Shown one piece after another: positions 1-64,000 of a stretch of 64,000 nt of DNA. How positions within the stretch are numbered: position 1 is the first letter of the stretch; the number at the start of each line of letters is the position of its first letter. The notes under the pieces are model-generated. The model was not told the origin of the DNA and did no database searches. It saw nothing but the letters and a program-made list of their open reading frames with translations. The position numbers were made by a program, and so were the translations under genes. This DNA comes from Cinnamomum chago (Eukaryota; Streptophyta; Magnoliopsida; Laurales; Lauraceae): assembly GCA_038049695.1 (NCBI GenBank), contig CP142452.1, positions 50,922,501-50,986,500 on the forward strand, written 5' to 3'.

Positions 1-105
1 ACTGGAAAAGTAACCGCCGAGTTCGGTTAGCATGCGGTTAGCCGAAGTGAAGACTGGTGGCTAGCCGCAAGCTGACCGCAAATGCACGGGACACGCGGTT
101 CAGTG
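1..105. repeat. Palindromic-word cluster (CGG-N4-CCG type) in Tekay-family LTR
   Basis: Imperfect palindromes built on CGGTTAGCCG and GGCTAGCC occur several times in about 100 bases, for example around 23-44 and 58-67. The words match the GGCGGTTAGCCGCC class at 62880-63185, although that cluster lies in a different LTR family. The other Tekay-family LTRs in this window use CGCTCGAGCG instead. The cluster may continue left of the window. Confidence 0.7.
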
Positions 106-1223
106 CAGGTTTTTCACATCTTTCTTCTACCCTTCTTCTTATTCTCATTCCACCTGCATTCCCTTGAGCCTACATGCTCTCCAAGGGTAAAACACACATA
201 TTTTTCAATCTTAAACATTCAATCCAAAGAAAACATAATCATGAAACTTGTAAACATATTTGTATGCGAAAATTCCAAAACAACAATGTAGTTTAAAATA
301 CACATTCACAATGGTCCTATAGAGATTACTTTCCTTGCCCAAATGCTAATAATCCTCTCCAAGCACTTCACTCAAAAGCTAAGCCAACACTACAAGAAAA
401 CCCAAGAGAAAACCATACCAAACCTAACACAATGAAAGCAAAGAACCCATTTTCATAACAAGGGGTTTTCAATTGAAAAACAAGATCTTAAGGGACCAAA
501 ATAACTCCATGAAAATTATGAGTGAAAGCTCTTACCTAGAGAAGGTCAAACAAGAAGAGATGAAGAAGATTGAAGGCTTGTCTCACAAGAGGTTCCAAGA
601 AGTTTATACTAATAGAGAGCTTGCAAGGAGATGAAGAAGATGATAAGCTTGGAATTCTATTTGGAGCTCTCTAGCCAAAGCATGCAACATGAAGAAGATT
701 GAAGAGAAGAAGAGCTTTCCTTGCCCTAGGTCAAGAAAGTTGCAGAGATTGGGGGAAATGAATGAAAGGAGAGGGAGATGGGGTTTAAGTGAGGAAAATG
801 GGTCCCAACTAGCTGAACTTGAAGTGTTCAAAACACGATCTTGGGAGCCTCGAATGACTTCGACGAAGAAGGATAAAACGATCGTCGAAAAATCTAGTTT
901 CCAAAAAGTATATTTTTGACATGGTTTTGAGATCTCGAAAATTGTGTCCAGATTTGTGCAAGAAAGACAATTTTACCCTCTTTGGGCCAAAACATAGGTT
1001 TTTGGGCTTCAACCATGAATGTGCTTAAAACGAAAGTTGCAACACGTCGAAACATCATTCAAATGAAATCAAAATCACAATCACACAGAAACCAATACGA
1101 TCTCCCAAAGCTATGTCCAAGACTAAAACTAATTACTTCTAACCCAACAACGACTAAACTCACTTAGGACTAAACACATACTAATCGTACACTAATCGTA
1201 AAGGTCTGGGTCGGGGTCTAACA
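1..1223 (-). mobile_element. Tekay-family LTR fragment, minus strand, cut by window edge
   Basis: Read on the minus strand, this begins at 1223 with TGTTAGACCCCGACCCAGAC, the same LTR start seen at 52025, and follows that LTR through its U3 part to the palindromic cluster, where the window begins. It carries the conserved U3 box (887-912). Compared with the other copies it lacks a short block near its start that includes the small hairpin seen at 52176-52195. The 5 bases after the end are GTTTC, but the matching TSD copy would lie outside the window. It may be a solo LTR or one end of a longer element. It is diverged from the backbone LTRs and is non-coding. Confidence 0.85.
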
Positions 1224-1558
1224 GTTTCCTCGGGATTTGAGACATTTCGCTTCATTTTTTGCTTGTGTAGATGAGTTTGAGTGCCACATGGAAAGTAGAA
1301 CCCTTTTTAAAGGTACTGCATAAGAGACTTCCTTTATGCACATGTGTTTGACTCCAAGGTGAGGACTATGATGGAGAACACACTCTGTGCATGGGCTTCC
1401 ATCCTAAGATAAACACATTTCTATTGATGCAACCCGGCCAAAAGACATACATTATGATGTTTGTAAATCTTCCTTGAGAATTCTACATATGATCAAGTTA
1501 TATAGTAGGTAGGAAAAACATTCTCTCACATAACTCATACAATTATGAGAAGTATATC

Positions 1559-1680
1559 AATACAAGACACATGGCATGTTATATAGTAGGTAGGAAAAAC
1601 ATGTACAACATGGCATGTTGTACAAGACACATGGCATGTTGTACAAGACACATGGCATGTTGTACAAGACACATGGCATA
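1559..1680. repeat. 21-bp tandem repeat
   Basis: The unit TACAAGACACATGGCATGTT plus one base occurs at 1561, 1620, 1641 and 1662. The last three copies are in direct 21-bp register. A nearby phrase (TATAGTAGGTAGGAAAAACA) is also present twice, near 1500 and 1581, so the locus grew by local duplication. Confidence 0.85.
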
Positions 1681-2279
1681 ACTTTCCATGCTTTCCATGA
1701 CTCTTTAGTAGAATCATAATGAATCTTCATCTGTCTTTTATCATAATGTAACCTAGTATTTTCTGTGAACCCCTTGATTATTGGATCCCACCCAGCTCGA
1801 TTAAAGCAATGAGTGGGTCAATTTCCCTTTTGAGCTTGCTCCACACATAATTCCACAAAGACTTGATGATGTTGTGAATTCCAATAGGCCTTTAGCCTTT
1901 GACCAACACAGTTAGGTGCTGACATCAGAACCTAAGATTGTAGCCATGCATATCTACCAAACTTAAATGAACTTTTAACAAACATATGTTGTACTTAAGA
2001 AAATCATTTAATTTTTATGATATAAATTGTTCTCACCATTTGATGTGCTTGCACAATCAAATGACAGTTTATCCAATGCACACATTCATGGTTGGGTATA
2101 ATCTTACACAAGAATTATGTATAATTTTCCTTGCTGCCATATGCTTAAATGTAAAAATAAATGAAGGAATATGAAAATGAGTACAAGACACATGGCATGT
2201 ACATGCCATTACATGTTGTTTCTAGGCTGGGGTTTATATAAACAAAAGAGACATCTGGCACTTATCTTCAAAATCCACC

Positions 2280-2735
2280 AAGTTGCAGGTAAGGCATGCA
2301 GGGAACCAAAAGTTGCAGGTGCAGGGAGCTAGCAGGGCAGGGGACCTGGTGTTTAGTTGAATGATCGGCCTGGGGCTAGGTGCAGGGAGCCAGCAGGGCA
2401 GGGGAGGAAGGGAGTGGTTCGCAGGGGAGGCAGGGAGTGTTTTGCCGGGGAGGCAAGGAACTAGCAAGGAGGGACTGGGGCTGGGTTTTCTATTAGACTG
2501 GGGCTGGGCTTTTGGGCTGCGACTGGGGCTGGGCTTCTAGGATGCGAATGGGGTTGGGTTTCTGGGCTGCAACTTGGGCTGGGTTTCCACCGGATTGGGG
2601 TTGGATTTTCCATCCAACTAGGGCTGGGTTTCCACCAGACTAGGGCTGGGTTTGTCACCGGAATGGGGTTGGGTTTCCACCGGAATGGGGCTGGGTTTGC
2701 CACTGGAATGGGCTGGGTTTCTGGGCTGCAGTTTC
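2280..2735. repeat. G-rich degenerate minisatellite
   Basis: GGGCTGGG-centred units of roughly 25-30 bases repeat from about 2461 to 2735 (GCTGGGTTTCCACCGGA and variants). They are preceded by two longer copies of a CAGGTGCAGGGAGC phrase (about 2315-2400). The minus strand reads as proline-rich open frames only because the repeat contains few stops. I do not call it a gene. Confidence 0.75.
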
Positions 2736-2989
2736 TGGTATTGGACGGCTGGTAGTGGTGCATAAACAACGTGGGGCAGGGCTGTAATGACGAGGAAGAG
2801 AATGAAGGAGTAGAGATAGGAGAAGAGGAAAAGAGAGTGAGGAACCCATACCTGTATTGAAGGGTCACCGACGTTTGGGAAAAGGGAAAACACAGAGCAA
2901 CGTGAGACGATGAATAGTTGTGAAAGAGATGATGAATAGTTGTGTTGCACATTTTTTTAGTTTAATTAGGTTATTAATCCCATGGTTTA

Positions 2990-3355
2990 GGTTAAAACAC
3001 ATTCCAAACGCGCAACGTGCGCGTCGTTAATTATTGTTAATAACCTTCGCCGACGCATCTCAACATCGGCAACTAGTTATTCATAATTCCCAACGTAGTT
3101 AGTGCGTCGCCTTTCCGAACAATTATTTCTCGACGCTATAGTGCATCGGGAACAATCTAATTCATGTCAGGAAAACATTCACTCCAAGACCCTAATGGCG
3201 CCATCCTCTTTACCGACGAGATTTTCCGACACGCAGAAGGTAGCGTCGCGTAATTATTTTGCCAACGCTGTGGTGCGTCTGCTAAACCAGTTTTTTGCGA
3301 CGTAATTACACTGCGTCGGAAAGTTTTGTCGGCAAATATGCAATTTGTTGTAGTG
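2990..3355 (+). mobile_element. Right terminal region of a CACTA (En/Spm) transposon
   Basis: The last bases are TTGTTGTAGTG, the right terminal inverted repeat expected for CACTA elements (complement of CACTACAA). The preceding 350 bases carry many GCGTCG/CGACGC words, typical of subterminal transposase-binding regions. The junction TAGTG|AGT falls in the middle of a Tekay LTR: the next bases (3356 on) match that LTR from its base 137 (52161). The element therefore appears to have inserted into the LTR. Its left end and the other TSD copy are not in the window. Confidence 0.8.
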
Positions 3356-5999
3356 AGTATTAGTCAGACACACTCAGGAAGGCCTGAGTGCATGTGTAAG
3401 CTTGGGAGGATCGTATCGGTTTCTGTGTAATTGTGATTTTGATTGCATTTGAATGATTTTTCTATGTGTTACAACTTTCGTCTTAAGCCCATTCATGTTT
3501 GAAGCCCAAAAACCCAAGTTCTGGTCCAAGAAGGGTAAAGTTGTCTTTTACACACAAATCTGGACACAATTTTCGAGATCTCAAAACTATGTCAAAAATA
3601 TACTTTTTGGAAACTAGATATTTCAAGGATCGTTTTATCCTTCTTCGTCAAAGTCATTCGAGGCCCATAAGATCATGTTTTTTGTCATTTCAAGGTTCAA
3701 AGTTCATTGGGCCCATTGTCATCACTTAAGCATAACTCTCATCTCTTTCATTCATTCCCCCAAAATTCCTGCAACTTTCTTAACCTAGGGCTGAAAATCC
3801 CTCTTTCCTTTCCATCTTCCTCACCTTGCATGATCTAGCTAGAGATCTCCAAATAAAATTCCAAGGCCATCATCTTCTTCCTCTCATCTCAAGCTTCCTA
3901 TTGATGTCTCCTTCTTGAAAGCTAAAGTTGGGGAAGCTCTCCATTTTCTTCATTCCTTCTTGTTTGAGCATTTCTAGGTAAGAGCTTCAACCCAGACTTT
4001 TCATGAAGTCTTTTTGGTTCTTAAAAATCTTGTTTTTCATGTTACAAACCCCTTTGGTAAAATGGGTTTCTTGTTTTCAAGATTTAGTGAGTTTTGTGTG
4101 GTTTTCATGGGTTTTTGTAGTTCTTTGGATTAGTGAGTGAAGTGCTTGGAGAAGTGTGAGACATCTTGGACTAAGGCAAGTAATCTCTATAGGTTCAATG
4201 TTGCATGTGTATTTTGATTACATTGTTATTTTAGAAATTGTGCATATAAACTTGTTTATAAACTTCATGATCTTGTTTTCATTGGATTGGATGTTTGAAA
4301 TGGTGAAAATGAACCCTTGGTGAGCATGAAGGCTTAAGGGATTGTATGTGGCTTAAGGATGAGAAGAAGGAGCGAAATGTGTGGGAAGTTGTACAAGAGA
4401 AAGGGTTTTTCCCGCACTCAGCGAGCACAGGCAGAAGCGGACGGGTCCGCTCGAGCGACCAAGCCACTGCTTGGTCCGAGCGCAGACAGAGAGCTGTCCG
4501 CTCGAGCGAACTGCCCACTGTTTAATCTCGAGCAAGACAGAGAGTTGTCCGCCCGAGCAACCTTATTGTCCGCTCGAGCGAACTGTCTCGCTCGAGCGAA
4601 GTGTCAATACCTTACAAGTTCCGCTCGAGCGAACCTGCCAGATTCAGGAAGAAGAATTATTTCATTTGTGTATTTTCTTGAAGGTTGAAAAAGTAGACTA
4701 TGTTAAGGGTTTTGACTTGACATTGTGTAAATGGAACTTCGAAATGCAACCCAACTTCGGGGACACCAATTCTTGTATATTCCGACATTTGGGGTCCCAA
4801 GTACACAAAGGTCAATTAGTAGCCTTAACACATGCTTGTCAGATTTCGTATTTTGAATTTCCGTCTTGGTACGATAAGTACCATCGTGCACTTGTTTTGA
4901 ATTTCACGTATAAGCTTGTTTTGAAGATTTGTTTCAAGAAAAAGGGGATCACTTCCTAAGCGTGATATGCATATTAATTATGCCTTTTGCTAGTCGTGTT
5001 TGTTGTGTTTGATAAGTGATTTTCCCCCTTTTTTATCTCGACGTGTTTAGACCGTGTTTCGCGTGTTTTGTGCATTCATGAATTAAGTGAACACCACTGA
5101 GCTTGGACTGCCCTTTCAGTTTGATCCACTCTCTGGGGGTCTTTAAACATGTGGACTGTCTGCAGACTAGTCATGTATTTTATTACACATCGTGCGTGTC
5201 CGGTTCCGCGGCCGGAATCCCCGTATATGTGGGAATCGTGTCGTGATTATATTATGTATATCGTGCTTGTCGTGCGTGCTTGCTCTTTTCATTATATATA
5301 TGATAGAGAAAGGATGGGCTCTCTGTGGAATGTAACTATTCATGATATTATAAGTATGCATGTTAGCTTTACTCGTATTTTGAAATGTATCTGAGTCTTG
5401 TAACTGTTTACAATCTAGCAAAATGTCTTTATATGTTCTTTAAAGGTTTACTATTTTATGTTCATACCTAAATTGATTACCTTCCAAACCGTTGTGTTTG
5501 ACCCGTGTTTGTTGGTGCCCAGGTGCAGGTGACGTTACCTTTGAGGAGGAGCGTCCGGAGGAGGCTTTTGAGCCAACCCCTGTTAGAGAGTTGCAGCCCG
5601 ATGATGTCAACTAGACGTCGGGCGGGTTCTTGAGTTTCGTCATTATGTCATGGGTTTCATTTGTTATTTTGAGAATTGTATTGGCCTCTGTTGGCCTCTC
5701 ATGGGTTGTAATTAAAACTTAACTTACTTTTGAGTTAGTCTCATAACTTGAATCTTGATGGGAATGCCATTTTAACTTCTTCCTTTGATACTATGCCTTG
5801 TTATTATTTGTCAAAGCACTTAAGGATTTATTGGTGTTTATCTTGATGTGATTTGCTACACGCTTCCGCATACTTGATCATGTGAGTCAGATTCCGCGTG
5901 TCTTTGGGAATCCTCACTGCGGGAACCTGTGGGGAAAACATAAACAAATCGTAAATAGACACACGTCTTGGGCCGGGGATCCGTTCCGGGGTCGCGACA
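3356..5999 (+). repeat. 5' LTR of the Tekay-like element (5' end missing)
   Basis: It matches the 3' LTR (52161-54816) throughout and ends GGGGTCGCGACA immediately before the primer-binding site. The first 136 bases are missing at the CACTA junction. It contains the small hairpin (3371-3390), the U3 box (3599-3624), the palindromic cluster (4430-4640) and the conserved motif near the 3' end (5484-5504). No clear TATA box is visible. Confidence 0.92.
4430..4640. repeat. Palindromic-word cluster CGCTCGAGCG in Tekay 5' LTR
   Basis: About seven exact or near copies of CCGCTCGAGCGAAC-like words lie in about 200 bases, each centred on CTCGAG or a one-base variant. They are separated by short spacers that themselves repeat (GACAGAGAG-TGTCCGC). 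The surrounding LTR is AT-rich and poor in CpG. Long open frames cross it in several phases (repeating PLERT-like text), a by-product of the repeat and not coding. Confidence 0.85.
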
Positions 6000-6002
6000 G
6001 GA

Positions 6003-6014
6003 CTGGTATCAGAG
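6003..6014 (+). other. Primer-binding site, tRNA-iMet type (Tekay)
   Basis: CTGGTATCAGAG lies four bases after the 5' LTR end. It matches the TGGTATCAGAG complement of the initiator methionine tRNA 3' end, used by many plant LTR retrotransposons. Confidence 0.85.
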
Positions 6015-6162
6015 TGGGACATGTTTCAGGCACTTAAAAGAAACTAGAAAGGGCTTAGGAACGTGGCGAGGATTCGTGACTTCGATAGATTTGTTGGTAT
6101 AGGACCTTAGAAACCCTTATACCATGATTATTGTGTACTAACTCTTTGTTTTACGACACCAT

Positions 6163-6803
6163 GCCTCCAAGAAAAGCTCCAAATCATCATGCTTCAAGCA
6201 GTAATCAAAATGAGTCAGACACGTCTAATACACCAACAGCTACACAGTTTCAGGAACTAATGCAAGCTATGATAGCACAACAAAGGCAGGCTAATGAAAA
6301 CCAAGCAAGATTTCAAGAACAGTTAGCAAAGAAGGATGATGAAATGGCTCAAGTACAGAGGCAACTCTTGGAAGTACTTCAGAACAGGAATGTAGCTCCA
6401 CCACCCGTGGGTCCGCAAATTGTTATCCAAAATAGGGATCCTGACCCTAATGCACTATTTGAGAAATTTAGGAAGAGAGCACCGAAGGAATTTTCGGGCA
6501 ATGAGGACCCGTTAGTGGCAGATGACTGGCTAGTTAATACCGAGAAAATCTTCGATGTCTTTATGTGCACGGGATTAAAAAAGGTCAACCTCACAGCTTC
6601 ACTATTCTACGGGCTTGCAGATAGGTGGTGGCAAACAGTCAAGGATCCATATGCAGTGATGGCTAATGAAGAGGCGTGGGCATCATTCAAGACACGATTT
6701 CAAGATAAATACATTCCCTCTCACGTCAAGAGGCAGAAGGCTATCGAATTTCAACAGCTCAAACAAGGCAGCATGACGGTGCTAGACTATGTCACCAAGT
6801 TTG
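6163..6803 (+). pseudogene. gag: Tekay gag, N-terminal block
   Basis: The reading starts MPPRKAPNHHASS and passes through a Q-rich helical stretch into the retrotransposon Gag core (FRKRAPKEFSGNEDP, then WLVNTEKIFDV, ADRWWQ and FQDKYIP). That core is the capsid-like domain that packages element RNA into particles. The start was chosen as the first Met of the family-typical MPPR opening. The block ends where the Tat element is inserted, and the domain resumes after 28294. Fossil. Confidence 0.85.
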
Positions 6804-7050
6804 TGATGGACCCGGCTTTTCTCTTTTTCCAAAGCTGCCTCCGCCCCGGGGCTGACGGGGTACGGTGGAGGGAAAGAAAGGAAAAGCGGGCATCAGTTTT
6901 TTTTTTGTACGGGTATGCCAATTTCTCTTTTATACTTGGAATTTAGAAATGGTGATCCGGAGATCCACCTTCACAAGTAAAAAGGGAAATGAAACTTTTT
7001 TCTAGTTTTCCATTGCATACATATTTTAATAAAAGAGACAGTTTTGTTTG

Positions 7051-7144
7051 AATGCCGTGAAAGGCGTTTTTGTGCCGTAGAAGGCGTTTTTGTGCCGTAG
7101 AAGGCGATTTGGTGCCGTTGAAGGTGATTTTGCCTTAAAAGGCG
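7051..7144. repeat. About 20-bp tandem repeat in Tat 3' LTR
   Basis: TGCCGTAGAAGGCGTTTTTG-like units occur about five times. The sister LTR (25267-25340) has one unit fewer, so copy number has changed since insertion. Confidence 0.85.
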
Positions 7145-7630
7145 ATTTACAAATCTTATCAAAAGTAAAAGACAAGAATTGTGAAATTTTTTTGTCTCTT
7201 AAAAAAAATACAATCTACAATAGAAAAGCAAGAAAAAGGAATCTAACTTCTCATGCGATTGTGGGAGGGCTCGTTCAGATCGACGGTCGCGAGTCATGTA
7301 TGGGCTCCGCCATCGTCCTTCAGATGAGAACATAGTGCTTGATTTCTTGGCTTGGCTCCAACCTCAGATTTTTAGAGGATAAGGACCAAGATAAGGTCCT
7401 ATATCCGGTAAAAAGCTGAGTAGACGGGCTGAAAAGCCGCATCTAGCCATGTTGGATAGAAGGATAGGTGGCCTTTGAGGGGGGGGTGGCCCCCCAAGGG
7501 GCTTCAATCACCTTGTAGTACTTGTCGCAGCAGAGTTTTCTTGAAGGAGCAGGGTTGTAGAGATTTCTCCGAGGATTTTTGAATGATTTTCTGGTGATTT
7601 TTCCGGATCCGTTTCCCTTGGAATGGCTTC

Positions 7631-7640
7631 CTATTTATAG
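7631..7640 (-). promoter_or_regulatory. TATA box of Tat 3' LTR
   Basis: On the minus strand this reads CTATAAATAG, a consensus plant TATA box. The identical site lies in the 5' LTR at 25824-25833. It separates the long U3 side (tandem array and palindromes) from R/U5. Confidence 0.7.
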
Positions 7641-8304
7641 GCATTTTGTAGCCATTTAGGAGAGTTTATGAGCATTTATGGTATTAATGCTCATGATGGG
7701 AGGAGTTACAAGTTTTTAATTACTTGTTTCGTAACTCCTTTTTCCTTGCATTTGATTGGCCGATGGAGAGTAGTGGGCATTTAATCGCCTTTAATCTCCA
7801 TTATGTTAGGAGTTTCATGGCTTGAATGTCATGATTGCTTGGACTTGTAACTCCTGAACAGAGGCTTCTGATTGGGCCGTCCAAGATAATGGGTTAATGA
7901 CCGCATTAACTTGCCATAAACGGGCCAATTGATAGCATTAAGTGGCCGCCTCGGTAGCTGAAGAGTCGCGGGCCATGTTGCGTCTTTTGGAATTCCTTTT
8001 GCGATGATCGTTGATGGATCCTTATGTAAATCAACATCAGATGATCATGTAGTTTCAGGCATTGGTTGATACCAGCGGGCCGGCAGCATCTGTCCAGTTG
8101 ATTTCACGATCGGGCGGGCAGAAAGTGCTCTTTTTTGGTTGTTCGACTGGCAATCAACGAAGTTTTTGAAGTTCTGGAAAGGAGTTCTATGATCTTGATG
8201 AATATCAGTGAATTTGGAGCTTCAAAAGCCTGAATCTGGAAAAATCACAGGGACAGAACAACTCGTCTCGCGAAAACGGACGAAACGGGGGGTCCCGGGG
8301 CGAA

Positions 8305-8420
8305 ATCGGCGCCCCAGACCTCCCAGGATCGCCGGGTCCATGGTCGCCGGCGACCATGGGCCATGGTCGCCGGTGACCCTGGCCCAGGGTCGCGGGGGTC
8401 TGCGACCCTGGGGGAAAAAT
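8305..8420. repeat. Palindromic-word cluster in Tat 3' LTR
   Basis: It contains a perfect 22-bp palindrome (8338-8359, core GTCGCCGGCGAC) followed by overlapping CCATGGTCGCCGG and CCCTGGGCCAGGG-type palindromes. It is strongly GC- and CpG-rich against an AT-rich background. It lies about 0.7 kb upstream of the TATA box in the element's own orientation. Confidence 0.85.
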
Positions 8421-8631
8421 TCCTTCCCGGGGCCCCTTTTTGGCCGTTTTTCGTCGTTTTTCGCTTCCGTTTTTTTTTGCTTGTTTTCTCTGACATTTCT
8501 CCACATTATTTGGCTTGATTTCCCTCTGAAAAACCTGATGAGAATCCTTGCAAATTGGTTTGCAAAGTTTCTGATTTTCCGGGAAAAGCCGAACGCAGAA
8601 CTGCTGATTTTCCGCCAGTAGCTGAAACAGT

Positions 8632-9775
8632 ATCAAACGATGTCGGAATGACCTGAAATTTGAGGTGAAGCTTCTTGATCATTAAATAAGACCAACCATG
8701 GGCTTTTGTTTGAGTTTTAAAGCCATTTGGGGTCATGCAAATGCTTGCCTTTGATTTCACCGCGAGGGAAATGCTGAGCTTTGACTTTCGGTCAAACGAT
8801 GTCCGATTGACCTGAAATTCGATGTGTGACTCCCTCATCAGTAGTTAAGACCAACCGTAGGCTTTCGCTTGAGTTTTGAAGCCGTTTGGAGTCATGCAAA
8901 TGCTTGCCTTTGATTTCACCGCGAGGGAAATGCCGAGCTTTGACTTTCGGTCAAATGATGTCCGATTGACCTGAAATTCGACGTGTGACTCCCTCATCAG
9001 TAGTTAAGACCAACCATAGGCTTTCGTTTGAGTTTTGAAGCCGTTTGGAGTCATGCAAATGCTCGCCTTTATTTCACCGCGAGGGAAATGCCGAGCTTTG
9101 ACTTTCGGTCAAACGATGTCCGATTGACCTGAAATTTGATGGGTGACTCCCTCATCAGTAGATAAGACCAACCACAGGCTTTTGTTTGAGTTTTGAAGCC
9201 ATTTGGGGTCATGCAAATGCTTGCCTTTGATTTCACCGCAATGGAAATGTCGAGCTTTGACTTCTGGTCAAACGATGTCCGATTGACCTGAAATTCGACG
9301 TGTGACTCTCTCATCAGTAGATAAGACTAACCATAGGCTTTCGTTTGAGTTTTGAAGCCATTTGGGGTCATGCAAACGCTTGCCTTTATTTCACCGCGAA
9401 GGGAATGCCGAGCTTTGACTTTCGGTCAAACGATGTCCGATTGACCTGAAATTCGACGTGTGACTCCCTCATCAGTAGATAAGACCAACCACAGGCTTTC
9501 GTTTGAGTTTTGAAGCCATTTGGAGTCATGCAAACGCTTGCCTTTATTTCACCGCGAGGGAAATGCCGAGTTTTGACTTTCGGTCAAACGATGTCCGATT
9601 GACCTGAAATTCGACGGGTGACTCCCTCATCAGTAGATAAGACCAACCACAGGCTTTCGTTTGAGTTTTGAAGCCATTTGGGGTCATGCAAATGCTTGCC
9701 TTTGATTTCACCGCAAGGGAAATGTCGAGCTTTGACTTCTGGTCAAACGATGTCCGATTGACCTGAAATTCGACG
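8632..9775. repeat. 158/159-bp tandem array in Tat 3' LTR
   Basis: The marker GTCAAACGATGTCC recurs at about 8632, 8791, 8950, 9108, 9267, 9425, 9583 and 9742, a strict 158-159 base period giving about seven units. The first unit is the most diverged, and a decayed unit is recognisable past 9880. Units alternate in variants such as TTTGATTTCACC and TTTATTTCACC. Confidence 0.95.
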
Positions 9776-10078
9776 AGGAGCCTATTGGAGTCATTTTGAG
9801 ATGATCCACAAGCTCCGAATTGGGTGCCATGGTCCCGGGGTGCTCCGTTGACGGGAGCTGCTGCTTAGCTGTTGGAGAAGTGAAGCTAGGCCAAATGATA
9901 TCGAAATGGCCCGAAACTTCATGTGTACCTCTCTTTTGGTTATTTTGAGTGACCTTGCAGTTTTTGTTTGATTCTGACAAGATCTGATGCTTGAAGTAGC
10001 GCCTGCCTATTTTTGGTAGGATGCGGCTCCGTGTAGCTTTTGGTGTGAAGAGGCAAAGTGACATTTTTGGTGTCAACA

Positions 10079-10092
10079 AATGCCCCCTCGAG
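10079..10092 (-). other. Polypurine tract of Tat element
   Basis: On the minus strand CTCGAGGGGGCATT abuts the 3' LTR start TGTTGACACC. The purine run GAGGGGG next to the LTR is the expected plus-strand primer and confirms the minus orientation. Confidence 0.8.
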
Positions 10093-11097
10093 GTACAGCG
10101 ATGATATAGCTTTTGCTGTCGATGTGCCTCGAAGAGAATCTTGAAGAAGAACTTCTGACTTGACCAAGAGTCTTTGAGCATTTTTTTTTATATGGAGTAG
10201 CCTTTTGAGCTTCCAGGGGATTTTATGGTAGTGAGAGGGATCACGTACCATCTTAAGGCAAGATTTTGAGAATGACATTTGGATTTGGATTTGGTTTTGG
10301 TTTTTTGGTTTTGATTTTGACCTTGTGACCTAACAAGCTGTATGTGGCAGGTTAGGGGGTCAGGTTTTTGGTTTTGGTTTTGACCTTGTGACCTAACAGG
10401 CTGTATGTGGCAAGTTAGGGGGTCGGGTTTTGATTTTTGGTTTTGGTCTTGTGCCCCAACAAGCTGTATGTGGCGAGTTAGGGGACCATGGTTTGTTTTT
10501 TTTTTTTTTGTTCACTCTTTGGGACAATTTTGGGTCCATTGGAGTGGTTTGGGCTTTTGTGGAATGTCAATTTCAAGATTTTGGCTTAATTTGGTTCATG
10601 AGGTGGGATGGTTTGGAGTTTTGGAAACTCATGAAGCTTGGATTTTTATATGGTATGGTCCAATCAACTCAAAAGAGGCATGGGATCATTTTTGTATGCT
10701 CTTGGTAAGAGAAATTTTGACTAAAAGCCACTTTTAGTGCCTAGGTGGTCAAACCTGGCTCATATGGGCTAACCCATGGGACCTTAAGCTTTGAAGGATG
10801 GCTTAGATCTCATATGGTGTCACTTTGTAAAGAATATCTAAAGATATCTCCTTTGGGTGGAGAATATCTAAAAATATCCTTACTTTGAGAGATTTTCTCA
10901 AGTTTCCTTGATTTTGGGAGAGATTCTCTCAAAATATCTTTCTTTGGGAGAGAATTTCTCAAAGAATCTTTGTTTTGGGAGAGAATATCCCAAGTTTCCT
11001 TTTCTTTTGGGAAGGCAAATTTACTTGGGAAGGTTGCTAATTTTTAGCCCTTACCTCCTTGCTTTTCTCTTGTTTCCTCTTTTGTTTTGCTCTCTTC
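10093..11097. other. Tat spacer with short tandem repeats, no gene
   Basis: This is non-coding sequence between the polypurine tract and the antisense gene. It holds about three copies of a roughly 65-bp unit (CTTGTGACCTAACAAGCTG-TATGTGGC, about 10318-10490). It also holds about four copies of a roughly 35-bp unit around GGGAGAGAATATCTCAAA (about 10855-11000). Short open frames here are repeat-driven. Confidence 0.7.
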
Positions 11098-11105
11098 TAT
11101 AAAAG
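11098..11105 (+). promoter_or_regulatory. TATA box of the antisense gene in the Tat element
   Basis: CTATAAAAGCAATTG at 11097 on contains TATAAAAG, about 128 bases upstream of the ATG at 11226. It points opposite to gag-pol. The next 120 bases are pyrimidine-rich, CTCC/TTC-type plant leader sequence. It is a good candidate for an independent promoter inside the element. Confidence 0.65.
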
Positions 11106-11225
11106 CAATTGAGGTGGGATCTCTTGCTCCTATTGCTTTCTTTTTGCAAAAGTCTTCAAGAGTTGCTCTAAGATCAAGAATCCTCCTTCTTTAAGAGTCT
11201 TCAAGTTCTCCTTTCTTCTCCATCC

Positions 11226-12604
11226 ATGGCTTCAAGTAAGTTTTTTATTTCTTTTTACAAGAAATTCCATGTAAAGAAAGTTTCATCATTTTTTTTTCCT
11301 ATTTTTTTTTTTTTTTTTTTTTGCTGCTGTACGGACATGTCCGTACAGCTTGGGCCGTACGGCCATGTGGCCCATGGGCCACGGCTTGTGGGCCAGCCCA
11401 TAATTTTTCTTTTTTTTTTTTTTTTTTTCTTTTTTTTTTTGAATTTGCTGACACATATTTTTGTTTTCTTGTCAGCTGACTTGCCAGAGGGTTCCGACTT
11501 CGAGCCCTCTATGGATATGGCTTTCGACAATGCCTCGGATGAGCAAATGGAGACAGAAAGTACTCCACCCATCATAGAAGAAGGTATTTCATAGTGATAA
11601 TCTTGAAATTGATTTTTTTTTTTGACAAGATCATATTCATACCTTTTCTTGTGTTTCTGCCAGCAGGTTGTGAAGCAACAGGAGAAGTTCCTTCGTCTTC
11701 CTCAGGGCCAGAGCAGGAGATGCCAACAGCCGATCCAGAAGTAGGGGCTTCTTCTACCAGTCCCGTTACGGCAGAGGCAGGACTTTGTGGTGATATTGCT
11801 TCTTCAGTGGCTCCAATTGGAAAGAGCCTTTTGATTTCTTCTCCACCACAGCCTGACATGGGCAGTCAGCCAACACAGCGTGGTGAATCTCCATCCGGAC
11901 CATCCCTTCGATATGCAAAGAAGGTGTTGAAGAGTGTGCTGAGCTCATGGGTTGAGACTCTTTCTTCTGGCCACTTGGAGGCTGGCTTTGGCATGGTCAA
12001 GCACGTGCAAGACATCCTTGCTGATAGTGCAGAGGTTGGCCTGGACATTACAAGTGCTAAGACCTTTGTTGATGATGTCATCGCGCTGGGTAACAAGTGG
12101 AATGAGACCAAGTATTTCCCAAATGATGACTTCTTCAGAGAGATGTTCTTCAAGCCGTGCGGCGAGGTTAAATCTAAAATGAACGAGATCGCGCGGACTC
12201 GGAAGCAATACGTTCGGGAGAGGAACGTTACTGAGTTAGCGATCCTTGAGCTGACTCAGGACCTGCACCGTCTTGATAGGGAGGTCAAAGAGACTAGGCA
12301 GCACCTTGAACTGTTGGAAGAACAGGCTGCTGCCAAGTGGACTGCCGTCGTTGAAGCTCGTGCCAAAGAGGGAGCTTTGATTCGCCAGGTTGAGGAAACT
12401 GACAGCCATCTCCGGAGGAAGACTCAGGAGTATGAGCAGTGGCAAATTCTCTGGGAAGAGCTTCCTCGTGCCGAAGATGGGTCGCGGCGTTCTGCCATGT
12501 TTTATGGCAAGATCTTGAAGAAGCGCGGTCTGGAAGCTTTAGAAGCTAAGGCCAAGAGTCTGCTTGAGGAGCTGGATCTTTGGTTGAAGACCATGCTAGA
12601 CTGA
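11226..12604 (+). CDS. Antisense accessory gene of the Tat element, coiled-coil protein
   Basis: The gene reads opposite to gag-pol, between pol and the 3' LTR, where Tat-lineage elements are known to carry extra ORFs. A first ATG at 11226 is followed at once by a consensus GTAAGT donor. A short acidic coding block (about 11476-11583) and the main block (about 11667-12604) are bordered by AG and GT signals, so at least two introns are likely. The main block opens with a Ser/Pro-rich low-complexity stretch, then a globular helical part (YAKKVLKSVLSSWVETLSSG), then a heptad-like helix rich in E, K, R and L to the C-terminus. I see no transmembrane segment or enzyme motif. I do not recognise the family, and the function is unknown. 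The coding blocks look open, suggesting past selection. Confidence 0.7.
11327..11395. repeat. Palindromic-word cluster in first intron of the antisense gene
   Basis: Three perfect palindromes lie in 55 bases: 22 bp at 11327-11348 (core CGGACATGTCCG), 12 bp GGCCGTACGGCC at 11353-11364 and 14 bp TGGCCCATGGGCCA at 11368-11381. They are flanked on both sides by long T runs. The architecture matches the LTR clusters but lies outside any LTR. Confidence 0.85.
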
Positions 12605-14103
12605 GCTCTTGATTTATAACAAACTCCTCTTTTTTTTGTACCTCTATGTAAAACATTTTTTGTACTTTGTGTACCTTTTACTTAAATTCTTTTGATGAAA
12701 ATAAGCAAAGGTTGGATGAGAATGTTTGTTTGAAAATTTTGATCAAAAGGTTGTCATTTTGTGAAAATCTTTTGTCAAAAGGGTTGTTTTAGGCATGAGA
12801 GCCAGTTTTTGAGACATGTTTTGGCATGGGAGCCAGATTTTGTTTACGGCATGAAAGCCAAATTTCAGGTGGCATCTATAGCCGGATTTGGATGGCATCT
12901 ATAGCCAGTTTGTTTTGAAAACCAGTTTGTTTTGTTGGCATGCAAGCCGGGTTTTTGTTTTGGTTGGCGTAAAAGCCGGTTTTTTTTTTAAAATGGCATG
13001 AAAGCCGAGTTTTTGGCGTGGGAGCCAAAGATTTTATGGCATGAGAGCCAAGATTTGGTTTGTGGCATGAGAGCCGGTTTTGTTTTTGGTGTAAGAACCA
13101 GATTTTGTTTTTGGCATGAAAGCCGAAATTTATTTTTGGCATGGAAGCCAGATTTTTTGTTTTTGGCATGAAAGCCAGATTTTGAGGTGGCATGAAAGCC
13201 GATTTTTTTGGAGTGGCATGAAAGCCGGATTTTTTTTTTTTTGAAAACCAAATTTTGTTTTGTTGGCCTGGAAGCCGAATTTTGATTTTTGGCATAAAAG
13301 CCGAGTTTTTGGCGTTAAAGCCAGGTTTTTGGTTTTCAAAAATGCAAGTATCGACTAAAAGTCGCCTCCCTGCTGAATGGTATTGCAAGTATCGATGGAA
13401 TGTCGCTTCCTTGCTCATTCGGTTGCGAGTATCGATGGAATGTCGCCTTCTCGCGGATTTGGGTGCAAGTATCGATGGGATGTCTTCAAAAAATTTTGTT
13501 TTATGGGTATCGATGGAATGTCGCTTCCCCACGATTTTTGAAGTTTAAGGTTTTTTCGAACCTTTGTTTTGTTTTTTGTTTGTTTTAAAATTTGAGTTGT
13601 GGATATCAACTGGAACGTTGCGTCTCCACGATTTTTGAAATTTTGAGGTTTTGGAAGTATCGAATGGGGTTCGCATTCTTCCGATTTTGGGTTTTGCAAG
13701 TATCAACTGAACGTCGCTTCCCTGCGGTTTTTGAAAAACCATTTTTTTTTTGTTTAAAGACACGAGGGTCATAAATTTTGACTCAAAACCGTTTTGGTGG
13801 TAAAAGTCGGGATGGACTAGGGCTGAAATCCCTAGGTCCTGATTTTGTTTCAAACCGTGAATTTTGGTTTCAAGGATCGAAAATTTTGGTTAAGTTTGGG
13901 AAGAAGCTCCTAAACTTGGATTTTTGGATTTGCTTTTTTTTTTAACAATGAAACAATGAAAGAAACATTGTTTTGAGGGTTTTTTTTTTTTTAGAAATTT
14001 CAACAAGAGGATGAAAATTTCAAAAGGAGTGGGTTTGACGAGCAGATACCTAGGAATAGGCTTTGGCCGTGCAGGCGTCGCTCTGACCCGATGGAAGAAG
14101 CCT
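12605..14103. other. Tat untranslated spacer with two repeat arrays
   Basis: No gene is supported between the antisense gene and pol. From about 12790 to 13330 a degenerate unit of about 30 bases around GGCATGAAAGCCGATTTTTG recurs some fifteen times. From about 13340 to 13740 a longer unit around AAGTATCGATGGAATGTCGC recurs about six to seven times. The remainder (13740-14100) is T-rich single-copy sequence. Long minus-strand open frames over the first array are repeat artefacts. Tandem repeats in this region are known for Tat/Ogre elements. Confidence 0.8.
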
Positions 14104-17100
14104 TCAAGGGTAGTACCGCTTCAAGAACTTTCCATTGATGGGCAGCATACATCTGTCACCTTCCATATTTAGAAGAGCGTATGCGCCGTTGGAGAAGACT
14201 TTGTCGATGACGAAAGGTCCCTCCCATTTTGGTTCAAATTTGCCTTTGGATTTGTTGGCAAAAACCATTGGTCTTTTTACTGTAAGAACCAAGTCTCCCT
14301 TTTTGTAGGCGCGTTGCCTGACCTTTTTGTCAAAAGATCCTGCCATGCGTGCTTGGTAGAGTTCAATGCTTTGTAGAGCTTCGAGCCGTCTCTCATCGAG
14401 GTTATCCAGCTCTTGGAGTCTTAATTTGACATTACTTTCTTGCGTCATGTCATTTTGTAGCGATACCCTTAAGGAAGGAATTTGAACTTCCAAAGGGACA
14501 ACAGCTTCGCATCCATAGACCAAGGAGAATGGTGTGCTATGGGTTGGTCCTCGAACTGTGGTTCGATAGGCCCACAAAGCTTCAGGCAGTTTGTCGCCCC
14601 AATCTCTTTTGTGACTAGAGACCATTTTCTTGAGGATTTTGCAGAGCGTCTTGTTGAAGGCCTCTGCTAGCCCATTCGCCGCCGGATTGTACGGAGTTGA
14701 AGGACAACTTTGGATTTTGTATTTGTCGCAGAACTTGTAGAATCGGTGATCGCGGAACTGTGGTCCGTTATCATGGACGAATCTTTTAGGTATGTCGAAG
14801 CGACAAATGATGTTGGTGCGCAAGAACTGAAGGACTGATGAGGTCTTCATTTCACTAAGCGCAAATGCTTCTGACCACTTGGAGAAATAATCCGTAGCGG
14901 CGAAGATGAAGTGATGACCTTTGCTCGATGGAGGGGAGATAGGACCTATGATGTCCATACCCCAGGCTTCAAAAGGCCATGAGATTGCTGTAGGATGTAG
15001 CCATTCCGGAGGCATGTGGACATAATCTGCATGAACTTGGCATTGTTGGCAGCGCTTAGCAAATTGCATTGCATCAGCCACCATGGTAGGCCAATAATAA
15101 CCTAACCTTTTTATCTGATCGTAGAGCTTAGGCCCAGCCTGATGGGCTCCACAAAGACCAGCATGTACTTCTTTGAGTGTTTCCTCAGCCTCTTGTTGTG
15201 ACAAGCAGCGTAGAAGTATTCCATTATAGGATTTTCTATACAGCATTTTTGAAGGAATATCCAAATGAAAGTTTGGGGCTCGCCTTTGGATGCTTACCCG
15301 TTCTTTTGGATCTTCAGGTAGGATTCCGAACATTATGTAATCAATGAACGGATCCCTCCAGTCGCCGATCAGAGGTTTAAGGACGGAGATCCGACTTCCA
15401 ACCACTTGATGGCATTCAGCAACTGCTTGATGTGTGTTGAGAGGAGGGAGAATCCTTTTTTGACACACTGTAATTTGCATGTTTTCCTCTTCTTGGATTG
15501 CCATAGATGCAGCAAGTCCAGCCAGGGCATCTGCACGAATGTTTTCACCTCTGAGGATGTGGGTGATGTGACAGATGTCGAACTTTTGTCGAAGCGATTG
15601 TGCCTTGTTATAGTAAGGCAACAGATCGGGCTTCCTGACTTCAAATTTCTGATTCATCTGGTTGACGATCAGTTGAGAGTCTCCAAAAGCTTCCAGTGTA
15701 GTAATGCAGGATTCAAGGGCGAGCTCCAATCCTACGATGAGGGCTTGGTACTCAGCTGCATTGTTTGAACATGGTTCCAGTAGCGAGAATGCGTGTGGAA
15801 TCATGTATTTGTCGGGACTAACAAAGAGAATGCCAATTCCCGATATTTGATTTCCCTTTTCATTTGTCCTGGTTGCGCCATCGAAGTACATGTGCCAGGA
15901 AGCATTTGATAAGGAAGTCTCCACACTGTAGACAGGTTCGTCTGGGAGGTCGTCCCTGAGTGGAGAATCTTTAGGCAATGGATGCTCGGCGAGGAAATCC
16001 GCTAGAGCTTGGCCTTTGATTGCTTTTTGTGGTACATACCTAATGTCAAATTGTGACAGGAGGATGGACCATTTTGCCAGTCGGGCATTAAGAGAACCTG
16101 CTTTCGTGACAAGGACCTTTAGGAGGTTGATCCTCGAAATCAGGTACACTGTGTTGGATAGCAGGTAGTGACGCAGTTTTTGTACAGCGAACATCACTGC
16201 CAAGCATTCTTTTTCGACTGGAGAGTAGCGATGCTCCGCACCTATCAACATGCGGCTAAGGTAATATAGAGCAGCTTCTTTTCCCTCGCCATTCTTTTGT
16301 GCGAGTAGAGCGCCTAAAGAACAGTCAAGGGCTCTTGTGTACAAGAGGAATGGTTTTCCAGTTGTGGGGGCAGCCAACACTGGAGGTTTAGTCAGGTATG
16401 ACTTGATGTCCTGGAACGCGGCTTCACATTCAGCATCCCAGACAAAATCGACACCTTTTTTCATTAACCGAGAGAATGGACGGCACTTCCCTGATAGGTT
16501 GGAGATGAACCGTCGAATGTATGCCAATCTTCCTTGGAGCCCTTTTAATTGTCTTAGGGTTCTTGGAGATGGCATTTCTAGGATAGCCTTGACTTTGATG
16601 GGGTCAAGCTCTATGCCAGCTTTCCGTACTATGAATCCGAGAAACTTACCCGATGAAACACCGAAGAAGCATTTGAGGGGATTCATTCGCAGTTTGTGTT
16701 TGCGAAGTCAGAAGAAGACTTCTCGAAGATCTTTGAGATGGTCTTCTTTTCTTTTGCTTTTGACGGCGAGGTCGTCGACATAACATTCGACCGTCTTGTG
16801 CTGCATATCTTGGAAGATCTTCATCATAGCCCTCTGATATGTAGCGCCGGCATTCTTCAGACCGAATGGCATGACAGTGTAGCAATACACGCCGAACGGG
16901 GTCCGAAATGCTGTGTGTTTTTCATCTTCAGGATGCATCTTTATCTGATTGTAGCCAGAGAAGCCATCCATGAATGTCATTCGCTTGAACCCACAGGTGT
17001 TGTCGATCATCACCTCCGGTATAGGGAGCGGGAATTCATCTTTTGGGGATGCATTGTTTAGGTCTCTGTAATCAATGCAGACCCTAATTTGCCCATTTTT

Positions 17101-19755
17101 CTTTGTCACGGGGACGATGTTGGCCAACCATTCAGGATGTTGTTCCTCACGGATGAAGCCAACGCTTTTGAGTTTTTGAACTTCTTGTTCAATTTTGTCC
17201 ATCACATCAGGACGAAACCTTCTTTGGCCTTGTTTGACAGGCTTGATATCTTTTTGAAGATTGAGTTTGTGGACTGCTATTTTGGGGTCTAAGCCAGGCA
17301 TCTCAGCGTAAGACCATGCAAAACAATCAACGAACTCATGAAGAAACGCGATATACTCGGGTAACTCATCATCCTTTATATTCTTGCTTATGAATACAGG
17401 ACGTGGGTTATCAGGTGTTCCCAAGTCTATCTTTTGAACAGAATCTTCAGTTGGAAGGTTTGAAGGTGGTTCCTCCACAATGTTTTCCGAGGCTTCCAAC
17501 CCAACAAAGCCTTCTGGAGTTCCAAAGGTATCTACAGACCACGGCTCTGCTTTTGTCCATGGGTCTTCTTGATTGGTACTTTTCTCAAGATTTGCCATGA
17601 GATGGTCGCAATCACCTGTTGAAACTAGGTCGAAGTAGGGCACTTCCTTTGGAGACAGTGGTTCTTCTGGGTCAGAGAACCGTGTATCTGTATTATCGAA
17701 CAATTCTTCTTCATCATCAGAGGAATCATACCAATTGGATAAACTTCCTGGATCCTTGATGGTCAACTCTTCAAAGAAATATCCAGGGAGATCAATGTCT
17801 TCATTAATATGAGATGTTGAGGCTTGGTGGACAGGATGACTTTGCGGCCTTTGTGTCAACTGTCTCAAGGAGGCGTCAGGATCATACCCCAGCCCATATG
17901 AAGACTTTTCTATGTGGTGGTGGGGTTTCCAACTTTCCAGTTGACTTTTGGTCAGGGTTGGTTCCAATGGCGTGATAATACCACGGCCATCTCCCAAACC
18001 GATTGGGTTCTGAGCGTCGTAGCCCATTTTCTTCATGATAGCTTGCGCCATTGGACTATACAGGGATAGTTGAGGCATACCTTCATTTTGGAAAGGTTCA
18101 AGCGAAGAATTTGATGAAGAAACTCCCGATTTATGGAAGAAGATTGGCTTTTCTTCTGCTGATGTTGCTGGAACAACGAAGGAAGCAGATGCCGGATCTT
18201 CTATGTCAACGGTTGTCTCCATCGGAGTGAGAGCGGGCTGAACTTGTTGATCATCAGCTCGGCTTGACAATGTATCGTCTTCTGGCTCTGAGTCCGAATT
18301 CATGTCTTGCAAGATAGACACGAAGGAGACAACAAACTTGCCCCCAGCCCTTTGTTTTGTCTTCTTTGCTTTGGTGGTGATCACCAGAGGCTTTGAAGAC
18401 TTGAGGGAGACCATGAAGGGAGATTGATTATTCTCTTCGGTTTTGATAGAGGGTTTATTTTCTTCTGGTGATTGCTGAGGAGCCTTGCCTTTGTCTTTCT
18501 GGAGATTTTCGGCAAAGGGTGTTGTTTCTTCCTCCCTTTCTTCTTTTTCATCTTTGTACATCTGAGCATCTGCGAAATAGACTTCTTTGCCTTTGAAGGG
18601 CTTTTTGTCTGCAAACACTCGATGTATCAAGCCGTCATTGCCAACGAACTTGATGCACTGATGTAAATTCGAAGGGACAACACCATTCTCGTGTATCCAG
18701 GGGCGTCCGAGAAGGATGTTGTAGCATGAAGGGGTCTTTATTGCATAGACAGTGACCTCGGAGATAAGATCACCGATTTGCAACTTGATTTTGCCGATCG
18801 GCCTTTGAGCGCTGCCATCATAACCAAAGATGGACACAGACGTGTGACTCAGCTTGCTAGGCGGAATGCCCAGTTCTTCGAGTGCCGAAGTGGAGATGAG
18901 GTTGAGTGCAGAACCTGGATCGATCTGGATTCTGCGTAGTGGTACCTCTTTGATGTACCCAGTGAAGTACAGGGGTCGGTTGTGCTTTGTCTCTCCTAGC
19001 AGGAGGTCTTCCTTGGTGAAGGCGATGGTTGCACTTGCTGCTTTTTGAACCGAGAGGCATTCGATGCAGGATCCCTCAGTTTTCTTCTTTTCTCCTTTTG
19101 AGGGAGTCTTTGACTTTTTGACCCTATGGTCCATTTCAATTTGTAGGACTTGTGGGGCATGTTTGTCGACATCCGCATCCAGCATTTGTAGTTCTGAAAT
19201 GAGATTATCACGAGTCTGTGGTGACATTCGTAATAAGTCTAGGATGTGCAGACGTGCAGGTATGTGTTTGAAGTGCTGAATCAAGTCGTACTTGAAAGCC
19301 TCCTTGGGGCCTGCATTTTCATTATTCTTGCCACTAGGGGCGTTTATAGCTTGTTTTCCCGAAGGATTTACATAAGAAGCAGAAGGTTGGTTGTAGTTTT
19401 TGTGGTAATCCTGGCCAGAACGGGTACCTCTACCAACTTCAAGAGCTTCTAGAGAAGGGTCTTTGTTTAGAAGATCACCCTCAAGATCGAGGGGTTGTTC
19501 CTTCTCATTTGCTGAAGATGTCTCTGTGTCAGCATTGCCATCTTCAGTAATTGTGTTGCATGGAGCATTTTCCGGGAACAAGTCCTGAACAGCATCCAGC
19601 AACTTTCCTTCTTTATCGAAGATTTTGTCGGTCCAGACATCATCGATGAGATCGGGCATTTGGGACCAATTAACCGGATTTTCTCTAAAGAAGATTTCAC
19701 CGGCTGGAATTTCTTCAAGGTGATCAGTCGGAAGAGGTTTGAGTTCCGATGTCAC
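14104..19755 (-). pseudogene. pol: Tat pol: protease, RT, RNase H, second RNase H, integrase
   Basis: Domains in minus-strand order: a long linker; aspartic protease with DPGSALNLIS near 18920; RT from about 17.2 kb (RFRPDVMDKIEQEVQKL, CIDYRDLNNASPKDEFPLP, YVDDLAVKSKR near 16780); RNase H about 16.0-16.5 kb; a second, archaeal-type RNase H about 15.5-15.9 kb (MYFDGATRTNEKG, NNAAEYQALI); integrase about 14.2-15.2 kb with its zinc part near CQQCQVHADY, catalytic core MDIIGP, HDNGPQFRD and ANGLAEAFNKTL, and a C-terminal GPFVIDKVF block. The second RNase H is the hallmark of the Tat lineage. Almost all of the region is open with about one break, so this is a recent fossil. Confidence 0.93.
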
Positions 19756-20184
19756 TGTTTCAGGAGACGAAGCCTAAGAAGGTGAGGAATTATCATCCTA
19801 AGTTATTGCATTGCAAGTAACTTTGACGGAAGATGCCTCCAAGATGAACTGTTGGGAATCAGATTCGTCCTCAGATGTAAGAGGATCATCGATCCAACAG
19901 CTTTCTTCGTTTTCCGGGGTTACCGGGGGAGATTCCTGTAAATTTTTAGGAACTTCCGGTGCTGGGTTGTGACGAAGCTGATTGATGCGACCTTGTTCTT
20001 GCTCTATAGCAAGGTGCTGCAAGATCCTTGCGTATTCATCGAGATTAGGCACGGGAGCCAAATCTTCTTCTTCGTATGCTCCTTGTGGTTCAACATGGTT
20101 GGGTTCCATTAGAGTATTTTCTTGGACAGCCTCTTGGTCTTCTTCATCATCAGACCAGGATCCTTGCGGCTGTAATGGGTTATA

Positions 20185-23085
20185 TCAGATTACTAGCATA
20201 AGATGAGATTCAGGGATCCATTCCTCGTCGGAGAGATATTCTCCTGTTTCGAGGGATTCCTCCCACTCATCGATGTCACTAGCGGTGTCACTGGACTCAT
20301 ATCCATCCATGGAGAATCCGACCACTGAGTTGCAAGAGTATGATGCCCCCTGCGTAGTTTCATCTTTGAGGTGTGGTGGCATGAAATCACCAAGAGTGAA
20401 TTTTCTTACCGCCTTTGAAGCCTTAGGAGAGGACTCTTCTATTGCCCCCAGTGAAGCGGTAGAGGAGGTTTCTGCCTTTTCAGCGACTTCTTGCTTTTTC
20501 AGAGTTTTCTCCTGCTGTTTGAGCCTGCGGAGTTGTCTCCTGGCTTGCCTTCGCTGTTGAGCGGTGGGCTTTGTTTTGACGACCTCCCAATCTTCATCTT
20601 CTAGGATATCGGGGTGTACCCGTATGGGTTGTCCGTCTGATGTTGGATATGGAACCAACTCTTGGGACGTCTGGGTCATCTTTACCACTTTGAAGGAAGT
20701 AGTGATCTTCTCTTTTGGTGATTTTTGTTTTTGTCCATACGACACCATGTTGACGGAGGCAGACCCATAGTTCTTGTCGAAGGTAATGACTCCGTTTTTC
20801 CACATCTCATTTATCTTCTCTCTCACAACAAAGCATTGATTGAGAGGATGTGAGACCATCTGATAGTATGGACAGTACCGAGGATCGTTGGTTTTGCCAA
20901 CATCTCCTGGTCTTTTGGGGTCAGGCAATGTAAGTTTGCCGTTTGCTAGGAGTGCCCCAAAGATTTCTTCAACATCTTCATCGAATGGGTATTTCTTTTC
21001 TACTCGTTCTTTGAAGGCATCAGAGAGTTCAGGCTTTTTACCTGCAGCTTTGTTTTCAGCTTTCTTTGGCGGCTGAGGAGCTGACTTGGTTTGCACAGTG
21101 AGAACCTCCTTTGTCTTTGGTTTTGAGGTTGCAATGGCAGTCGGCTCTTTCTTTGATGACTTCTGACTGTTTAGGTCTTTGATCACCGTTTCAGCTTCCA
21201 TGGCTGCTTCCAGGAGTTCTCCCAGGTTCTTTGATTTGTTGCCGATGATCATGGAGCGGATTCTTGCTCTCATGTTGTTTCGGCAGATGTCAACCAGTGA
21301 CGCTTGTGGCAGTACATCGGAGCATTTGTATGCCATTGCCTTCCATTTGTGAATGAAGTCATATGTTGACTCATTCTCTCCCTGTTTTAGGCTGCAGAGC
21401 TGAGCCATAGTAACAGGATGATCCTCACCTTTGAAGTGGGATAGGAAGCGTGTCTCCAACATGGCCCAATTTTGAATGGAGTCCTCAGGCAGAGTGGAGT
21501 ACCAATCAAAGGCCGTACCTTTTAGGGTACTTGCAAAGAGGCAGATTTTGAGGGCATCTTGATCCGCAATAGCTCCCGTCAGGATTTTGAAATGGATGAC
21601 GTGTTGTCTGGCTGAACCTTTCCCCGTATATGTTTGGAGAGTAGGTTGCTTGAATTTTGTAGGGAACGGGACCGAGTCCATCCACAAGGGATATGGTGGC
21701 TTGATCCCATGCTCCTTTAGTGTATCCTCTTCTTTTGCTTTGGCGAGGATATCGTCAACGTCCTTTTTGGTAAGGGCGCGTGACTCACTGTTTTCCGTAT
21801 TTTCCTCGTCGCCTTGATGGCTCGGAGGAGCTTCATTGTTTTGTGGACGCTGAAGATTGAGAATTAGGTTCTCTATTAGAGTCTCTATCCTCTGCTGCCC
21901 TTGCTCCAGCTGCTGGATGCGTGGGGTTACGTCATCATGCGGCGGAGGTTGCTCAGCATTTGTGACCAAGACGTTCATTCTTCGAGAGTCGAAAGAGGAT
22001 ACAGTCTTGGTGACTGAGCTGGAGCTCATTCTTTTAGATGAAGAGCTCGAAGATTGGTCACTCTGATGTCCTTGGCTTGAAGGAGCGGGAGAGTTTTCTT
22101 TATGTCTTCGTGTCCAGGAGACGCTGCGAGTCACCGGTCGTCTGACATGGATTTTAGTTGCTGAGTTCTGGCGTTTTCTGGTTTTGCCAACCATATTAAC
22201 AGCAACAACTTGGTCGGGTCTTTCTTTTTCGACCCATTTTTGGGAGACCTGAAGTGCAGAATCCTGGGTTCTTTGCTTCTCTAGTCTCTTTTGTCTATAT
22301 ACCGTGCGGCGACGCATACGACGAGCGATTTGAGCTTCGGTTAGCTCTGGCTGTGCTCTGGCAATGAAGGACGTAGTCCCTGGTGCGCAGCAGCCAAGCT
22401 TGTCTTCTTTGAAGACGGGCAAGGACAGGATTTGGACGCGGTCCTTTGCCTGTCGCAGCGAAGCTTTGAATTTTCCGAGTTCCGCTCCTGTTGAGAGAAA
22501 GGGTCGATTCGCAGGTGTGCAGGCCTCGGCAGGTTCTTGCGGAGGCCTTACGATGCACGATTTGATTTTGGGCTTGTATGAGCAAGCCGGCTCGTGCTGA
22601 GTTGGTTTTGTTTGGCGGAGGGTAGGCTTCTCCTCTTTCATGTAAGCAAGAGGGTAGAACCGGTTCTCCTTGAGAGGGGCCAGGTATGCTGGCTTTGCTG
22701 ATGTTTGTGACCTTCGCTGTTTGGGTGAAGGCCTTGGAGACCAAGTCTTTGAGCAGACCTGGTTTCTTGCTGGTTGAGGCTTTGCAGGAGCACTACGGGC
22801 CTCAGGCTTCTTGATGATCGCCCTTGGTATCACTGTAGTGATACGTTGAGGGGCGGTTCTCTGCTTCTTGGCAGGTGCGGTTTCTTCTGCGGGTAGTGGG
22901 AATGGTCCCAATGACCCGAAGACAATGGTCCGGGGAGTAGAGTTTGACCCGGTGTCTTCTGAGTTGCCAAGGGAAATGACGCTTCGGCAGCTGGCAGGGC
23001 GCTTGTAAGTGCGCTTGGTTTGTTTGTCTTGGAGCATGAGCTGGTACTTGTTCTCATCAAAGGTGATGGTTAATGAAGCTGCCAT
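20185..23085 (-). CDS. gag: Tat gag polyprotein
   Basis: An open frame of 966 residues starts MAASLTITFDENKYQL. The first 400 residues are basic, low-complexity and Arg/Lys/Ser-rich. The capsid-like Gag core spans roughly residues 460-640 (PFPTKFKQPTLQTYTGKGSA, KGTAFDWYSTLPEDSI and FKGEDHPVTMAQLCSLKQGE). It is followed by a Lys-rich linker and a compact cysteine/histidine site (YCPYYQMVSHPLNQCFV). The C-terminus is acidic. It is unusually long for a gag, as in Ogre/Tat elements. A short open stretch follows at 19798-20109 before pol, and probably belongs to the gag-pol junction. Gag builds the particle that carries element RNA. Confidence 0.9.
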   Translation of the reverse strand: MAASLTITFDENKYQLMLQDKQTKRTYKRPASCRSVISLGNSEDTGSNSTPRTIVFGSLGPFPLPAEETAPAKKQRTAPQRITTVIPRAIIKKPEARSAPAKPQPARNQVCSKTWSPRPSPKQRRSQTSAKPAYLAPLKENRFYPLAYMKEEKPTLRQTKPTQHEPACSYKPKIKSCIVRPPQEPAEACTPANRPFLSTGAELGKFKASLRQAKDRVQILSLPVFKEDKLGCCAPGTTSFIARAQPELTEAQIARRMRRRTVYRQKRLEKQRTQDSALQVSQKWVEKERPDQVVAVNMVGKTRKRQNSATKIHVRRPVTRSVSWTRRHKENSPAPSSQGHQSDQSSSSSSKRMSSSSVTKTVSSFDSRRMNVLVTNAEQPPPHDDVTPRIQQLEQGQQRIETLIENLILNLQRPQNNEAPPSHQGDEENTENSESRALTKKDVDDILAKAKEEDTLKEHGIKPPYPLWMDSVPFPTKFKQPTLQTYTGKGSARQHVIHFKILTGAIADQDALKICLFASTLKGTAFDWYSTLPEDSIQNWAMLETRFLSHFKGEDHPVTMAQLCSLKQGENESTYDFIHKWKAMAYKCSDVLPQASLVDICRNNMRARIRSMIIGNKSKNLGELLEAAMEAETVIKDLNSQKSSKKEPTAIATSKPKTKEVLTVQTKSAPQPPKKAENKAAGKKPELSDAFKERVEKKYPFDEDVEEIFGALLANGKLTLPDPKRPGDVGKTNDPRYCPYYQMVSHPLNQCFVVREKINEMWKNGVITFDKNYGSASVNMVSYGQKQKSPKEKITTSFKVVKMTQTSQELVPYPTSDGQPIRVHPDILEDEDWEVVKTKPTAQQRRQARRQLRRLKQQEKTLKKQEVAEKAETSSTASLGAIEESSPKASKAVRKFTLGDFMPPHLKDETTQGASYSCNSVVGFSMDGYESSDTASDIDEWEESLETGEYLSDEEWIPESHLMLVI

Positions 23086-24995
23086 TGTTAGTTTTTGAAA
23101 ACTTCTGAAACAAGACCATATCCATTAGTAATCACAAGAATATAGTGATCATAAATGGAAAATACTATGGTTTCGCCTCTTCAAGTCGCCCGAGGGGACA
23201 TGGCCCAGCCCAAGCAACATGAGGAAGGTAGAAAAGCCATAGAGGGCACAATTGTTCTAAACGCAGGTAGGGTCAGCTCAGAATGAGCGTCCCAGTGACT
23301 GCTAGGAGCAATTGTGAACCTTAATTAAAATTACCGAGAAGCAAAGCTCACTCAAGGTAAAATGATATAAGGTTGAGATACAAATGTGTCGGTTGCGAAT
23401 ACAGTAGACCCGAAAGGGCGTACTAGCACCGCTAGGCACAAATGTTGCAAATCGCATCCTTGGAAAGGACACGATATGGGATTTTTGAAAGGTCAAGATT
23501 GGATTCATAGGAGAGAGCAAATGGTATTCCAATCCGAAAATGAGCTCAACATTTCTGCGAGCTCGAAAGTCCGAAAAGGAAGGAACCAGGATTTCTCAAA
23601 TGTGAATCCAAAAGTGACGGAAGTTTTTTTTTTAAAGTGTCAAGATTGGACTTTATAGAAGAGAGCAAATGGTATTCCAATCCGAAAATGAGTTCAACAT
23701 TTCTGCGATCTCGAAGTCCGAAAAGGAAGGAACCAGGATTTCTCAAATATGAATCCAAAAATGACAGAAGTTTTTTTTTTTTTTTTTTTTAGAATTTTTT
23801 TTTTTTGAAGAATTCACATAGATTTCCAATTCGATCTTATGAAACCTCAGTGGATAGATCAGCCCCCAGGTAAGGGTAGGATTACTTAATGAACCCATTT
23901 GGAGGACCCTTGCCTAGAACAGTCTAGCTGTCTCCACACTCTGGACAAGGCTTTTCTTAGATCCACTTTGGTCAAAGAACGCAATTGGTGCAACCTTAGT
24001 GGTTTTTTTTCTTTTTTTTTTTTTTTTTTTTTTAAAGATTTTTTTTTATGGATTCATAGAAGAGAGCGAATGGTGTTCCATTCCGAAAATGAGTTCAACA
24101 TTTCTACGATCTCGAAGTCCGAAAAGGAAGAAACCAAAGTTTCTCAACTTAACCCAAAAGGGAGAAATCTGAAGTTTTTTTTTTTTTTTGTGTGGATTCA
24201 TAGAAGAGAGCAAATGGTGTTCCATTCCGAAAATGAGTTCAACATTTCTGCGATCCCGAAGTCCGAAAAGGAAGAAACCAAAGTTTCTCAACTTAAACCC
24301 AAAAGAGGAAAATCTGAAAAAAAATTGTAAATCAGATTTTGTTTTTTTTTTTTTTTTTTATGGATTCATAGAAGAGAGCAAATGGTGTTCCATTCCGAAA
24401 ATGAGTTCAACATTTCTGCGATCTCGAAGTCCGAAAAGGAGGAAACCAAAGTTTCTCAACTTAAACCCAAAAGAGGAAAATCTGAAATTTTTTGTAAATC
24501 AGATTTTTTTTTTTTTTTTTATGGATTCATAGAAGAGAGCAAATGGTGTTCCATTCCGAAAATGAATTCAACATTTCTGCGATCTCGAAGTTCGAAAAGG
24601 AGGAAACCAAAGTTTCTCAACTTAAACCCAAATGAGGAAAATCTGAAATTTTTTGTAAATCAGATTTTATTTTTTTTGATTTTTTTTTATGGATTCATAG
24701 AAGAGAGCAAATGGTGTTCCATTCCGAAAATGAGTTCAACATTTCTGCGATCTCGAAGTCCGAAAAGGAGGAAACCAAAGTTTCTCAACTTAAACCCAAA
24801 AGAGGAAAATCTGAAATTTTTTGTAAATCAGATTTTTTTTTTAGAAACAAGAAAGACTGGAAATAAACTCAAAAGAAGAAATTTCCAAGAATCCTATCTC
24901 ATGTGTTCTTTTTTTTTTAGATGCAAGATCCAACATAGGCCACCAACCAGAATGGAGCCAAAAGGAATCTAAGCACATGCTCATCAAATGAACGA
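23086..24995. repeat. Tat 5' leader with about seven tandem units
   Basis: The untranslated leader lies between primer site and gag in the minus orientation. A unit of roughly 150-170 bases (markers GGATTCATAGAAGAGAGC, TTCCGAAAATGAGTTCAAC and TCGAAGTCCGAAAAGGA) repeats from about 23500 to 24840. Units are separated by T runs of varying length. Open frames on both strands through it are repeat artefacts. The part from 23086 to 23500 is single-copy and non-coding. Confidence 0.85.
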
Positions 24996-25013
24996 GTCCC
25001 ACCGGGTGTGCCA
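24996..25013 (-). other. Putative primer-binding site of Tat element
   Basis: On the minus strand TGGCACACCCGGTGGGAC starts three bases after the 5' LTR end. The TGG start and GTGGGAC body are typical of a tRNA 3'-end complement. I cannot assign the tRNA with confidence. Confidence 0.6.
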
Positions 25014-25823
25014 GCTTGATGGACCCGACTTTTCTCTTTTTCCAAAGCTGCCTCCACCCCGGGGCTGACGGGGTACGGTGGAGGGAAAGAAAGGAAAAGC
25101 GGGCATCAGTTTTTTTTTTTGTACGGGTATGCCAATTTCTCTTTTATACTTGGAATTTAGAAATGGTGATCCGGAGATCCACCTTCACAAGTAAAAAGGG
25201 AAATGAAACTTTTTTCTAGTTTTCCATTGCATACATATTTTAATAAAAGAGACAGTTTTGTTTGAATGCCGTGAAAGGCGTTTTTGTGCCGTAGAAGGCG
25301 ATTTGGTGCCGTTGAAGGCGATTTTGCCGTAAAAGGCGATTTACAAATCTTATCAAAAGTAAAAGACAAGAATTGTGAAATTTTTTTGTCTCTTAAAAAA
25401 AATACAATCTACAATAGAAAAGCAAGAAAAAGGAATCTAACTTCTCATGCGATTGTGGGAGGGCTCGTTCATATCGACGGTCGCGAGTCATGTATGGGCT
25501 CCGCCATCGTCCTTCAGATGAGAACATAGTGCTTGATTTCTTGGCTTGGCTCCAACCTCAGATTTTTAGAGGATAAGGACCAAGATAAGGTCCTATATCC
25601 GGTAAAAAGCTGAGTAGACGGGCTGAAAAACCGCATCTAGCCATGTTGGATAGAAGGATAGGTGGCCTTTGAGGGGGGGTGGCCCCCCAAGGGGCTTCAA
25701 TCACCTTGTAGTACTTGTCGCAGCAGAGTTTTCTTGAAGGAGCAGGGTTGTAGAGATTTCTCCGAGGATTTTTGAATGATTTTCTGGTGATTTTTCCGGA
25801 TCCGTTTCCCTTGGAATGGCTTC

Positions 25824-25833
25824 CTATTTATAG
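25824..25833 (-). promoter_or_regulatory. TATA box of Tat 5' LTR
   Basis: CTATAAATAG on the minus strand, identical to the site in the other LTR. This copy would drive the gag-pol transcript towards lower coordinates. Confidence 0.7.
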
Positions 25834-26514
25834 GCATTTTGTAGCCATTTAGGAGAGTTTATGAGCATTTATGGTATTAATGCTCATGATGGGAGGAGTT
25901 ACAAGTTTTTAATTACTTGTTTCGTAACTCCTTTTTCCTTGCATTTGATTGGCCGATGGAGAGTAGTGGGCATTTAATCGCCTTTAATCTCCATTATGTT
26001 AGGAGTTTCATGGCTTGAATGTCATGATTGCTTGGACTCGTAACTCCTGAACAGAGGCTTCTGATTGGGCCGTCCAAGATAATGGGTTAATGACCGCATT
26101 AACTTGCCATAAACGGGCCAATTGATAGCATTAAGTGGCCGCCTCGGTAGCTGAAGAGTCGCGGGCCATGTTGCGTCTTTTGGAATTCCTTTTGCGATGA
26201 TCGTTGATGGATCCTTATGTAAATCAACATCAGATGATCATGTAGTTTCAGGCATTGGTTGATACCAGCGGGCCGGCAGCATCTGTCCAGTTGATTTCAC
26301 GATCGGGCGGGCAGAAAGTGCTCTTTTTGGGTTGTTCGGCTGGCAATCAACGAAGTTTTTGAAGTTCTGGAAAGGAGTTCTGTGATCTTGATGAATATCA
26401 GTGAATTTGGAGCTTCAAAAGCCTGAATCTGGAAAAATCACAGGGACAGAACAACTCGTCTCGCGAAAACGGACGAAACGGGGGGTCCCGGGGCGAAATC
26501 GGCGCCCCGGACCT

Positions 26515-26635
26515 CCCAGGGTTGCCGGGCCCATGGTCGCCGGCGACCATGGGCCATGGTCGCCGGCGACCCTGGCCCAGGGTCGCAGGCCTGGCCCAGG
26601 GTCGCGGGGGTCTGCGACCCTGGGGGAAAAAATCC
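26515..26635. repeat. Palindromic-word cluster in Tat 5' LTR
   Basis: A perfect 26-bp palindrome lies at 26529-26554 (core GTCGCCGGCGAC), followed by further GTCGCCGGCGAC and CCCTGGGCCAGGG-like words. Relative to the 3' LTR it has one extra CCTGGCCCAGGGTCGC segment of about 20 bases. Confidence 0.85.
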
Positions 26636-26841
26636 TTCCCGGGGCCCTTTTTTGGCCACTTTTCGTCGTTTTTCGCTTCCGTTTTTTTTGCTTGTTTTCT
26701 CTGACATTTCTCCACATTATTTGGCTTGATTTCCCTCTGAAAAATCTGATGAGAATCCTTGCAAATTGGTTTGCAAAGTTTCTGATTTTCCGGGAAAAGC
26801 CGAACGCAGAACTGCTGATTTTCCGCCAGTAGCTGAAACAG

Positions 26842-27985
26842 TATCAAACGATGTCGGAATGACCTGAAATTTGAGGAGAAGCTTCTTGAGCATTAAATAA
26901 GACCAACCATGGGCTTTTGTTTGAGTTTTGAAGCCATTTGGGGTCATGCAAATGCTTGCCTTTGATTTCACCGCGAGGGAAATGCTGAGCTTTGCCTTTC
27001 GGTCAAACGATGTCCGATTGACCTGAAATTCGATGTGTGACTCCCTCATCAGTAGTTAAGACCAACCATAGGCTTTTGCTTTAGTTTTGAAACCGTTTGG
27101 AGTCATGCAAATGCTTGCCTTTGATTTCACCGCGAGGGAAATGCCGAGCTTTGACTTTCGGTCAAACGATGTCCGATTGACCTGAAATTCGACGTGTGAC
27201 TCCCTCATCAGTAGTTAAGACCAACCATAGGCTTTCGTTTGAGTTTTGAAGCCGTTTGGAGTCATGCAAATGCTCGCCTTTATTTCACCGCGAGGGAAAT
27301 GCCGAGCTTTGACTTTCGGTCAAACGATGTCCGATTGACCTGAAATTTGATGGGTGACTCCCTCATCAGTAGATAAGACCAACCACAGGCTTTCGTTTGA
27401 GTTTTGAAGCCATTTGGGGTCATGCAAATGCTTGCCTTTGATTTCACCGCAATGGAAATGTCGAGCTTTGACTTCTGGTCAAACGATGTCCGATTGACCT
27501 GAAATTCGACCTGTGACTCCCTCATCAGTAGATAAGACCAACCATAGGCTTTCGTTTGAGTTTTGAAGCCATTTGGGGTCATGCAAACGCTTGCCTTTAT
27601 TTCACCGCGAAGGAAATGTCGAGCTTTGACTTTCGGTCAAACGATGTCCAATTGACCTGAAATTCGACGTGTGACTCCCTCATCAGTAGATAAGACCAAC
27701 CACAGGCTTTCGTTTGAGTTTTGAAGCCATTTGGAGTCATGCAAACGCTTGCCTTTATTTCACCGCGAGGGAAATGCCGAGTTTTGACTTTTGGTCAAAC
27801 GATGTCCGATTGACCTGAAATTTGACGGGTGACTCCCTCATCAGTAGATAAGACCAACCACAGGCTTTCATTTGATTTTTGAAGCCATTTTGGGTCATGC
27901 AAATGCTTGCCTTTGATTTCACCGCAAGGGAAATGTCGAGCTTTGACTTCTGGTCAAACGATGTCCGATTGACCTGAAATTCGAC
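26842..27985. repeat. 158/159-bp tandem array in Tat 5' LTR
   Basis: The same seven-unit array as in the 3' LTR, with the GTCAAACGATGTCC marker repeating every 158-159 bases. Both LTRs have the same unit count, so the array predates this insertion. Confidence 0.93.
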
Positions 27986-28294
27986 GAGGAGCCTATTGGA
28001 GTCATTTTGAGATGATCCACAAGCTCCGAATTGGGTGCCATGGTCCCGGGGTGCTCCGTTGACTGGAGCTGCTGCTTAGCTGTTGGAGAAGTGAAGCTAG
28101 GCCAAATGATATCGAAATGGCCCGAAACTTCATGTGTACCTCTCTTTTGGTTATTTTGAGTGACCTTGCAGTTTGTGTTTGATTCTGACAAGATCTGATG
28201 CTTGAAGTAGCGCCTGCCCATTTTTGGTAGGATGCGGCTCCGTGTAGCTTTTGGTGTGAAGAGGCAAAGTGACATTTTTGGTGTCAACAGTTTG

Positions 28295-28925
28295 AAAGAT
28301 TGGCTAGATATGCTACCGAGTTGATTGACACTGAAAGGAAAAAGATTACGAAGTTTTTGGAAGGATTGAATCCGATCTCATGAGAGATGTCATAGGAGTA
28401 CTTCCACCAGCTACATATGATGAGGCAATCAAGCGGGCATATATGTTTGAAGATATTAACAACATGATTGTTCAGGACAGGAAGCAGCACTATCAGCAGT
28501 AGAATCAGAGGCAACAACAGAACAAGAAGCCAAGGCAAGAACAAGGTCAAGTGAGGCAGGGTTGTGGACATTGTGGCAAGAATCATGAAACACATGAATG
28601 TCGTAAGGCCATGGGTGCCTGTTTTAAATGTGGGGCTATGAACCATGCAATCAAGGATTGCCCACTACTTCAGAATCAAGGGAATAGAAACCAACAGCAG
28701 AGACAAGTAGCTCCTCAGAACCAAGCACCAGTTCAGAATCAGGTTAGACCACCTCAGCAGCAACAGGCTAGGCCACCAGCACAGAATCGGAATACTCGTC
28801 CTCCACAGCAGAATAGACATGGCCAAGGAAGGCAGAACCAAGTACCAAATAGACTACAGATGCATGGACGTTTATATTATCTCAACCGTGCAGATGCTGA
28901 AGCTGCAGGAGGTGGTAGAAGGTAA
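28295..28925 (+). pseudogene. gag: Tekay gag, C-terminal block with two zinc knuckles
   Basis: This continues the Gag core after the Tat insertion (FERLARYATELIDTE, then KKITKFLEGLNP). It passes through a Q-rich stretch into two CCHC knuckles: CGHCGKNHETHEC (28555-28595 region) and CFKCGAMNHAIKDC (28620-28661). A Q/N/P-rich tail follows. The knuckles bind element RNA. Fossil. Confidence 0.87.
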
Positions 28926-29385
28926 ACTTCTTGTTTGTGGGGTAGAAGCCCATATTTTATTTGACCCTGGATCCACGCATTCCTTTTCATCCCCTAGTTT
29001 TGCAAAGTTGGTTGATGCACCATGTAGTGAATTGGATTACATTCTAGTAGTAACCACTCCAGTAGGGAAACAAGTTGTGTGTAGAACCTATTACCCTAGC
29101 TGTACAGTTTTGTTAGGAGATGTTAATTTACCGGCCAACCTCATAGTTTTGGACATGCATGATTTTGATGTCATTTTAGGCATGGATTGGTTAGAAGCAT
29201 ATCGTGCCACCATGGATTGTTTTAGTAAAACCATAACATTCAGATTCCAAGGACCACAGTCAGAATTGATATTTCAAGGCAACAGGAGAAAAACTCAGGC
29301 AGGGTTTATTTCAGTTTTGAAGGCAAGCAGATTAGTGCAGAGTGGATGTCAGGCATTTATTGCGTTTATCACGGAGGATAAATAG
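28860..29385 (+). pseudogene. Tekay aspartic protease region
   Basis: It contains the retropepsin motif FDPGSTHSFSSPSFAKL near 28958-29010 and the second protease strand VILGMDWLEAY (about 29170). This matches chromovirus proteases, which cut the polyprotein. It overlaps the end of the gag region. Confidence 0.87.
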
Positions 29386-29394
29386 TCCCAAGGG

Positions 29395-29966
29395 GTGGAG
29401 GATATCACCATTGTTTGTGAATTCCCGGATGTTTTTCCAGAAGAAATCCCGGGTTTACCACCAATCAGAGAAGTTGAGTTCACAATTGAGCTCCTTCCAG
29501 GGACAACTCTGATCTCGATTGCACCATACAGGATGGCTCCAGCAGAAATGGGTGAGCTAAAGCTCCAATTGCAGGATTTGTTGAGCAAAGGTTTTATTAG
29601 GCCAAGTGTTTCACCGTGGGGAGCACCGGTGTTGTTTGTGAAAAAGAAGGATGGGAGTTTGAGAATGTGCATTGACTACAAGAAGTTGAACCATGTGACC
29701 GTGAAGAACAAGTATCCAGTGCCAAGGATAGACGAATTATTTGATCAATTGCAAGGAGCAGCCTATTTTTCCAAGATAGACTTGAGGTCAGGGTACCATC
29801 AGTTGAGAGTTAGAGACTTAGATGTTCAGAAGACAGCCTTTAGAACAAGATATGGGCACTATGAGTTCTTAGTGATGCCCTTTGGTTTGACAAATGCACA
29901 CGCAGTCTTTGCACCCCCATTTGGATCACTCTACAGTAGTATTCATTGATGATGTCCTTGTGTATT
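29395..29966 (+). pseudogene. pol: Tekay reverse transcriptase, first block
   Basis: It reads [17 protein letters not shown], then [40 protein letters not shown] and [15 protein letters not shown], up to the catalytic strand FIDDVLVY, where a solo LTR is inserted. These are standard fingers and palm motifs of chromovirus RT. Confidence 0.9.
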
Positions 29967-32710
29967 TGTCGCGACCCCGGAACGGATCCCCGGGCCCGCG
30001 ACGCGATTTGGTGATGATTACTACTATTGAAGATTTTGTTTTCCCACAGGTTCCCGCGGTGAGGATTCCCAAAGACACGGAATCTGACTCACACGTACAC
30101 GATTGCGGAAGCGTGTAGCAAAACACACCAAGATAAGCACCAATAAAATATTTAAGTGCTATCACAATAATAAACAAGACATAGCATCAAAGAAAAGAGT
30201 TATCATGGCATTCCCAAACATAGTTCAAGTTATAAGTTTAACACGAAAGTAAGTTAAGTTTAGTACGACCCATAAGAGACCAATAAAGGTCAATACAATC
30301 TCAAAATAACCAAAAGAAACCCCAAGACTAAAGGTGACGAAACTCGAGGACCAGTCCGACATCTAAATGACATCGTCGGGCTGCCACTCTCTCACGGGAG
30401 TTGGCTCACAAGCCTCCTCCTGACGCTCCTCCTCAAAGGCAACGTCTCCTGCACCTGGGCACCAACAAACAAGGGTCAAACACGACGGTTTGGCAGGTAA
30501 TCAATGTAGGCATGAACATGAACAATAACATTTAGAGAAAACATGTGAGCAAATCTTTGGTATGAAGTACTATCAAAGCTGAGATACATTTTCAAGAATA
30601 CGAACAAAGCTGAGATACAAAACAAACTAGCATGAGTACATAATATATCATGAATAGTTACAATCCACAAAGAGCCTATCCTTTCTCTATCATTTATATA
30701 ATGAAAAGAGCAAGCACGCACGACAAGCACGATATACATAATATAAGCACGACACGATTTCCCACAAAGACGGGAATTCCGGCCGCGGAACCGGGCACGC
30801 ACGATGTGTAATAAATACACGACCAGTCTGCAGACAGTCCACAAGTTTAAAGACCCCCAGACAGTGGATCAAACCGAAAGGGCAGTCTAAGCTCAGTGGT
30901 GTTTACTTAATTCATGAATGCACAAAACACGTGAAACACGATCAAAGCATGTCGAGATAAAAAGGGGGAAATCACTTATCAAAACACGACGAACACGACT
31001 AGCAAGAGGCATAATAATTATGCATAACACGCTTAGGAAGTGATCCCCTTTTTTCTTGAAACAAAACTTCAAAACAAGCTTATACTTGAAACTCAAAACA
31101 AGTGCACGTTTATACTCATCGTACCAAGACGGAAGTTCAAATACAAAATCTGACAAGCATGTGCTAAGGCTACTAATTGACCTTTGTGTAATTGAAACCC
31201 CAAACGTCAGAAAATACAAGAATTGGTGTCCCCGAAGTTGGGTTTCATTTCGAAGTTCCATTTACACAATGTCAAGTTAAAACCCTTAACATAGTCTAGT
31301 TTTCAACCCTCAAGAAAACACACAAAATGGAAAAACTCATCTTCCTGAATCTGGCAGGTTCGCTCGAGCGGACCTGCCACGTTGATGACACTTCGCTCGA
31401 GCGAGACAGTTCGCTCGAGCGAATGTTGGCTCGAGCGGATAATAAAATGCGTTCGAACGAACGACTCTCTGCCTCGTTCCATAGCAGACAGTGGCTTGTT
31501 CGCTCGAGCTCGCTGAGTGCAGAAATCTCCTTTCCTTTGCACATCTTTCACTACATTCTTCTCCTTCTTCTCATCCATCAACCACATATCATCCCTTGAG
31601 CCTTCATGCTCACCAAGGGTTCATTTATCACCATTTCACATCCAAATCAAAAGAAAACATAAACATGAAGCTTATAAACAAGATAAATGTACAATTTCTA
31701 AAATACAATGAAATCCAAATACACATGCATCATTCCTATAGAGATCACTTGCCTTGCCCAAATGCTAAATATACTCCTCCAAGCACTTCACTCAAGCTAT
31801 CAAGCACTACAAGAAAAACCCAAGAGAAACACACAAACTCACTCAAAAATGGAAACAAAGAACCCATTTTAACAAAAGGGTTTGTGAACAAGAAAAACAC
31901 AATCTTAAGGAGCTAAAAAGACTTTATGGAAAACATGGCTTGAAGCTCTTACCTAGAGAAAGTCAAACAAGAGAGATGGAAGAGAATGGAGAGCTTTCCC
32001 AACTTGAAACCTTAAGAAAATTGTATCAATAGAAAGCTTAGGGCAAGAGGAAGAATTTGGTAGTCTTGAAATCTTCTTTGGAGCTCTCTAGCTAGATCAA
32101 GCAAGGTGGGGAAGATGGAGAGAAAAAGAAACTCTTCCTTGCCCTAGGTCAAGAAGTTGCAGGATTTTGGTAAAGTGAGTGGAAAAAGAGGGAAAGGGAG
32201 GCTTAAGTGAGGACTCAAGGGCCCCATTGGGCTTGAACTTGAAATGGCTAAAACATGATCTTGTGGGCCTCGGACGACTTCGACGAAGAAGGATAAAACG
32301 ATCGTCGAAATATCTACTTTCCAAAAAGTATATTTTTGACATGGTTTTGAGATCTCGAAAATTGTGTCCAGATTTGTGCAAGAAAGACAACTTTACCCTC
32401 TTTGGGCCAAAACATGGGTTTTTGGGCTTCAAACACGAATGGCCTTAAAACGAAAGTTGTAACACATAAAAAGATCATTCAAATGAAATCAAAATCACAA
32501 TCACACGGAAAACGATACGATCTTCCCAAGCTTACACGTGCACTCGGACCTTTCCGAGCGTGTCTAATAATACTAAACGTTCTCAAAATCTCCAAAGCTA
32601 TGTCCAGGACTAAACTAATCACTTATAATCCCAACGATAATTAAACCCACTTAGAACTAAACACACACTAATCGCACACTAATCGACTTGGTCTGGGTCG
32701 GGGTCTAACA
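29967..32710 (-). mobile_element. Solo LTR of the Tekay family inserted in Tekay RT
   Basis: The minus-strand LTR is 2744 bases, starting TGTTAGACCCCGACCCAGAC (from 32710) and ending GGGGTCGCGACA (at 29967). It is flanked by TSD GTATT at 29962-29966 and 32711-32715. There is no internal region, so it is a product of LTR-LTR recombination. It is same-family but clearly diverged from the backbone LTRs. It contains the hairpin (32541-32560), the U3 box (32307-32332), the palindromic cluster (31358-31517) and the downstream motif (30473-30493). Confidence 0.95.
31358..31517. repeat. Palindromic-word cluster CGCTCGAGCG in solo Tekay LTR
   Basis: About six words, among them CGCTCGAGCG, GTTCGAACGAACG and CGCTCGAGCTCGC. 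The GTTCGAAC variant is itself a perfect palindrome, so word variants tend to stay symmetrical. Confidence 0.85.
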
Positions 32711-32715
32711 GTATT

Positions 32716-33563
32716 CCAAGAGTAAGAAGGAGCATGAAGAACATTTGAGGACAGCGTTACAGCTCTTGAGGGACAACCAGCTTTATGCAAAACTCAGTAA
32801 GTGCGAATTCTGGTTATAGCAAGTTGCTTTTCTAGGCCACATCATCTCCAGAGAAGGTTTAGCAGTTGATCCAGCCAAGATAGAGGCAGTTGTTAATTGG
32901 GTAAGGGCAAGCAGTGTGACAGAAATTAGAAGCTTTTTGGGGTTAGCAGGCTATTACAGAAGATTTGTCCAAGGTTTTTCGTCCATTGCAGCCCCGTTGA
33001 CAAAATTGACTAGGAAGAATGTCCCATTTGTGTGGACCGATCAGTGTGAAACAAGTTTTCAAGAGTTGAAAGGAAGGTTAACCACATCCCCAATCCTTAC
33101 AATACCCTCGGGCAACGGTGGATTTATTGTCTATACAGATGCTTCGAATGTGGGACTAGGTTGTGTATTGATGCAAGATGGCAAGGTGATTGCTTATGGC
33201 TCGAGACAGTTAAAGGACCATGAGAAGAATTGTGCGACTCACGACTTGGAGTTGGCAGCAGTTGTTTTTACTTTGAAGATGTGGAAACACTACCTCTACG
33301 GAGAGAAATTTGAAGTCCATTCAGATCACCGAAGTTTACAATATTTGTTCTCGCAGAAGGATTTGAACATGAGACAGAGAAGGTGGATGGAGTATATCAA
33401 AGATTATGACTTTCCAATCAAGTATCATCCAGGCAAAGTGAATGTTGTAGCTAATGCATTGAGCAGAAAATCAGTGGTTATGACCAGTTTGAGAGGAATG
33501 GGTGTCTTACAGCAGTTTGAAGAGTTGGGTGTAGAATTGCAAACTCTAAAATTGGGTGCGATG
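32716..33563 (+). pseudogene. pol: Tekay RT end and RNase H
   Basis: It resumes after the solo LTR with the RT thumb/connection (GLAVDPAKIEAVVNW, then LGLAGYYRRFVQGFSSIAAP). RNase H follows (FIVYTDASNVGLGCVLMQDG, HDLELAAVVFTLKMWKHYL, VHSDHRSLQYLF and VANALSRK). The block ends where the family-3 LTR is inserted. Confidence 0.9.
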
Positions 33564-34139
33564 TGTAACGCCCCCAAACCGAACCTTGGGGGCGCGAATG
33601 GGATTAAGCATAAATATATTTTTCTCCCAAGATCCGCGTGTGTGAAGACAACACATTCCAACACATTCTGAATATTTTTGTGGAAGCTTTCGTGGCGTTG
33701 CGACCCGGAGTCCGTAGTCATCGGATTCCGTGACGCACTCAACCCCTAGCATATAGCTATTATATCAAGAACCATATCAGACTGGAGTAAACCATCACAA
33801 CAAAGTACAAAGCTGACAGTAACATGATATTACATTCCCATATATGTTCAAGTTACAATTATCAATGTACATTAATTAAGAATCCCAAGAAAAGGCTAAT
33901 AGAAGCCATACAACAATAAGCTATTAACCACTACCCCATATAAGACGTAGCTCTGATGTCAAGCCCAATGTCTACATGACATAGCCAACAAAACAACCTG
34001 CAACTCATGGCTCCACAGCCAACAAAAACACTCAGCTCGGGACAAAGAAATCTGGACCTGAGTACCAAAATAGTGGGTCAGACACGACGGTCTGGCAGGT
34101 GGGTGAAAAGATAATAAATATACTGAAGAATAAAACATG

Positions 34140-34440
34140 TGATAAATCATGTTATTTGATCAAATGCTGCATATAAATAAGACGGGTGGAAAGATCATGT
34201 ATATCTGACAAATCATGTATTCATGTAAAACGGGTGTAAAGCATGGATATTCGACAAATCATTTATTCACGTAAAACGTCTGTAAAACATGGATATCTGA
34301 CAAATCATATATTCATGTAAAACGTCTGTAAAACATGGATATCTGACAAATCATATATTCATGTAAAACGTCTGTAAAACATGAATATTTGACAAATCAT
34401 ATATTCATGTAAAACGTCTGTAAAAGCATTTAACTTGTTC
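34140..34440. repeat. About 46-bp tandem repeat in outer family-3 LTR
   Basis: Units built on GGATATCTGACAAATCATA and TTCATGTAAAACGTCTGTAA occur about six times. The equivalent part of the nested copy (about 38200-38760) holds longer, more diverged units around ATACCCGATTTGTTAAATA. Confidence 0.85.
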
Positions 34441-35744
34441 AATCAATAACTTTCATAAAAGAAACGAATCATTTACTGAAAATATAATGCCGTATAAAAC
34501 ATGTACGGGTATCCAAGGAAATTGGGAACTAACAAAGTGGCAATCACATAAAGCTAAGTCCTCTATCACCAAAGTGACAAAAGTATAACGGGGCGTTGGT
34601 CTCAGTCACACAAGGTGAGGAGATTCAACGAAAAGCATATACAATATAAATATACGGGACGGGACCACGGTAGCGAACCGGGTATCGGGACGGGACCACG
34701 GTAATAAACCGGGCATCGGGATCCAAACTGCAGCTGGCGGGATGGGAGAGGGATCTCCAAGTCGGTGGATCAAACCGACATGGTTATCCAAGCTTAGTGA
34801 TGCCGACACATAGGTCAAATAACAAATCGAGACATGAACGAGTAAATCAAATGCAAGTGAAATAAACATGCGGGGCAAGTATGTTCAAGGACTAATTTCC
34901 ATTTCATGGGATGTAGTGCATTTCGGGACAAGTAACTGTTACTAATGTAACTTCAATGCTTTCGGGAAAACAAGTCATGTAATGTAAATCTTGGAAATGA
35001 GGAAATACAATGAACTAATACAATTCCGGGAAAAATAATGATTTCAAGATTTGTTTAAGGTGAATAGGGGTCCCGTATGTCGATTGTAATGATAACTTGG
35101 TACTCCTTGAGTTTGAAGACATTCCGGACTCCTTATACACTTTACGATTTTCAAATGCACAATACCAAGCTAAAATCTCTTAATCACATACTGGTTTTCA
35201 TTGGTTCAAATATCCACTTCATTTTTCAATCTTTGATGTGAGAACCCGACCCCTAATCTCTTGGTTTAGTGTTGTTTTGTTTGTGGATTAGTCCTTTTAG
35301 TGGTATTAGTAGTTGTTGGGTTGAGTTTGTGAGCTAGAATGGTTTTTCTTTTAGTTTTGGGCTTTTGAGTGCTTTGGTAGCTTGTGGGGCCCTTTGGGGG
35401 TTCCCTTTTCGGCTTTGCATTTTCTTGTGAGATTTTCCCGATTGGTTTCGTATTGTGTTTTTGGCCCGTTGCATTCATCTTGAGGAATCCTACAACTTTC
35501 ATGTTGATCTCGTATCCATTTGAGAACCCAAAAACCGATTTCTTGGCCTTGAGGGCAAAACAGTCTTTTCACACCAAATCTGTACCCAAAACTCGATATT
35601 CTCGAAATCCGTGAAACATACACTTTTTGGAAACTAGATATTTCGACGATCATTTCTTCCTTCTTCGTCGAATCCATCCGAGGTCCCGAATTAGATGATT
35701 TCAGCCACCCAAGTTCTTTAAGTTGTGGGACCCATTCTCACTTG

Positions 35745-35755
35745 TTTATAAAAGG
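35745..35755 (+). promoter_or_regulatory. TATA box of inner family-3 LTR
   Basis: TTTATAAAAGG lies about 100 bases after the conserved U3 box. A pyrimidine-rich leader follows. The outer copy has CTTATAAGAGG at the matching place. Confidence 0.6.
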
Positions 35756-36630
35756 AGACCCTTCCCCTTCCTCTTCCATTTTTCATTGTTCCAGCACAAC
35801 CCTTTTGAGTCTAGGGTTTTCTTGCTTTCCCTTCTTCTTCTTGCTCTCTCCATCTCCAAGCTACACCAATCTTGCACCAACATCAATCAAGAAATGGAGA
35901 TCACCATTCTCTTCTCCACCTTGCAAGCTTTTCATGGATGCCATTAGAAGAGAAATCCACCAACATTGAAACCCTCCTTGAGCTAACTTTGTATTTTTGA
36001 AGACTCCACAAGTAAGTTCCCTCCCCAAACCTTCTAGATATGTGTTCTTCTTGCCCTTGAGAAGCTCCATTTTCATTATTGGGAGTTCTTTCTTCTTCTT
36101 CATTATGTAACCCTTTTTAGGGTTGTTTTTGGGGGTTTTTTTATTGTAGCTTGGAAGTGAGCTCAAGAAGGGATTAGGAGCTTGGATTTGCTTGATTAGA
36201 GTCAAAGGCAAGTGGATGAATGGATTGTTTTGATTATTAACATGTTTTGTGAGAAAATCTTGATTCATTGATGGTTTTGGTGATTTTAATAGTTGTCTTT
36301 AATATGATTAATATTGATTTCAAGATGTGCTTATTGATGAGTTATTTCTCCCTTGTTAATCTCTTGGAAATGTATGTATCATAGTGTCAAGATTTCAAAT
36401 GATTTCACATGAATGAGTTTTCTCCACCTTGTGATTAATTGTGAATGGAAAGAATGGAAAGAATGGAAAGAGAGGAACTTGAAATGAGGAGCTCTTTAGC
36501 TCATGATATTGTCTTGGAAACATGTATTTAAACCATCTTGTTTATGGTTCTTTGTGATTGATTATATCTTGGAAGGAAAGGAAACAAAGAGGAAGAAAAA
36601 TCAGCTTTCCCGGACCTGCTGTACCCAGGT

Positions 36631-36777
36631 CCGATCGATCGGACCTACAGGCCGATCGATCGGACTGTCAGTAACTGCAAGCCTTTTTGGGCTGATCGAT
36701 CGGCCGATCGATCGGACCCTGTACATTCTGGTACAGAAATTTCGACCGATCGATCGGCCCTTCGGCCGATCGATCGG
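36631..36777. repeat. Palindromic-word cluster CCGATCGATCGG in inner family-3 LTR
   Basis: Six 12-bp copies at 36631, 36652, 36692 (one base changed), 36704, 36746 and 36766. Spacers are short and some are themselves palindromic (CTGTACATTCTGGTACAG). The cluster lies about 0.9 kb downstream of the TATA box. Confidence 0.95.
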
Positions 36778-39519
36778 AGGACTCAGTTTGAGTCCAGTGA
36801 AATTTGATATTGTGTTTTTTTGGAAACCTTTGGGCTTTCTATGAGTCCTAGGGTGTATACCTTAGTGTTAAGACCAATTGTACCCTAATCTAAGGTCTCT
36901 AAGACTAGGGAACTAAAAGAAAGAATGGTGTTGATTAGACACAAATTCTTGGTTTTAGGTGGGACCCCGACTACCCTCTTTGGACTGTTTGAACCATGTG
37001 TGAGAATGTCTTGAGCCGACACGCCTCACGATTGGTTCGGTGACATCGAAGTTAATCCATTTCAATCTTGAACGGGATGGAACGACGCGATATCTTCTTT
37101 ATATCTAAACATAAGTCTATTTCCTTGGTTATCGCTAATTCTATTCCTTTCGAGGACTGAGTAGGTTGCTCGATGTTTCCGGATTAATGTCATGCCTAGG
37201 ATGGACCGTTTATAATCTTGATTCTTGCTATTGTAACATCTAGTACTACCCATAAGCTCATTTTAATTTTTGAAAGTAGTGAAAGTGCATAAGGAGCCCG
37301 GAATGTCTTCAAACTCAAGGAGTACCAAGTAATTATTGTAATCGACATACGGGACCCCTATTCACTTAAATAGATCTGGAAATCAATATTCTTCCCGAAA
37401 TGGCATAGTGCATTATATTTCCTCATTTCCCGAGATTTGCATCACATGACTTGTTTCCCGAAAGCATTGAAGTTACTCTGGTAACAGTTATTGTCCCGAA
37501 GAGCATTGCACCACATGATATGTTAGTGTGCCCTTGAGCACCCCCGTCTTGCCCGTTTGATTATGTAATTGTACTTGATTTACTTGCATTGTCTCGATTG
37601 TATTTGACCTATGAGTCGGCACCACTAAGCTTGGATAACCTTGTTGGTCTGATCCACCGACTTGGAGATCCCCCTCTTGTCCCGCCAGCTGCAGCTTGGA
37701 TCCCGATACCCGGTTATTACCGTGGTCCCGTCCCGATACCCGGTTATTACCGTGGCCTTGTCCCGATACCGCAGATTGCTACTGTGGTCCCCGATGCCCG
37801 GCTCGCTACCGTGGTCCCGTATAGTATATGTATATGCATTCATGAGATCCCCTGTTTCTCCTCACCTCGAGTGACTGAGATCAGGGCCTAGTATATGTAT
37901 ATGTATTGATATGAGATCCCCTGTTTCTCCTCACCTTGAGTGACTGAGATCAGGGCCTAGTTATTGCTCTATCGCTTTAGTGATAGAGGACTTAGCTTCG
38001 TGTGGTTGCCATCTTGCCAGTTTCCGATTCCTTGGATACCCGACATGTTTTATATTGCTTACTTGCTTTCCGATAAATGATTCGTTTCCTTTATGAAAGT
38101 TGTTATTTAAACAAGTGCTAATATTCTCCAATGTAAATTCAGTTATTATTATATTGTTTTCTGTTCTTTGTACCCGCGCATGTTTTAAATGATTACCCGA
38201 TTCGTTAAATACCCATGCTTTTACATATGGTTCTAACGATCGATGGTTTTGCTAGAGTTATATGATTACACATGTTTTAAAATGAATACCCGAGTTATTA
38301 AATGTCCATGCTTTGGAATGTATTTTAAATGACACTCGTTTTGTTAGATCCCGATGTTTATACATGTTTTAAGTGAATACCCGAATTGCTAAACATTCGT
38401 ACTTTGTTTTAAATGACACTTGTTCTGCCAGATCACTATGTTTATACCGGTTTCAAATGAATACCCGATTTGTTAAATATCCCTGTTTTGAAATATGTTT
38501 TAAATGACGCGTGTTTTGTCAGGTTTCTATGTTTATACCTGTTTTAAAGGAATGCCCGATCTGTTGAAGATCCATGCTTTGAAATATGTTTAAATAAACG
38601 TGGTTTTGCCAAACTTCCATATTCATACATGTTTTCCACAAACACCCGATTGTCAAATATCTATGCTGTTATAGATGATGTAAATGAACATATGCTTTAT
38701 TAGATCTTCCTGTTTTAACCATGTTTGAAAAGAATACATGTTTTATCCGAGATTCCTGAGTTTTCACCCGTTTAATTATATGCAGCATGTTGAGCAAATA
38801 GCATGATTTATCATTTGTATTATTATTCGCTATATTGTGTTCTTTTCATCCACCTGCCAGACCGTCGTGTCTGACCCACTACTTTTGGTACTCAGGTTCA
38901 GATTTCTTCGCCCCGAGTTGAGTGCTTTTGTTGGCTGTAGAGCCATGCTTTGCAGGTTAGTTTGTCGGCTATGTCATGTAGACATTGAGCTTGACATCGG
39001 AGCTACGTCACATTTGGGTAGTGGTTTATAGCTTCTTGTTGTATGGCTTTTATTAGCCTTTTCTTGGGATTCTTAATTAATGTACATTGATAATTGTAAC
39101 TTGAATATATTTGGGAATGTAATATCCTGTTACTGTCAGCTATGTAAATTATTGTGATGATTACTCCAGTCTGATATGATTCTTGATATAATAGCTATGG
39201 GCTAAAGGTTGAGTGCGACGCGGAATCCGATGGCCACGGACTTCGGGTCGCAACGCCACAAAAGCTTCCGCAAAATATTCAGAATGTGTTGTCTTCACAC
39301 ACGCGGATCTTGGGAGAAGTAAAATACATTTATGCTTAATCCCATCTCCCGCCCCCGAGGTTTCGGTTCGGGGGCGTGACATTTGATCACTAAGATAAGT
39401 ATACCACTGGATTCCTTGCTTCAAGAGCTTTCCAACGGTATATAGAACTTCCAAATCCGATATGGAATCAAAAGTTATAGGCGTTTTAAAGTGGCCCTTT
39501 TTTTTCTTTTTTTTGCAGG

Positions 39520-39605
39520 TTCCCGACGTCCGTACGCCCGGAAGCAGAAAAGGGCGCCCAGGTCTCTGTCTCCTAGCGTCCGGACGCCAGGAGGCAAAAA
39601 CCTCC
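39520..39605. repeat. Palindromic-word cluster CGTCCGGACG in outer family-3 LTR
   Basis: GCGTCCGGACGCC and related CCGACGTCCGTACGCCCGGA-type words lie in about 85 bases. This is the same LTR position as the CCGATCGATCGG cluster of the nested copy, but the word is different. Confidence 0.8.
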
Positions 39606-40991
39606 CAGGCATCCAAAATTTTGCTGTTTTTTTTTATATCCTTTCCCTCCTTTCTCTTCCACTTGCACTCTTATACAACTGAGCTTTTCCTTCCTTCAAC
39701 AAACATCCAAACTAAAATAAAAACTCCCATCAAACTTCAATGAACATTAAATCCAAACACCTTCTTCTTCGCATTCAAACATAAAAAAAAAAAAAAAAAA
39801 CCACTATCCATAAGATTCATCTACACTTTAACAACATAATGGATACATTTATCAAGATGTATAATAGAGAAATCAACTCATCAATATGCATTTCAAAAGT
39901 AATAGAAATCAAGGCAAGGAAAACTACGAAAACACATGTAAAAATCATTAAGAACCAATAGTGTAAAACAAGAGATTTCCATGAAACATGTAAATGTTCA
40001 AAAACTTATCCATTCATCCACTTGCCTTTGTCTCTAATCAAGCAAATCCAAGTCTCTGATCACCTCTCAAGCTCAAAATCCAAGCTACAAACAAAAACCC
40101 CCAAAACAAACCCTAAAATGGGTCAAACCATGAATGAAGAAGAAAGAACTTTCAATAATGAAAAATGGAGCTTCCCTAAGGCTAGAGGAATACTAATCTA
40201 GAAGATGGGAAGGATTACTCACTTGGATGTCCTTCAAATGGCAAGAACTAGCTCAACGAAGATCTCAAGGTTGGAAGATTTCTCCACAAATGGTATCAAA
40301 AGGAAGCTTGCAAGGTGAGGAAGAGAATGGTGACCTTCATTTCTTGATTGATGTGGGTTTGGTGTGGATTGGAGATGGAGAGAGCAAGAAGAAGAAGAGA
40401 AGGTTGCAAGAGAAAACCCTAGGCTGCCTTTTGTGCTGGAAAATGGAGATGGAAAAGAAGGGAGATGGGTTCCTCTTATAAGCAAGTGAGAATGGGTCCC
40501 ACCACTAGAAAATCTCTTTGGGCTGAAATCATGGTTTTCGGGATCTCGGATGAATTCGTTGAAGAAGGAAGAAATGATCGCGGAAATATCTAGTTTCCAA
40601 AAAGTATATGTTTCGCGGGTTTCGGGGATATCAAGTTTTGGGTATAGATTTAGTCTAAAATGACTGTTTTGCCCCTCAAGGCTAGTAAATCGGGTTTTGG
40701 GGCCTCGAATGAAAACGGGATCAACATGAAAGTTGTCGGGATTAACGATACAGATGAAACGGGATAAAATCAATGAATGCAAGAATCTCCGATAAATCCT
40801 CAAGGACATACAAAGTCATGAAAAGGAACCCCCAAAGGGCCCCACTATCACAAAGCAATCAAAATTCCCCAAAACTATGTCAAAAGCTATTCCAAACCCA
40901 ACTTAGTCAAGAACTACTAATCACGCTTAAGTCTAACACAAGACCTAATTAACACTAATCGGGTCCACTCGGGTCGGGGTCTCACACGATG

Positions 40992-41603
40992 TTAGCAAAT
41001 ATGACAGTATCAGAACCTACCTTCATTCAGAAGATCAAGGAAAATCAGTTGTAAGACCCAGACTTGGCTAAGATAGTAGAGGTTATTACAGAACGTCTAG
41101 ATTTCAAGATGGTGAATGGGATATTGTATTTTCGTGACCGGATGTGTGTGCCAAATGTGGATGATTTGAAGAGTGAAATAATGAATGAAGCTCACAGCAC
41201 GAGATATTCTATGCATCCAGGTAGCACGAAGATGTACCACAATTTGAAGAATAGATTTTGGTGGAACAACATGAAGAGAGAGATAGCAACTTTTGTGTCT
41301 TGTTGTCTAACTTGTCAGTTGATTAAGGCAGAGCATCAAAAGCCTCCAGGTTTGTTACAGCCTTTGGAGATTCCGGAGTGGAAATGGGAACACATCACCA
41401 TGGATTTCGTTTCCGGTTTGCCGAATACCAAGAAGGGAAATAATGCAATTTGGATTATTGTAGATCGTCTGACAAAGTCTGCTCACTTCATTGCGATGAA
41501 GACAGGGAACATGATGCATATGGCACCACTTGTGAAGTTATTTGTTGATGAAATTGTTAGTAAACATGGCCAGCCCGTCTCCATTACTTCAGACAGAGAC
41601 AGT
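40992..41603 (+). pseudogene. pol: Tekay integrase, N-terminal block
   Basis: It contains the zinc-binding HHCC part (EAHSTRYSMHPGSTKMYHNL, then CCLTCQLIKAEH) and the first catalytic strand of the core (WEHITMDFVSGLP, then WIIVDRLTKSAHFI). It stops near TSDRD, where the Sirevirus-like LTR is inserted. Confidence 0.9.
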
Positions 41604-43118
41604 TGTAAGTCCATGGGGATCCGAACCCTAGAGGGGGGGTGAATAGGGTGAGCTTCTTTTATGACCAATTTTTAACAATTTTAACTTCTTTAAAACAAAC
41701 TAGTCACATGTGATGATTAAACATACAAGATGCGGAAGCTAACAAAATAATCACCACAAAGCAAGCACCATCACACAAGGATTTATAGTGGTTCGGCCTC
41801 AATGCCTACATCCACTACCGGCTTGTGATCCAACACCCCATCGGATTTTCACTATTTATGCTTTTCAATAGGCTAAGCAATAACCTTTACAATATGCTTT
41901 CCAAGGCTAAGCAATAACCTTTACATTGATGTTTTTCCAAGGCTTAACATCAACCTATACACTATGCTTTTATAGGCTAAGCAATAACCTCTTCAACCAC
42001 ATGGTTGGTTATCTCACTAAGTTGTGTCTTTAATACACTAGATGGAGATTCATTTTAGCTCATTACATTTGCCTCTAAAATAGGCGGATATGGAAGTGAA
42101 AAACTAATACACACTCACACTATGAATGCAAAGATGAAAACACATGAAGTGTGTGTGTGTGGTCCTCAATCATTTTGAAAATGAAAGCTCATAAATGTAT
42201 GCCTAAGGCTTTTGAAAGTTTTAGCTCAAAAACATTTATGATTGAGGAAGTAATGCAATCACATGTTAAAAGTAACAACTTGTTAATGATATCAAAGTTA
42301 CACAAGTTGTATGAAATGGATTAGCTCTAAACATGTGATGCATAGGGATGTCAATCAAATCATCAATGAAGATCAAAACATAAAAATAGATTTGATTGAA
42401 ATGAGGGGACAAATCATATGTAATTATAAGGACAACTTGAAAAAGATTTACCAATCAAAGTAATGCAAGTTGTGAAACTTTAAAACAATAATACACATAT
42501 GATTTGTAGTGATGTTGAATCCAAAACATAAGATACATTTGAGAGAGATTTTCTTATGATGGAAAAACAACAACCAATGATTCAACAAAGTATATGAATC
42601 ATGTTACATATTTTATTAACATGATCTACTTAGATTTACCAAAGATAAAGTACTACTTTGATGAATCAATGGTGATGTATCCAAAACAATAGATCTATTC
42701 AAAATATAACACATGCTAAGGATACAACAAATCATAGATTAACATGTTACAAAGATTTACCAATGATAAAACAAAACATGAAAACATATGATTTGTAAAG
42801 AAGTTGAATCCAAAACATAAGTTAGTTTTGAGAGAGATGTTCTTATGATGGAAAACAACAACCAAAGATTCAACCAAGTATATGGATCATGTTACATATG
42901 ATTTCAAAGGTTCTTTCATTAACATGATCTACTTAGATTTACCAAAGTTAAGTACTACTTGGATTGAATCATATGGTGTTGTATCCAAAACAATAAATCA
43001 ACTCAAAACATAAAATATGTTAAGGACACAACACAAACATAGTTTAACATGCTAGAAATGATTTACCAAAAATAAAACAAAAGCATGAAAACATATGATT
43101 AAGAAAGGAAGAGCCTAC

Positions 43119-44760
43119 TGTTAGGTCTTTTGTTTTTGCAATTTGATGGATGCATTTGCACTTTAGCACCATTTGAATTCACACACTAGCATTGTGTTAG
43201 AAAACCTTGAAATCTAGTTTTATACATGCATAGCTTTTAAGATTTGGAAAAGCTTTTGTTTTATGCATGTTTTGGTTTTAAACTTGGATGCATTGGTTTT
43301 GAATCCCAAACTCTTTTTGAAAACCTAATTCCATGTGCACTACTTTTGGAAAATCATGTTAGGTATTTAGGTTTCAGGTTTGCATACTTTCAGCACCTTT
43401 GGAATCAGTTTTGTATGCAATATCTTTTGAAAAGAGTTTTTACTAATCAAGCTTGCCTAAGGTCTTAAACCTTTGAATCTTCTTAGGCTTTAGGTATCTC
43501 ATGTTTTAATCATCTTAGAATACCTTAAATCATGTATTTAAGCTTGATTTAGTGGCCAAAAAGATTCCCCAAAGAAAAACTTTGAAAATGGAAAAAGTGG
43601 ATTTTTGGCCCAGGGACTCGCCCGGCAGTGTCGCCGGTCGACCGAGCCCTTCTAGGTCGACCGAGACAACTAGCCCGTGGACTGTTTTTTGCCTATAAAG
43701 TCCATTCATTTCCAACCTTTTTCAAGGCTTGAACCATGAACTTTTGAGAGCATTTTGGAGCCAAAGAAAGGGGAAGAAGTTGGAAAGGCTAGAGGGCTAT
43801 TTGGAAATCAAACTCATGAGTTTTTAAAAAGGTACATCTTCTAAGTTATTTTGATTTCCATTCAAATGAGATTCATGCATGTTCAAATCCTTGGTATTTT
43901 CATTTATGCATGATTTCAAGCCTATAAAGAGTTGTTTTGCAAACTCAATATCTTCCTTGGTAAATTAGATTAGTTTGCAAACTCTCTTAACTAAATCACA
44001 TGCTTTCTTAGACTTTTACATTCATACAACTTGTTTAGTTCATTTATTAAAGTTGTTTGAATTTCACATGTGATTAGTTTTCTCTTCAATCATCATTTTA
44101 TAAGCTTTGATTTTAAAATGCATCATGCATTCATTTAAGAGCTTCTTTGTTAAGATTGATTGAAGAAACACACTCATACACTTGTGCACACACTTTAGCT
44201 TGTTTTAAGTGTATGTTTGTAAGTTGTATTAAACTTTCATATTAGCCTATTCAAGAGGCAATTTCATATGAGCTTAAATTGTAATCTCTTAGAGTGATCT
44301 TTTGGAAAGACACCTTCTTTGAGAAATCAACTTTGTAAAGGTTATTGCTTAGCCTTTGAAAAGCATCTTGTAAGGTTATTGCTTAGCCTTTGAAAAGCAT
44401 CTTGTAAGGTTATTGCTTAGCCTTTGAAAAGCATCTTGTAGGGTTATTGCTTAGCCTTTGAAAAGCATTTTGTAAGGGTTATTGCTTAGCCTAGTTAAAA
44501 GCATAAATAGTGGAAATCCGGTGGGGTGATTGGATTCACAAGCCGGTAGTGGATGTAGGCATTGAGGCCGAACCACTATAAACATTGGTGTTGTGGTGCA
44601 TGCTATGTGGTGATTGTTTTTGTTTAGCTTCCGCATTTTATTTGATTAATCATCACATGTGACTAGTTTTGTTTAAGAAACTAAAATTGGTTTAAATTGG
44701 TCACAATTGTAGCTCACCCTATTCACCCCCCCTCTAGGGTTAGGATCCCAAGGACTTTCA
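43119..44760 (+). repeat. 5' LTR of the Sirevirus-like element
   Basis: It begins TGTTAGGTCTTTTGTTTTTG and ends CCCAAGGACTTTCA. It contains a palindromic cluster (43635-43665), a TATA box (43693-43700), about five copies of a 35-bp unit (TTATTGCTTAGCCTTTGAAA, about 44336-44500) and the C-rich CCCCCCCTCTAGGG box near its end, a feature I recall as conserved in Sireviruses. Confidence 0.94.
43635..43700 (+). promoter_or_regulatory. Sirevirus promoter: CGGTCGACCG palindromes and TATA box
   Basis: CGGTCGACCGA at 43635-43645 and GGTCGACCGA at 43655-43664 lie about 30-60 bases upstream of CTATAAAG (43693-43700). The same arrangement is in the 3' LTR (49296-49361). CGG...CCG palindromes next to the core promoter are, as I recall, a reported Sirevirus trait. 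Confidence 0.75.
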
Positions 44761-44762
44761 AT

Positions 44763-44774
44763 TGGTATCAGAGC
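44763..44774 (+). other. Primer-binding site, tRNA-iMet type (Sirevirus)
   Basis: TGGTATCAGAGC lies two bases after the 5' LTR end, the standard initiator-methionine primer complement. Confidence 0.92.
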
Positions 44775-44877
44775 CTCGTGCTCTATCTTATAGGATCAAG
44801 TGTTTGGAACTCTTGATTAGGTGTAAAAACCTAGAGTCAAAACCCTAGAGTTGTCCTTATATGAAAATCATTAGAAT

Positions 44878-46465
44878 GGACTCCACTATGCTAGACTTTG
44901 TAGATTCTTCTAGACCCCTCATTCTTCCTTCTATTGGAGATTCAAACATTCAATTAAAAGAATCTCAAATTGAATTAAAAGAAGAAGAAATTAAAGAAAA
45001 TGAAGAAGATCTTCAACAAGCCTTTGAGGAATGATATGAATTATCCTTAAAGACTGAAAAGAGGAACAAAAAGTTAAGAGAAGAATCTAAAAGACTAAAC
45101 AAAGAATTAGTCTCTTCTAAAGATGAGCTTAGAGAGAAAGAAGAAGTCATAAATTGTTTAGAATCTAAGTTCATGATCTCTTTAAATAATCTATCTAACA
45201 TTCAAGATGATCTAAGAGAATTAAAGATGGATTATGAAAATGTCAATAAGGAAAATCTAAAACTAAGAGATCATTTACAAAGGCGAGATAAAGACTTTAA
45301 CAATCTTGAATCTAAATTGACTATCTCTAAGGAAAATTTATCTAATGCTCAAGATGAATTAAATGAGATTAAGATAAATTGTGATGAGCTTAAAAATGAA
45401 AATTTAAACCTAAGAGATACAATTAAAAGACAAGATGAAAACATTAACTATTTAAAATCCAAGTTGACAATTTCAAATGAAAACTTGTCTAATGCACAAA
45501 GTAATGTAAAAACTCTAGAACTTGGATCTAATATAGTTAATGAACTTAAAGCTAAGTTAAAACTTGCCAATGAAGAGCTAAGCAAATTTAAGGGAATTGA
45601 AAATGAACTAACTAAAGTTAAAAATGAAAATTCAACCCTTAAAACCCAAGTCACTCAACTTGAAAGTTATAAACAAAAGTATGAGTGCAAGTTTACCCAA
45701 AGTGAAGAAAGACTTGAAAAATTATTTAAATTGGGTAAATCTCATGGAGATAGGACGGGTCTTGGATTTAATAGGAATATGTCACATGACCCTAAATTCA
45801 CCAACACTTTTGTGAAAGGTGAGTCCTCATTCTCTAGCACTGTCTCTCAAATGTCCAAAATTAAATGTCATTATTGTGGTAAAGAAGGACATCTAAAATT
45901 TGAGTGCAAACTAAGAAAAAGAAGCTATGTGTCTAAGCCCATCTTTGAACTAAAGAATGGAGAATCAAAACCTATGAAGGGTAAGACACTAAAAATCAAG
46001 AAAGACTCCAAAAAGACTAAACAAGTTAAATCTATTAAAATGGAGTCTCCTAAGATAGATTCTAAAAGGCTTAAACAAGTTAAACCAAAAATCAAAGAGT
46101 CTATTAACAAAAAGCTTCTCAACCTACCTCCCTTAAGTCAAAACATGAAAGAACTTTTGAAGAAAATTACAAAGTTAAAATTAAAGTTCAAAAGGCAAAA
46201 AGAGGGAGGAAAAGTTAAAAGAAATGAGAAGGTTAACAAGAAAACAAATCAATCCCCTATGAAACAAACTCACCAACATCAAAAGACTAATCACCAATCT
46301 AAGCTAAATTTAGTCAAATCTAAATATCATGGTGATAAGTTCAAATTGAAAATTTATCAAGTCAAATCTCCTATAGTTGGTGAGAAGTCCAAAATAGACC
46401 TCAAAGTTCAACCCTCCCAAGACCTTAGGTGGATTCCCAAAGTTATTTTCCTAGACAAACCTTAG
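44878..46465 (+). pseudogene. gag: Gag-like coiled-coil protein of the Sirevirus-like element
   Basis: The reading starts MDSTMLDFVDSSRP. A very long Lys/Glu/Asn/Leu-rich coiled coil follows, with repeated modules (LSNAQDELNEIKINCDEL and LSNAQSNVKTLELGSN). A CCHC zinc knuckle CHYCGKEGHLKFEC is at 45865-45906. The tail is extremely basic, Lys-rich and probably RNA-binding. The zinc knuckle and position after the primer site argue for a reduced gag. The usual Gag capsid core is not evident. It is nearly all open with about one break. It could still serve in RNA packaging by a helper's particle. Confidence 0.75.
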
Positions 46466-48400
46466 GGCCTTGAACCCCTTGACCAACCTATTCTTAATAG
46501 TTAAATCTCCTTGTTGGTCAAGTTGCATTTGCATTTTGTTTTCTTTTAGTTACATTTATTTAAATGCATTGCATTTCTTTATGATCAATTGATTTTGTTT
46601 TCATACACCATTCTAAGTTACACTTCATGGTTTTCAAAATCTTTTGATTATAATTTCATCATGTTTGATTTGCTTTTTGCACTCTTATGCCTTGCATTGC
46701 ATTTCTTTACATGATTAATTGATTGTGATGTTAAATGCTTTCATAGCTAGATTCTTCATAATCAATTGGATTTTCCATGGTTTTATAAGTTAAACTTTTA
46801 TATGGAAAATTGTTTTGAAAAATCAACTTGTATGTGTTACAATTAAGTTATATCTTTTCAAATACATGTTGATAATTGATCTTCAAATTCATTCTCTTTA
46901 TGCTCATTGTTGGATTTTGTTTATCAAAATGATTTGAAGATTGGTTGAATGGAAATGCCTATAACATCATTAGTTATATTCATCTAAAGCATGTTCCATG
47001 TTATCATTTCCTTTTCTTTTGGTTTCATTATCTTAGAAATGGAAATGTATGTTGTTTGCATCCTTGCTTAATTGATTACATTCTTGTTATATGCAAATGA
47101 CTATTGGTTCCATGTATGGTTGTGATCTTAGCAATATTTGTAGAAACCATATTAGAACCCAAATCCATCCTTTATGCCTTATAGTCATATCTTTATGGAT
47201 GGTTATGATGTTGATTCATGTAGATTTTCTTGGTGTCATCTTTATACATGTTTCAACTTCATAAGTAGTGTTCTTAATCATATGAAACTCTTTGAAACCC
47301 ATTTCTCATATTTCTATATGTTTGATGGATATCTTAGATGTTGAATTCATATGATTTAGTCACTTTGGAAATTGCATGCTTTACTAAGTCATATCCTTTT
47401 GCATTGCAATTTGCCTAGTTCATCACTATGCTCAATAGTTATATCCTTAAAAGTGATGAATATGCATTAATGATGCTTGATGGTAGTTTATCTCATCCTT
47501 GCTTTGAATCATGTTATCATATTCAATTGGTTTCATTTGGTATAAGTTTCCATTGTTTTCATAACCAATTGATGACTTATCTTGTGTATGTGATAGACCT
47601 TGTGTGCATTGGACTAGACTTGATAGTAATATGATTGTTCCATGTCACACACCATTAGCATCATAATGTTCATGTTGCCACCTCTTTTGCTCATATAGGT
47701 ATATCTCTTGACCACCATGTTTATGTGTTCATAATATTGGTTGGTTATTAGTTGAGGTTGGCTTCATGTTTGAATTTCATTTCATTCATTTGCACTTTAA
47801 TAAGTCATATTTATTGATTGAATGAAATGATTTTCAAAATCTTACATAGCATATGATTTTCATAAGTAATATTGATTGATGCTATGTTTGAGTAAACCCC
47901 ATATCATGGATAGTTCTAATTTGGATTTCTCCTAATAGTAACATTCTTGAATCCATTTTAGAGTGATTGTGTTAATAGTCATATCCTTTAATCTCAATTG
48001 ATATGTTTGTTTCAATTGATATCCATGATTGCTTCTCTCATTTGACCTAGCTCTCTTTTGGTAATTTGATCATATTGTGCTTTATAGTCAAATGAATCTA
48101 ATTCTTTCCTTGAAGTTGACCCTCATTTGGTTAAACCATCTACTTCTTGAATCTAATAGTTATATCTTGTCAAATGCTTGACAAAAGAAGAGAATGGATT
48201 GAGGGGGTGTGTAAACCTTCATAGGAAGAATTAGTGTTGATCAAATTCACCCTTGGATTGCCTTTGAGCCCTTAGAGCTAACTTCCATACATGATAACCT
48301 GTTATGAATTTCATTTTCGATTTCATTTGTTAACAGGTGCTACTAATGGTATTTTCATTGTTTCATGTGTGTAGGTACCTTTGCAATTTAATGGCAAAGG
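46466..48400. other. AT-rich non-coding Sirevirus interior with a recurring word
   Basis: No reading frame is supported. A degenerate word close to ATAGTTATATCYTTTG recurs roughly every 60-250 bases. Examples are 46845, 46971, 47181, 47385, 47435, 47695, 47801, 47975 and 48156, with looser forms at 46488, 46548, 46746 and 48085. The same word recurs in the independent copy at 61348-62345. A TATGATCAATTGATT-type phrase is also repeated. This region stands where pol would be in a full element. Confidence 0.7.
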
Positions 48401-48779
48401 GGGAGAAATTATGCATGTTCTCAAAAGGGTGAAGAGAAAGTCCAAGCTTCCAAAGGGGAGAGTTGTGTATGATCTTCTACAAGGGGAGAGAATACATACC
48501 TTGCCAAAGGGAGAAAGAGGCATGGTCAAAGGGGGAGAGCTAATAGAAGAAAGAAAGCTTGGAAGCTAAAAGAAGATGTTTGGATAAAGAAAGAAAGAAG
48601 AAAGAAAGTTTGAAGGTTGATCAAGCTCCAAGCATCATGAAGATTGAAGCCCAAGAGCCCAAGCTATGAGAAGAAGCATCCAAGAAGATTTCAAGACATG
48701 TCCAGCTAAGGGGGAGCTGAAGACTAAGTGTGTAATTTCATTGATGAGTAAGTTGCCATCAAATTGCAAAGGGGGAGAT
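48400..48779 (+). other. Multiple polypurine tracts before Sirevirus 3' LTR
   Basis: About seven AAAGGGGGAGA-like runs occur (near 48404, 48455, 48481, 48503, 48529, 48708 and 48767). The last, GCAAAGGGGGAGAT, abuts the 3' LTR. Several polypurine tracts are, as I recall, a known Sirevirus trait. The open frame over 48381-48569 is a by-product. Confidence 0.8.
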
Positions 48780-50421
48780 TGTTAGGTCTTTTGTTTTTGC
48801 AATTTGATGGATGCATTTGCACTTTAGCACCATTTGAATTCACACACTAGCATTGTGTTAGAAAACCTTGAAATCTAGTTTTATACATGCATATCTTTTA
48901 AGATTTGGAAAAGCTTTTGTTTTATGCATGTTTTGGTTTTAAACTTGGATGCATTGGTTTTGAATCCCAAACTCTTTTTGAAAACCTAATTCCATGTGCA
49001 CTACTTTTGGAAAATCATGTTAGGTATTTAGGTTTCAGGTTTGCATACTTTCAGCACCTTTGGAATCAGTTTTGTATGCAATATCTTTTGAAAAGAGTTT
49101 TTACTAATCAAGCTTGCCTAAGGTCTTAAACCTTTGAATCTTCTTAGGCTTTAGGTATCTCATGTTTTAATCATCTTAGAATACCTTAAATCATGTATTT
49201 AAGCTTGATTTAGTGGCCAAAAAGATTCCCCAAAGAAAAACTTTGAAAATGGAAAAAGTGGATTTTTGGCCCAGGGACTCGCCCGGCAGTGTCGCCGGTC
49301 GACCGAGCCCTTCTAGGTCGACCGAGACAACTAGCCCGTGGACTGTTTTTTGCCTATAAAGTCCATTCATTTCCAACCTTTTTCAAGGCTTGAACCATGA
49401 ACTTTTGAGAGCATTTTGGAGCCAAAGAAAGGGGAAGAAGTTGGAAAGGCTAGAGGGCTATTTGGAAATCAAACTCATGAGTTTTTAAAAAGGTACATCT
49501 TCTAAGTTATTTTGATTTCCATTCAAATGAGATTCATGCATGTTCAAATCCTTGGTATTTTCATTTATGCATGATTTCAAGCCTATAAAGAGTTGTTTTG
49601 CAAACTCAATATCTTCCTTGGTAAATTAGATTAGTTTGCAAACTCTCTTAACTAAATCACATGCTTTCTTAGACTTTTACATTCATACAACTTATTTAGT
49701 TCATTTATTAAAGTTGTTTGAATTTCACATGTGATTAGTTTTCTCTTCAATCATCATTTTATAAGCTTTGATTTTAAAATGCATCATGCATTCATTTAAG
49801 AGCTTCTTTGTTAAGATTGATTGAAGAAACACACTCATACACTTGTGCACACACTTTAGCTTGTTTTAAGTGTATGTTTGTAAGTTGTATTAAACTTTCA
49901 TATTAGCCTATTCAAGAGGCAATTTCATATGAGCTTAAATTGTAATCTCTTAGAGTGATCTTTTGGAAAGACACCTTCTTTGAGAAATCAACTTTGTAAA
50001 GGTTATTGCTTAGCCTTTGAAAAGCATCTTGTAAGGTTATTGCTTAGCCTTTGAAAAGCATCTTGTAAGGTTATTGCTTAGCCTTTGAAAAGCATCTTGT
50101 AGGGTTATTGCTTAGCCTTTGAAAAGCATTTTGTAAGGGTTATTGCTTAGCCTAGTTAAAAGCATAAATAGTGGAAATCCGGTGGGGTGATTGGATTCAC
50201 AAGCCGGTAGTGGATGTAGGCATTGAGGCCGAACCACTATAAACATTGGTGTTGTGGTGCATGCTATGTGGTGATTGTTTTTGTTTAGCTTCCGCATTTT
50301 ATTTGATTAATCATCACATGTGACTAGTTTTGTTTAAGAAACTAAAATTGGTTTAAATTGGTCACAATTGTAGCTCACCCTATTCACCCCCCCTCTAGGG
50401 TTAGGATCCCAAGGACTTTCA
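48780..50421 (+). repeat. 3' LTR of the Sirevirus-like element
   Basis: Same length as the 5' LTR (1642 bases) and almost identical. The only differences I noticed are single bases near 48888 and 49694. The TATA box is at 49354-49361. Confidence 0.94.
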
Positions 50422-50599
50422 CCTACTTGGTGGTTTAACTTCATTAATCCAAGCTTTAGCTTTCCTAATCTTCCCCTTCATCCCTTGGTTCTTTTCCCTT
50501 TTGATATGCCTCAAATCCTCTCAAGGAGGGGTTAAAAATTCCCAACATTTGGAAAGGGAAAGAACTCCTTTTTATAGCCAAAACAGCCCCAACGGCTAG

Positions 50600-50760
50600 T
50601 TTAGCCGGTTGACCGGCCATGACAGGCCGGTTGACCGGCCAAGCACAACGGTCATAAAAAGAGCCGTTGTGCCAGCCCGGTTGACCTGCCCTGTGTGGCC
50701 GGTTAACCGGGCCTCTTGGCCGGTTGACCGGCCACACATGGCCGGTTGACCGGGCCTGCC
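50600..50760. repeat. Palindromic-word cluster CCGGTTGACCGG in outer Sirevirus LTR
   Basis: Six to seven words, such as CCGGTTGACCGG and CCGGTTAACCGGGCC, lie in 160 bases. They end about 30 bases upstream of the TATA box (minus strand, 50567-50577). Words vary at the centre (TTGA, TTAA), and the nested relative uses CGGTCGACCG. Confidence 0.88.
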
Positions 50761-51132
50761 CAGAATTTCCCATTTTTTGGGTTTCTTGAAGATTTTCTTT
50801 GGGGATCTTTTGGGCCATTAAAATCAAGCATTTTCACATGTTTTAAATCATTCTAAGATGTATAAAAACATGAAACAAAAAGCCTAAAAGGATTCAAAGA
50901 CTTTTAAAACAAAGGCTTGCTTGATTTCTTGAAAACTCTTTCTTAAAACAAATGCATCCAAGATAAAAACCAAAACATGCATAAATCAATACTTTTACAA
51001 ATCTTAAAAGCAATGCATGAATAAAACAAGATTTCAAGTTTATCTAAAACAATGCATATGTGTGTGAATCAAATGATGCTATAATGAAAATGCATCCATC
51101 AAATTGCAATCTAGAAAATTCCTAACAACAGT

Positions 51133-51987
51133 AGGTTTGTTTCAAAGTTTTGGAAAACGCTTCATGAGTCTATGGGTACCAAACTTCAGTTCAGCAAAGC
51201 TTATCATCCTCAGACAGATGGTCAGTCAGAAAGGACGATACAGACTCTCGAAGAAATGTTGTGTGCTTGTGTATTGGATTTCATGGTTCAGTGGGATGAA
51301 TGCTTACCGCTTTGTGAATTTGCTTATAACAATAGTTACCACTCCAGCATCGGTATGGCACGTTTTGAGGCACTTTATGGTAGAAGATGCAGAACTCCGG
51401 TTTGCTGGGAAGAAGTCGGTGAGCGTAGTTTTCATGGACCGACGATAGTTGGAGAGACAAGTGACAAGGTCAAGTTGATTCAGGAATGGTTGAAAATCGC
51501 CCGAAGTAGGCAGAAGAGTTATGCAGATACTCGCAGAAAAGAATTGCAGTTTCAAGTGGGTGACAAAGTGTTCTTGAAGATCTCACCAGTTAGGGGGACT
51601 TTGAGATTCGGACAGAAGGGCAAATTGTCTAGAAGGTTTATTGGCCCGTATGAGATTTTGAGCAAGATTGGAGATGTCGCTTATAGGCTTGCGTTACCGC
51701 CGGAACTCTCTGGGGTACACAATGTATTTCATGTTTCTATGCTCAAGAAATATGTTTCTAGTCCTTCACATATACTACAGCACGAACCTTTGGAGATTCG
51801 GGAAGATGCCTCGTATGTGGAAAGATCGATCAAGATAATTGATACCAAAGAGCAAGAATTGAGAAACCGGACTATTCATTGGGTCAAGGTACCTTGGGAA
51901 AATCACGAGCCAGAAGAAGCCACCTGGGAATTGAGAGAGCAAGTGCAGATGAAGTATCCACAGCTTTTACCAGAGGTAGTTGTTTGA
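51133..51987 (+). pseudogene. pol: Tekay integrase core end and chromodomain-like C-terminus
   Basis: It resumes with FVSKFWKTLHESMGTKL and the glutamate of the DDE triad in YHPQTDGQSERTIQTLEEML. Then come CEFAYNNSYHSSIGMARFEA, the GPYEILSKIGDVAYRLALP block and HNVFHVSMLKKYV. The last residues read RTIHWVKVPWENHEPEEATW, a chromodomain-like tail thought to direct insertion into heterochromatin. This is open over its whole length. Confidence 0.92.
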
Positions 51988-52007
51988 TTCATTTGGTTAA
52001 CCAAATA

Positions 52008-52024
52008 TCCTAAGGGCTGGAGGA
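52008..52024 (+). other. Polypurine tract of Tekay element
   Basis: ATCCTAAGGGCTGGAGGA directly precedes the 3' LTR start TGTTAG. The AAGGGCTGGAGGA purine-rich run matches the position expected for plus-strand priming. Confidence 0.7.
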
Positions 52025-54816
52025 TGTTAGACCCCGACCCAGACCAATTCGATTAGTGTGCGATTATTATGTGTTTAGTCCTAAGTGGGTTTAGTTGTCG
52101 TTGGGTTAGAAGTAATTAGTTTTAGTCTTGGACACAGCTTTGGGAATTTTGAGAACGTTTAGTATTAGTCAGACACACTCAGGAAGGCCTGAGTGCACGT
52201 GTAAGCTTGGGAGGATCGTATCGGTTTCCGTATAATTGTGATTTTGATTTCATTTTAATGATTTTTCTATGTGTTACAACTTTCATCTTAAGCCCATTCA
52301 TGTTTGAAGCCCAAAAACCCAAGTTCTGACCCAAGAAGGGTAAAGTTGTCTTTTACACACAAATCTGGACACAATTTTTGAGATCTCAAAACCATTTCAA
52401 AAATATACTTTTTGGAAACTAGATATTTCAAGGATCATTTTATCCTTCTTCGTTAAAGTCATTCGAGGCCCACAAGATCATGTTTTTGTCATTTCAAGGT
52501 TCAAAGTTCATTGGGCCCATTGTCATCACTTAAGCATAACCCTCATCTCTTTCATTCATTCCCCCAAAATTCCTGCAACTTTCTTAACCTAGGGCTGAAA
52601 ATCCCTCTTTCCTTTCCATCTTCCTCACCTTGCATGATCTACCTAGAGATATCCAAATAAAATTCCAAGGCCATCATCTTCTTCCTCTCATCTCAAGCTT
52701 CCTATTGATGTCTCCTTGAAAGCTAAAGTTGGGGAAGCTCTCCATTTTCTTCATTCCTTCTTGTTTGAGCATTTCTAGGTAAGAGCTTCAACCCATACTT
52801 TTCATGAAGTGTTTTTGGTTCTTAAAAATCTTGTTTTTCATGTTACAAACCCCTTTGGTAAAATGGGTTTCTTGTTTTCAAGATTTAGTGAGTTTTGTAT
52901 GGTTTTCATGGGTTTTTGTAGTTCGTTGGATTAGTGAGTGAAGTGCTTGGAGAAGTGTGAGACATCTTGGACTAAGGCAAGTAATCTCTATAGGTTCAAT
53001 GTTGCATGTGTATTTTGATTACATTGTTATTTTAGAAATTGTGCATATAAACTTGTTTATAAACTTCATGATCTTGTTTTCATTGGATTGGATGTTTGAA
53101 ATGGTGAAAATGAACCCTTGGTGAGCATGAAGGCTCAAGGGATTGTATGTGGCTTAAGGATGAGAAGAAGGAGAGAAATGTGTGGGAAGTTGTACAAGAG
53201 AAAGGGTTTTTCCGCACTCAGCGAGCACAGGCAGAAGCTTGTCCGCTCGACCGACGCTTGGGTCCGCTCGAGCTACCAAGCCACTGCTTGGTCCGAACGC
53301 AGACAGAGAGCTGTCCGCTCGAGCGAACTGCCCCCTGTTTAATCTGGAGCAAGACAGAGAGTTGTCCGCCCGAGCGACCTTATTGTCCGCTCGAGCGAAC
53401 TGTCTCGCTCGAGCGAAGTGTCAATACCTTACAAGTTCCGCTCGAGCGAACCTGCCAGATTCAGGAAGAAGAATTATTTCATTTGTGTATTTTCTTGAAG
53501 GTTGAAAAACTAGACTATGTTAAGGGTTTTGACTTGACATTGTGTAAATGGAACTTCGAAATGCAACCCAACTTCAGGGACACCAATTCTTGTATATTCC
53601 GACATTTGGGGTTCCAAGTACACAAAGGTCAATTAGTAGCCTTAACACATGCTTGTCAGATTTCGTATTTTTAATTTCCGTCTTGGTACGATAAGTACCA
53701 TCGTGCACTTGTTTTGAATTTCACGTCTAAGCTTGTTTTGAAGATTTGTTTCAAGAAAAAGGGGATCACTTCCTAAGCGTGATATGCATATTAATTATGC
53801 CTTTTGCTAGTCGTGTTTGTTGTGTTTGATAAGTGATTTTCCCCCTTTTTTATCTCGACGTATTTAGACCGTGTTTCGCGTGTTTTGTGCATTCATGAAT
53901 TAAGTGAACACCACTGAGCTTGGACTGCCCTTTCAGTTTGATCCACTGTCTGGGGGTCTTTAAACATGTGGACTGTCTGCAGATTAGTCGTGTATTTTAT
54001 TACACATCCTGTGTGTCCGGTTCCGCGGCCGGAATCCCCGTATATGTGGGAATCGTGTTGTGATTATATTATGTATATCGTGCTTGTCGTGCGTGCTTGC
54101 TCTTTTCATTATATATATGATAGAGAAAGGATGGGCTCTTTGTGGAATGTAACTATTCATGATATTATAAGTATGCATGTTAGCTTTACTCGTATTTTGA
54201 AATGTATCTGAGTCTTGTAACTGTTTACAATCTAGCAAAATGTCTTTATATGTTCTTTAAAGGTTTACTATTTTATGTTCATACCTAAATTGATTACCTG
54301 CCAAACCGTTGTGTTTGACCCGTGTTTGTTGGTGCCCAGGTGCAGGTGACGTTACCTTTGAGGAGGAGCGTCCGGAGGAGGCTTTTGAGCCAACCCCTGT
54401 TAGAGAGTGGCAGCCTGACGATGTCAACTAGACGTCGGGCGGGTTCTTGAGTTTCGTCATTATGTCATGGGTTTCATTTGTTATTTTGAGAATTGTATTG
54501 GCCTCTGTTGGCCTCTTATGGGTTGTAACTAAAACTTAACTTACTTTTGAGTTAGTCTCATAACTTGAATCTTGATGGGAATGCCATTTTAACTTCTTCC
54601 TTTGATACTATGCCTTGTTATTATTTGTCATAGCACTTAAGGATTTATTGGTGCTTATCTTGATGTGATTTGCTACACGCTTCCGTATACTTGATCATAT
54701 GAGTCAGATTCCGCGTGTCTTTGGGAATCCTCACCGCTGGAACCTGTGGAGAAAACATAAACAAATCGTAAATAGACACACGTCGCGGGTCCGGGATCCA
54801 TCCCGAGGTCGCGACA
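52025..54816 (+). repeat. 3' LTR of the Tekay-like element (complete)
   Basis: It is 2792 bases, TGTTAGACCCC to GGTCGCGACA. Landmarks are an 8-bp-stem hairpin (52176-52195), the U3 box (52404-52429), a GTAAGAG donor-like site (52779), a palindromic cluster (53235-53455), a 21-base conserved motif (54301-54321) and a CAG acceptor-like site (54343-54345). Open frames over the cluster and near 53966 are shared with the 5' LTR but have no protein signature. Confidence 0.94.
53235..53455. repeat. Palindromic-word cluster CGCTCGAGCG in Tekay 3' LTR
   Basis: About seven words (CCGCTCGAGCGAAC and variants such as CCGCTCGACCGACG). The first part differs from the 5' LTR cluster by an extra word and altered spacing, although the surrounding LTR is nearly identical. 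Confidence 0.87.
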
Positions 54817-54821
54817 ATATC

Positions 54822-56741
54822 ACTCGAGTCACTTTAATGTTTTGATATATCACACCAGTCCCTGCTGTTCCACATTACTGAGTTCGACTGGTTATCACAT
54901 TGCTACAATGCTAGTTGCTGAATCAGGTTACTAGATTGATTTGGTGGCAGAAGAATTTGTTGTGTAGAGTTTTTGTGAACATTGTAACTCTGATATCTTT
55001 TCCAATATAGTCTTTTTGTAGTATTTATAGTTGAAGCTTTCTATCAGAGTCTATATCATTGATCCACCATAGGCTTTTACATTGCTACAATGCCAGTTGC
55101 TGAATCAGGTTACCAGATTGATTTGGTGGTAGTAGAATTTGTTGTGTAGAGTTTTGGTGAACACTGTAACGAGTTTTGTTGTGTAGAGCCTTCAGCTCTG
55201 GGTGCTTCCTCTGGGGACGCAACATAACCAAAACAATTCTCTAATCAACCAATGAAACAAACACATGGACCCCCTCCGTCGGGTTTAAACTTGAATTTAG
55301 TTGTGTCTTGGGATTAACCAACCATAATTTATTAATAATTCAAAGTATTAAATCTTAACCCAAAAGATATCTCCATTATCTAGGTTTATCTGGCTCGTTG
55401 TATATGACTATGGTGCCAATTAGTCGAACAAGAAAAATAGCAAATAGTATGTGAGAATTGTAGAAAGTATTTTGAGTCAAATGGTTTAGAACTTAGAAGA
55501 AAAAATAAAGAATATCAGAGTGCAAGTTTAGCAAATACAATTTCGATGGGGGACCAGGTTAAAACAGTAAACCACTTGCTGCCTAAATGTGCTAGATTCT
55601 GATACTTTGGGCAATGTGGGGATGGCAAGGATATTGTAATCAGGATTATTACAAGGTATGCAAGATGTGGAAATGCTATTGGAGTAGGTGATCATTGAGT
55701 GCCACTTTGTAATAAAAATATGTGCTTCATATGGAGATGAACATTAAGTAACTAACAGAGAAAATCATAGTGAACATGGTACAGAAGCTATTGCTAATAT
55801 GAGTGCATTAACAATGATAGAAACATAATACACATTCAGTAAGACTAATTAAAGCTCATATAGTTTCTTGTAAATATTGAAGGCGCAAAAAGAAAAGAAA
55901 GTTGCCTGTATTAGTTTAAGGCTGTGATATCCAGTATCGGTTGTTATGGGTTATTCAATTCAAAACATTGAATGTAGTTTCTAATTTCAGCAAAAGATGC
56001 AATCGAAAACGCCATGAAATTTTATTTGCTATCTTTCCTAGTCATATGATTAATGTATTCTTCAAGTTGGTATATATGTTGAACTACATAATACAATGAT
56101 AATTTCACTGATGATATTGGATTGTTTTAAGGTCAAATTGTAGATTTAGTAGTTGTTTCATTTGATATTGTACTTGCAATTGTTGAGTAAAACAGATGAT
56201 TTCTGGATCGAATGGTAGTGTGCTGCATTTCTTGTATGCTGTCCTTTCTTTGTGTCTATGATTGTAAATTGGCCTTTGTCTTCCAAAATATGTGAAATGG
56301 AAATAACTTTGAAAGTCCATGGCTGCATTCTTTTTAGAATAAGTTATTATTATCTTCTTCTTCTTTTTAATAGTAACGGTGCTTTTATTGCCTGTTCTTA
56401 TAAGTTGTTATTGGTGTGATACTATTTTATTGTTAACCCAAAACATTTTTAGCACCTGACATGCAATATTGGATTTTGGAGTGGAGTTGTTGGTAAAGTG
56501 GCTTCTGTTATCTGCAGAAAATGCATTCGAACCCCCAAATTTAGGTTATATGTCTTCTATATGGCTATATGGTTAATGTATGCTAGGACATATTAATTGT
56601 TTAGGACTGCATTTGAAGATTATACAGATAGAACTTCGTTTTGTTTAATGGTTTGATTGTAGATCAATTAGTTGTTTACTCTCGTATATTAGGTTATTGG
56701 TGAGCAATGCAGCCATGATAATTGGATTGAATGGATGTTTG

Positions 56742-56797
<56 letters not shown>

Positions 56798-58130
56798 GCG
56801 TGTGTGCATGCATGTTATATTGCATGTATGATAGTGCACGCTAGGTTTTTGTCTCTTTCCCTCTCGTAACTTCCTTTTCTAGAATGACACATTGATTGAT
56901 GAAGTGGATGAACCTTAGACATGGTTATCTGGAATTTTAGGTTCAGAAGTGGATGAGTTATGTACTGATCTTTGGGGAAACAATAAAAAATGAATGAGTT
57001 GATGTATGCCAGTTTTACATTAGCCATGCTTTTGAGAGTTAGAATAGACTTTGCTGCCTTCCATCTGTAGACTTTTCATATGCGGTGTTTTCTTTGTTTT
57101 GCTTGTATTGGAAGCCCTCCAAGCAGTACTTGCAATCTCTATGTTGTATAGACCTAGAGTTAGAATAGACTTTGTTGTCTTCTATCTGTAGACTTTTCAT
57201 ATGCGGTTAATCCTGAGAAGGCATGTACCTGATGTAATTTATGATCTTTTGAACAATTTCTTTGAACAATTTCCTAGCCTAGAACTGAAGGCATCTGTTG
57301 AGTTTAACCCCATTACGAGCATATTTGACACTTTGAAGAAACTTCTTGAGCTTTATTTCAAGTAGTTTGTGAGTTTTATCAATCTGCACATGTTTTTTCA
57401 TAGCCTTGAATTTGTGGAGGGCAACTTAATCAATTTGAGTTTGTGTTTCTGTTTGAACAGAATCAAGCATGAAATTGTTGTCATTCTCTTGGTCTGATAT
57501 TTTTATTGTTCTGAAGGATATAGAAGGTCTAAAAAGTTCTAAAGCCTATTGGCATTAAATACCTTATGTGAAGGAAACTTGATACTGGGTTCTCTCATAG
57601 TGAATGGGAGTATGGGACACTAGTGAGTGAAGTTTGGAAGCCCATGAACTGAATGGGACTTGTTCTTCCGTTTTGAGATCTTCAGATCTGTAAGATTCTG
57701 TAGTCCCAGCCTCCATTCGGCAGTGCATTTTTTAATAAGCCATTCCAGCAGTCGCTGTAACAACCATTTATTCAGTAGAACTAATCTATTTGTAGTCCTT
57801 CCCAACAAGCTGAGCAGTTTGTTATCTTGCATTCTGTTTCTTCTGATTCATCTCTGTTCCAATCCATGTCCTTTTAAGTTGCAGTGTGAGGGCCAATTGA
57901 AAATTCTCATGTCAACACTTATATATGTAAGAATACTCCTTAATGTCTATGATGTTCTTGTAGGGATAGATCTGAAGAAGTGCTAGCTATATGAGGATTT
58001 GGCCCATGAGGAATGGAGTAGAATTCATGTAGTAGACTCCAACAGAGATGGACAAGGCTTTGATGATGATGTGATATGATGTTCTAGTATTTTGGTAGTA
58101 AGTGTATGCTGTCCATATAGTTCTGTAGTA
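54822..58130. other. AT-rich stretch of the CACTA element, no gene seen
   Basis: Probably intronic or untranslated CACTA DNA. No supported coding frame. It contains a duplicated block of about 95 bases (54892-54990 and 55078-55170, CATTGCTACAATGC start) and a second duplicate (about 57037-57085 and 57159-57208, TTAGAATAGACTTTG start), plus a CT microsatellite (56744-56794). Confidence 0.6.
56744..56794. repeat. (CT)n microsatellite
   Basis: About 25 uninterrupted CT dinucleotides, followed by GCGCGTGTGTGCATGCATG. Confidence 0.97.
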
Positions 58131-58139
58131 CTTTCTTTC

Positions 58140-58640
58140 TTCTTCTTTTCCCTTCCCTTTTCATTTTCGAGCATCGTAACATTTCATTAAAAGGAAAATA
58201 GGAGATGAGTTACGACTTGTATATATATGTGGAAAACAAAAGGGGTACCAGAATGGAAAGATAACTAATATCAGAGGGACAAGGGATTGAATCAAGTGCA
58301 ACATATCTTTACCTGAAGTGTGGAATCTGCCACTTCATTACCTGCACTCAATGTATGATGATATTTCACTTTGTTTAGCTCCCCAATCTCTTTAAATATG
58401 AAATGAAGCTTCGATAGGTTCTCTATGCTGTTGACTATCCCTGATATAGCATTTCCATGTGGGTAAGAAACTTTTGGCAAATTTATCCCCACTTCTCTAG
58501 TCTGCATTCCATGTCTCAAATTTGCTTCTGTATTTTTGCTATTGAGTTTTGCTTCCATATGTTTGAGGTGGCCAAGTTGCTTCGAAAATCACTCTGCCTG
58601 AATAGGACTCCTAAATATCTTTAGTGCTTTCATAATGGCC
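58140..58640 (-). pseudogene. LINE-like 3' fragment with RNase H remnant
   Basis: The minus strand reads a peptide resembling the RNase H-like (RVT_3) domain at the end of plant LINE polyproteins. A GMQTREVGINLPKV segment is followed by a helix and then YHHTLSAGNEVADSTLQ, the usual spot of the G-N-x-V-A-D signature. The downstream end contains CCTTTTAATGAAATGTTACG (minus), common near plant LINE 3' ends. It is short, truncated at its 5' side and decayed. A host RNase H-like gene fragment is the alternative. Confidence 0.4.
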
Positions 58641-59093
58641 AACACTTTCACTTCATTATTATAGATACTAATAATACACTTACTACAAACCTCATGAAGT
58701 ATGATTGCATATGATCAAGGTACACTTTCTTCTTTTATTTTAATTTTAATTTTCGCTATTAGTATAAGTTTATCTATAGTACTATATTAATTTTTGTTGC
58801 TCTTGAATCATAAAAATTTTGATTGCCTAAATTAACACAGCAAAATTGGAATAATGTCTAAACATGGCTTTTGGTGATTATCATACTAAGTCCTAACTGC
58901 TTTAATTTTTTTTAACTTACAAAGAGATATGTACTTACTTTGTCTCTGTTTTTATGTTCTATTTATACAATAATCTTTTAGGTGTGTGTGTCCCTTTTTA
59001 TGTCTATTATTATAAATATTTATAAATATTTTTATCCCTACTATTATAAAAATTTACTTACTCAATTCATTATCTATGACTTGTAATTTTCAG

Positions 59094-59956
59094 CGCAAAT
59101 CGTAGAGGAATAAAGAGAGCTGGAGCAAAGTGAAGACACTTCATACATCTGGATCTCGATCATTTGCAGCCCAGTTCTCGATCATGCTGGCAGATGAGCA
59201 ACAGGCTTCTCCATCTCAGCCTGATTTATATCGACAACGACACTATAACAAGAAGAAGAACAAATGGATCACAGATCATGCTGAGGAGACACATGTGAGT
59301 TGTTTCATTGACATGAGAATATTTGTTTGTATCCATTTATCTTTTGAGCACTAAATTATATATCATGTTATGTGTTCTTGATGAGATTTCTTTATTTTAC
59401 ATAGCATTTTTTTTTTGGATGCACATATATCCTATGGGCCATATAGTAGTGTTTATGGGTAGTCCTTATGATTTTAAGCTTAATAGGACGAAGACCACCG
59501 AGTTGCACGGGGCACTCTTTGCTAGTATTGTAGATCCCAGTTTATTTCAATTGCCTAACATATATTAATTACATGACATATTTGAATGCTTTGATAATGC
59601 AGTGAAGAATGGAAGAGGCATTGTCGCAGAGTGAAATTAACTCTCCAGTGGCTGAGCAACATGTGATCGAGAATCTGCTAAGGAAGAGGGTCGCAAGGAG
59701 GCAAGGGCACCGCTCGAGGGGCCCATCATCATCTTCTACTGGTATCTTGATGTCTTCTGAGATAAGCACCCTACGGCAGCAACTAGCTGATTCGTTGAAA
59801 ACACAAGAAGATTTGAGAGAAGAGTTGCGGCGACAGTATGAGGACTCGCAGAAGCAAATGCAAGATCAGGCAGCTATGCAGGTTCACATGCAGAGTCAGA
59901 TTCAGTTGTTGCTTTCCCGAGTCGGTATGGATGGTTCAGGCTCCTCCGAAAGATAA
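59094..59956 (+). pseudogene. TNPA-like transposase gene of the CACTA element, 3' exons
   Basis: The first exon (about 59094-59294) carries HTSGSRSFAAQFSIMLADEQ and DLYRQRHYNKKKNKWITDHA, the signature of the plant Ptta/En/Spm transposase family (Pfam PF03004). It ends at a GTGAGT donor. The second exon (from about 59603, after ATAATGCAG) encodes MEEALSQSEINSPVAEQHVI, a Ser-rich linker and a C-terminal coiled coil with Gln-rich heptads, stopping at 59954-59956. A frame change just upstream of HTSGS and a stop at the start of the second exon indicate decay. The protein normally binds subterminal repeats and recruits the catalytic TNPD. Confidence 0.65.
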
Positions 59957-60324
59957 GGATTTGATGGTTTTATGAATTGGCATGGGTCATCCCTCTAACA
60001 AGTTCATTTTGCTCCTTACTGGCCATGTTTCATGGTGTACTTTGGATATTTGATGGTGATTAGATTTTAGTTGAGATTTACTTTATTGAGATATTTGACT
60101 ATTTTTTACGTGGGATATTACATTTTATGTGGCATGGACAAGTTTTATGATTGGTTTTAGTTTATTGATGACTCATTATTTTTTATTGTTACATGATGAA
60201 TGTGGGATTATTTGTTGTTTATCAATGCTTATGCTTGTGCAATGTTGAAAATGTATATTTGAACAGGAAAATATTGTACAAGAATTTTTCCTAATTTTTT
60301 CAATTATTTTTTAATTGATAAGAG

Positions 60325-61347
60325 AAGTTATTTCCCAATGCACTCTCTGCGTCGCCAAAAGTAAATTTCCTGCCCGCGTTAGAGACTTTTCTCGATGCGT
60401 CAACATGTCAGAATATGTATGACCGGCGCTGTGTATGCGTCGTCAAATATGTATTTCGACGCTAGATGTGTGTTGGGAAATGTATAACCGACGTTATTAT
60501 GCGTCGGCAATGACGTATATCTATTTCCCGACGCACTCTTCGCGTAGCCAAAAGTAATTTTCTGCATCGTTAAAGACATAACCCGATGCTTCAACACGTT
60601 GGGATATGTATTACCGACATTGTGTATGCATCGTTAAATATGTATTCCGACGCTAATATGTGCGTTGGCAAATGTATAACCGATGTTATTATGCATTGGA
60701 AATTAGGTACATCTATTTCCCGACGCACTGTCTGCGTCTCAAAAAATAATTTTCCTGCGTCGTTGAAGACATTTTCCAATGCTTCAATACGTCGGGATAT
60801 GTATTACCGGCGTAGTGTATGCGTCGTCAAATATGTATTCCGACGCTCGTATGTGCGTCGGCAAATGTGTAACCGACGTTGTTATTCGTCGGTAGTTAGG
60901 TAAATCTATTGCCTGACGCATTCCCTGCATCGCTAAAAGTAATTTACATGCGTCGTTGAAGACATTTCCCGACGCTTCAACACGTCGGAATATGTATTAC
61001 CGGCATTGTGTATGCATCGTCAAAGACGCATTCCGACGCTAGTATTAGCGTCGGCAAATGTATAACCGACTTTGTTTAGCTCGGCAGTGAGGTGAGGTTG
61101 ACCACTAAGTTCGATGTTTTGCCGACGCTGTTGGAACTGCCGACGTTTGGGACGACGCACCATTGCGTCGGTGAATGGTCTTTTTTAGCAGACGCTAAAC
61201 ATTATTACGTCAAGAATGGTTTTCCAGGCATTAGGTTGCCGACGTGGTGCCGACGCATTGTACTACGTCGGTAAAGCATGTCCCGATGCAAGTCTGATTT
61301 TTCCAGATGCGGTGACCGCGTTGGAATAACTATATTTTTTTGTAGTG
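60325..61347 (+). repeat. CACTA subterminal array, about 193-bp units with GCGTCG words
   Basis: The phrase TATTTCCCGACGCACT or variants recurs near 60331, 60524, 60716 and 60911, a period of about 192-195. Each unit carries several CGACGC/GCGTCG and CGTCGG words in both orientations. From about 61100 to 61300 the words become denser (CCGACG, GCGTCG), up to the TAGTG end. These are the expected binding sites of the TNPA-like protein. The stretch 59957-60324 before it is AT-rich with nothing identifiable. Confidence 0.88.
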
Positions 61348-62345
61348 TAACCTTAAGGCCTTGATCCTCTCTAGACCAACCTATCCTTTTTAGTTAAATC
61401 TTTTTGTTGGTCTTTGTTACATTTGCATTTTGTTTCTTTATAGTCGCATCTTTTAAAATGCAATGTTTCTTTGTAATCATTTGATTTTGTCTTCATGAAC
61501 TTTTAAGTTATATCTCATGGTTTTCAAAATCCTTTGAGTGCAATATTTTCATGATGGATGTGCATTTTGTTCATATAGTTATATCTCTTGTAGTGCATAT
61601 CTATTCATGATCAATTGATTGTGATTACAAAAGCTTTCATAGCTAGATTTTTTTCATGATCAATTGATGTTGGAAAATCATTTGATGAATGTCATAGTTA
61701 GATCTTTTTGTAAATCAAATGATTTGAAGCAATTTAAGTTTTCCATTGATTTTTCAAGTTATATCTCTTGGTATGGAAAATATGTGTTCAATTTGTATGA
61801 GTGTCTATTGTCATTTTTTTTAGAATACAAATTGAAAATTTATATTAGTACACTTATTGTTTTTCAAAATCACTTGCTCATAATTCTATAAATGATTCTT
61901 TGTTGGAATTTCAAATATTGAAGTGATTTGAAAAACTTTGGAAAATGTTCTAAGCTTTATTGGTTGTACTTATAGATGCATTTTCCTTGAGTTTGTTTCC
62001 TTGTGATTAATTATGATTATATCATTTGGAAGGAAATAATTTTTACAAACAATTTGCATCTTTGTTCTTTTAGTTACATTCTTTTTATGCAAATTGATTT
62101 TGTTGTCTTACATTGCATGGTTGGATACGGCTTCATTGATTTGCATGTTTGTGCCTAACTTGGTATATATTTTCATTAATGAAAATTGATGATTGTTTAT
62201 GTGTTTTATAGTAAAATCTTTTGTTTTATTATCATTTGAGCCTATTAAGTACATATGTGATTTAGTGTGCTAGGCTCATTTGGTATAATCATCATATCCA
62301 TTTTCATTGCATTGTAAGCATTAGTACATTTGCTTGTTGGAAACT
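61348..62345 (+). mobile_element. Sirevirus-like internal fragment
   Basis: It begins TAACCTTAAGGCCTTGATCC and matches 46463 onwards (ACCTTAGGGCCTTGAACCC, GACCAACCTATTCTTAATAG, TTGCATTTTGTTTTCTTTTAG). It is the stretch just after the gag end of the young element. It is strongly diverged, therefore older, and interrupted on the left by the CACTA end. The ATAGTTATATCTCTTG-type word recurs here (61391, 61441, 61505, 61575, 61694, 61755 and 62071). Confidence 0.8.
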
Positions 62346-62559
62346 AGGTGGGCCTTTCAGACAGGTTTCAAAAACTTTTGACCCACTTGATGTAGGGATC
62401 AATTATCTAGAAGGCAACAAACCAATCCAGGATGCAATCCCTCAAACTTATAAACCATGTACAGCAACATATACTATCTAGAAGATAGAAAACAACACCA
62501 AAACATGCAACCACGAAATCCACAACATACAAGGTAGTATGAATATCAACAATTTCTGT
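62346..62559. other. Unassigned stretch
   Basis: About 215 bases between Sirevirus-derived DNA and recognisable family-3 LTR sequence. It may be a diverged U5 end of that LTR, but the expected terminal motif is not visible. No gene. Confidence 0.4.
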
Positions 62560-64000
62560 AATACAAATCATATAATACAAATCTTGGAATGAAGTGAAAC
62601 AACGAACCATAACAATTTCTGTAAAAGTACTGGTTTCAAGTTTTGTTTAAGGTGAATAGGGGTCCCGTATGTCGATTGTAACAAGAACTTGGTACTCCTT
62701 GAGTTTGAAGACTCCTTATTCACTTTGAATTTTCAAAACTTCGAATGACATCCTCGTGATATGGTTTCTTTCTCGAATGGCCTCATACAATTCCTAGTGA
62801 ATCTCCTTTGATCGACAAAGCTCAGCGCTCGAACGAACCGGAGAGTTCATTCGAGCGAGGAGCTTTTCGAAATCTGGGGAATTTCGGTTACCTGGCGGTC
62901 AGCTGGCGGTTAGCCGCCGCTGGGATGGGTGGCTAGCTGCTGGCTGACCGCGGTTGGCCTGCAGAAATGCAGCTTACTGGATAGGTGACCGCCAAGTGCG
63001 GTTAGCTGGCGGTTAGCCGCCGATGTGTTCGGCGGTTAGCCGCTGGCTAACCGTGGAGCTGACCGAGTTTTCAGGTGGAGAAGTGTGCTCTCTGGAAAAG
63101 CAACCGTGACATTTCGGCTACCTGGCGGTTAGCCGCCAGTCACCAGACGGCTAGCCGCCGGGTGACCGCAGGCTGACCGTCAGGTGTGGGAATCACCCAC
63201 TGTGTTCAGATTTGAGCCCTTCTCCTCCTCAAAACCATTCTCTCCACTTCCACTTGATCCCTATAATAATATTGAGCTAAGAGCTCCTCCAATGCCTCTA
63301 TCTACTCTTCTCCAAAGCCCCATCATATGTTCATTCCATCACTTCCTCCATATCAAGTCTAATACAAAGTAAAGAGGAAGGAAACCATTTCACAAACATT
63401 CATTTAGGATATACCCAAAAGACAATAAATGCTAAACCAACATGTTTACAAACATTAAATGAGGCTATCAAGATGCAAAGAGGGCATTTATTTCAACCAT
63501 AAACACATTAATGAAAGCATGAAAATCCATAAATGCTTCACCAAACCATTTGAAACTTAAAACACTTCATCATTCACTTGCCTCAAGTCCAAGCTAGCCA
63601 AAAATCAAGCCTCTACTCACTTCTTAAGCTCACTTCCAAGCTACAATAAAAAAACCCCCAAAACAAACCCTAAAATGGGTCAAACAATGAAATGACAAGG
63701 AAACCTTTCAATAGTAAAGGTGGAGCTTCTCTAAGGCTATAGGAACACAAATGTAGAAGATGAAGAAGAACACTTACTTGGATGACCTTCAAATGAAGAG
63801 CTCTATCTCAAAGGGAGTCTCAAAGTTGGTGGATTCTTCTACAAAAGGTATCAAAGTGAAGCTTGCTAGATGAGGAAGAGGCTGGTGATCTCCATTTCGA
63901 GTTTGGTGCAAGATTGGTGAGGATCTGAGATGGAGAAGCAAGAAGAAGAAGAGGAAGCAAGAAAACCCTAGACTCTCCTCTTGTGCTGGAAAATGAAAAT
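62560..64000 (-). mobile_element. Family-3 LTR, minus strand, runs off the right edge
   Basis: It shares with the outer family-3 LTR the block AAGGTGAATAGGGGTCCCGT and TCGATTGTAA (62650-62685, compare 35062-35092). Later it shares the run up to AAAACCCTAG and TTGTGCTGGAAAATG (63964-63996, compare 40412-40446). It lies in the same minus orientation. Its U3 start is beyond the window and its left end is diverged or truncated. A large palindromic cluster occupies 62825-63185. Confidence 0.82.
62825..63185. repeat. Palindromic-word cluster GGCGGTTAGCCGCC in right-edge family-3 LTR
   Basis: This is the largest cluster in the window. Words of the form GGCGGTTAGCCGCC are at 62905-62918, 63008-63021 and 63124-63137, with many variants (GGCTAGCTGCTGG, ACGGCTAGCCGCC). 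On its left side are CGCTCGAACGAAC and TTCGAGCGAG, resembling the Tekay word, so two word classes sit side by side. Confidence 0.9.

Follow-up and report, generated by a model that had tools for sequence, protein, structure and literature searches.

Repeated palindromic CpG words in copia and Ty3/gypsy LTRs of Cinnamomum chago as candidate sites for dimeric proteins

Long terminal repeats (LTRs) of both Ty1/copia and Ty3/gypsy retrotransposons carry compact cassettes of short, repeated, CpG-containing palindromic words in a 64-kb stretch of Cinnamomum chago DNA (hereafter the window; Table 1). Different words occupy the same place in related LTRs, and one word is common to the two superfamilies. 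The presence of arrays of the same kind in two unrelated retrotransposon classes suggests that both rely on a few paired DNA-binding proteins, and, judging from sequence patterns, we think it somewhat more likely than not that the cassettes are enhancer arrays bound by homodimeric proteins, probably of the host.

Table 1. LTRs and word cassettes in the window
Feature	Position	Strand	Cassette and remarks
Tekay-type LTR A' (5' end truncated)	3356..5999	+	CGCTCGAGCG, ~4430-4640; palindromes; 96.9% identity to 52161-54816
Tekay-type LTR A	52025..54816	+	CGCTCGAGCG, ~53235-53455 (+1211 to +1431); LTR start/end motifs
Tekay-type LTR B (reversed)	29967..32710	-	CGCTCGAGCG / CGTTCGAACG, ~31358-31517
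Tekay-type LTR C (cut by window edge)	1..1223	-	GGTTAGCC / GGCTAGCC, 1-105
Tekay-type LTR D, first 1.75 kb	35237..36987	+	CCGATCGATCGG, 36627-36777
Tekay-type LTR E	39382..40986	-	CGTCCGGACG, ~39520-39605; interrupted by family-3 LTR at 39381
LTR F cassette (LTR start beyond window)	62825..63185	-	GGTTAGCC / GGCTAGCC; CGCTCGAACG-like sites at low end
Tat-type 5' LTR	25017..28289	-	GTCGCCGGCGAC and GGTCGC/GCGACC halves, ~26528-26619; LTR pair
Tat-type 3' LTR, same element	6804..10078	-	~8338-8407
Sirevirus-like copia 5' LTR	43119..44760	+	CGGTCGACCG, 43635-43664; TATA box (CCTATAAAG) 43692
Sirevirus-like copia 3' LTR, same element	48780..50421	+	49296-49325
Part of related copia LTR (reversed)	50568..51128	-	CCGGTTGACCGG / CCGGTTAACCGG, 50605-50760; TATA box 50568-50576

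Cassettes in the window and in further copies

The window contains 25 palindromes of at least 10 bases with at least three CpGs, compared with 0.5 expected (sd 0.7, maximum 2) from 30 local dinucleotide shuffles, and shuffled DNA therefore does not equal it in palindrome density. Clusters, defined as at least two occurrences of one palindromic CpG 8-mer within 250 bases, number eight in the window versus 0.10 in 20 shuffles (maximum 1), and 13 versus 0.30 (maximum 2) in 19 further 10-kb stretches chosen at round-number places; a mirror-repeat control gave three and nine, respectively. Some of the palindromes are 18-30 bases long, with flanks that are complementary yet differ between palindromes.

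An earlier sequence-only reading had listed 12 places with such words, and all 12 hold these words or close variants. The observation is real but was overstated. Most of the words are palindromes, with CCGGTTGACCGG and GGCGGTTAGCCGCC being imperfect, and the range of two to eight copies per cluster fails for some words, CGTCCGGACG having an exact copy only once and CGGTCGACCG having one exact copy per LTR plus one 8-base core. Nor does the pattern reach every LTR family as proposed, as the family-3 LTR stretches at 33564-35160 and 37269-39381 contain no CpG palindrome of 8 bases or more.

When relatives of LTR D were sought at the DNA level, only 40 of 1,821 candidates were scored, all near-identical, and pattern anchors were therefore used to collect further copies. 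The resulting 20 + 20 copies start from one end of one chromosome, rather than forming a random genome sample, with tandem copies and second LTRs passed over by hand. Cassettes are not missing from most of them: 19 of the 20 fetched copia copies have GGTCGACC-core palindromes (none in L052), and 18 of the 20 Tekay-type LTRs show one or more words between +1000 and +1750 when one mismatch is allowed. In that interval, L030 and L040 have one word each and L033 and L042 have none, although L033 has four words just beyond its fetched end and so is not word-less.

The copia element at 43119-50421 has several known features of Sireviruses, in which the 3' LTR is preceded by multiple AGGGGGAG tracts and the primer binding site (PBS) contains TATCAGAGC (PMC2829016). 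Its PBS, TGGTATCAGAGC, lies at 44763, with TATCAGAGC at 44766, and four AGGGGGAG tracts precede the 3' LTR (48398, 48530, 48709, and 48770); its words have a CGG-CCG core and its TATA box is in the corresponding position. The two LTRs are 99.88% identical, and CGGTCGACCG lies at +517 of 1,642 bases, in the upper half, while no GGTCGACC is found in the internal part of the element. The reversed copia LTR beside it is homologous to 43119-43582. A TATA box follows the last word (within two mismatches) by 15-30 bases in 21 of 22 copia copies, the remaining one being the word-less L052; upstream of it stand two words, by the same measure, in the window LTR and four to six in most other copies.

Ty3/gypsy LTRs and the swapping of words

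The LTRs A' and A are surrounded by Ty3/gypsy-type gag, RVP_2, RT_RNaseH, and SH3_Tf2-1 matches and a sub-threshold chromodomain, and thus do not belong to Ty1/copia. LTR A comes after the end of an integrase that has SH3 and a chromodomain match of 18.9 bits, under the 25.1 cut-off. The lineage label "Tekay" is that of the sequence-only reading, and the assignment was made without a reverse transcriptase (RT) tree. LTR F was recognized from 63538-63999, which is homologous in reverse to LTRs D and E. The Tat-type element encodes its gag-pol on the minus strand, with gag, RT, two RNase H-type domains, and integrase. The proposal that Ty3/gypsy LTRs have the same architecture as Sireviruses is thus borne out for Tekay-type and Tat-type LTRs, identified by domain matches, and fails for the family-3 stretches.

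Tekay-type relatives have differing words at the same LTR site, as seen in a tree of 25 LTR starts in which L030, L034, and L042 form long branches of unsure placement. The CGG-CCG core is present in CGGYTARCCG and absent from the Tekay-type words CGCTCGAGCG, CGATCGATCG, and CGTCCGGACG. No conserved TATAWA position was found in the 25 LTR starts; TATA-like AT repeats occur about 600 bases downstream in three of the window copies.

The word CGCTCGAGCG is common to the Tekay-type LTRs A, A', and B and the Sirevirus-like element of locus L016, for which a PDB sequence search with a piece of pol found nothing. Similarity between the cassettes of the two groups is confined to the word and its immediate surroundings, and their spacers are dissimilar. 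Among 20 further CGCTCGAGCG loci (L064-L083), which form nine groups by BLAST, three match Tekay-type LTRs, one matches L017, and 16 match no reference used. Some share matches of 31-42 bases spanning two words with Tekay-type cassettes, and cassettes may have been exchanged between these loci and Tekay-type LTRs. The sequence-only reading had offered a convergent or an exchanged module; exchange fits the word swapping among Tekay-type LTRs, and convergence fits the word common to Tekay-type and Sirevirus-like LTRs.

Half-sites, spacing, and CpG retention

Seven exact words account for 146,450 occurrences genome-wide, each being 14 to about 660 times commoner than the same word read backwards. 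Of 50 palindromes of the form CGNNN-NNNCG in 254 kb of unselected sequence, 49 are CGNYY, giving half-sites of CG-N-Y-Y. The genome has 44,381 CGGYTARCCG sites, in whose central pair one half varies independently of the other: 14,365 CGGCTAGCCG, 8,337 CGGTTAACCG, and the hybrid CGGTTAGCCG about equally in both directions (10,595 and 11,084). The 21,679 hybrids compare with 21,781 expected under independent halves (chi-square 0.98), a genome-wide count that covers this one position.

The outer CpGs of CGCTCGAGCG are lost more symmetrically than they would be under independence (single loss 4,987 versus 6,635 expected; double loss 1,142 versus 318 expected). Uneven copy age, together with the separate word TGCTCGAGCA, which makes clusters of its own, may explain the excess. 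In a pooled test, agreement between a flank and its mirror partner is somewhat above expectation at positions 1-4 for GGTCGACC and at position 2 for GCTCGAGC. A general hairpin constraint was considered and set aside, within-cluster flank covariation failing, at most positions, to exceed that obtained by permuting the partners; the small symmetry excess at some positions belongs to the pooled test.

These observations bear on whether the cassettes might act as RNA or single-stranded DNA hairpins, either folded and cut to small RNAs as a target of host silencing or serving as a dimerization or packaging signal. The small excess symmetry of flanks and outer CpG loss would fit such a role, as would palindromes of up to 18-30 bases with differing complementary flanks, and maize Sirevirus palindromes are described as hotspots of small RNAs for which strong structure is predicted (PMC10760457 and PMC5311732). 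However, the central pair is independent at the CGGYTARCCG sites (though it could be a hairpin loop), flanks within clusters complement their own partner no better than that of another copy, with few positions excepted, and in copia the TATA box comes after the cassette, which would hence fall outside the 5' end of the normal transcript. We regard hairpins as unlikely; a packaging or RNA-dimer signal, as the sequence-only reading had suggested, is disfavored for the copia family specifically, by the cassette position in 21 of 22 copies.

The distance from the start of one word to the start of its neighbor is 19-23 bases, or about two helix turns, in 137 of 261 cases and 24-29 bases in none of the 261, and the 19-23 base spacing is found in six word types. 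The longer spacings follow a 10.5-base phase, but long-range phasing was dropped as evidence because the controls, repeated 8-mers of the spacers outside the words, are equally phased (R = 0.60, both controls). This phasing may come from duplication, from which the nearest spacing may also partly descend. CpGs are retained more often in words than elsewhere in the LTR, both in copia (2,902/3,260 versus 1,496/2,295, leaving out L052) and in Tekay-type copies (1,219/1,312 versus 3,317/5,077), with a bias toward retention from a mask that takes words within one mismatch.

Retained word CpGs would also be expected if the cassettes were CpG islands, unmethylated or steering methylation, with the exact word of little weight beyond its CpGs. 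Sirevirus clusters define CpG islands (PMC2829016, in part), and the 5' CpG islands of Del/Tekay LTRs in grasses are variable, with a proposed role in silencing escape (PMC4029996, in part). CpG density alone nevertheless leaves the repeated 10-base words, the two-pyrimidine rule, and the 19-23 base spacing unexplained, and reversed words, which for palindromic patterns are also palindromes but without CG ends, are rare. We consider this account improbable. We give equally little credence to an origin of the arrays purely in mutation, with reverse transcription or repair perfecting palindromes and producing tandem duplications and no reader needed: spacers are co-duplicated in some cassettes, and cassette length and copy number vary, but the 49 of 50 half-site fit, the word common to unrelated families, the CpG retention, and the fixed copia place upstream of the TATA box would be left unexplained.

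Candidate readers and known systems

Among the options of the sequence-only reading, a site for a dimeric host protein is the best supported, by half independence at the one position counted, two-turn spacing, and CpG retention. Protein binding, a host dimer as the reader, and activation of the LTR are what we infer from these patterns. In the proposed mechanism, the cassette would be an enhancer array inside the LTR, with about two to nine copies of a dyad-symmetric site of 10-12 bases, read on double-stranded DNA by a homodimer, most likely formed by a plant transcription factor or a small group of related ones. One monomer would contact each half-site (CG-N-Y-Y), and neighboring dimers, spaced at about 21 bases, would share one helix face, where side-by-side binding is possible. 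Selection would preserve the sites and their CpGs, and families would switch words by cassette replacement or via mixed cassettes, so that, under this proposal, different element classes would follow the same few host proteins.

A reader encoded by the elements themselves, lifting silencing from its own family as VANC does, is very improbable: VANC targets of VANDAL are likewise short repeats in non-coding regions that differ among related elements, with the motif setting the acting protein, and related LTRs here carry different words, but VANDALs are DNA transposons with an element-encoded reader and a non-palindromic motif, YAGTATTAY (PMC5735166, in part), one word here is common to two superfamilies, and no extra DNA-binding gene was recognized among 19 ORFs searched against Pfam, most elements being incomplete, where all matches were to gag-pol and there were none for window 11543-12601 and L017 4182-4703.

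The Ty1/copia part of our observations is already known. Bousios et al. (2010) described the repeated motifs (RM boxes) of Sireviruses as a putative regulatory site, with at least eight motif copies per element, and the sequence-only reading was correct in naming palindromes near the promoter as a precedent (PMC2829016, in part, as throughout this paragraph). Like RM boxes, the copia words described here are multi-copy, dyad-symmetric, and CpG-containing, in the upper LTR half upstream of the TATA box; CGGTCGACCG, the Vitis word, is identical to the one at 43635, and CGGCTAGCCG is contained in CCGGCTWRCCGG, the word of Citrus. Unlike RM boxes, which were described as Sirevirus-specific, words of this kind also occur here in Ty3/gypsy LTRs, and CGCTCGAGCG, CGATCGATCG, and CGTCCGGACG lack the CGG-CCG core. 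Beyond the 2010 paper are the cassettes of the Ty3/gypsy chromovirus (Tekay-type) and Tat-type elements, the different words at the same Tekay-type site, CGCTCGAGCG in both Ty3/gypsy and a Sirevirus-like family, the half-site form, the 19-23 base spacing, and CpG persistence; word swapping and half-site statistics are additions relative to it.

Del/Tekay 5' CpG islands (Cruz et al. 2014) are a similar CpG-rich, hypervariable LTR stretch in the same Ty3/gypsy lineage, but were reported as absent from the eudicot elements studied, and the main text contains no word starting with "palindrom" (PMC4029996, in part). Maize Sirevirus palindromes (Bousios et al. 2016, as relayed in parts of PMC10760457 and PMC5311732) similarly form quickly varying clusters in the LTR cis-region, but were interpreted through secondary structure and small RNAs and in copia only; the same palindrome has been noted in maize Helitrons. 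A literature text search for the words gave mostly unrelated topics among the matches listed, with CGGTCGACCG leading to PMC2829016, and we found no report of a protein reading the Sirevirus motif.

A broader conjecture, which we hold only tentatively and do not expect to be borne out in full, is that copia and Ty3/gypsy elements share a small alphabet of swappable operator words (inverted CG-N-Y-Y halves arranged in a two-turn lattice), every word having its own reader within a dimeric host protein family that is diversifying, and elements changing readers by cassette swapping. Word use would then record an arms race or competition for host factors, and the alphabet would predict the specificities of the reader proteins. 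If Ty3/gypsy lineages use the same module, and its spacing and half-site code can be defined, it should be possible to find the reader, with the words as ready-made baits. This would help explain the joint expression of unrelated elements in one host, and the swapped words would offer a natural series for testing how retrotransposons recruit, or escape from, host control.

Palindromic words in nested LTR retrotransposons

The source genome comprises 1.06 Gb in 14 contigs, of which C1-C12 each measure 57 to 134 Mb, and the window (C2:50922501-50986500) is made up of nested LTR retrotransposons. The two outermost LTRs in the table seem to belong to one Ty3/gypsy chromovirus-like element, which is split by the listed insertions and by additional LTR pieces. 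The domains appear to agree with the names Tekay and Tat, which come from a sequence-only reading of this DNA and not from an RT tree.

Coordinates of the principal features in the window
Feature	Position	Remark
Chromovirus-like element, 5' LTR	3356-5999	
Chromovirus-like element, gag	6128	
Chromovirus-like element, protease and RT	28711-29946	
Chromovirus-like element, RNase H	32820-33668	
Chromovirus-like element, integrase end	51115-51984	
Chromovirus-like element, 3' LTR	52025-54816	
Tat-type element	6804-28289	inserted in chromovirus-like element; coded on minus strand
Reversed LTR	29967-32710	inserted in chromovirus-like element
Copia element	43119-50421	inserted in chromovirus-like element

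The same reading placed cassettes, clusters of short CpG-rich palindromic words, in every LTR family of the window. That the clusters exceed chance was borne out: the window holds 25 palindromes of at least 10 bases with at least three CpGs, against 0.5 in dinucleotide shuffles, and 8 same-word clusters against 0.10, with 13 against 0.30 in 19 further 10-kb stretches. Their universality was not, as the family-3 LTRs (33564-35160 and 37269-39381) carry no cassette, and two of the words listed as palindromes are imperfect.

Genome-wide, seven exact words total 146,450 copies: CGGTCGACCG (48,732), CGCTCGAGCG (35,424), CGGTTAGCCG (21,679, both strands together), CCGATCGATCGG (15,936), CGGCTAGCCG (14,365), CGGTTAACCG (8,337) and the Tat-type word GTCGCCGGCGAC (1,977). 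Their backward-read versions have 4 to 579 copies each. Across 254 kb (the window and the 19 stretches), the 50 palindromes of form CGNNN-NNNCG (hyphen at the centre) use only 9 of 64 possible words, and two pyrimidines precede the centre in 49 of them; the GC-ended class numbers 10. On C1, the first listed place of GTCGCCGGCGAC lies at 24.4 Mb (C1:24443799 onward) and the other words are listed from the first 0.1 Mb; the element carrying GTCGCCGGCGAC seems to avoid the chromosome end.

Several other repeats were observed. Tandem repeats of about 158-159 bases adjoin the cassette in both LTRs of the Tat-type element (8592-9842 and 26803-28053), and its internal part, near the 3' LTR, holds two palindromes whose cores are CGTACG or similar, one of 12 bases and a perfect one of 24 (11326-11364). 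At L012:559 there is an 18-base palindrome also built around CGTACG, and L009 contains a tandem repeat, about 1.4 kb in size, whose CpG observed/expected ratio, 1.14, is very high for this genome. LTR retrotransposon units also form tandem arrays, with 12 Tekay-type LTR starts at steps of 6,027-6,039 bases (C1:36920448-36986807), 19 at 7,745-7,874 (C1:39286308-39426633), six copies about 5,980 bases apart (C9:25452097-25482215) and, in L006, a copia unit repeated at 6.9 kb with 99.97% identity.

Position of the cassettes and variation of their words

The cassettes of Tekay-type LTRs C, A', A, B, D and E occupy corresponding places of alignable LTRs, some 1.1-1.5 kb into the LTR wherever its start is present; LTR F, which starts outside the window, has homology to D and E beside its cassette. 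Two related copia LTRs also have theirs, at 43635 and 50605, in matching positions. In the copia family a TATA box follows the end of the last word by 15-30 bases in 21 of 22 copies, and for Sireviruses the available text of PMC2829016 puts the box, on average, 37 bases past the CpG island. The Tat-type LTR has a TATA-like box some 680 bases downstream of its cassette, and no conserved TATA box was found near the cassette of Tekay-type LTRs. Given these positions, a putative promoter role is well grounded for the copia family alone.

The 20 Tekay-type LTRs sampled through a start anchor (7,379 genome places), together with five window LTRs, show four main word types: CGGYTARCCG, CGCTCGAGCG, CGATCGATCG and CGTCCGGACG. 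L037 and L001 each combine two types in a single cassette. With one word label (L033) wrong, a tree built from the first 1,000 bases requires 11 label changes, against 12.2 when the labels are shuffled (34 of 200 shuffles as low). Word by word, clustering is seen for CGATCGATCG (2 changes, 7/500 shuffles as low), weakly for CGGYTARCCG (6 changes, 36/500) and not for CGCTCGAGCG (4 changes, 500/500). LTR A carries CGCTCGAGCG and L028 carries CGGYTARCCG; the two align at 84% as far as base 1153 and at 70% past the cassette, with no match across it. LTRs A and B, which share a word, align throughout at 81%, so the cassette behaves as a module.

Two superfamilies also have one word in common. In L016, an element at 1106-7453 encodes a copia-type gag and RVT_2, has a pair of 996-base LTRs, and carries four AGGGGGAG tracts ahead of its 3' LTR, a Sirevirus pattern according to the available text of PMC2829016. 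Each LTR holds three copies of the CGCTCGAGCG core, the word that Tekay-type LTRs A, A' and B use too, and similarity between the cassettes is confined to the word and its immediate surroundings (best E 0.016). Twenty loci listed for CGCTCGAGCG fall into 9 groups (3 loci Tekay-like, 1 like L017, 16 without a reference match); since LTRs diverge fast, a lack of BLAST matches between groups does not by itself imply independent origins. Another copia element (L008:3288-3365) has three copies of a different word, TTCCGCGGAA, two of which have differing complementary flanks.

Half-sites and the proposed reading of the cassette

Sites of form CGG[C/T]TA[A/G]CCG comprise 14,365 C/C, 8,337 T/T and 21,679 hybrids, against 21,781 hybrids expected under independent halves (chi-square 0.98), with the two hybrid orientations near-equal (10,595 and 11,084). 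Independent halves are the pattern to be expected if double-stranded DNA were read by two identical half-site readers. Base-pairing arms would not leave it, except where the pair lies inside the loop of a four-base-loop hairpin. Contrary to full independence, outer-CpG loss in CGCTCGAGCG is over-symmetric (1,142 double losses against 318 expected) and some word flanks are slightly too symmetric as well. A CpG-less symmetric relative of CGCTCGAGCG, TGCTCGAGCA, forms its own clusters (C1:1153657-1153739 and C1:34121439-34129026), such as four copies within 83 bases, and looks like a variant that had lost both outer CpGs.

Neighbouring words lie 19-23 bases apart, start to start, in 137 of 261 cases and 24-29 apart in none, a spacing found in six word types and peaking likewise among the chromosome 1 places listed. 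An apparent 10.5-base phasing of longer gaps is shared by repeated spacers, and we therefore do not rely on it. Under a mask that accepts words within one mismatch and is somewhat biased toward retention, word CpGs are kept in 2902/3260 aligned-copy comparisons in copia (L052 left out) against 1496/2295 elsewhere in the LTR stretches, and in 1219/1312 against 3317/5077 in Tekay-type LTRs; for the Tat pair, 10/11 against 748/968 are numbers too few to use.

The Sirevirus precedent named in the sequence-only reading was confirmed: the available text of PMC2829016 describes the motif as specific to Sireviruses, and its words include CGGTCGACCG from Vitis and one from Citrus that covers CGGCTAGCCG. 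On the copia side, the finding is already known. For Del/Tekay LTRs, the portion of PMC4029996 at hand describes variable CpG islands, absent from the eudicots studied there. Titles and abstract openings in the open-licence literature yielded no report of such cassettes in Ty3/gypsy LTRs, which is weak evidence that none exists; PMC6911290, in its available part, deals with insertion targets, and in PMC11963269 "palindrom" matches once, in the reference list. What goes beyond the known is the presence of cassettes in Ty3/gypsy LTRs, the occurrence of different words at a single place, the sharing of a word between superfamilies and the statistics on half-sites. With modest confidence, we consider an enhancer array the most likely mechanism, in which putative homodimeric host proteins would read the cassette.
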